From positions 1 to 27,215 of the IMG/VR virus record IMGVR_UViG_3300025674_000298: a stretch of 27,215 nt of DNA; one strand, written 5' to 3'. The notes beneath the pieces were generated by a model that was not told where the DNA came from, made no database searches, and was given only the letters and a program-made list of their open reading frames with translations. Shown piece after piece: positions 1 through 27,215 of this stretch. The position numbers were made by a program, and so were the translations under genes. Each line of letters starts with the position of its first letter. The stretch's first letter is position 1. This stretch comes from a virus.

Positions 1-1
1 T

Positions 2-1273
2 AGAAGTGGATATACTACCCATGCAGTTGGTCGAAATCTAACTTATGAATCTGGTATTTTAACAACAGGAACATCATCTGAAGCATCTGGAACAAAAGTA
101 ACTTTAGATGGCACAACATCATACGTTAAAATAAAAAATAAACCAAGATTATCTCCAATGAAAGGAACGGATTATTCTATTTCATTGTGGGCTATTTTAC
201 CAACATCACAATCTGATGATAGTAGAAATTATAATTGGATATTAAATAAGAATGGTTCTTACTTTGAAGAGTTCACCAACCGATACGGTCAATTAAAAAC
301 ACGACAAAGAAATCAACCTACACCAATTTATCCGTATGATATAAAGGTATATAACCAAAACACATCTGAAAACGGAAAACTATCCATATCACTTTCAGAT
401 GGTAAAAGAACTTCAGAAGTAACATCATCAACATATTTAAATGATGCAACTCAACATCATATTGTATTCAACAAAATAGGTTCATTATTAGAATTATGGG
501 TTGATGGTACAAAAGAAGCATCATCATCAATAAAATTAAAAACTGATATTTGGAATGAATATGATGTATTATTAGGTTCTCATTATGTAAGTGATTTATC
601 AACATACGGACCAGTTCTTAGAAGAGATGTAGTATCTAATTTTTCAACATTAAGTGGTTCATTGGATGAGGTGAGATTTTATAGAAGAGCATTAACTCAA
701 ACAGAAATTGAATACCTTTCAAATAATGATTATCTAACAGGTTCAGCATACCAAAGTGATATTGTAGGTGAAATATTTTATAATCAAGGTGTAGCAGTAG
801 TATCAGACCCAAGACCAAAATATAAAAATGTTTGGGTAGGGCAAGGTAATTGGGATTATGATAGTTCAACTTATGGTTGGAGTACAAAATACAAATCAAC
901 AAAGAAATTATATGAAACTTCAGTTCTATGTGAAATTGGTTCTTCTGAGTTTAATATTAGTACAAACCCAACTTTAAGAAAAAATAATGATGAGCGTGAA
1001 ATGTTCTTAAAACCATTTGTAACAGGTTCTAACTTTTCTCCTTACTTTACAACGATTGGATTATATAATAAAGTTGGTGAGTTATTAGCGGTTGGAAAAT
1101 TAGCATCCGCAATACAAAACAGAAATGATGTAGATATTACAGTAAAAATAAGATTTGATTTAGATGGTGCATTCGGAACTCCATCATTACCTGAAATATT
1201 ACCTGAAGAAGAAAAACCTCAATTAAAACAAAGAGCAGATGGAAAGTTCGTTTGGAACTCAAAAGGATTTTAA
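2..1273 (+). CDS. Tail/baseplate-associated protein with LamG-like domain, 5' partial
   Basis: The reading frame is open from the left edge, so the gene starts outside the window; the ATG at 158 is an internal methionine. 423 residues are visible. The middle looks like a LamG/concanavalin-A-like lectin fold: a strand with LLELWVDGTKE followed about 60 residues later by GSLDEVRFYRRALTQTEIEYL, the usual end of LamG domains. Such domains in phages sit on fibre or baseplate proteins and bind sugars. The last roughly 180 residues form a separate domain with EFNISTNPT, FTTIGLYN and a closing strand VKIRFDLDGA. I remember similar C-termini in tail proteins of large marine phages but cannot name the family. 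The next gene starts 13 bases downstream. Role as tail/fibre protein is inferred from the domain and from the giant fibre gene nearby. Confidence 0.75.
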   Translation, partial: RSGYTTHAVGRNLTYESGILTTGTSSEASGTKVTLDGTTSYVKIKNKPRLSPMKGTDYSISLWAILPTSQSDDSRNYNWILNKNGSYFEEFTNRYGQLKTRQRNQPTPIYPYDIKVYNQNTSENGKLSISLSDGKRTSEVTSSTYLNDATQHHIVFNKIGSLLELWVDGTKEASSSIKLKTDIWNEYDVLLGSHYVSDLSTYGPVLRRDVVSNFSTLSGSLDEVRFYRRALTQTEIEYLSNNDYLTGSAYQSDIVGEIFYNQGVAVVSDPRPKYKNVWVGQGNWDYDSSTYGWSTKYKSTKKLYETSVLCEIGSSEFNISTNPTLRKNNDEREMFLKPFVTGSNFSPYFTTIGLYNKVGELLAVGKLASAIQNRNDVDITVKIRFDLDGAFGTPSLPEILPEEEKPQLKQRADGKFVWNSKGF

Positions 1274-1286
1274 AAAAGAATAAGTT

Positions 1287-1709
1287 ATGGCAAACGGAAA
1301 TTGGTCTCATATCCAAAAACAAAAAGGCCACAAAAGTGGTCTTGAAACTAAGATAGATGAGCAACTGAAATCAATAGGAATTGATGGTGAATATGAACAA
1401 CACGAAATCAAATACACAATTCCAGAAACACATCATACATATAAACCTGATTTTAAATTACCAAATGGAATTTATATAGAATCTAAGGGTTGGTTCTTAC
1501 CAGAAGATAGAAAGAAACATCTTTTAATTAAAGAACAAAATCCTGATATTGATTTAAGGTTTGTATTACAATCACCAAACGGTAAGATATATAAAGGTTC
1601 AAAAACTACATATGCACAATGGTGCGAGAAGAATGGGTTCAAATGGGCAAAGAAGGAAATTCCTCAGGAATGGGTAAACGAAAAGCCTAAAAAAATATTT
1701 TTTGGATAA
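1287..1709 (+). CDS. T7-type endonuclease I (Holliday junction resolvase)
   Basis: 140 residues, close to T7 gp3 (149). The whole protein aligns by eye to T7 endonuclease I, which cuts four-way junctions and branched DNA as a dimer with a PD-(D/E)XK active site. All catalytic residues are present and even keep the T7 numbering: SGLE with Glu20, PDF with Asp55, IESKG with Glu65 and Lys67. Other shared blocks are DRKKHLLIKEQ, KLYKG-like IYKGS and IPQEW near the end. No good Shine-Dalgarno is visible; the start context is AATAAGTTATG, also seen before the gene at 15305. Likely roles are resolving recombination and replication branches before packaging, in step with the primase and nuclease genes that follow. 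T4 itself uses an unrelated enzyme, endonuclease VII, for this job. Confidence 0.95.
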   Translation: MANGNWSHIQKQKGHKSGLETKIDEQLKSIGIDGEYEQHEIKYTIPETHHTYKPDFKLPNGIYIESKGWFLPEDRKKHLLIKEQNPDIDLRFVLQSPNGKIYKGSKTTYAQWCEKNGFKWAKKEIPQEWVNEKPKKIFFG

Positions 1710-1732
1710 TTCAATTTTTTTTCGTATATTTG
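1701..1732 (+). promoter_or_regulatory. Bacteroidetes-type promoter candidate before the primase
   Basis: TTTG at 1701-1704 and TATATTTG at 1725-1732 are separated by 20 bases. This fits the known Bacteroidetes housekeeping consensus (TTTG near -33, TAnnTTTG near -7). The ATG of the primase begins 8 bases after the -7 element, so a transcript would be leaderless or nearly so. The match is exact but short in an AT-rich background. Confidence 0.4.
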
Positions 1733-1739
1733 TTGTAAT

Positions 1740-2690
1740 ATGGAAGATAGAATACTTACGTTATTGGAATCTGTCTTAGGTAAATCTAAGAAAACATCAG
1801 GGAATAACTATGCCTTTTTCTCTCCGTTTGCAGAACACTACAAACCAAAGTTAGAAATAAATATTGGATTAAATTCAAAGGGTGATAACCCATGGCATTG
1901 TTGGATATCTGATGAAAAGGGTAAAACAATCCGTTCACTTTTCAAAAAGTTAAAAGTATCAAAAGAAGTTTGGGAAGAACATAATTCTATTTTCAGTAGG
2001 AAGTATAGATATACAACCCACCAAGATACCCACCAAGCTACCCACCAAGCTACCCATCAAGTTGTTCAATTACCAAAAGAATATATTCCGCTTTGGAAAC
2101 CATCAAATTCAATTATTAGAAAGCACGCAATCAAATATTTGGAAGGTAGAGGAATTACACCATCTGAAATTGTAAAGTATGAAATTGGATATTGTGAAGA
2201 AGGTATATACAAACATAAAATAATTGTCCCATCATATGATTCAGATGGAAAGTTAAATTATTTCGTTGGTAGAAGTTTTTATGAAACTAATCACAAACAT
2301 AAGAATCCAGATGTATCAAAAGATGTAGTTGGATTTGAAATGATGGTTAATTGGGATTTACCAATTGTGATATGTGAGGGTGTATTTGATGCGATGGCAA
2401 TCAGAATGAATACAATACCATTATTTGGTAAATCACCACAATCAAAATTACAAACAGAGATAATTCGTAGAGGTGTAGAAAAAGTTTATATAGTATTGGA
2501 TTCAGATGCATTTAAAAACGCATTAAGATTTGCAGAAACCCTTATGAATGGGGGTATAACAGTTTATGTAGTAGAGTTAGGTGATTCAGACCCATCTGAA
2601 ATGGGATTTGATGAAATCAACAAAAAAATAAAAAATACTGAAGCATTAACTCTAAGAAAGTTAATGGAGTATAAGTTGGTAAGTGTATGA
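1740..2690 (+). CDS. DNA primase, DnaG/Toprim type, with degenerate zinc motif
   Basis: 316 residues. A Toprim catalytic core is clear: IVICEGVFDAMA with Glu213, VYIVLDSDA with Asp254 and Asp256, and GDSDPSEMG around 281-289. Upstream, YLEGRGITPSEIVKYEIGYC (133-152) is typical of the DnaG RNA-polymerase core. The N-terminus resembles the CHC2 zinc ribbon, but two expected cysteines are serine: SPF at 28-30 in place of CPF, and WHCWIS at 52-57 in place of YHCFGC. Between the two parts lies a linker of four THQ(D/A/V) repeats (93-108). The product should make RNA primers for lagging-strand synthesis; no helicase is in the window. It overlaps the next gene by 4 bases (2687-2690), so the two are probably translated together. 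Confidence 0.88.
   Translation: MEDRILTLLESVLGKSKKTSGNNYAFFSPFAEHYKPKLEINIGLNSKGDNPWHCWISDEKGKTIRSLFKKLKVSKEVWEEHNSIFSRKYRYTTHQDTHQATHQATHQVVQLPKEYIPLWKPSNSIIRKHAIKYLEGRGITPSEIVKYEIGYCEEGIYKHKIIVPSYDSDGKLNYFVGRSFYETNHKHKNPDVSKDVVGFEMMVNWDLPIVICEGVFDAMAIRMNTIPLFGKSPQSKLQTEIIRRGVEKVYIVLDSDAFKNALRFAETLMNGGITVYVVELGDSDPSEMGFDEINKKIKNTEALTLRKLMEYKLVSV
2016..2063 (+). repeat. Four 12-base tandem repeats coding a THQx linker
   Basis: Four in-frame units of ACCCACCAAGMT-like sequence start at 2016, 2028, 2040 and 2052. The third is identical to the second, the first and fourth carry one and three changes. They encode T-H-Q-D/A/A/V between the zinc-like domain and the catalytic core of the primase. 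Copy number could vary by slippage without breaking the frame. Confidence 0.95.
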
Positions 2691-5600
2691 GAAAAGCAAA
2701 GAAGATTAACTATGATGGTAATATCAAAAAGATTTACCACATAGCGGATATTCATATTAGGAATTTAAAAAGACATACTGAATATAGAGAAGTTTTCGAA
2801 AGATTATATCAGTATATTTCAGATACAAAAACAGAAGATTCAATTATAGTTTTAGCGGGTGATATTGTTCATGCTAAAACCGATATGACTCCTGAAGTGG
2901 TAGAAATGACACAAACATTTCTAAAAAGATTATCAGATATGTTACCAACAATTCTGATACCAGGTAATCACGATGCAAACCTAAATAATCATTCGAGATT
3001 AGATGCGTTATCACCAATTGTAAATGCGTTATCACATCCAAATCTACATTATTTAAAAGATAGTGGTGTTTGGAAAATGGGTGGAATTTCCTTTTCTCAC
3101 TCTTCTATCTTTTCTGAAACAAAAGGAATCATTCCTGCATCAGAAGTAAGTGGTGATTATAAGATTGCTTTATATCATGCACCTGTAGATAAAGTAAAAA
3201 CAGAATATGGGTTTCAAATAGAAAACAAAAATGTAAATGTAGAATCATTTGATGGATATGATTTAACGTTATTGGGTGATATTCACGTTCCAAACCAATC
3301 CTTAAATTCAGAGGGTACAATTAAGTATTGTGGTTCTACTATAATGCAAAATCATTCTGAAGCAAAATATCCTGAACATGGTATTTTAGTATGGGATGTG
3401 GAATCTAAAAAATCAGAATTTGTTCCAATTCATAATGATTACGGATACGTTACAATTGATGTAGAAGATGGAAAGGTAGTTGGTAATCCAACCATACCAA
3501 ACAAACCTCGTATGAGGGTTAGAGTGAAGGATACTACTCAATCTGAATTAAAGAAAGTTCTCGCTAAAATAAGAGTTGGTAGAAAAGTACAAGAAGTATC
3601 TATCCAAAAAGTAATCACAGATAAAAAAGATTATAGTGGTGGTTCACATATTATACTTCAAAATGTAAGAGATGTTGGATTCCAAAATAAATTGATAGAA
3701 GATTTCTTATCAGATAGATATGTTATTGGTGATGAACAATTAGATGTGATTCGTAATATAAACAACGAGATTAATCAAAAGTTAGGAACTTCAGTTGGTA
3801 TGAAAAATATTATATGGAAACCTAAAACTTTTGAATTTTCAAATATGTTTTCATATGGGCCTAATAACGCCATTGATTTTTCTCAAATGAAAGGTGCTTA
3901 CGGTATCTTTGCTCCAAACGCAAGTGGTAAATCATCTCTATGGGATGCTCTTTCATTTTGTATCTATGATAAATGTTCTCGTACTTCAAAAGCAATTGAT
4001 GTACTAAACTATTCAAAATCTCAATTTGATTGTAAGTTTAATTTTGAAATTGAAGGTGTTGATTACTTCATTGAGAGAACTGCTAAGAAATCGCCTAAGA
4101 GGGGAACTGTAAAGGTTGATGTAAACTTCTACAGAATCAATGAGGATGGTTCTACTGAATCCCTAAATGGTGAAGAACGTAGAGATACAAATTCTATGAT
4201 TAGACAGTATGTGGGTTCTTATGATGATTTTATTTTAACTGCAATGTCAAACCAATCGAATAGTGGTGGGTTCATTGAGAAATCTCAAAAAGAAAGAAAA
4301 GAACTTCTTGCTCAATTCTTAGATATGGATGTGTTTGAACAATTATATCAGGTAGCAAACGAAGAAATCAAAGAACTAAGTGCATTACTTAAAGATTATA
4401 AGAATCAAAACTTTACTGAAAAGTTATCAGAAGCAGAAGAAAGTTTAATTGAAAACAAAAAGAAAGTTGGTGAAACTCAAACCCTATTAGATGAATACAA
4501 ACAACGTAGGGCTAAAGTTGGGTATCGTATTGAAAATTTACTTAGTGAATTAATCTCCGTAGATTCTACGGTGATTAACACCGATAATCTCATTAAAATT
4601 AAGAAGAATCTTCAATCTGAATTAGTTTCAAAAGAAAGTGAGTGTAATGGGTATCAGCAATCTTTAGATGATTTGAATTCTAAATTAAAAGAAGCACAAT
4701 CTAAATTTGATAGATATGATTTGGTAGATTTAAAAGAAAAACATTTAAAATATGAGATGTATGTTGGTCAATTACAAACTATTCAAATAGAAATTGATGA
4801 GTTGGATAGGGAGATTGAACATAAGAAAAAACATTTAGATGGTATTGGCTCACTTACATTTGATGATGGATGTGAACATTGTGTAAAAAATAAGAATACA
4901 CCATTTGCTCAACAAGCTCAATCATTAGAAAAAGAAATCAGAGAATTGGCACTAATACGAATTACTCGTTCTGGTGAATATGATAATGCTTCAATGGGTA
5001 AAGCTAAACATGATGTGAATGATATTCTTTTAGAGGTTCAAAAGTTAAAAGTTGAGATTGATGGGTATAAAGATAAAATTGAAAAATTAGAACTTCAAAA
5101 CAAATCGTGCAACTTAGAACTTTCTGAATTAAAAAATAAAATTGAGAAAGTTGAAGGTGATATCAAAAAATCAATTGAACAAAAAGAATCGGTCGAGCAT
5201 AACACAAAGATACAAAAAGAAATCGATAAATACAAAGAAAATCTAAAAGAAATTGAAGATTTGGTATATGAAACTAATGATACTTTAATCGATGTAAGTG
5301 GTGAAGCTAAGATAGCTGAAAATACAATCAAAACCATAAATGAATCAATTACCAAATTGGCTAATATGGAAACGAAGTATGAAGGTTATGAATATTACTT
5401 ACAATGTGTAAAAAGAGATGGTATTCCATATGAATTAATTTCAGATATATTACCTAAGTTGGAAGTAGAAATTAACAACATATTACAACCATTGGTGGAT
5501 TTCCAAATCTTATTAAATACAGATGGTAAAAACATCAATTCATATATTGCGTATGGTGATGAAGAGTTCTGGCCATTAGAATTGACAAGTGGTATGGAAA

Positions 5601-5860
5601 AGTTTATTTCATCAGTAGCTATAAGAACTGCTTTGATAAATGTATCTAATTTACCTCGTCCAAATTTCATAGCAATTGATGAAGGGTTTGGTTCATTGGA
5701 TAGTGATAACTTCAACTCATTATATTTATTATTTGATTACCTAAAAAACCAATTTGATTTTATCGTAACAATATCACATATTGATAAGACGAGAGATATG
5801 GTTGACCAGATTATCGATATTACAAAAGTGGGTGGATTTTCATCTATTAGATATTTATAG
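2687..5860 (+). CDS. Fused Mre11-like nuclease and Rad50-like ATPase (gp47-gp46 / SbcD-SbcC fusion)
   Basis: 1057 residues in one uninterrupted frame. Residues 1 to about 370 are a calcineurin-type phosphoesterase: DIH (Asp21, His23), GDI (Asp59), GNHD (93-96), YHAP (His164) and GDIH (197-200). From about 375 on it is a Rad50/SbcC ATPase: Walker A APNASGKSS with Lys415, long coiled coil (about 540-920), CEHC zinc hook (Cys729, Cys732) in its middle, signature TSGMEK (967-972) and Walker B FIAIDEGFGSLD with Asp998-Glu999. In T4 gp47 (about 340 residues) and gp46 (about 560) are separate proteins that resect DNA ends for recombination-dependent replication and degrade host DNA. Here both activities are covalently linked, nuclease first. 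Deviations: GDIH in place of the usual GHxH, and Ala409 in place of the first Walker A glycine. The start overlaps the primase stop (ATGA). Confidence 0.95.
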   Translation: MRKAKKINYDGNIKKIYHIADIHIRNLKRHTEYREVFERLYQYISDTKTEDSIIVLAGDIVHAKTDMTPEVVEMTQTFLKRLSDMLPTILIPGNHDANLNNHSRLDALSPIVNALSHPNLHYLKDSGVWKMGGISFSHSSIFSETKGIIPASEVSGDYKIALYHAPVDKVKTEYGFQIENKNVNVESFDGYDLTLLGDIHVPNQSLNSEGTIKYCGSTIMQNHSEAKYPEHGILVWDVESKKSEFVPIHNDYGYVTIDVEDGKVVGNPTIPNKPRMRVRVKDTTQSELKKVLAKIRVGRKVQEVSIQKVITDKKDYSGGSHIILQNVRDVGFQNKLIEDFLSDRYVIGDEQLDVIRNINNEINQKLGTSVGMKNIIWKPKTFEFSNMFSYGPNNAIDFSQMKGAYGIFAPNASGKSSLWDALSFCIYDKCSRTSKAIDVLNYSKSQFDCKFNFEIEGVDYFIERTAKKSPKRGTVKVDVNFYRINEDGSTESLNGEERRDTNSMIRQYVGSYDDFILTAMSNQSNSGGFIEKSQKERKELLAQFLDMDVFEQLYQVANEEIKELSALLKDYKNQNFTEKLSEAEESLIENKKKVGETQTLLDEYKQRRAKVGYRIENLLSELISVDSTVINTDNLIKIKKNLQSELVSKESECNGYQQSLDDLNSKLKEAQSKFDRYDLVDLKEKHLKYEMYVGQLQTIQIEIDELDREIEHKKKHLDGIGSLTFDDGCEHCVKNKNTPFAQQAQSLEKEIRELALIRITRSGEYDNASMGKAKHDVNDILLEVQKLKVEIDGYKDKIEKLELQNKSCNLELSELKNKIEKVEGDIKKSIEQKESVEHNTKIQKEIDKYKENLKEIEDLVYETNDTLIDVSGEAKIAENTIKTINESITKLANMETKYEGYEYYLQCVKRDGIPYELISDILPKLEVEINNILQPLVDFQILLNTDGKNINSYIAYGDEEFWPLELTSGMEKFISSVAIRTALINVSNLPRPNFIAIDEGFGSLDSDNFNSLYLLFDYLKNQFDFIVTISHIDKTRDMVDQIIDITKVGGFSSIRYL
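5852..5859 (+). promoter_or_regulatory. TATTTATA element, candidate late promoter
   Basis: TATTTATA overlaps the stop codon of the nuclease gene and lies 26 bases before the tail-fibre start. The same octamer, or one mismatch from it, is found before the genes at 12390, 15028, 19898, 22609 and 24553. Possible -10 element for a phage late sigma factor. Confidence 0.4.
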
Positions 5861-5885
5861 AAAAGTAAAAGTTGACGGAGAGTGA

Positions 5886-8800
5886 ATGTCATTGCAGTTT
5901 AAAAGAAATACACCAAGAGATTATTCTAATTTAAAAGTTCTATTTGAAGATACTTCACAAACTTCACCAAAGTTTTTCAGAGTATCAGATGTACCACAAG
6001 TTCTTACAAAAGGAAAGAACTTATTAAGAATATCTGCCCATCCATCGAACTTAGTTCCAAATTCACAAATAATTGTGGATATAAAGGATGCTAATGGCGA
6101 CCCTATTTACTTTGAAGTTCCTGATTACTTAGAACAAGATAAAAGTAGGGTAATATCTATTTGGATTTATCACGATAAAGATGATGAAAATACTGCCAAT
6201 GGAGATGCTACTATAACAATATATGGTATAGCTAGAGTTGACCAAAATGGAAAACAAGTTCCAAGTAGATACAGAGGCAAACATAATGTAAAGTGGTCTA
6301 CAACTATAAATGTTGATAGGGATAGGGAAAACATATCACCTGTAATATTTAAGGGTGATATACTCCCAACTATTTCTATTTCAGAAAGTATTGAAGCATA
6401 CCAAAATCTTCCAAGTACAGGTACAGAGTTAGAACTAACTACACAAACAGGTGGTGGTGCAAGATACATATATAAAGGTAGAACTCCAATTGTTCAATTA
6501 ACAGATGGTTCTCAATTCAATCAAGAAATGGTGGAGTATTCACTACAACTTGGAAACTTCCAAATTCCTGCAACACCTGAAACTAGATTTGAGAATCCTA
6601 CAAATATTACATCATATACATCATCCATTCTAAGGATATTGGATAATACAACCGCTGTATTACAAAATCCATTTACAACTACATTTGATGATAGAGAAGA
6701 TTTAACACATACTTTTACATCAATTGAAAGTGCAGATTATTCAATCTCATATTTTGAAACATCATCTAATATTGTAACTGAAAATCAAAGGTCATACGCA
6801 AATCTAACAATTAATAATGTAAACCCAATAAGTGGTTATCCGAATAAGTTAAGAGTCTTAATAAAATCAGATGGGTTACCTGGTGATTATGAATTATTAA
6901 ATGAGGTAACAGTTCCGTTTAGTTCTTCATTAAGTGTTAAAATACCAATTCCATCAGAACATTTGGAAGACCCAAAAAGAATTAAAGTTCAATATCTTAA
7001 TTCAGCAGGTGAGATATCAAGAACCGAAACCATTACAGAACCATATAACTTCGAAGGGGGTAACTACTACTTTGGTGGTAGAAAAAACCTTATAAGTGGT
7101 TCGATGTTTATTTCAAACACATTAGATAGTGGTATTGAGTTGGGTGGTATCTCATCTGGATTCATTCGTTCAGTTGGATTTGAAGGACAAACATCTGCTT
7201 CATTAGGAAAAGGACCAGGTGGTTTCATTATTTATTCAGGTTCGGGTAATCTTCAAGTTGGTGAAGATGTATTAAACGGAGTTGGATTACAACTAATTGG
7301 TGATAATGATGATAGACATCTTATATTCACAACTGCAGAAGGTGGTTTATTGGATGTTAAAACTGATAAATTCTTTATAGGTACAACTGGAACTCAATTT
7401 ATAAGTGGTTCGGATGGTAATATTGAAATTAGTTCATCATTATTTCACTTAGACCCTCAAAATAATTTATTAGTAATTGGGGCTGATGCAGTAATCAATG
7501 CTGATTTAACTGTTAATAATTTACGAACACCTGCAACTATAAATGGTGTACAATCAACAAGAGCAAATTCATCATCATCTATCGATTCTGATGGTTTTGC
7601 AAGATTTGTTTCTGCATCAATAGGTGGATTTGAAGTATCAGAAACTCAGATTAATTCAGCAAACGATAATCTTATATTAAAAGATAGTGGACAGATTACA
7701 GGTTCAAATGTATTATTTAGTGGTGGGAAAGTTGCAGGATTTGAAATCACAAATACTCAAATTAATTCTACAAATAATAATATTATCTTAAAAGCGAGTG
7801 GGCAACTTACCGCATCAGATGGATTCTTATTTGGTAATAAAGGTTCTGAGCAATATGTCCAATATAGTGGTGGTAACTTAGTTGTAAGAGGTGATTTGGC
7901 AGTAGACCAAATCTTTACTCCTGCAACAATTGGTGGTTCACCTTCCAATATAACAAATGCATCATCATCAATAACATCAGATGGTTTTGCTAAATTCGTA
8001 TCCGCATCAATTGGTGGTTGGGATATTAGCACAGGTTCTATTGAGGGTGGAAACCTTATAATGAAACCAGAAGGTATTCTACAGACAAGAGATTTTGCAA
8101 CAGGTGTTAAAGGTTGGAAAATATCATCTGAGGGTAATGGTACTGCTGAATTCGAAAATGTTCGAATTAGAGGTACAATGAGAACCACAACATTCGAAAA
8201 AGAATCAGTAAACGCAGTTGGTGGTCAATTATGGGTTGCTAACTCAACTACAATAACAGGCTCGGTAATTGCAAATGATGCAACGATGTCTGTTAAAAAC
8301 GCTAAAGGATTTGAAAGTGGTGAAATCCTAATTGCAAAAAAAGTAGATGGTACTGGATTTCAAACAGAATACATTTTAGTAAATTCATCATCAGTTGATG
8401 GTAATCAAAGTAATGAAGATGAAAATTATGGTAGAATTTATGTAACAAGAGGATATGGTTCAGGTTCATCAGGTGATTTCGTTGGTGATATCGCATCAAT
8501 ATCACAATCATACGAAGATGGTCAAGTCGTAGTATCCACAGGAAAAATTGGAACGGGATACATAAAATTAAACGCAAACCCATCAGATACCGCAACTCCA
8601 TTTATTGATGTAGTTGAAAGAACTGGAAGTGGGTTATACGATGTAACTCTTGCAGCAAGATTGGGTGATTTAAGTGGATTAGCAGGAACTGATTATGTAT
8701 TTGGAAATTCAACACCAGGATATGGATTGGCAACAAACAATGTATTCTTACAAGGTGGTATCAAAGCAACTTTTGGTGAGATTGGTGGTTTTGGTATAAA

Positions 8801-11800
8801 TGAAACAACTATATCATCATCAAACTCATTACTGATTTTAAGTTCATCTGGTCAAATATTTGCAGAATCAGGTAGAATTGCATCATTCATCATAACATCA
8901 TCAAAATTTGATGCATTACGATTGGTGGAAGTATTTGCACCTGTTAATAATTTAACTGCAAGTTTTGGTGATGGGGCATCAATACCAACAGAAGTTGATA
9001 ATAGAGCAACAATTACAATAACAAATGTTACGGAAAGTAATATTTCAATAACTGAGAGAGTTGATAATACAAGAGTATATTTAGATACACCATCATATTC
9101 ACTTAATGAACCATACCAAATAAATTATAGTGGTTCATTCAACTTTAATTCAGGTCAAGTAACCTTTGTTAGTGAATCTTTAAATATATCATTCCCAACC
9201 GCATCATTCGGAGCAATTACAGGTGGTTTCTTTAGAATGGATAACTTCGAAAGTGGTGAATTTACAGTATTCAACGATGGAACTGAAGGAAATTATTTAG
9301 AATCTGTAAACGGATTATACGCATTTGCAATCGAAGTTCCTGATGGTGACGGCACACCATCATTTGCATCAACAGTTAACAAATCATCGATAAACACATT
9401 TAATGGGTACTTATATTCTCCCGCTGGGTTTTCTTTAGATGATAGAGTTGGATTTTGGGAAGTAAACGGAGATGATTTAGAGTTATTTGTAAAACCAGAT
9501 TTAAGAATGATTTCATCTTTAACTGGTTCTTCAACATCAATTGTAGTATCATCATCAAATTCAAAAGACTCTATACAGACTTGGGATGTTGAAGCTGGCT
9601 CTGTTAGCTTTACATTAAAAGACACCTGGGGTGCTGGTTCATTAACGGACGGATTTAGTTCTTTAAGTAATTCACAAAACCCAACTGAAGATTTTATAAA
9701 CGCATATTGGACTGCATCATTTGTCGGTCAATATTCACCAGACCCACAATATATTTGGATTAATAGTGGTTCGGTTGATGACCAGAGAACTGGAGACCCT
9801 CTAGGTGGTGAGATTTTATATAGGTTCTTTTTAACTGCATCTAATTTAAATGCTGCAGCTCAACCAGATACATCTTTATTTGCACCTCACATAACCGCAA
9901 CAGTTTACTCAGGTCAACAAATAACACCAACTCAATACAATACAATTTCATCATCTTTCTTTGTGTATGATGACCGTGTTGCAGACCAATTCGGATTTGA
10001 AAGTGAAAATCAATTATTTTCTTTTTTCGGAGAAGGAGAAGCTGGGTCTTCTCCAACATCTTCATACGCACCTGTTAGAGGTGTATCTGAAGGTAGTGTT
10101 TTTTGGAATTCATCTCGATACAATTCAGGTGGCTCCGACCCTGAAACAGGGGTAAATTATTCAAACTCAAACTATCATGCATTATATCTACAACCAGGTT
10201 GGTTTATTAATCCATCTGTAGTATCAATTTTAAATGGTATAGATACTAATACAGGTAATGTGGATGGAAACTACCCAAATACTTGGTTAGAAATTGCTAT
10301 AAGTGGAAGTACATATATAGGTGATGGTGGAGCAATTCCAAGAACTCAACCAGGACATGGTGTTCCTTTAACATTATATAATAATAATGTTGCTACAGTA
10401 TATACACCATCAACGGAAGTTAAGTTATATAACTCAATCTGGCCATTAGATATTGCAGAAAGTGGTTCATTCCAACCCAATGATGGAACTGAATTTGGTG
10501 ATGGTGTTATATCAGCAATAGGTTCTGCAGTAAACATTACCAATAGATTAGATGCAACTAGAGTTCAAACAAGTTTAACACTATCTCAATTAGCATCATT
10601 GACAGGAAGTGGTGACCCGTATTTTGACGTTGCAAACAATAACACACTACAAGGGCCAAGACTTGGCCATTCTGTAACATACGAATCTACAAAACAATAT
10701 TCGGTAGGAACGGTATCTACTGGTTTCGAATCAGGTTCATTTGTAGAGAAAGTAACATTTAGAATTAGTGGTAGTGGTGAGGTTAGTTCTTCAAACTTTT
10801 TCTTAGATGAATTTGGAAATATTACAGGTTCCCAAGTAAACTTCTCAGGTGGTATCATCTCTGGTTCTGATTTAACTATTAACGCAAATCAATTTGAATT
10901 TAAAAACAATTTAGGTAGAGTATTTGGAGATTCTAATAACTTTATAATATCATCATCTCTTTTATCATTAGATAATAATTCATTGGAAGTTAAAGGTGAT
11001 TTAAGAGCAAGTAGTGGTTATATACAAGATACTTACTTAGGTGGTAAGATTGTAGAAACAGGTGTAAGAAACCCATCTGTAGCTGGAGTTAGATATTCAT
11101 TACCATTCTTAGAAGTTTGGACAACATCATCTACTGATAACAGATTAGGAATAGATGGTGATGATTCATCTCAAAATTTAGTAGGTTCACATGGTAATTG
11201 GGTAATTGGTGGGCCAATACAAACTATTAAACAATACTTAGTAACAGGTTCCGCATTAGATGGTGTTTCATATCCAGATGAATTTAAAAGTTGGTATGAT
11301 ATAAGTGGTATATCTAATGATTATAAATTTATTGATAATTTCAATGTATTGAATGTTTCAGATGCATCCGCATCTATATCACCATCAATAATTGGAACTC
11401 AATTAGTATTTAATTCAGCATCATTCAAACCAACGGGCTCTGCTGTAGTTTCAACAGTAACATCAGAGTTTATTAATATATCTGAATCTTTAAATAACAA
11501 TTACCGAAATACTCACTTACAATTCGCAGCAAGAGGAACTACTCACCCATATTCTGGTGGATTTACTGGGTTTTATCCACAGTATAGAGTTGATATTGTA
11601 TCAGGTTCTAAAACATTCTTTACAAAAAGGTATAAGGATGAAAATGCAACACATGAACGATGGAAAGTATTTGATATTCCAATAACCGATATTTTAACAA
11701 CTGATGCAAACGCAACTACTGATAGTAGAGTTGAAAAAGAATTCAAAGTTAAAATAAGTATGAACTATAGTGGTTCATCCGCAACAGGTACTTTAGGAAG

Positions 11801-12374
11801 TGGTGTTAATGGTATTGGATTTGCTTTAACTGAAATGAGACTGGTAGAGCCTGTTAGAATTGCTTCTATAGATACTCAAACTATTCACTTTAAAGATACT
11901 TATATAACTTGGGATGGTAAAGAAGTAACTGCTCATAAAGGACACTTTGCACCAATAATAACATCTTCTACATTTGAATCAATATCTGGTTCTGAATATT
12001 CATTAGGTAGACCTTCTCAAAGATGGAGAACGGCATACTTAAAAGATTCAGTATCAACACTTTCGGATAGAAGATTAAAATCAAATATTCAAATTTCAGA
12101 TTTAGGATTAAACTTTATTGATTCACTTAAACCTGTAAAATATAATATGGGTGATAAAAAAACTCATTATGGTTTAATTGCACAAGAAGTATCACAATCT
12201 CTTGCTGAATTTAATGTTGAAAAATTTGGTGGATATGATACAGATGGTCAATATTTAGCATTGAGATATGAAGAGTTTATATCACCTCTAATCAAAGCAG
12301 TTCAAGAACAAAGTCAAATAATAATGGAACTTCAGAGAAGAGTAGAAACTTTAGAGAGTGGTTCTAATAATTAA
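5886..12374 (+). CDS. Giant tail fibre with C-terminal S74 intramolecular chaperone
   Basis: 2162 residues. The start has a Shine-Dalgarno-like GGAG at 5877-5880. The N-terminal ~170 residues are a non-repetitive domain, probably the attachment end. The long middle is rich in Ser, Gly, Thr and Asn with beta-type repeats: a 37-residue unit at 581-617 and 618-654 (IGGFEV.., ..INS.N..(L/I)ILK.SGQ), a related copy near 966, and two copies of SSSI.SDGFA.FVSASIGG ending at 581 and 711. This pattern suits a trimeric beta-helical fibre. The last ~110 residues are a peptidase S74 domain: LSDRRLKSNI with the predicted self-cleavage before Ser2060, THYGLIAQEV, a YEEFISPLIKAVQE helix and a C-terminal coiled coil. 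In known families this domain drives trimer folding and is then released. Most likely the host-recognition fibre. Confidence 0.9.
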   Translation: MSLQFKRNTPRDYSNLKVLFEDTSQTSPKFFRVSDVPQVLTKGKNLLRISAHPSNLVPNSQIIVDIKDANGDPIYFEVPDYLEQDKSRVISIWIYHDKDDENTANGDATITIYGIARVDQNGKQVPSRYRGKHNVKWSTTINVDRDRENISPVIFKGDILPTISISESIEAYQNLPSTGTELELTTQTGGGARYIYKGRTPIVQLTDGSQFNQEMVEYSLQLGNFQIPATPETRFENPTNITSYTSSILRILDNTTAVLQNPFTTTFDDREDLTHTFTSIESADYSISYFETSSNIVTENQRSYANLTINNVNPISGYPNKLRVLIKSDGLPGDYELLNEVTVPFSSSLSVKIPIPSEHLEDPKRIKVQYLNSAGEISRTETITEPYNFEGGNYYFGGRKNLISGSMFISNTLDSGIELGGISSGFIRSVGFEGQTSASLGKGPGGFIIYSGSGNLQVGEDVLNGVGLQLIGDNDDRHLIFTTAEGGLLDVKTDKFFIGTTGTQFISGSDGNIEISSSLFHLDPQNNLLVIGADAVINADLTVNNLRTPATINGVQSTRANSSSSIDSDGFARFVSASIGGFEVSETQINSANDNLILKDSGQITGSNVLFSGGKVAGFEITNTQINSTNNNIILKASGQLTASDGFLFGNKGSEQYVQYSGGNLVVRGDLAVDQIFTPATIGGSPSNITNASSSITSDGFAKFVSASIGGWDISTGSIEGGNLIMKPEGILQTRDFATGVKGWKISSEGNGTAEFENVRIRGTMRTTTFEKESVNAVGGQLWVANSTTITGSVIANDATMSVKNAKGFESGEILIAKKVDGTGFQTEYILVNSSSVDGNQSNEDENYGRIYVTRGYGSGSSGDFVGDIASISQSYEDGQVVVSTGKIGTGYIKLNANPSDTATPFIDVVERTGSGLYDVTLAARLGDLSGLAGTDYVFGNSTPGYGLATNNVFLQGGIKATFGEIGGFGINETTISSSNSLLILSSSGQIFAESGRIASFIITSSKFDALRLVEVFAPVNNLTASFGDGASIPTEVDNRATITITNVTESNISITERVDNTRVYLDTPSYSLNEPYQINYSGSFNFNSGQVTFVSESLNISFPTASFGAITGGFFRMDNFESGEFTVFNDGTEGNYLESVNGLYAFAIEVPDGDGTPSFASTVNKSSINTFNGYLYSPAGFSLDDRVGFWEVNGDDLELFVKPDLRMISSLTGSSTSIVVSSSNSKDSIQTWDVEAGSVSFTLKDTWGAGSLTDGFSSLSNSQNPTEDFINAYWTASFVGQYSPDPQYIWINSGSVDDQRTGDPLGGEILYRFFLTASNLNAAAQPDTSLFAPHITATVYSGQQITPTQYNTISSSFFVYDDRVADQFGFESENQLFSFFGEGEAGSSPTSSYAPVRGVSEGSVFWNSSRYNSGGSDPETGVNYSNSNYHALYLQPGWFINPSVVSILNGIDTNTGNVDGNYPNTWLEIAISGSTYIGDGGAIPRTQPGHGVPLTLYNNNVATVYTPSTEVKLYNSIWPLDIAESGSFQPNDGTEFGDGVISAIGSAVNITNRLDATRVQTSLTLSQLASLTGSGDPYFDVANNNTLQGPRLGHSVTYESTKQYSVGTVSTGFESGSFVEKVTFRISGSGEVSSSNFFLDEFGNITGSQVNFSGGIISGSDLTINANQFEFKNNLGRVFGDSNNFIISSSLLSLDNNSLEVKGDLRASSGYIQDTYLGGKIVETGVRNPSVAGVRYSLPFLEVWTTSSTDNRLGIDGDDSSQNLVGSHGNWVIGGPIQTIKQYLVTGSALDGVSYPDEFKSWYDISGISNDYKFIDNFNVLNVSDASASISPSIIGTQLVFNSASFKPTGSAVVSTVTSEFINISESLNNNYRNTHLQFAARGTTHPYSGGFTGFYPQYRVDIVSGSKTFFTKRYKDENATHERWKVFDIPITDILTTDANATTDSRVEKEFKVKISMNYSGSSATGTLGSGVNGIGFALTEMRLVEPVRIASIDTQTIHFKDTYITWDGKEVTAHKGHFAPIITSSTFESISGSEYSLGRPSQRWRTAYLKDSVSTLSDRRLKSNIQISDLGLNFIDSLKPVKYNMGDKKTHYGLIAQEVSQSLAEFNVEKFGGYDTDGQYLALRYEEFISPLIKAVQEQSQIIMELQRRVETLESGSNN
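7626..7847 (+). repeat. Tandem 111-base repeat inside the tail fibre
   Basis: Two adjacent 37-codon units begin at 7626 and 7737. They share GGFEV/GFEIT, TQINS.N.N(L/I)ILK.SGQ(I/L)T.S at the protein level and are diverged at the DNA level. A looser third copy begins near 8783. They look like structural coils of a beta-helix rather than mobile DNA. Confidence 0.7.
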
Positions 12375-12378
12375 TGGA

Positions 12379-12386
12379 TATTTATT
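12379..12386 (+). promoter_or_regulatory. TATTTATT element before the NMNAT/ligase gene
   Basis: One mismatch from the TATTTATA octamer, lying only 3 bases before the ATG at 12390. As a -10 element it would give a leaderless transcript, so this is the weakest member of the set. Confidence 0.2.
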
Positions 12387-12389
12387 ACT

Positions 12390-15002
12390 ATGGGAAATTT
12401 AATCAAAGAATGGGTTAAAGGAATTTTAACCGAAGATATCAATAAAAAGGTAGTAGTTTACGCAGGTAGATTTCAACCATTTCACAAAGGACATTATGCA
12501 ACTTATTCTCATTTGGTAAAACAATTTGGGAAAGATAATGTTTATATTGGAACATCAGATAAAACAGATAATATCAAATCACCTTTTAAATTCAAAGAAA
12601 AGAAAGTGATTATGATGAAAATGTTTGGTATTCCATCAGATAAAATTATTCAGATTAAAAACCCATATGCACCAACAGAAATCATTGGTAAGTTTCCCGA
12701 AGAATCAACTGCATTCATAACAGTAGTTGGTGAAAAAGATAGATACAGATTAAAAGGTAAATATTTTGAACCATATCATCCTGATAGAGTTGAGAGTGGA
12801 TACAAAGATAAAGGGTATGTGTATGTAGCACCCGCTCAATCAAATCCAATTAGTGGAACTGATGTTAGAAATTGGTTATCCAAAGGTTCAGAAGAACAAA
12901 GAAAAAGTGGATTCAAAAAAGCATACGGAAAGTTTGACCCAAAAATCTTTAAATTGGTTAGTGATAAGTTGTTTAAGATTGAATCTAAAATGGAACGATT
13001 CATTAACTCATTTGATATGAACGATATTATTAAAGAGGCAAGTATGTATTATGCAGACCCAGGAGAACCTGAAACTGGATATCTTCCTGGTGGATACACA
13101 CGAAAATTGGGAACTAATTCTGGAAAACCTGAACCTTGGTTTAATAAAGGTGGGTATACGCAAATGCATTTTCCAAAAGCAGATTACATTTACTCAAAAG
13201 ATTCAGTTAATTCGGATAAGGCCGCATTTTCAGTTATAAAACGAGTAGAACCTAACAAGGCATTAAAAGAACCAATTGAAACGGATGATTATGTTACATC
13301 TGGTATTGGTTCTAAAGGTACTGATTTATCAAAAATCTCAGAAGCATCTCAAAATTCATCAATTGGAAAATCATTAGTAGATGATGGGCCTGGATTTACA
13401 TATGGTAACTCAAAAACATACAAAAAAGTTGGTGAAGATGTTGCTCAAATGTTGGGTTGGCAAGTAGTTGATTATATCTTAGGTAGTGATGAAGATTCAA
13501 TTTATGCAGATGATGCTAGAGGCTTGGAAGATAAATACCCAGTATCATATTTCCCATCTGGTAAAGCAGGTTTGGATGCACAATCACAAAGATATACTGA
13601 TTTAAAAGGTTCAAATGCATATAAAGCTTGGGCTGATAAAATCAAAGGAGTTGCAACTTTAGTTGGATACAAACTAATAGATTTCTTAGATGCTGAAGAA
13701 GCTAAAACAAATAATCCAGATGAACCAACTAAAGAAGAATCTCCAAACTTTACTATTGATTCCGAAACTGAACCTCTAAAAGAAGGTTTGATTATGGAAG
13801 GTGGTGCATACGGACATATGAATCACCCATTTGATGTTGAAATGAATCTTACATTTGGAGATTTAAAAGCAATCATCAAAGGAGCATTAAATGGTAACTT
13901 AGAATTAGCAAGAGAAAAGACAGATGGACAAGCACTTGCTATTTCTTGGAGAGATGATAGAGGGTTAATCGCAGCAAGAAACAAATCACATCTTAAAAAT
14001 AAAGGTGCTGAAGCACTTACTATTAAAGGAGTAGCTGATAAGTTTGCAAACAGAGGTGGATTAACCGATGCTTACAATTTCGCAATGAAAGATTTGGAAT
14101 CTGCAATCAAAGGTTTATCAAAAGCTCAAAGAGATAAGATATTCCAACAAGGTGCATCATTTATGAACTTAGAGGTAATTTATCCAACATCAGTAAATGT
14201 TATTCCTTACGACCAACCACTTTTAGTATTCCATAATACAACTGAATACAATGAAAAAGGTGAGGGAATTGGTGCAAATCAATCTGCTGCAAGAATCTTA
14301 GCAGGTATGATTAAACAAATCAACAAAGATGTTCAAGACAACTATACAATTCAAGGACCACCGGTAACTGAATTACCAAAATCACAAAAGTTATCAGCTC
14401 AACAATCTAAATTTGAATCAATGTTGAAAAAACTACAAAGTGAATTTAAATTAAAAGATTCAGATGGTGTTGCTGATTACCATCAAGCTTGGTGGGAACA
14501 ATGGGTTGATAAAAATTCACCAGAAACTTTAACCAACAAAGAAAAAATGGGATTGGTAAAGAGATGGGCATTTTATGATAAAGGATTTAGATTGGATAAC
14601 AAAAACATTGAATCAGATAAAGTATTACAATGGGCTAAAAAAGTAGATAAACAAGACCAAGCTAAAATATCAAAAGAAAACACTATGAAATTCGAAGAGA
14701 TATTCTTAGGTGTTGGTGCAGAAGTTTTATCATTTATGAGTTCAGTTCTTGCAGCTAATCCTGATAAGGCAGTTAGAGATATGAAAAAAGAATTGGATAA
14801 CACAATTAAAGCAGTACAAAAATCAGGTGACCCTAAAAAGATTGAAAAACTAAGATTGGAATTAGAGAGATTAGCAAGATTGGGTGGTAAAGAAAAGATT
14901 GTACCAAATGAGGGTATTGTATTTGTTTACAAAGGAAACACATATAAATTAACAGGTGCATTCGCTCCATTGAATCAAATCTTAGGTTTAATGTATTTTT
15001 AA
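12390..15002 (+). CDS. NMN-adenylyltransferase-like plus ATP-dependent-ligase-like fusion protein
   Basis: 870 residues. Residues ~19-200 form a nucleotidyltransferase with the NMNAT/NadR-type motifs GRFQPFHKGH (26-35, HxGH at 32-35) and ISGTDVR (154-160), which bind ATP and would make NAD from NMN. Residues ~470-870 carry the order of motifs of the covalent nucleotidyltransferase (DNA/RNA ligase, capping) superfamily: EKTDGQ with candidate nucleotidyl-lysine Lys510 (motif I), MNLEVIYP (III), LLVFHN (IIIa), then after a long helical insertion NEGIVFVYKG with Glu841 (IV) and YKLTG with Lys853 (V). The middle (220-460) is of unknown function. Peptides that fit a prohead-protease site occur at LTE15, IIKE216/A, ISE318/A, LKE465/G and IME470/G, between the domains. 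Both enzyme assignments rest on motifs; substrates are unknown. Confidence 0.75.
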   Translation: MGNLIKEWVKGILTEDINKKVVVYAGRFQPFHKGHYATYSHLVKQFGKDNVYIGTSDKTDNIKSPFKFKEKKVIMMKMFGIPSDKIIQIKNPYAPTEIIGKFPEESTAFITVVGEKDRYRLKGKYFEPYHPDRVESGYKDKGYVYVAPAQSNPISGTDVRNWLSKGSEEQRKSGFKKAYGKFDPKIFKLVSDKLFKIESKMERFINSFDMNDIIKEASMYYADPGEPETGYLPGGYTRKLGTNSGKPEPWFNKGGYTQMHFPKADYIYSKDSVNSDKAAFSVIKRVEPNKALKEPIETDDYVTSGIGSKGTDLSKISEASQNSSIGKSLVDDGPGFTYGNSKTYKKVGEDVAQMLGWQVVDYILGSDEDSIYADDARGLEDKYPVSYFPSGKAGLDAQSQRYTDLKGSNAYKAWADKIKGVATLVGYKLIDFLDAEEAKTNNPDEPTKEESPNFTIDSETEPLKEGLIMEGGAYGHMNHPFDVEMNLTFGDLKAIIKGALNGNLELAREKTDGQALAISWRDDRGLIAARNKSHLKNKGAEALTIKGVADKFANRGGLTDAYNFAMKDLESAIKGLSKAQRDKIFQQGASFMNLEVIYPTSVNVIPYDQPLLVFHNTTEYNEKGEGIGANQSAARILAGMIKQINKDVQDNYTIQGPPVTELPKSQKLSAQQSKFESMLKKLQSEFKLKDSDGVADYHQAWWEQWVDKNSPETLTNKEKMGLVKRWAFYDKGFRLDNKNIESDKVLQWAKKVDKQDQAKISKENTMKFEEIFLGVGAEVLSFMSSVLAANPDKAVRDMKKELDNTIKAVQKSGDPKKIEKLRLELERLARLGGKEKIVPNEGIVFVYKGNTYKLTGAFAPLNQILGLMYF

Positions 15003-15004
15003 AG

Positions 15005-15012
15005 TATTTATA
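15005..15012 (+). promoter_or_regulatory. TATTTATA element, candidate late promoter
   Basis: Exact TATTTATA just after the stop at 15002 and 15 bases before the next ATG, with an AAAGGAAAA Shine-Dalgarno-like stretch between. Part of the recurring set. Confidence 0.45.
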
Positions 15013-15027
15013 TAAAAGGAAAACCTG

Positions 15028-15282
15028 ATGGCAAATATAGAACAAAACAGAAAATTAATGATAGAACAAATTGAATCGTTCAAAAAACCTTTGAATGAGG
15101 CAAATATTGATATGAGTAAAAACCCACGAATTGTTTTCGGTGATTTATACGATGCAGTTAGAAAATTCAACGATACAAAGGCAAAGGATGTATTGGGTAA
15201 AAAGGGTTTAAAAGAATTAGATGATTTAGTTAAAAAAATGAACTACATCAGAGGTCTAATTATGATGGGTAAAATGCAATAA
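15028..15282 (+). CDS. Small hypothetical protein with LNEA motif
   Basis: 84 residues, charged and mostly helical, no cysteines, no membrane segment. I do not recognise a family. The peptide KPLNEANID puts a candidate prohead-protease site (L-N-E24/A25) between a helical leader of 24 residues and a 60-residue remainder that has a Lys-rich helix (KAKDVLGKKGLKELDDLVKK). The start has an AGGAAAA Shine-Dalgarno-like sequence 8-10 bases upstream. It stands between the NMNAT/ligase fusion and a zinc-type protein and may share their promoter at 15005. Real gene status is supported by good frame, spacing and upstream elements. Confidence 0.7.
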   Translation: MANIEQNRKLMIEQIESFKKPLNEANIDMSKNPRIVFGDLYDAVRKFNDTKAKDVLGKKGLKELDDLVKKMNYIRGLIMMGKMQ

Positions 15283-15304
15283 TTTTAAAACCAAAAAATA
15301 AGTT

Positions 15305-15907
15305 ATGAGTAAATTAAAGAATATCAAAGCGGTATCAGAAATGTTAGAGGGTAAACACAAAACCCAAACTAAAAAAACTGTATCATTTGATAAAAAAGAA
15401 GTTGTAAGAAGAGAAGTTGGTGATACTTGGACTGATGATAAAGGTCAGAAGTGGGAACAACGAAATGGTTACAAAGTAAAGGTAGGGAAACTAGCCAAAC
15501 TCAGAGAAGAGTTGAAATCGTTTCCAAATTGTAGAAAAGATGTTTGTAGTTGTACAACACCTGGTTCTGCAGATTTAAAAATGAAAGCATATCACGGAAT
15601 GTGTTTGGATTGTGTTGTAGATATGGAACATGAACTGAAACTTAAAGGTGAATATGAAACTTATGAAAAGAAAAAGTTGTTAAGTAACGCAGAATCTTGG
15701 TTAAAAGAAGCAGAAATAGAAAAAGAAGTTCTAAAAACAACAATTAAAGCATCATTCATCAATGAAGATGGTTCTACTGAAGAGTGGGATGGTTTATCAG
15801 AAGAAGAAGTGATGAAACAAATTGAAGAGGGTTTCGAAAAGTTTAAAGAAAACTTTATAGGAAAACTCAAAGGAGAACTTAATGAAAAGATTATTCAAAA
15901 AGATTGA
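15305..15907 (+). CDS. Cysteine-rich (zinc-site) conserved phage protein
   Basis: 200 residues of unknown function. Residues 76-103 hold Cys76, Cys81, Cys83, His97, Cys100 and Cys103 (NCRKDVCSC ... HGMCLDC), a likely zinc-binding site. Before it, GDTWTDDKGQKWEQRNGYKVK (40-60) looks like a small beta domain. The C-terminal 90 residues are acidic helix. The N-terminal peptide EMLE15/G resembles the protease-site pattern found in neighbours. Start context AATAAGTTATG equals that of the endonuclease I gene. Its last 26 bases overlap the holin-like gene. I recall related sequences in large marine myophages, as uncharacterised proteins, but cannot assign a role. Confidence 0.75.
   Translation: MSKLKNIKAVSEMLEGKHKTQTKKTVSFDKKEVVRREVGDTWTDDKGQKWEQRNGYKVKVGKLAKLREELKSFPNCRKDVCSCTTPGSADLKMKAYHGMCLDCVVDMEHELKLKGEYETYEKKKLLSNAESWLKEAEIEKEVLKTTIKASFINEDGSTEEWDGLSEEEVMKQIEEGFEKFKENFIGKLKGELNEKIIQKD
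15870..15875 (+). promoter_or_regulatory. Strong ribosome binding site inside the upstream gene
   Basis: AAGGAG lies 6 bases before the ATG at 15882 and inside the coding end of the preceding gene. It decides the start of the holin-like gene despite the 26-base overlap. Confidence 0.7.
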
Positions 15908-16148
15908 AAATGGATTAACTGAATTGTTTAAAGATGATAATTCGATAAATGAAAAGGCCGTAATCGGTTTTTTAGCTTTCTTAATGATGGTATTAACATT
16001 ACTTATTGATTTATATACAGGAATCAAAGGTGAAGAGATGCCAATACATGAATTTGTATTTGATGGATTCTTATACATCACATTAGGAGCATTAGGAATT
16101 GCATCTGTAGATAAGATTTGGGGAAACAAAGGAAATAAAGAAGAATAA
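15882..16148 (+). CDS. Small two-helix membrane protein, possible holin
   Basis: 88 residues. Two hydrophobic segments are seen: about 26-45 (AVIGFLAFLMMVLTLLIDLY) and about 58-77 (FVFDGFLYITLGALGIASVD), joined by a short polar loop, with a charged N-terminus (KRLFKKIENG) and a charged tail ending GNKGNKEE. Size, two segments and charged ends fit class II holins, which permeabilise the inner membrane at lysis. No endolysin is visible in the window, so the lysis role is inferred only. It overlaps the previous gene by 26 bases with its own AAGGAG, and its stop shares a base with the next start (TAATG), implying coupled translation. Confidence 0.6.
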   Translation: MKRLFKKIENGLTELFKDDNSINEKAVIGFLAFLMMVLTLLIDLYTGIKGEEMPIHEFVFDGFLYITLGALGIASVDKIWGNKGNKEE

Positions 16149-16564
16149 TGGATATTAAAGGTTATTTAAGAGAAAGATTTAATGAGTATTACACTCAAAA
16201 AATAGATGAAGTTCTATGTGTTGAATACGCATTATCAGACTTATATGAAACCTTATGTTCAGAAAACCTAATGAATGAAGACCTTAGAAAATGGTTTGGA
16301 AAAGGTGGTTCAGGCGGAACTACCAAAGGTGGTTGGGATAGATATGGTTCTGATGGTCAGAAATTAGGAAAATGTGGTGAAGGTGAAAAAGGTGGTGCAT
16401 ACGCCGCTTGTTTATCCGCAGAAAAAGCAGCAAAATTAGGACCGAAAGGTAGAGCTACATTTGTAAGAAGAAAAAGAGCAGCCCAAAAGAAAGCTGGTGA
16501 TAGTAAAAAGGGTGGAGAAAAAACAAAAGGTCAAAAACCAACATTTTCCAAAACAGGAGCATAA
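16148..16564 (+). CDS. Small protein with acidic leader and very basic Gly/Lys-rich tail
   Basis: 138 residues. The first 44 are acidic and helical. From residue 45 on, the protein is dominated by Gly, Lys and Arg (KWFGKGGSGG, RRKRAAQKKAGDSKKGG) with two cysteines (76, 88) and a KWFG...GGWDRY...GKCG...CLS core. I recall similar KWFGKG/GGWDRY proteins in T4-like marine phages, uncharacterised. The junction LMNE44/D45 fits a prohead-protease cleavage rule, which would release a strongly basic, presumably DNA-binding ~94-residue product. This would parallel the processing of T4 internal proteins. That is inference; what is seen is the sharp charge change at the motif. The start overlaps the previous stop by one base. 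Confidence 0.75.
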   Translation: MDIKGYLRERFNEYYTQKIDEVLCVEYALSDLYETLCSENLMNEDLRKWFGKGGSGGTTKGGWDRYGSDGQKLGKCGEGEKGGAYAACLSAEKAAKLGPKGRATFVRRKRAAQKKAGDSKKGGEKTKGQKPTFSKTGA

Positions 16565-16566
16565 TA

Positions 16567-16854
16567 ATGAAAATTGATATTAAATCAGGTGGGCAAAAGT
16601 ATTCGGTAGATTTCCAAATCGGACCAGGTAGAGGTGATATCCACTTTACAGCAATGGCAAAATCATCAAAGGATTTAGATGAATTACAAACGGCAATTGT
16701 TAACAGAGGTGGTAACGACCAAACCATTGGTGCCATTATTGCAAAAGCAATTGAGAATAAATTGAAACTACCAATTGATGTTGATTATGGATATCAAGGT
16801 GCAGGATACGGATTTAAATTAGATTTATATTCTATTTCTAAAAAATTAAAGTAA
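16567..16854 (+). CDS. Small hypothetical protein
   Basis: 95 residues, mixed alpha/beta, no cysteine, no membrane segment. No family recognised. A beta-rich N-terminal half (SGGQKYSVDFQIGPGRGDIHF) is followed by a helix with TIGAIIAKAIENKL and a beta tail with GYQGAGYGFKLDL. It begins 2 bases after the previous stop and ends 9 bases before the modular protein gene, so it belongs to the same transcription unit. No protease-site motif is visible, unlike most neighbours. Confidence 0.65.
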   Translation: MKIDIKSGGQKYSVDFQIGPGRGDIHFTAMAKSSKDLDELQTAIVNRGGNDQTIGAIIAKAIENKLKLPIDVDYGYQGAGYGFKLDLYSISKKLK

Positions 16855-16863
16855 GGAAACTCA

Positions 16864-18615
16864 ATGATAAAATTAAAAGAATTACTAAACGAAGCAGTAA
16901 ACGAAGTATCTTTCAGACCAAACCCAGGTACTATGAGTGGTGGTTCATATGAGTTAGATAAAAGAAAGTATGAATTAAAAACAGATGTTAAAGGTGTAAG
17001 AATTGGTGATTATACAAATGTAACATTACCTAAAGGAACTATTATATATAACTTACCAGGTGGAGTATTTGCACACCATCCTTCATTAAAAAGATATGAA
17101 GCTGGAATGAGGAAATATTTTAATACACCCACATTCAGAGGAATATCAATTACAAGAGAAAAAAATGTTATTCTTTCAATAGAAAAAAATTCTAAGATAT
17201 TAGAATCAGTAGATAAATCTAAATTAAAAAAGGTTTATGATAATCTCAATAAAGGTGATGAGGTTACAATAAAATATGGTTCATCAATTAGTAGAAATAA
17301 TGAAGTAACTTTTATTGTAAAAAAAGGTAAAACCACAGTAGGTAAATCTAGAGTTGAAAGAATTACATTAGTAAATAAAGCAAATCCAAAAGGTGTTAAG
17401 TATTACCTATATAATCGAAATGGTAATGTATCATTAGCAATTGGTGATATGGCTGCTACAATTGATGATATTCAGATGAACGAATCAGTAAACGAAGCCA
17501 AAGATATGGCATTTGTTGATTATCTTAAAGTGTTAGATGCTAAGTTTTTAGATGGTATGAAAGCTGTTCGTGGAGACAATGGAAGTGATGCTCAAATTAA
17601 ACCAACAAGAGGTGATATACTACAAAACTTCACCCTATTCAGAAATTACTTATCTGCTTTAACTAAGAAATATAAAGGTGATAAGACTAAACTTAGATTT
17701 CTAACAGAACGAGCTAATAGATTAAATGAAATAATAAAATTAGTAAACGAAGTAATTAAAAATGGTGATGTTATCATTTTTAAAAAATCTAAAGGTGAAG
17801 TACCTAAGATTAAATATAACTCATACTCAAAGCAATTTGCAGCAGATTTCATATCACATACGGATTATTATAAAAACCTAAAAGATGCCATTACAGATAT
17901 GAAAAACGCAGGATTTGTGATTGATAAATACATACAAACCGAATCAGTAAACGAAGGTATTGAACCACAAATCAAAAAGATTGCATACTACACAGGTACA
18001 AGACCCGAAGCAGTTGAAGATTTCGTTTCTAAACATGGATTGAATATTACTAAACTTCTTAAATTTGTTGAAAAGGGTAAACTTCCAGAAAGAATGGCAA
18101 TTGTATCAGCATTAGCGGGTAACCCAGGAAATCCAGTTCAAAAGAAAATAATCAAACAATTCTCAGAATCAGTAAACGAAGAATCATATAAAGTTGCAGG
18201 TAAACCCGTTACCTTAATTAAGGGTAAAAAATCAAATGGAACTGATTGGAAAGTAAAATTTCAAAATGGTAAAGAAACTTCATTATCAGATGTATTATCA
18301 TTAATTAAACCATTTCCAAAAGGTATTAAAGAATCAGTAAACGAAGCAAATGGGACTTACTTTAAAGCCGCATATGAAGCAGCTGAATACGCAAAGGAAA
18401 TGGCTGAGAAAAAGGGGTTTGAGATTGATGAAGATGATTGGCAAACTCAAATTGGAATGGGTGGTAAACACAATCGTTTAAGACCGGGTGTTGGTAAAAC
18501 ACATTCATTCTCAGTTGGATTAACAAAGAATGGTAAACCACAAAGAAAAGCATTAAACATATCACTATATGGAATGGATAGTGGAAGCTACGAATTAACA
18601 TACTATATAAACTAA
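16864..18615 (+). CDS. Modular putative internal/head polyprotein with ESVNE linkers
   Basis: 583 residues. It begins MIKLKELLNE/A, which matches in length and cut position the capsid-targeting peptide of T4 internal proteins (MKTYQEFIAE/A, cut after Glu10). A second site follows at AVNE14. Four further copies of ESVNE lie at 207-211, 360-364, 435-439 and 490-494, followed by A, G, E and A. They divide the protein into modules of about 197, 153, 75, 55 and 89 residues that show no obvious similarity to each other. Module 4 (KVAGKPVTLIKGKK..) looks like a small SH3-like barrel, module 3 is helical, and modules 1, 2 and 5 are unassigned. A Shine-Dalgarno-like AAGGAA precedes the start. Inferred role: head-packaged cargo cut by gp21; no enzymatic motif was seen. 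Confidence 0.75.
   Translation: MIKLKELLNEAVNEVSFRPNPGTMSGGSYELDKRKYELKTDVKGVRIGDYTNVTLPKGTIIYNLPGGVFAHHPSLKRYEAGMRKYFNTPTFRGISITREKNVILSIEKNSKILESVDKSKLKKVYDNLNKGDEVTIKYGSSISRNNEVTFIVKKGKTTVGKSRVERITLVNKANPKGVKYYLYNRNGNVSLAIGDMAATIDDIQMNESVNEAKDMAFVDYLKVLDAKFLDGMKAVRGDNGSDAQIKPTRGDILQNFTLFRNYLSALTKKYKGDKTKLRFLTERANRLNEIIKLVNEVIKNGDVIIFKKSKGEVPKIKYNSYSKQFAADFISHTDYYKNLKDAITDMKNAGFVIDKYIQTESVNEGIEPQIKKIAYYTGTRPEAVEDFVSKHGLNITKLLKFVEKGKLPERMAIVSALAGNPGNPVQKKIIKQFSESVNEESYKVAGKPVTLIKGKKSNGTDWKVKFQNGKETSLSDVLSLIKPFPKGIKESVNEANGTYFKAAYEAAEYAKEMAEKKGFEIDEDDWQTQIGMGGKHNRLRPGVGKTHSFSVGLTKNGKPQRKALNISLYGMDSGSYELTYYIN
16891..16906 (+). repeat. Dispersed 16-base repeat, copy 1 (one mismatch)
   Basis: GAAGCAGTAAACGAAG, coding E-A-V-N-E, differs by one base from GAATCAGTAAACGAAG found five more times downstream. 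In the same reading frame as the others. Confidence 0.85.
17482..17498 (+). repeat. Dispersed 16-base repeat, copy 2
   Basis: GAATCAGTAAACGAAG plus C, coding ESVNEA at a module border of the modular protein. Confidence 0.95.
17941..17957 (+). repeat. Dispersed 16-base repeat, copy 3
   Basis: GAATCAGTAAACGAAG plus G, coding ESVNEG at a module border. Confidence 0.95.
18166..18181 (+). repeat. Dispersed 16-base repeat, copy 4
   Basis: GAATCAGTAAACGAAG, coding ESVNE followed by another Glu. Confidence 0.95.
18331..18347 (+). repeat. Dispersed 16-base repeat, copy 5
   Basis: GAATCAGTAAACGAAG plus C, coding ESVNEA before the last module. Confidence 0.95.
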
Positions 18616-18624
18616 GGATAGATT

Positions 18625-19857
18625 ATGAATTTAAATGAATGGATAAACACTTATATAAATGAAATTTCAGAGGATGAAAAAGACCCGCAAGAAATCACAG
18701 TAGGTAACTATCAAACAAGATACTTTCATGTTTGTCCAGGTGCATCAACTCTATACAAAGATATAGAATCAAAAGGTGTTGATATGGATATGGCCGAAAG
18801 AAGTGCAAGATTACAAGATGCACTTTATTTCGTAGAAGAACACATTCAAAGAGATGGGTATGAGCCTGATAAAGATTATGTAATGGTTGCTAATAACATC
18901 GCTAAAAACATTATGAAGATGGCTAAACTGATGGGATTGGAAGAAGAACACAATTACATACAAGGACACGTTGATACAATTGAAAAGGTTGTAAAAGAAA
19001 AAGGTTTAGAAGAATCGATTATGAACCTTACTGAAAAAAATACACCAACTGACCCATCAAAATGGGCTTACTATAAAGCTCAAGCAAAGAAGAAATTCGA
19101 TGTATATCCATCAGCATACGCAAATGGATGGGCTGCTAAAAAATACAAAGCTGCAGGTGGTGGTTGGAGAAAATCAGAATCAGTAAACGAAGCAACTCCA
19201 GAAGAAGAGGATGAATTCCACAGAAATTTAGATAAGTTAGTTCATAAAACATTCGGACACAGTTCTGATGAAGAAAAAATGAATGAAGCTAATGAACCAG
19301 ATATAATTTCACAATTAAGAGATATCGTTTCAAAAAAACAAAATCAAAAACTAAAAGACCCAAAAAGTGGTAAAAAGATGAGAGTTGATTTATACTCAGC
19401 ATCAGCAGTTACTCAAGTGTATGATGCACTAAAACAACAATCAAATAAAGATAAGTTTGTTGGTATGGGTTTAGTTGGTATGGTTAATATGGCATTTAAA
19501 TTGATTAATAAACAAGAAATAGTTGAGTATGATGTTGAAACATTAGAAGAACTAAACGATTTCCATCAGTTTATGAAAGAATACAAAGCAGATATTAACG
19601 AAGCAGAATACCAAGGTAGAAAAGTAGAACTTGGTAAGATTATGCAAGGTGATGTTAAGAAATTTAAAGTTTATGTTAAGAACGATAAAGGTAATGTTGT
19701 TAAAGTAAACTTTGGACAAGGTGGTGATGCTAAAGGTGGTACGATGAGAATTCGTAAAGATAATCCTGAGGCAAGGAAGTCATTTAGAGCAAGACATAAT
19801 TGTGATAATCCTGGTCCAAGATGGAAAGCGAGATATTGGTCTTGTAGAAAATGGTAA
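18625..19857 (+). CDS. Second modular putative internal/head protein
   Basis: 410 residues with an AAGGA Shine-Dalgarno at the stop of the previous gene. Modules, split at Glu-Ala motifs: 1-133 after a YINE13 leader (contains YFHVCPGASTLYKDI), 134-189 (WAYYKAQAKKKFDVYPSAYANGWAAKKYKA), ESVNE189/A, a short acidic linker to KMNE221/A, a 105-residue helical module, DINE326/A and a C-terminal basic module ending RARHNCDNPGPRWKARYW then SCRKW. I remember the second and last modules as recurring in many uncultured phage proteins in different combinations, without known function. The ESVNEA copy shares its DNA sequence with the repeats of the preceding gene. Inferred to be protease-processed, head-associated cargo like its neighbour; no catalytic motif seen. 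Confidence 0.75.
   Translation: MNLNEWINTYINEISEDEKDPQEITVGNYQTRYFHVCPGASTLYKDIESKGVDMDMAERSARLQDALYFVEEHIQRDGYEPDKDYVMVANNIAKNIMKMAKLMGLEEEHNYIQGHVDTIEKVVKEKGLEESIMNLTEKNTPTDPSKWAYYKAQAKKKFDVYPSAYANGWAAKKYKAAGGGWRKSESVNEATPEEEDEFHRNLDKLVHKTFGHSSDEEKMNEANEPDIISQLRDIVSKKQNQKLKDPKSGKKMRVDLYSASAVTQVYDALKQQSNKDKFVGMGLVGMVNMAFKLINKQEIVEYDVETLEELNDFHQFMKEYKADINEAEYQGRKVELGKIMQGDVKKFKVYVKNDKGNVVKVNFGQGGDAKGGTMRIRKDNPEARKSFRARHNCDNPGPRWKARYWSCRKW
19177..19193 (+). repeat. Dispersed 16-base repeat, copy 6
   Basis: GAATCAGTAAACGAAG plus C, coding ESVNEA, in a different gene from copies 1-5 and again at a module border. Confidence 0.95.
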
Positions 19858-19876
19858 TTATATAAACTATTTTAAA

Positions 19877-19884
19877 TATTTATA
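19877..19884 (+). promoter_or_regulatory. TATTTATA element, candidate late promoter
   Basis: Exact octamer in the 40-base gap, 13 bases before the ATG at 19898. Its surroundings (ATATTTATAAACAAA) match those of the copy at 24504 over 15 bases. Confidence 0.5.
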
Positions 19885-19897
19885 AACAAAAGAACTT

Positions 19898-20350
19898 ATG
19901 GAAACCTTAAAAAAACTAATATTAAAGTTATGGAATTGGTTGAAAGACCAAACTGAAATCGATGAAAAAATCGAAGAAAAAGTTGATGATATCAAAGAAG
20001 ATTTTGATGATGTTGTAGAAGAAGTTAAAAGAAGATACAACAGAGTTAAAGAAGAAATTGATGATGTAAAAGAATCAACATCAGAAGTTATTAAACAAGT
20101 TGATGATGTTGCAAAAGCAGTGGGTGGTTCTAAACGAAAAGGTAGAAAACCTAAAAAACAATCAATATCAAAATCAAATGTTAATACAAACAAACCATCA
20201 GTAAAGAAAATCACTAAAAGTGCTCTTCGTACAATGAAAAAAGATGAGTTACTTGAAACTGCAAAAGCACAATTCAAAGCAGATTTAGACCCTAAGTTAA
20301 CAAAATCAAACTTAGTAAACAAGGTATATGAATTATATCATAAAAAATAA
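19898..20350 (+). CDS. Coiled-coil protein with C-terminal SAP/HeH-like motif
   Basis: 150 residues in three parts. Residues 1-17 are an amphipathic helix with Leu and Trp (LKKLILKLWNWLK). Residues 18-75 are a strongly charged coiled coil rich in Glu, Asp and Val. Residues 77-108 are a basic linker (GSKRKGRKPKKQ), followed at 112-148 by a helix-extended-helix of the SAP/HeH/Rho-N type (MKKDELLETAKAQF ... LTKSNLVNKVYEL). Such motifs bind DNA or RNA ends. I infer a DNA-binding or scaffold role next to the packaging genes. First gene after a TATTTATA element; its stop overlaps the next start by one base. Confidence 0.7.
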   Translation: METLKKLILKLWNWLKDQTEIDEKIEEKVDDIKEDFDDVVEEVKRRYNRVKEEIDDVKESTSEVIKQVDDVAKAVGGSKRKGRKPKKQSISKSNVNTNKPSVKKITKSALRTMKKDELLETAKAQFKADLDPKLTKSNLVNKVYELYHKK

Positions 20351-20970
20351 TGAATCAATTTTTCAGTAACATAAAGAACATCATCATAGTGGTATTGATT
20401 GTAATAATCATTATCATGCAACAATGTTCTGGCCCATCAATCGATTTCAACTTATTTGGTAAGAAAAACAAACAACCCGATGCTGTTGAAGGAACTGTTA
20501 TTACCAAAATAGAAACAAAATGGGATACTGTAAAATTTGATAGCTTAGTTTATGTTCCTAAATGGAGAGTAAGAGTTGATACGGTACATGATACAACCTT
20601 AAAGGATATTGATACACTTTCAGTATTAAAAGATTATTACGCAAAGTATTTTTATACGGATACATTAGATTTAGATTCATTAGGTAATATCATAATCAAT
20701 GATACTATATCACAAAATTCAATCATATTCAGAGAAATTAATCCAAACATTTATATTCCAACTACAATCATAAAAAGAGATTCACTTATTTCAAAAAATG
20801 AATTTTATTATGGATTTGGTTTAGCAGGAAATCAAGAACAATTCAATTATATTGGTGGTGAGTTACTTTGGAGAAGTAAACGTAAAAAAGTAATTGGAGT
20901 AGGATTAGGTATTAATCAAAACTTACAACCAGTTGGTTCTCTAAGAATGATGTGGAAAATAGGAAAATGA
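20350..20970 (+). CDS. Membrane-anchored protein with N-terminal hydrophobic segment
   Basis: 206 residues. Residues 10-23 are a strongly hydrophobic run (NIIIVVLIVIIIIM), followed by QQCSGPS with Cys26. This could be a plain signal anchor or an atypical lipoprotein signal; MQQC is a poor lipobox. The body is Asp/Thr-rich (VRVDTVHDTTLKDIDTL) and the last 60 residues look like beta strands (YYGFGLAGNQ, IGVGLGIN, SLRMMWKIGK). No family recognised. It stands just before the terminase, where many phages keep lysis genes, so a spanin-like envelope role is possible but unproven. Confidence 0.65.
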   Translation: MNQFFSNIKNIIIVVLIVIIIIMQQCSGPSIDFNLFGKKNKQPDAVEGTVITKIETKWDTVKFDSLVYVPKWRVRVDTVHDTTLKDIDTLSVLKDYYAKYFYTDTLDLDSLGNIIINDTISQNSIIFREINPNIYIPTTIIKRDSLISKNEFYYGFGLAGNQEQFNYIGGELLWRSKRKKVIGVGLGINQNLQPVGSLRMMWKIGK

Positions 20971-20973
20971 GTT

Positions 20974-22545
20974 ATGAGCAAATCAATAAAAGAACTTATA
21001 AGGGAAGAGTACATAAAATGTGCTAAAGACCCTGTTTACTTTTTCAAAAAGTATTGTTACATCCAACACCCAAAACGTGGTAAAATCTTATTCGACCTTT
21101 TTGAATTTCAAGAAGATGTTATGGATGAATTTGATAAACACAGATTCAATGTAATTCTTAAATCACGTCAGTTAGGTATCTCAACATTATCCGCAGGTTA
21201 TTCATTATGGATGATGTTATTCCACGAAGATAAAAACATATTGGTAATTGCAACCAAACAAGAGGTAGCTAAAAACTTAGTTACTAAGGTAAGATATATG
21301 CATGAGAACTTACCATCTTGGTTAAGGGGTGAAACTGAAGAAGATAACAAACTATCACTTAGGTTAGGTAACGGTTCAACAATTAAAGCAACATCAGCAA
21401 GTGGTGATGCAGGTCGTTCCGAAGCTTTATCAATGTTGATTATCGATGAGGCTGCTTTTATCAAAGGTATTGATTCAATTTGGGCATCTGCACAATCAAC
21501 TCTATCAACAGGTGGAAAAGCAATTGTATTATCAACTCCAAATGGTGTTGGTAACTTCTTTCATAAGACTTGGTTAAAGGGTGAAGAGGGTGATGGTTGG
21601 AATCCAATCAAACTTCATTGGACAGTACATCCAGAACGAAACCAAAAGTGGAGATTAGAACAAACTCAATTGTTAGGTGAAAAGATGGCAGCACAAGAAT
21701 GTGATTGTGATTTCATTTCATCTGGTTATACAGTAGTTGATGGACAACTTCTACAATGGTTTGAAGAAACTCATATTCAAGAACCAGTTGAGAAAAGAGG
21801 ATTTGATGGTAACTATTGGATATGGTCACAGCCAAATTATTCAAAAGATTATATTGTAGTAGCGGATGTCGCAAGAGGTGATGGAGCAGATTACTCAGCA
21901 TTTCACGTCATAGATGTAGAAAATGTAGAACAGGTTGCAGAATACAGAGGTAAGATTGAAACCAAACATTATGGTAATATGTTGGTGAATGTAGCAACTG
22001 AATGGAACGATGCTCTATTAGTGATTGAAAACGCAAATATTGGGTGGGCAGTAATTCAAGAAGCAATTGATAGAAATTATTCAAACTTATATTATTCCTA
22101 CAAAGAGTTTGGATATGTAGATGATGATATTCATTTACAAAAAGGATATGATTTAAAAGATAAATCTCAGATGGTACCTGGTTTCTCAATGACGAGTAGG
22201 ACTCGACCTTTGGTTATATCTAAATTAGATACATATATGAGAGAGAGAGTTCCAATCATCCGTTCTAAGAGGTTAATAGATGAGCTATTCGTATTTATAT
22301 GGAATGGTAGTAGAGCTGAAGCACAGCAGGGTTATAATGATGACTTAGTGATTTCATTCTCAACATCTTTGTGGGTAAGAGATACCGCATTAAAACTAAG
22401 ACAGCAAGGTATTGAATTAAACAGAAAAGCACTTTCTCTAACCTCTAAAAATTCAGGTGTATTCAAAACAACACCACAAGTTGCTAAGAATGCATGGAAG
22501 ATGAATACTGGCAGAGGTGATGAAGATATCCGTTGGTTATTGTAA
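20974..22545 (+). CDS. 17: Terminase large subunit, T4 gp17-like
   Basis: 523 residues (T4 gp17 is 610). Packaging motor that cuts concatemeric DNA and pumps it into the prohead through the portal. ATPase: Walker A KSRQLGIST (63-71), Walker B MLIIDEAAF with Asp158-Glu159, coupling motif LSTPNG (186-191). The T4 motif SRQLGKTT has its lysine inside; here that position is Ile69 and the likely catalytic lysine is Lys63 at the front, the lambda-type arrangement. Nuclease domain of RNase H fold: VVADVARGDGADYS with Asp298, LLVIENANIG with Glu352, and YNDDLVIS with Asp456/457. The small subunit gene (16) is not next to it in this window. Start context GAGTTATG, 3 bases after the previous stop. Confidence 0.97.
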   Translation: MSKSIKELIREEYIKCAKDPVYFFKKYCYIQHPKRGKILFDLFEFQEDVMDEFDKHRFNVILKSRQLGISTLSAGYSLWMMLFHEDKNILVIATKQEVAKNLVTKVRYMHENLPSWLRGETEEDNKLSLRLGNGSTIKATSASGDAGRSEALSMLIIDEAAFIKGIDSIWASAQSTLSTGGKAIVLSTPNGVGNFFHKTWLKGEEGDGWNPIKLHWTVHPERNQKWRLEQTQLLGEKMAAQECDCDFISSGYTVVDGQLLQWFEETHIQEPVEKRGFDGNYWIWSQPNYSKDYIVVADVARGDGADYSAFHVIDVENVEQVAEYRGKIETKHYGNMLVNVATEWNDALLVIENANIGWAVIQEAIDRNYSNLYYSYKEFGYVDDDIHLQKGYDLKDKSQMVPGFSMTSRTRPLVISKLDTYMRERVPIIRSKRLIDELFVFIWNGSRAEAQQGYNDDLVISFSTSLWVRDTALKLRQQGIELNRKALSLTSKNSGVFKTTPQVAKNAWKMNTGRGDEDIRWLL

Positions 22546-22560
22546 TTCTATTTTTTTTAA

Positions 22561-22568
22561 TATTTATA
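22561..22568 (+). promoter_or_regulatory. TATTTATA element, candidate late promoter
   Basis: Exact octamer in the 63-base gap between terminase and portal genes, 40 bases before the portal ATG, preceded by eight T at 22551-22558. Confidence 0.45.
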
Positions 22569-22608
22569 TTCTGTAAGGATTATATAAACAAACGTATTAC
22601 TATATATT

Positions 22609-24501
22609 ATGGCAGATACTTCATTATTTGGAAGATTAAAAAGACTATTCTCAACTCAAACCGTAGTTCGTAGAATAGGAAAAGATAAGTTAAAGGTAGT
22701 TGATTCTTCAAGATTACAAAGTGATGGTAATCGTAGAGGCTCTGCTTATTATGATAGGTATGGTAGATTGCATGGTTCTAACTCAAGAAAGAATTGGCAA
22801 ACCTACAATGAAAGATTTAATTATCACTCAAATAAATTAGAACTATATACTGATTATGAAGCAATGGATAAAGATTCCATTATATCATCGGTATTGGATA
22901 TCTACTCAGATGAGGCCACATTGAAAAATGATATGGGTGATGTTCTTAGAATTAGTTCATCTGATGAAAAAATCAAAAAAACACTTCACAACTTATTTTA
23001 TGATGTTCTAAACATTGAGTTCAACCTTTGGTCTTGGGTTAGAGGTATGAACAAATATGGTGATTATTATCTTTATTTAGATATTGATGATGAGTTGGGT
23101 GTTGTAAATGCATCACCATTATCAACATATGAAACGAGAAGAGAAGAAGGTTATGATTTAGATAACCCATATTCAGTAAGATTTGAAGTAGAACAACAAA
23201 ACACAAACGCAATCTCACAAAGAAATGAAACTAAGTTCTTAGAATCATTCCAAGTAGCACATTTCAGATTATTGACTGATACAAACTTCCTACCTTACGG
23301 ACGTTCATTATTAGAAGGTGCTAGAAAGACTTGGAAACAATTAATTCTTATGGAAGATGCTATGATGATTCATAGAATTATGAGAGCACCTGAAAAGAGA
23401 ATCTTTAAAATTGATATCGGTAATATTCCACCTGCAGAAGTTGATACATATATGCAGAACATCATCGACCAGATGAAGAAAACTCCATACATTGATGAAT
23501 CGACTGGTGAGTACAACCTAAAGTTCAATCTTCAAAATATGTTAGAAGATTATTATCTACCTGTTAGAGGTGGACAAAGTGGTACTGAGATTGATTCTCT
23601 TAGTGGCATGGAATTTGGTGGTATAGATGATATCGAATACCTAAAGAATAGAATGATGGCAGCTCTTAAAGTTCCAAAGGCGTTCATTGGTTACGAAGAG
23701 GGGGTTGAAGGTAAAGCTACACTCGCACAACAAGACATTCGATTTGCTCGTTCTGTAGAGCGAATCCAAAAGATTGTTCTTTCAGAATTAACTAAGATTG
23801 CAATCGTTCACTTATATGCACAAGGATATGAAGATTCGGATTTAGTAAACTTTGAATTAGAATTAACTACACCATCGATTATATACGAACAAGAAAAAGC
23901 AAACCTTTGGTCTGAAAAAGTATCTTTAGTTAGAGATATGATTGACCTTAAAATGGTATCACAAGAATGGATGTATAAAAACATCTTTAATATGTCAGAT
24001 GATGAATGGAAGTTAGAACAGGCTAAAGTTATTAATGACCTTAAACTTAAATTCAGACATGAACAAATTGAAACCGAAGGTAACGACCCTGTCAAAACAG
24101 GTGAATCATTTGGAACACCACATGATTTAGCATCGTTATCTCAGCAAGGTGGTGGTGATGAAAGTGGAGCAAATGCAGGATTCCCAACTGCTGAAAACAA
24201 AGGTGGAGCGCCTGAAGGTGGATGGCCAGGTGCTGGTAGACCAAAAGAAGGTGGTAATTACGCTACTGATGATAACGCATTTGGTAGAGACCCGATTGGA
24301 AACAGAAGTATAAGTATTAAACCAGAAAAAGCATATAATGCAAACGAAGTGGTTAACAAAGAATCTACAGATGCAATGTTATCTAAAATGAAGGTAAAGT
24401 TAAAAACTAAGAAAATTATAACCGAATCACTTAAAACAGATGATGAAATATCTGAAATTGGGTTATTAGATGAAAAAAACATATTGGAATCTGATAATTA
24501 A
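22609..24501 (+). CDS. 20: Portal protein, T4 gp20-like
   Basis: 630 residues, longer than T4 gp20 (524). It forms the dodecameric ring at the head vertex through which DNA passes and on which the prohead is initiated. Recognisable gp20 blocks are the opening SLFGRLKRLF, DKDSIISSVLDIYSDEAT in the N-terminal third, WSWVRGMNKYGDYYLYLD, RAPEKRIFKIDIGNIPP and VPKAFIGYEEGVEGKATLA near residue 355 followed by the ARSVERIQK helix. The extra length is at the C-terminus: a Gly/Pro-rich low-complexity stretch (GGGDESGANAG..., GGAPEGGWPGAG) and a charged tail. The gene follows the terminase directly, without genes 18 and 19. Confidence 0.97.
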   Translation: MADTSLFGRLKRLFSTQTVVRRIGKDKLKVVDSSRLQSDGNRRGSAYYDRYGRLHGSNSRKNWQTYNERFNYHSNKLELYTDYEAMDKDSIISSVLDIYSDEATLKNDMGDVLRISSSDEKIKKTLHNLFYDVLNIEFNLWSWVRGMNKYGDYYLYLDIDDELGVVNASPLSTYETRREEGYDLDNPYSVRFEVEQQNTNAISQRNETKFLESFQVAHFRLLTDTNFLPYGRSLLEGARKTWKQLILMEDAMMIHRIMRAPEKRIFKIDIGNIPPAEVDTYMQNIIDQMKKTPYIDESTGEYNLKFNLQNMLEDYYLPVRGGQSGTEIDSLSGMEFGGIDDIEYLKNRMMAALKVPKAFIGYEEGVEGKATLAQQDIRFARSVERIQKIVLSELTKIAIVHLYAQGYEDSDLVNFELELTTPSIIYEQEKANLWSEKVSLVRDMIDLKMVSQEWMYKNIFNMSDDEWKLEQAKVINDLKLKFRHEQIETEGNDPVKTGESFGTPHDLASLSQQGGGDESGANAGFPTAENKGGAPEGGWPGAGRPKEGGNYATDDNAFGRDPIGNRSISIKPEKAYNANEVVNKESTDAMLSKMKVKLKTKKIITESLKTDDEISEIGLLDEKNILESDN

Positions 24502-24503
24502 GA

Positions 24504-24511
24504 TATTTATA
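24504..24511 (+). promoter_or_regulatory. TATTTATA element, candidate late promoter
   Basis: Exact octamer 2 bases after the portal stop and 41 bases before the next ATG. The longer context ATATTTATAAACAAA is shared with the copy at 19877. Confidence 0.5.
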
Positions 24512-24552
24512 AACAAATACATAGGTTACTTTACCAAAAATAGAAGGAAGTA

Positions 24553-25401
24553 ATGACAAAATTAAAACATAGTAAGTATAAAAATACAGGAATTCTGTTT
24601 GAACTATTGGTTAGACAGATTGCAACGGATACTTTAAACAATAGAGATTCGAAAGCAACCAACATAATCAAAGAATTCTTTGGAAAAAAGACAGAATTGG
24701 CAAAAGAACTAAGATTATATCAATCTATGATAAAAGAATCGTTCAATTCAGAGTATAAAGCAAGTGAATTTGTTAATATTATACTTAAAGAGCGTTCAAA
24801 ATTAAGTGAATCTACCTTAAACAGACAAAAATACAACTTAATCAAAGAAATTAAGAAAAATTTTGTGTTAGAAGACTTCTTTAATTACAGAGTAACCAAC
24901 TATAAAGAGAACGCATCGGTGTATAAGTTGTTTGAACACAAAAATTCAGATAATCCAAAGGAATATGTAGAGTGTAAATCAACTTTAATGGAACATTTGA
25001 CAGGAAAATCACAAAATTCCGATAAAATTGTATCTACTATCAATGAAGAATACACAAAACAACCAAAAGAAGTTAGATTATTAGCATGGAAGATGTTAAT
25101 AGAGAACTTTAACAACAAATACACCAATTTATCTGATAAGCAACAAAATATTCTTAAAGAATACATCAATTCGGTTGATAACTCTGAAAAATTAAAGAAT
25201 TTTGTGGTTAGAGAGTGTAATTTACTCACTAAAAACATAAAATCAGTAAAAATCACCGATAAAGTAACTGAAATCAAAGTAAATGAGGTTGTTAAACTTA
25301 TTTCTAAGTTAAAATCATCAAAAGTGATAACAGAATCACAAATTCTTTCACTTTTACGTTATAACGAACTATATTCTGAATTAAAGAAGGCATTTAAATG
25401 A
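24553..25401 (+). CDS. Helical protein between portal and prohead protease (head/core candidate)
   Basis: 282 residues, almost wholly alpha-helical and rich in Lys, Glu, Asn and Leu; three Cys, no membrane segment. It begins MTKLKHSKYKNTGILFELLVRQIATDTL, a block I remember from T4-like marine phages at the same place. T4 has the small prohead core genes 67 and 68 between 20 and 21; this gene and the next occupy that place but are not recognisably similar to them. A core or scaffold role is therefore positional inference. A good Shine-Dalgarno (AAGGAAG) lies about 5 bases before the start, and the stop overlaps the next start by 4 bases. Confidence 0.75.
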   Translation: MTKLKHSKYKNTGILFELLVRQIATDTLNNRDSKATNIIKEFFGKKTELAKELRLYQSMIKESFNSEYKASEFVNIILKERSKLSESTLNRQKYNLIKEIKKNFVLEDFFNYRVTNYKENASVYKLFEHKNSDNPKEYVECKSTLMEHLTGKSQNSDKIVSTINEEYTKQPKEVRLLAWKMLIENFNNKYTNLSDKQQNILKEYINSVDNSEKLKNFVVRECNLLTKNIKSVKITDKVTEIKVNEVVKLISKLKSSKVITESQILSLLRYNELYSELKKAFK

Positions 25402-25886
25402 AAAGTTTCTTAAAAGAGATAGAAGATAAGTTTGAAGAAATAGAAGAAGCTAATGTAACTGCTAATTTAGATGGTGGGGCAGGACCTCCCCGTACTCCAA
25501 ATGCATTTTCTAAATCAAAAGATGAAGAAGATTTAGATGATGACCATATTGAAGTATTGGGTTACAAAAAATCTAAAAAAACCAACAAACACTTCAGAGC
25601 AATGGAATCTTTAGAGCGTAAGTTGGAAGAAAAGATAAATGAGATATCATACAAAGAATATAAGAAAGATGATAGTAGAAAAGATTACCAAAAGGTAAAT
25701 GATTCTATAAAGAAAATCAATCGTATGATGTATGAGATGGAAAGAATCGTAAATCAAAACGCTAAGTTAAAAAACGAAGCAGGAGTTCATACAGGACAAT
25801 ATTGGAAATCTACACAAAAAAGATTTGGAAAAATTTCTGAAAGAATGTTGAAAGTCGCTCAAAGGTTAAAAGAGTTGAGTGTATGA
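25398..25886 (+). CDS. Head/core-associated protein with EEANVTANLDGG motif
   Basis: 162 residues. A helical acidic leader ending IEE17/ANV is followed by TANLDGGAGPPRTPNAF, then a charged region and a long helix to the C-terminus (ERKLEEKINEI ... ISERMLKVAQRLKEL). The ANVTANLDGG.GPP.TP block is known to me from marine T4-like phages at this position. I-E-E/A fits a prohead-protease site, so the mature form may begin at Ala18. Position 20-x-this-21 suggests a prohead core protein in place of T4 gp67/gp68. It overlaps both neighbours by 4 bases (ATGA). Confidence 0.75.
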   Translation: MKSFLKEIEDKFEEIEEANVTANLDGGAGPPRTPNAFSKSKDEEDLDDDHIEVLGYKKSKKTNKHFRAMESLERKLEEKINEISYKEYKKDDSRKDYQKVNDSIKKINRMMYEMERIVNQNAKLKNEAGVHTGQYWKSTQKRFGKISERMLKVAQRLKELSV

Positions 25887-26020
25887 GTTCTAAAAAGAAA
25901 CATATCATTAAGGAAGAACTTACTAATAAGGATTTGGAAGATATCAGATTACTTATTAGATATGAAGTTGCACAGATTATGTTCGATTTATATAGAAAAC
26001 GTAAAGTGTGGGATAAATAA
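25883..26020 (+). CDS. 45-residue protein between core gene and prohead protease
   Basis: ATG at 25883 overlaps the previous stop (ATGA) and its TAA at 26018-26020 shares a base with the protease ATG (TAATG). The 45-residue product starts MSSKKKHIIKEELTNKDLED, is basic and helical, and ends RKRKVWDK. It fills exactly the gap between two genes with coupling overlaps on both sides, which argues that it is translated. No family recognised. Confidence 0.65.
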   Translation: MSSKKKHIIKEELTNKDLEDIRLLIRYEVAQIMFDLYRKRKVWDK

Positions 26021-26637
26021 TGAGTAGATTATTAATAGATACTATACCATTTTCAATGAGTCCATCTCAAATCAATGAATCATTAAAACAAAATAATGGT
26101 AGATTGATTGTTGAGGGGGTACTTCAACGTGCAGAAGCAGAAAATCAAAATGGTAGAATCTATCCAACTGAAATTCTCAGACGAGAAGTAAAAAAATATA
26201 TGGGTAGAGAAGTAAAAGAAAATAGAGCATTTGGTGAATTAGACCATCCAGAATCATCAGTAGTTGAACTGAAAAACACATCACATATTATAAGAGATGT
26301 TTGGTGGGATGGTAAAGATGTTATGGGAAAAGTAGAAATCCTAAAAACACCAGCAGGAAACATTCTTAAAGAATTAATAGAAGCGGGTTGTACAGTTGGT
26401 ATTTCATCAAGAGGTATGGGTTCTGTTAAAGAATCATCAAATGGTAGAACTGTAACGGTGGAAGACGATTTTGATTTGATATGTTGGGACTTCGTTTCGA
26501 ACCCATCAACACATGGGGCATTTATGAAACCTGTAAATGAATCTGTATCATCTAAACCAATTAAATCATATAAAAAAATCAATACATTAGTAAGAGATAT
26601 CATCTGCGAAATCGATGGTGTTTGTTCAATAGGATAA
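26020..26637 (+). CDS. 21: Prohead core protease, T4 gp21-like
   Basis: 205 residues (T4 gp21 is 212). Serine protease of the herpesvirus-like assembly protease fold that cleaves scaffold, capsid and internal proteins during head maturation. Seen: NGRIYPTEILRREVKKY, FGELDHPESS with catalytic His76, and VGISSRGMGSV containing the nucleophile serine (129 or 130), then WDFVSNPS. In T4 the pair is His85 and Ser140. Two peptides within it resemble its own target rule: SQINE20/S near the N-terminus and PVNE174/SVSS after the catalytic domain; the latter could be a maturation cut. Follows the 45-residue gene with a one-base overlap. Confidence 0.95.
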   Translation: MSRLLIDTIPFSMSPSQINESLKQNNGRLIVEGVLQRAEAENQNGRIYPTEILRREVKKYMGREVKENRAFGELDHPESSVVELKNTSHIIRDVWWDGKDVMGKVEILKTPAGNILKELIEAGCTVGISSRGMGSVKESSNGRTVTVEDDFDLICWDFVSNPSTHGAFMKPVNESVSSKPIKSYKKINTLVRDIICEIDGVCSIG

Positions 26638-26641
26638 CATT

Positions 26642-27215
26642 ATGAAAAAACTAAAAGATATTTTAAAAGAATCAAATGTTCAGATTGGAAAAGTTTACTC
26701 TAATCCTTACGCAAAATCATTTGTAAAGGAAGAGGAAGAAGAAAGACCACAAGCTGAAGAATTAACAACTGAACAAAAACATGCATTCTTAGAAGCAGTT
26801 AAACAATTCAAAAAGTATGGCGAAGCTGTTTACAGAAACGCAGGTTTAGGTGAAGTTTACGAATCAATCAAAAATATGGTTGAAATGGCAGGTAAAGTAA
26901 CCATTTCTGAAACTGATGATTGGTTTGATAATGTAACTGTTAGTAGACATATGAAAAGAATGGGTGAATCTTTTAAAGTATTTGAAAAAACACTCAAAGA
27001 AGTATCAACACTACAACAAAGATTAGAAGCATCTTACGATGAGATTGGTGAAGTTCTTGGTAAGTATTACGAAATCAATGAAAAAGAAGAAGTGGAAGAG
27101 GGAAATGAATTCGGAGCAGCAAGAGCAAAAGCAATCGCAAATGGTGATGATTCATTTGAAGTAGATGGTAAGAAATATCCAGTAAAAGATGTGGATAAGG
27201 ATGACAAGGAGAACG
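26642..27215 (+). CDS. Prohead/scaffold-region protein, 3' partial
   Basis: 191 residues visible; the frame is open at the right edge. It begins 4 bases after the protease stop, where T4 has the scaffold gene 22, but I see no specific gp22 signature. The start MKKLKDILKE/S resembles the T4 internal-protein targeting peptide with a possible cut after Glu10. The rest is acidic and helical (EEEEERPQAEE, LKEVSTLQQRLEASYDEIGEVL), with DDWFDNVTVSRHMKRM in the middle and NEFGAARAKAIANGDDSF, then EVDGKKYPV near the visible end. I recall the latter blocks from virion proteins of large marine phages. Scaffold or internal core role is inferred from place and composition. Confidence 0.75.
   Translation, partial: MKKLKDILKESNVQIGKVYSNPYAKSFVKEEEEERPQAEELTTEQKHAFLEAVKQFKKYGEAVYRNAGLGEVYESIKNMVEMAGKVTISETDDWFDNVTVSRHMKRMGESFKVFEKTLKEVSTLQQRLEASYDEIGEVLGKYYEINEKEEVEEGNEFGAARAKAIANGDDSFEVDGKKYPVKDVDKDDKEN

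Follow-up and report, generated by a model that had tools for sequence, protein, structure and literature searches.

T4 packages a handful of internal proteins, each with its own gene. The locus described here raises the question of whether a T4-like aquatic phage carries a far larger set in its head, and how such a set would be encoded. The window, i.e. the whole stretch of DNA analysed (27,215 nucleotides), covers positions 1-27,215 of IMG/VR record IMGVR_UViG_3300025674_000298 on one strand. The original prediction had proposed a packaged set from eight genes with candidate prohead-protease sites, and all eight genes and their site strings were found where it had placed them. Genes are named below by their first nucleotide, and a slash marks a candidate cut.

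A prohead protease and a run of leader peptides

The presumed cutter is encoded within the window. Judged by its sequence, the product of gene 26020 is a genuine T4 gp21-type prohead protease: it belongs to Peptidase_S77 with 128 bits against a curated cut-off of 27, is 35% identical to T4 gp21 over 170 aa, and keeps both the GELDHP His block and the SSRG Ser block in that alignment. It has five sites where 1.10 are expected, and a candidate autocleavage site (VNE174/S) lies near its C-terminus. T4 gp21 cleaves after L/I-X-E, and T4 leaders function as capsid targeting sequences (PMC9026906).

Using the loose motif of the original prediction ([LIM]xE within the first 45 residues, with the expectation taken from shuffles), we found leaders in 14 of the 16 genes from 12390 on (12390-27215) compared to 8.0 expected (sd 1.9, P=0.004), whereas the five genes before 12390 had 3 compared to 2.3 (P=0.42). 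The run of neighbouring leader sites, which had been named as the signal, is therefore real. Strict leaders ([LIVM]xE[AGS]) numbered 6 in 12390-27215, with 1.8 expected (P=0.005). The caveat that single matches are weak was justified as well, terminase also having IKE7 and IRE11. An equal site density in non-packaged genes had been named as counting against the idea; the eight genes carry 9.1 sites per 1000 aa, compared to 3.7 in endonuclease, primase, SbcCD, tail fibre, terminase and portal.

Five of the eight sites are kept in relatives (12390, 16148, 18625, 25398 and 26642, Table 1). The two relatives available for gene 15028 are too few, and the N-terminus of 16864 has no alignable relative. 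MLE15 of gene 15305 was rejected as a cleavage site because relatives have L, S, A, D or still other residues in place of its Glu; chance composition is the likely explanation there. In outline the prediction held. The conserved Glu of 18625 is followed mostly by V or I, and the site in 16148 has Met at P3 and Asp at P1', and is thus weaker than the joints described below; D, I and V occupy P1' at some of the eight sites and are rare there at the joints.

Gene 12390, and perhaps 15028 and 16148, probably each encode a single packaged protein with the same kind of leader. The product of 12390 is a candidate packaged enzyme fused to a C-terminal domain without an assigned fold. A PDB profile search with this C-terminus, which contains KTDG and EGIVF..YKLTG strings, gave nothing meaningful, leaving a nucleotidyltransferase or ligase as a lead only.

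Chains of units joined by protease-type sites

The stronger signal is one that the prediction, centred on leaders, had missed, namely the repeated internal joints in 16864 (E207, E211, E364, E439, E494) and 18625 (E189, E221, E326). Three genes, 16864-18615, 18625-19857 and the one that begins with 26642, appear from their sequences to encode polyproteins with units of ~50-110 aa joined by sites. Most joints read ESVNE/A, G or S, and five of those in 16864 and 18625 are encoded by an identical 15-mer, GAATCAGTAAACGAA. The other joints (MKLTSMLNE/A, LLE/A, MNE/A, IKE/S) have only the P3, P1 and P1' pattern in common, which is that of the protease. ESVNE has Val at P3, as does the inferred capsid site, while the T4 motif in the literature has L/I. 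Gene 26642, taken previously for a plain internal protein, is instead a head-core domain opening a giant, putative cargo chain. This first domain is probably a core protein, and the chain in the near relative L003 (L003:4576-7545) comprises 989 aa with ~12 further units.

Table 1 Candidate leaders, units, joints and protease in the window
Feature	Position	Strand	Support or remark
Leader MGNLIKEWVKGILTE15/ on NMN-adenylyltransferase-like enzyme	12390..15002	+	PF01467 E=1.1e-6; phrog_395; LTE15 in 5/5 relative rows
Possible leader LNE24/A on 84-aa protein	15028..15282	+	2/2 relatives only
Candidate: acidic first part, M[NT]E44/D (here MNE), basic Gly-rich rest	16148..16564	+	4/4 distinct relatives
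Leader MIKLKELLNE/ (LNE10), 10 residues, T4 CTS-like	16864..16893	+	no alignable relative
Putative cargo unit 1, residues 11-114, ends at candidate ILE114/S	16894..17205	+	least certain joint
Putative cargo unit 2, family D14, closed by MNE207/S and VNE211/A	17206..17496	+	predicted compact helix-plus-beta fold
Joint 15-mer GAATCAGTAAACGAA, encodes ESVNE	17482..17496	+	
Putative cargo unit 3, closed by ESVNE364/G	17497..17955	+	
Joint 15-mer, identical	17941..17955	+	
Putative cargo unit 4, family D12, closed by ESVNE439/E	17956..18180	+	
Joint 15-mer, identical	18166..18180	+	
Putative cargo unit 5, closed by IKE490/S and ESVNE494/A	18181..18345	+	
Joint 15-mer, identical	18331..18345	+	
Putative cargo unit 6, C-terminal, residues 495-583	18346..18615	+	61-77% identical fragments in relatives
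Leader MNLNEWINTYINE/, site INE13, hydrophobic P1', weaker	18625..18663	+	Glu in 7/8 distinct relatives
Putative cargo unit, family D28, ends near LEE130/S	18664..19014	+	
Putative cargo unit, family D20, weakly DUF5872-like, closed by ESVNE189/A	19015..19191	+	PF19197 E=8.9e-5, below cut-off
Joint 15-mer, identical	19177..19191	+	
Short acidic unit, closed by MNE221/A	19192..19287	+	
Putative cargo unit, family D5, closed by INE326/A	19288..19602	+	D5 in both slots
Putative C-terminal cargo unit, family D6, basic	19603..19857	+	phrog_7595 E=3.2e-7
Gene flanked by portal and protease, in the place of T4 gp67/gp68, site E17	25398..25886	+	18/18 distinct relatives
T4 gp21-type prohead protease (Peptidase_S77), presumed cutter	26020..26637	+	PF03420 E=4.4e-39
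Putative cargo polyprotein start: leader MKKLKDILKE/S (LKE10), then head-core domain; continues past window end	26642..27215	+	28/29 distinct relatives

Across phages such chains occupy two slots, one behind the protease gene and one before the terminase gene. Site density was 14.9 per 1000 aa in the slot behind the protease (counting the core domain, a part that T4 would break down), compared to 6.4 before the terminase and 3.8 in other genes. The contig-by-contig repeat gave 14.9-20.9 versus 2.9-4.6. As a positive control, known T4 gp21 substrates showed 13.7 versus 2.8 sites per 1000 aa, with gp22 and gp21 ranking first. The order of residues matters too: the motif occurred 558 times forward and 214 times reversed in slot proteins, compared to 636 and 509 elsewhere. 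In the fetched sequences, 94 ORFs had at least three [LIVM]NE[AGS], compared to none for the reversed-order motif; after [LIVM]NE, Ala was enriched 4.4x and Ser 3.9x. The cultured Flavobacterium phage vB_FspM_immuto also has the protease, leaders and a chain, here of 841 aa with MNE/SVNE/G joints.

The units are reshuffled between phages. We distinguished 33 unit families, which occur in different orders and are exchanged between the slots, some being found in both. Examples are D14, present in both slots and in other phages, and D12, present in both slots and in 79 viral loci. Relatives have a common chain frame into which different units are inserted at a joint, as seen exactly behind the ESVNE189 joint of the D20 unit. 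Of the alignment ends, 26.6% lay no more than 5 aa from a site, compared to 13.8% by chance (null maximum 15.9%). Three mixed-fragment alignments (A1-A3), misaligned by MAFFT, were discarded.

Most units had no confident match in Pfam, PHROG, NCBIfam or PDB, and one family matched LPD5 weakly (E=0.0078, below cut-off). Of the units, 78% are net positive (mean net charge +3.1), with +14 for a representative of D6. The isolated D14 unit was modelled by AlphaFold2 with a pLDDT of 90. Its fold search against PDB gave no match at E<=0.001, and the WYL-domain regulators among its mixed best fold matches (TM ~0.43) were too weak for an assignment. The model of the whole 18625 protein was too poor (pLDDT 42) to show beads on a string for a whole chain, and was set aside.

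Capsid protein and scaffold

The capsid gene of this phage lies outside the window, and its candidate cut was deduced by aligning relatives. The capsid proteins of 25 distinct relatives have in common a candidate pro-region cut (VKE/A, VTE/A, VSE/A or ISE/A) near residue 60; LNE or LSE/G at residue 9 is an additional feature of most marine relatives. A capsid cut of clearly different type had been named as evidence against the prediction; the candidate cut is of the same type, and the pattern of the joints recurs in the scaffold and in the protease itself.

Two features of T4-type internal proteins (CTS class) recur here: a leader of ~10-20 residues with the prohead-protease motif at its end and, by the conserved VKE/A of relatives, a capsid maturation site with the same motif in the capsid protein. 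However, that class has one leader and one mature protein per gene, while each chain has 3-8 [LIVM]NE[AGS] joints. The chains are therefore a variant of the class and not plain members. Nor do they fit the gp22-type scaffold, an acidic core protein encoded immediately ahead of the capsid gene: a separate scaffold gene (net charge -89) fills that place, and the units of the chains are mostly basic.

Proposed processing and alternatives

With protease, leaders, joints, site enrichment and domain reshuffling all readable in the sequences, we consider it probable that the chains are modular internal-protein cargo, targeted by their leaders, cut apart in the prohead and mostly retained and delivered. 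A short MKxLxxLLxE-type leader, as in T4 IPII/IPIII and gp24, would bring each chain into the prohead core. There the S77 protease would likely process it, with cuts after the Glu of [L/I/V/M]-x-E/[A/S/G] that take off the leader, sever the chain at the ESVNE/ joints and free some 4 to 12 units within the head, most of them basic and all of them small. The units are interchangeable: from phage to phage they are lost, gained, reordered and moved between slots, and the seams coincide with the joints. To judge from T4 internal proteins, most would probably be kept with the DNA and passed to the next host; cutting, packaging, retention, injection and function of the units are what we infer. The reading originally put forward, a packaged set far larger than that of T4 with the prohead protease as its cutter, is supported, but some of its details were wrong.

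Alternatively, the chains could be head-core or scaffold proteins chopped to peptides that leave the prohead, as with T4 gp22, gp67 and gp68, the units then not being cargo. The conserved core domain with which 26642 opens beside the protease would suit this, as would gp22 being the most site-rich T4 protein. We nevertheless regard it as unlikely, given the separate acidic scaffold and the basic, diverse units of 50-110 aa, one predicted to be stably folded. Unit content and order that vary between close relatives, with units in a second slot, would be unexpected of a scaffold. Microcystis phage Mel-JY01 has the core domain by itself, which makes the extra units look like additions.

It is more doubtful still that the joints are mere flexible linkers and recombination seams, with the chains acting uncut and the likeness to protease sites incidental. 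The 15-mer is identical at the DNA level in 5/5 window copies, where codon usage predicts 0.06 per copy, and a DNA-level seam is therefore suggested. Yet the remaining joints agree only at the positions read by the protease, reversed-order motifs are absent, and capsid protein, scaffold and protease bear the same pattern. Mere composition, with chance sites in the Glu-rich, Asn-/Lys-rich proteins of an AT-rich phage, would fit the commonness of Glu and weak single matches such as the two in the first 11 residues of terminase, but is very improbable overall and excluded for the three polyproteins by the shuffle, reversed-order, position, other-gene and T4 controls.

Returning to modular cargo, we tentatively suggest that the five-residue joint doubles as protease cut and 15-bp DNA recombination seam, the injected set being reshuffled within one gene. 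This would amount, equally speculatively, to a polyprotein strategy of tailed phages in which the chain is packaged as a kit and the capsid protease acts on it in trans. Were the proposed cutting to take place, a single gene would supply up to a dozen cargo units in a large group of marine and freshwater T4-like phages, multiplying the set of proteins that could be active in the host ahead of phage gene expression. Dozens of unnamed viral-metagenome protein families would become predicted head cargo, further ones could be found by a simple sequence rule, and what aquatic phages inject would become directly testable.

Relation to known systems

In the open-access literature we found no description of polyproteins in phage heads that the prohead protease cuts apart. 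Polyvalent proteins of phages and conjugative elements are multi-domain, shuffled, predicted to be packaged and delivered with DNA, and have been likened to viral polyproteins (PMC5512222). Many of them, though not all, have embedded peptidase domains, to which their release is assigned (PMC5512222); here the head protease presumably acts in trans. Profile searches of 16864, 18625 and the 989-aa L003 chain found no peptidase family, unlike in many polyvalent proteins. Among known polyvalent-protein domains, the weak LPD5 match of one unit family was the only one.

The ejection proteins of the giant phages phiKZ and SPN3US, which are cut by gp175/gp245, resemble the present case in their large internal load, S77-related protease and cleavage after x-x-E motifs. 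Their reported cuts remove propeptides, with several sites inside the propeptide, and the parts of these reports that were read describe no chain of several mature units, unlike here (PMC5694885, PMC10052503). T4 gp22, gp67 and gp68 likewise have many sites per protein and genes adjoining the protease, but are broken to peptides, while here a basic, modular set of units has been added and the acidic scaffold is separate. The likeness to T4 IPI, IPII, IPIII and Alt, which have a capsid targeting sequence, lies in a short leader ending hydrophobic-x-Glu and a gp21-type protease in the genome. T4 internal proteins are also small, basic and variable in content between relatives; they are encoded as one protein per gene, in contrast to the many units per chain, internal joints and unit-wise shuffled sets found here.

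Predicted polyprotein chains in two gene slots

Three genes, named here by their start positions in the window (16864, 18625 and 26642), encode chains that, by sequence, consist of small units linked at protease-type sites. The joints read ESVNE/A, G or S (a slash marks the proposed cut point), MNE/A or INE/A, or are internal copies of the leader, such as ESKSMKLTSMLNE/A, with sites marked in relatives. Chains of this kind occupy two slots, one behind the prohead protease gene and one before the terminase gene. Counted over six large contigs and the window, the slot behind the protease was densest with 14.9 sites per 1000 aa, compared to 6.4 before the terminase and to 3.8 across the remaining genes; within individual contigs, the contrast between slot and other genes was 14.9-20.9 vs 2.9-4.6. 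In T4, where the substrates are known, processed head proteins reached 13.7 and the rest 2.8, with gp22 and gp21 ranking at the top.

Composition does not explain this density, since the reversed motif was far rarer than the forward one in slot proteins (214 vs 558) but only slightly rarer elsewhere (509 vs 636). Likewise, at least three [LIVM]NE[AGS] motifs occurred in 94 of the 2,389 distinct ORFs of the fetched loci, which were chosen for related units so that the 94 are no census, and at least three reversed-order motifs in none of the 2,389. The wording of the joint varies by lineage while the hydrophobic-x-Glu pattern is constant, as a 579-aa chain of another T4-like contig (L235:3500-5248) carries repeated SVELDE/A or G joints in place of ESVNE.

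Genes of the window and how they were recognised
Feature	Start	End	Basis
SbcD-SbcC fusion	2687	5860	family search
Chain 16864	16864	18615	
Chain 18625	18625	19857	
Terminase	20974	22545	family search
Portal	22609	24501	family search
Prohead protease	26020	26637	family search
Chain 26642	26642		

Prohead protease and its candidate sites

The window comes from a T4-like myovirus, of which it is a fragment. Besides the genes tabulated, family searches recognised an endonuclease and a primase; a long tail protein was the only named gene recognised otherwise. The SbcD-like (gp47) and SbcC-like (gp46) nuclease subunits form a single fused protein of 1,057 residues. The protease matched Peptidase_S77 with 128 bits (cut-off 27) and shares 35% identity with T4 gp21 across 170 residues, retaining the GELDHP and SSRG blocks. 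Homologues are present in 2,556 phage records, the best named ones being those of Microcystis phage Mel-JY01 (56%) and Flavobacterium phage vB_FspM_immuto (51%); 96 relatives were found in IMG/VR, of which 80 were kept.

The original prediction proposed candidate prohead-protease sites in eight genes of one neighbourhood. Leader-like sites indeed cluster beyond chance (14 of 16 genes vs 8.0 expected, P=0.004), as does the strict leader form (6 vs 1.8, P=0.005), and genes upstream of 12390 showed no enrichment. Site density was also higher in the proposed genes, at 9.1 per 1000 aa vs 3.7 for endonuclease, primase, SbcCD, tail fibre, terminase and portal; the equal density that would have spoken against the prediction was not observed. 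Conservation upheld the individual sites of 12390, 16148, 18625, 25398 and 26642; that of 15305 failed in relatives and was rejected, 15028 had too few relatives, and the N-terminus of 16864 was unalignable.

The leaders had further been assumed to share their type with the capsid site, which lies beyond the window end. A near relative (L003, protease 97% identical) extends further: there, the 26642 gene encodes 989 residues, and downstream of it come, in order, genes for a small protein, a bS21-like protein, an acidic scaffold and the capsid protein. In the alignment of capsid proteins, LLENQA[KR]QLVKE/AS is conserved near residue 60, where they would be cut, with the variants VTE/A in freshwater relatives, VSE/A in immuto and ISE/A in Mel-JY01; most marine relatives have an additional LNE or LSE/G at residue 9. 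Since T4 gp21 cleaves after L/I-X-E (PMC9026906), this candidate VKE/A-type site is of the kind assumed, and the clearly different capsid site that would have contradicted the prediction did not turn up. A small basic protein between chain and scaffold (L003:7936-8226, L083:22183-22410) is conserved among relatives; its annotation in Mel-JY01 is ribosomal protein S21 (RpsU).

Unit shuffling and a possible DNA seam

When 97 non-redundant proteins of the slots were split at their joints, 401 segments with a median length of 84 residues resulted, and 33 families had three or more members. Several families occur in both slots, and unit order varies among phages. Of the ends of partial alignments, 26.6% lay at most 5 residues from a site, compared to 13.8% for rotated sites (300 rotations, maximum 15.9%). 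In nine aligned relatives of 18625, the first and last units are constant, and different ones are spliced in after the ESVNE joint. Sizes range from the core domain alone (Mel-JY01) through core plus one unit (freshwater phages) to core plus about twelve units (L003).

The five ESVNE joints of the window are all spelled by one 15-mer, GAATCAGTAAACGAA. Window codon usage gives this spelling a probability of 0.06 per copy, and it is the commonest one among relatives, with 87 of 132 copies when redundant contigs are counted. Because the flanks differ, the joint itself is the repeated element. This fits recombination through the joint; recent copying could also account for it.

Cut at its joints, unit D14 was predicted to adopt a compact fold (pLDDT 90), whereas the model of the complete 18625 chain was poor (pLDDT 42). 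Of the units, 78% are net basic, and the mean net charge of units is +3.1; the scaffold has -89.

Proposed mechanism and known systems

At the sequence level, the protease, leaders, joints, enrichment and shuffling form the established part. Most certain among the further steps, the protease would cleave the chains at their joints within the prohead. The units would then, with decreasing certainty, remain in the head, reach the host and, least certain of all, act there. Leader-directed packaging and injection are established in T4 (PMC9026906, PMC3012670).

T4 internal proteins share this working principle. However, they carry one leader for one protein, whereas each chain gene would yield many mature units. 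In giant phages, it is propeptides that are cut (PMC5694885, PMC10052503). The nearest concept is that of polyvalent proteins, whose release is assigned to embedded peptidases (PMC5512222); as far as tested, the chains contain none. In the open-access literature, we found no paper on prohead-protease polyprotein cargo.

Leader-bearing enzymes and other joints

Apart from the protease, the NMN-adenylyltransferase-like 12390 is the only recognised enzyme among the leader-bearing genes of the window. Its C-terminal part (13800-15002) contains the nucleotidyltransferase/ligase-like strings REKTDGQ and EGIVFVYKGNTYKLTG, a likeness unconfirmed by PDB profile search. Immuto encodes a leader-bearing 5'-nucleotidase-like protein whose match is slightly below the Pfam cut-off, and G005 has one judged by its sequence. 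The leaders of the 5'-nucleotidase-like proteins at G005:72393-72932 and L082:14813-15412 are MIKLAQLLKE/S and MKKVMGNLADLLLE/E. Such proteins are candidate packaged enzymes. Methylophilales phage Melnitz and Pelagibacter phage HTVC008M (MZ577097, KC465899) have leader-bearing proteins (MKKFSEIIE/A, MTRYTKTMAE/A) of overlapping content: cytidylyltransferase-like, 5'-nucleotidase-like and units D5, D6 and D14.

A second leader style, of the MKISELRQIIREEVKRVLNE/G kind, is found on unrelated proteins (G005:65872-66231, G001:90668-91162, L251:11371-11973) and may be a further capsid targeting sequence. One virus record lacks any Peptidase_S77 match and has a gene that looks packaging-ATPase-like by eye; it encodes a 1,079-residue chain (L240:2-3271) with 13 KGG-type repeats, mostly AKGG, separating units that include D14 and D17 homologues; this is possibly the same cargo idea with the joint of another protease.

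Follow-up and report, generated by a model that had tools for sequence, protein, structure and literature searches.

A shuffled modular protein with a fixed in-frame DNA linker as a probable prohead-core polyprotein of T4-type phages

Why would one phage protein spell the same five residues four times with the same DNA, each time between stretches of unlike sequence? The window, by which we mean the whole 27,215-nucleotide stretch of IMG/VR record IMGVR_UViG_3300025674_000298 analysed here, encodes on its plus strand, at 16864..18615, a 583-aa protein of pI 9.6, P0001, whose N-terminal start is MIKLKELLNEA. As a preliminary description of the locus had claimed, this leader-like start and four copies of ESVNE are all present: linker 1 at aa 207-211 (17482..17496, GAATCAGTAAACGAA), linker 2 at aa 360-364 (17941..17955), linker 3 at aa 435-439 (18166..18180) and linker 4 at aa 490-494 (18331..18345), the last three being exact copies of the 15-mer of the first. 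ESVNE is the sole pentapeptide of P0001 with three or more copies; composition predicts 0.0008 copies against the four observed (Poisson P(≥4) ~1.5e-14), and 20,000 composition shuffles never gave more than one. All four copies being encoded by the one 15-mer, GAATCAGTAAACGAA, we counted it in the whole window and found five exact copies and two with one mismatch, against none in dinucleotide-preserving shuffles. The fifth exact copy (19177..19191, plus strand, GAATCAGTAAACGAA) is the single exact ESVNE linker of a second module protein of 410 aa, the next ORF after P0001 (18625..19857, plus strand). One of the mismatched copies, EAVNE (aa 10-14, 16891-16905, GAAGCAGTAAACGAA), closes the P0001 leader; the copy at 8202-8216 (ESVNA), within a tail-fibre ORF, is probably there by chance.

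What lies between the linkers is modular. Module borders were set by BLAST of each block against all loci and by inspection of the edges, and contexts were counted as distinct ones, the window itself included. Five separate folds had been proposed between the ESVNE sites; the modularity holds, but the BLAST contexts raise the count to about seven. The first block comprises two modules, since each is found elsewhere without the other: the basic M1a (aa 15-112, 16906..17199; five contexts, without M1b in L149, L163 and L086) and the basic, beta-rich domain M1b (aa 117-206, 17212..17481; ten contexts). Between them is a degraded junction, LESV (aa 113-116, 17200..17211, with ILE|S at 114), which is replaced by ESVNE where the two modules part in the relatives L149, L004 and L086. 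The second block probably also represents two modules, M2a (aa 212-292, 17497..17739) and M2b (aa 297-359, 17752..17940), on either side of a probable degraded junction, LVNE (aa 293-296, 17740..17751), at which L001 reads KSVNE and then continues with different sequence. This split is the least certain one, because M2a, whose boundary with M2b is less certain, has the single relative L001, and M2b, which we placed by its two borders, found no relative in BLAST against all loci. The remaining blocks are the helical, basic M3 (aa 365-434, 17956..18165; 37 contexts), the small, basic beta domain M4 (aa 440-489, 18181..18330; five contexts) and M5 (aa 495-583, 18346..18612; 24 contexts), which is also found as a free gene and, in L007, within core2. 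The search for modules with different partners that had been called for thus succeeded for M1a, M1b, M3, M4 and M5. It can be best illustrated by M4, which recurs at 92-100% identity in four other proteins with different flanking modules in each, the left border being ESVNE in all four and the right one ESVNE, ESINE or ESAIGE. Cultured relatives include Flavobacterium phage vB_FspM_immuto, whose protein YP_010114604.1 contains ESVNE|GRVLKG and ESLNE|DDYLQP, and Methylophilales phage Melnitz, in which relatives of M1b and M5 share one protein with hydrophobic-D-E ahead of each. The pI of six of the seven modules is 9.4-10.0 and that of M5 is 8.2; if cuts fall at the junctions, the predicted products would be of ~5-11 kDa and mostly basic, as the small basic products of T4-type cargo are.

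Structure prediction gives a similar picture for most of the protein. AlphaFold2 was run on registered alignments (A5 and A6); MAFFT of all fragments together (A1 and A4) had misregistered the modules. The pLDDT is ~93 for M3, ~95 for M5 and mostly 50-70 for M4, and falls below 50 at 345-364, 436-441 and 481-496, with a pTM of 0.26, that is, domains without a fixed mutual arrangement. In the N-terminal model M1b is mostly at ~72-91, residues 208-215 are below 50 and M1a is without a resolved fold. The proposal that ESVNE lies between folds therefore fits the models at linkers 2, 3 and 4, which are placed in low-confidence coil, and is less clear at linker 1, where the model begins a helix. Neither model had a match in the PDB at E ≤ 0.001 with Foldseek, searches of P0001 against Pfam and PHROGs gave sub-threshold matches alone (Big_8, E 0.0026; phrog_14178, E 0.043), and the 73 module proteins scanned had almost no annotated Pfam domain. 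By eye, the first module of L013-L015 (L014:4754-5600) has the look of an ADP-ribosyltransferase (R, STS-like, ExE), as has an ORF of Microcystis phage Mel-JY01 in the interval between a core2-like ORF and gp23 (L061:21392-22558); Pfam and PDB searches were negative. T4 Alt is an injected ADP-ribosyltransferase.

The linker behaves as a fixed DNA word at which homology breaks. In 36 IMG/VR relatives and at least 120 further stretches, the in-frame 15-mer links dozens of unrelated, shuffled modules, for the most part in the vicinity of T4-type head genes. Of 821 internal homology ends in 36 non-redundant linker proteins, 53% fall within 10 residues of a linker versus 14% at random (maximum 17.5% in 500 trials); these ends, like the junction counts below, are not all independent events, yet their excess at linkers is large. 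The 15-mer is identical in 50 of 79 non-redundant linker sites, with a codon choice of GTA in 77/79 (background 0.47) and AAC in 59/79 (background 0.35); conservation spans the 15 bases and a preferred following G and then ends, and the linker flanks share no sequence. Copies with no more than one mismatch number 131 over the window, the 36 relatives, the two near-complete genomes and a further four reference stretches, and all of them are read in the ESVNE-type frame within the longest open frame. A scan of IMG/VR with the pattern GAATCAGTAAACGAAGS reached at least 120 stretches, and among the matches listed 154 of 160 copies are in frame and 114 share their ORF with at least one other linker; a T4-type head gene is present in 87 of the 120 stretches listed out of this total of at least 120. 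Four out-of-frame matches of the 17-mer, in L080, L092, L111 and L137, fall in one gene family (MQSYSVTVESDIG...) and are probably due to chance. It would be tempting to explain the uniformity by concerted evolution of the linkers of each protein, but we rejected this idea: 15-mer identity is 0.54 within proteins and 0.53 between proteins, in a comparison set that was partly selected by the 15-mer itself, and this equality points to a word common to a pool rather than homogenized gene by gene. Cleavage alone does not explain conservation at the DNA level, which suggests that the linker is a recombination seam too.

The residues encoded by the word also read as a cut site. T4 gp21 cuts after L/I-X-E, as first shown on gp22 at a Glu-Ala bond (PMC9026906). 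The ORF at 26020..26637 (plus strand), which had been named as gp21, matches Pfam Peptidase_S77 (E 3.7e-37) and has GELxHP and SSRGxGS blocks in common with T4 gp21, so that a prohead protease, presumably the cutting enzyme, is encoded by the same phage. The left edge of M5 is [VILM]-x-E in all 24 contexts whatever precedes it, the variants including LLNE|S, LLKE|A, LLQE|S, LLME|A, MSE|A, VTE|A, QLNE|A, INE and ESVNE|A, and hydrophobic-x-Glu stands at the junction in 24 of 28 right edges of M3, compared with a background of 7% in 12-aa stretches drawn at random outside the linker regions (scored with a slightly narrower pattern). The motif is kept at junctions even where the linker DNA differs, which a recombination seam alone does not predict. 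Within P0001, each [VILM]xE whose next residue is A, G or S belongs to the leader or a junction; five further [VILM]xE sites lie inside modules with a larger residue next, and folding would need to protect them. Valine at P3 departs from the published T4 L/I-X-E rule. However, T4 gp23 has a 65-residue propeptide ending FLTE|A, and the capsid-protein sites of six related phages, assigned by alignment with T4 gp23, read LVSE|A, IVKE|A, LISE|A, IVSE|A, LVKE|A and LLDE|A, so that the P3 Val of ESVNE|A is nothing unusual for this lineage. Judged by sequence, V/L/I-x-E at the leader and junctions of P0001 fits the rule of the enzyme. The cytidylyltransferase-like protein of 870 aa at 12390-15002 contains IKE|A at 216, ISE|A at 318 and LKE|G at 465, and with three such sites it may be a further processed protein.

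The leader (aa 1-14, MIKLKELLNE-AVNE, 16864..16905, plus strand) resembles a capsid-targeting helix. In T4 such leaders have 10-19 aa, and an Asp at position 10 prevents processing of the T4 leader (PMC9026906); that of P0001 appears to conform to the T4 type in being ~10-19 residues long and ending in hydrophobic-x-Glu. It offers two such ends, LLNE|A and EAVNE|V (encoded by GAAGCAGTAAACGAA), and because it runs into the linker-like EAVNE the first cut might come after either E10 or E14. The same type of leader is directly fused to M5 as a free gene (MIKLK[EQ]LLNE|SDY) in G001, L022, L023 and L030; the free M5 gene of G001 reads MIKLKQLLNE|S plus M5 and is at the matching genomic place. Immediately upstream of P0001 in the window is a free 95-aa gene (16567..16854, plus strand) with 40-42% BLASTP identity to the C-terminal module of module proteins of L022, L023, L030 and G001. 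Core2 has a similar leader, reading MKNLKELLNE|S in G001 and MKKLKDILKE|S in the window, and so does the capsid protein with MNTNSLLNE|S. Leader-like N-termini occur in 4/17 head-block ORFs versus 1/206 elsewhere in G001 (p 1e-4) and in 3/18 versus 1/218 in G002 (p 1e-3). In several other module proteins no leader is evident. The N-terminus of the terminase large subunit (20974-21018, MSKSIKELIREEYIK) also resembles the pattern, yet terminase is not an internal head protein, and the pattern is therefore unspecific on its own.

The genomic context is that of head genes. In relatives the genes run in the order cytidylyltransferase, a conserved ORF, a WDRY ORF, the free module gene, module proteins, terminase, portal, core0, core1, gp21, core2, gp22 and gp23, for comparison with 20-67-68-21-22-23 in T4. 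In the window (plus strand), core0, a conserved ORF of the portal-to-gp21 interval (24553..25401), takes the place of T4 genes 67/68 by position only; core1, the ORF before gp21, is at 25398..25886, a place where L010, L020 and L026 have module insertions; and core2, the ORF after gp21 (26642..27215), ends at the window edge and has modules in L007, L023 and G001. L007 has M5 within core2 though its terminase is 89% identical to that of the window, and in G002 ESVNE is at the C-terminus of gp21 itself. With genome-level ORF calls, the head blocks of G001 and G002, ~5,400 aa each, contain four and three ESVNE sites, respectively, whereas there is none outside the head block in ~50,500 aa (G001) and ~45,900 aa (G002); one extra ESVNE of G002 is in a 59-aa ORF kept by locus-level calling alone. 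Elsewhere in the window, an ORF at 1287-1709 belongs to the phage endonuclease I family (T7-type resolvase family; Pfam E 3.8e-55), here on a contig with T4-type head genes; a 1057-aa ORF at 2687-5860 combines Metallophos (calcineurin-like phosphoesterase, aa 15-202) with an SMC-type AAA_23 and is apparently a gp47/gp46 (SbcD/SbcC) fusion, with a similar 1056-aa ORF in G002 at 166062-169232; and 5886-12374 encodes a 2162-aa tail-fibre-like protein with a C-terminal Peptidase_S74 intramolecular chaperone domain.

We suggest, with a probability of roughly 0.75 and on the strength of sequence comparison, that P0001 is a T4-type prohead-core polyprotein that is recruited by its leader and cut by gp21 at the junctions, with the linker doubling as an exchange seam. 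P0001 had been proposed to be a leader-targeted polyprotein cut by gp21 into five products. That it is modular, head-associated and gp21-cleavable is strongly supported by comparison, namely by the linker breakpoints, the junction rule, the aligned capsid site, the modules in core proteins and the leader-M5 gene; the number five did not survive. We infer the following course for targeting, cleavage, packaging, retention, injection and recombination. The leader MIKLKELLNE would bring P0001 into the assembling prohead core. Because the linkers end in a gp21-type cut sequence, it is probable that the modules are taken into the head in one piece and separated there: gp21 would cleave after Glu at LLNE|A or VNE|V in the leader, at the four ESVNE| and at the two degraded junctions, removing the leader and freeing in the head about seven small, mostly basic proteins (5-11 kDa), of which some may be injected. 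The linker would also act as a seam for module exchange between genes, as its nearly fixed DNA could allow modules to recombine in frame through it.

Other readings share parts of this evidence. One is that gp21 does cut the chain, yet the modules are core filler like the fragments of T4 gp22 and gp67 and mostly leave the head. T4 core fragments are mostly removed once cleaved (PMC9026906), and some relatives carry modules inserted into the core proteins themselves; the modules, however, are compact, mostly basic, diverse and exchanged between phages, as would be expected of internal cargo, and we regard filler as rather doubtful. If the linker is instead a recombination seam only, these are uncut multidomain head proteins in which a 15-bp patch merely happens to encode ESVNE. 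This would account for a 15-mer that is conserved beyond codon usage (GTA 77/79, 50/79 identical) and stops at its ends bar the following G, and for homology breaks that coincide with linkers. It would not account for hydrophobic-x-Glu being retained with other DNA (LLKE|A, LLQE|S, LLME|A, IIRE|A, VTE|A), for the confinement of the word to the ESVNE frame, or for its match to the lineage's own aligned capsid-protein maturation site, and we consider it unlikely.

The modules could also be joined for another reason, such as an early intracellular function or cutting by a host protease, with the head context being incidental. The module block is upstream of terminase and beside the cytidylyltransferase gene, not solely among head genes, and 33 of the 120 stretches listed from the total of at least 120 have no T4-type head marker in the fetched DNA. 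Against this are the modules in core2 and in the pre-gp21 ORF, the one leader type shared by core2, the capsid protein and the free M5 gene, and the lack of ESVNE beyond the head block of G001 and G002 in genome-level calls, which make this idea very improbable. A chance or low-complexity repeat has a negligible claim, being ruled out by a Poisson P of ~1e-14, by unrelated modules with unlike flanks and by in-frame occurrence on more than 100 contigs.

Each component of the proposed polyprotein has a known counterpart. T4 internal proteins are basic proteins of ~8-20 kDa, several of which are ejected into the host (PMC9026906). P0001 resembles IPI, IPII, IPIII and Alt of T4 in its short hydrophobic-x-Glu leader, small basic predicted products, T4-type head with a Peptidase_S77 protease and cargo that varies between relatives (PMC9026906), but those have one protein per leader, whereas here about seven linker-joined, gene-swapping modules follow a single one; P0001 would thus work like T4 internal proteins, yet be no ordinary member of them. 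With T4 gp22, gp67 and gp68 it shares several predicted gp21 cuts per chain and the gene neighbourhood of core proteins; their pieces are mostly discarded, whereas the pieces here are separate folds that also occur alone. In SPN3US (gp245) and phiKZ (gp175) the prohead protease likewise acts on many head proteins, and the propeptides of several contain more than one site, but the extra sites there clear propeptides, and these accounts describe no module-by-module polyprotein (PMC10052503, PMC9026906). Domains are also shuffled between phage proteins in general mosaicism (PMC10684548), an account whose text never has the words linker, protease or polyprotein; here a 15-bp in-frame word stands at the seams. 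A literature search covering few subscription journals found no description of such a linker-joined polyprotein, the matches listed in a text search for ESVNE or the 15-mer were all unrelated, and no virion proteomics was located for phages immuto or Melnitz. The leader, gp21 cutting, varying internal proteins and mosaic phage proteins are already known, while what appears to be new is a polyprotein whose parts are joined by a single fixed in-frame DNA linker.

We see the chances as evenly balanced that, beyond this locus, a widespread group of aquatic T4-type phages has an open-ended cargo system of interchangeable mini-protein modules, in-frame cassettes in which the 15-bp word at either border is at once homologous-recombination seam and cut site of the prohead protease, so that any module placed between two words would automatically be packaged and then set free in the head. 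If true, many different small proteins would be packaged per leader with swapping built in, and the rules of leader, linker and module border would flag virion cargo among hypothetical proteins. It would also provide a natural multi-cargo design for the loading of phage heads, and the long-open function of T4-type internal proteins would become testable module by module.
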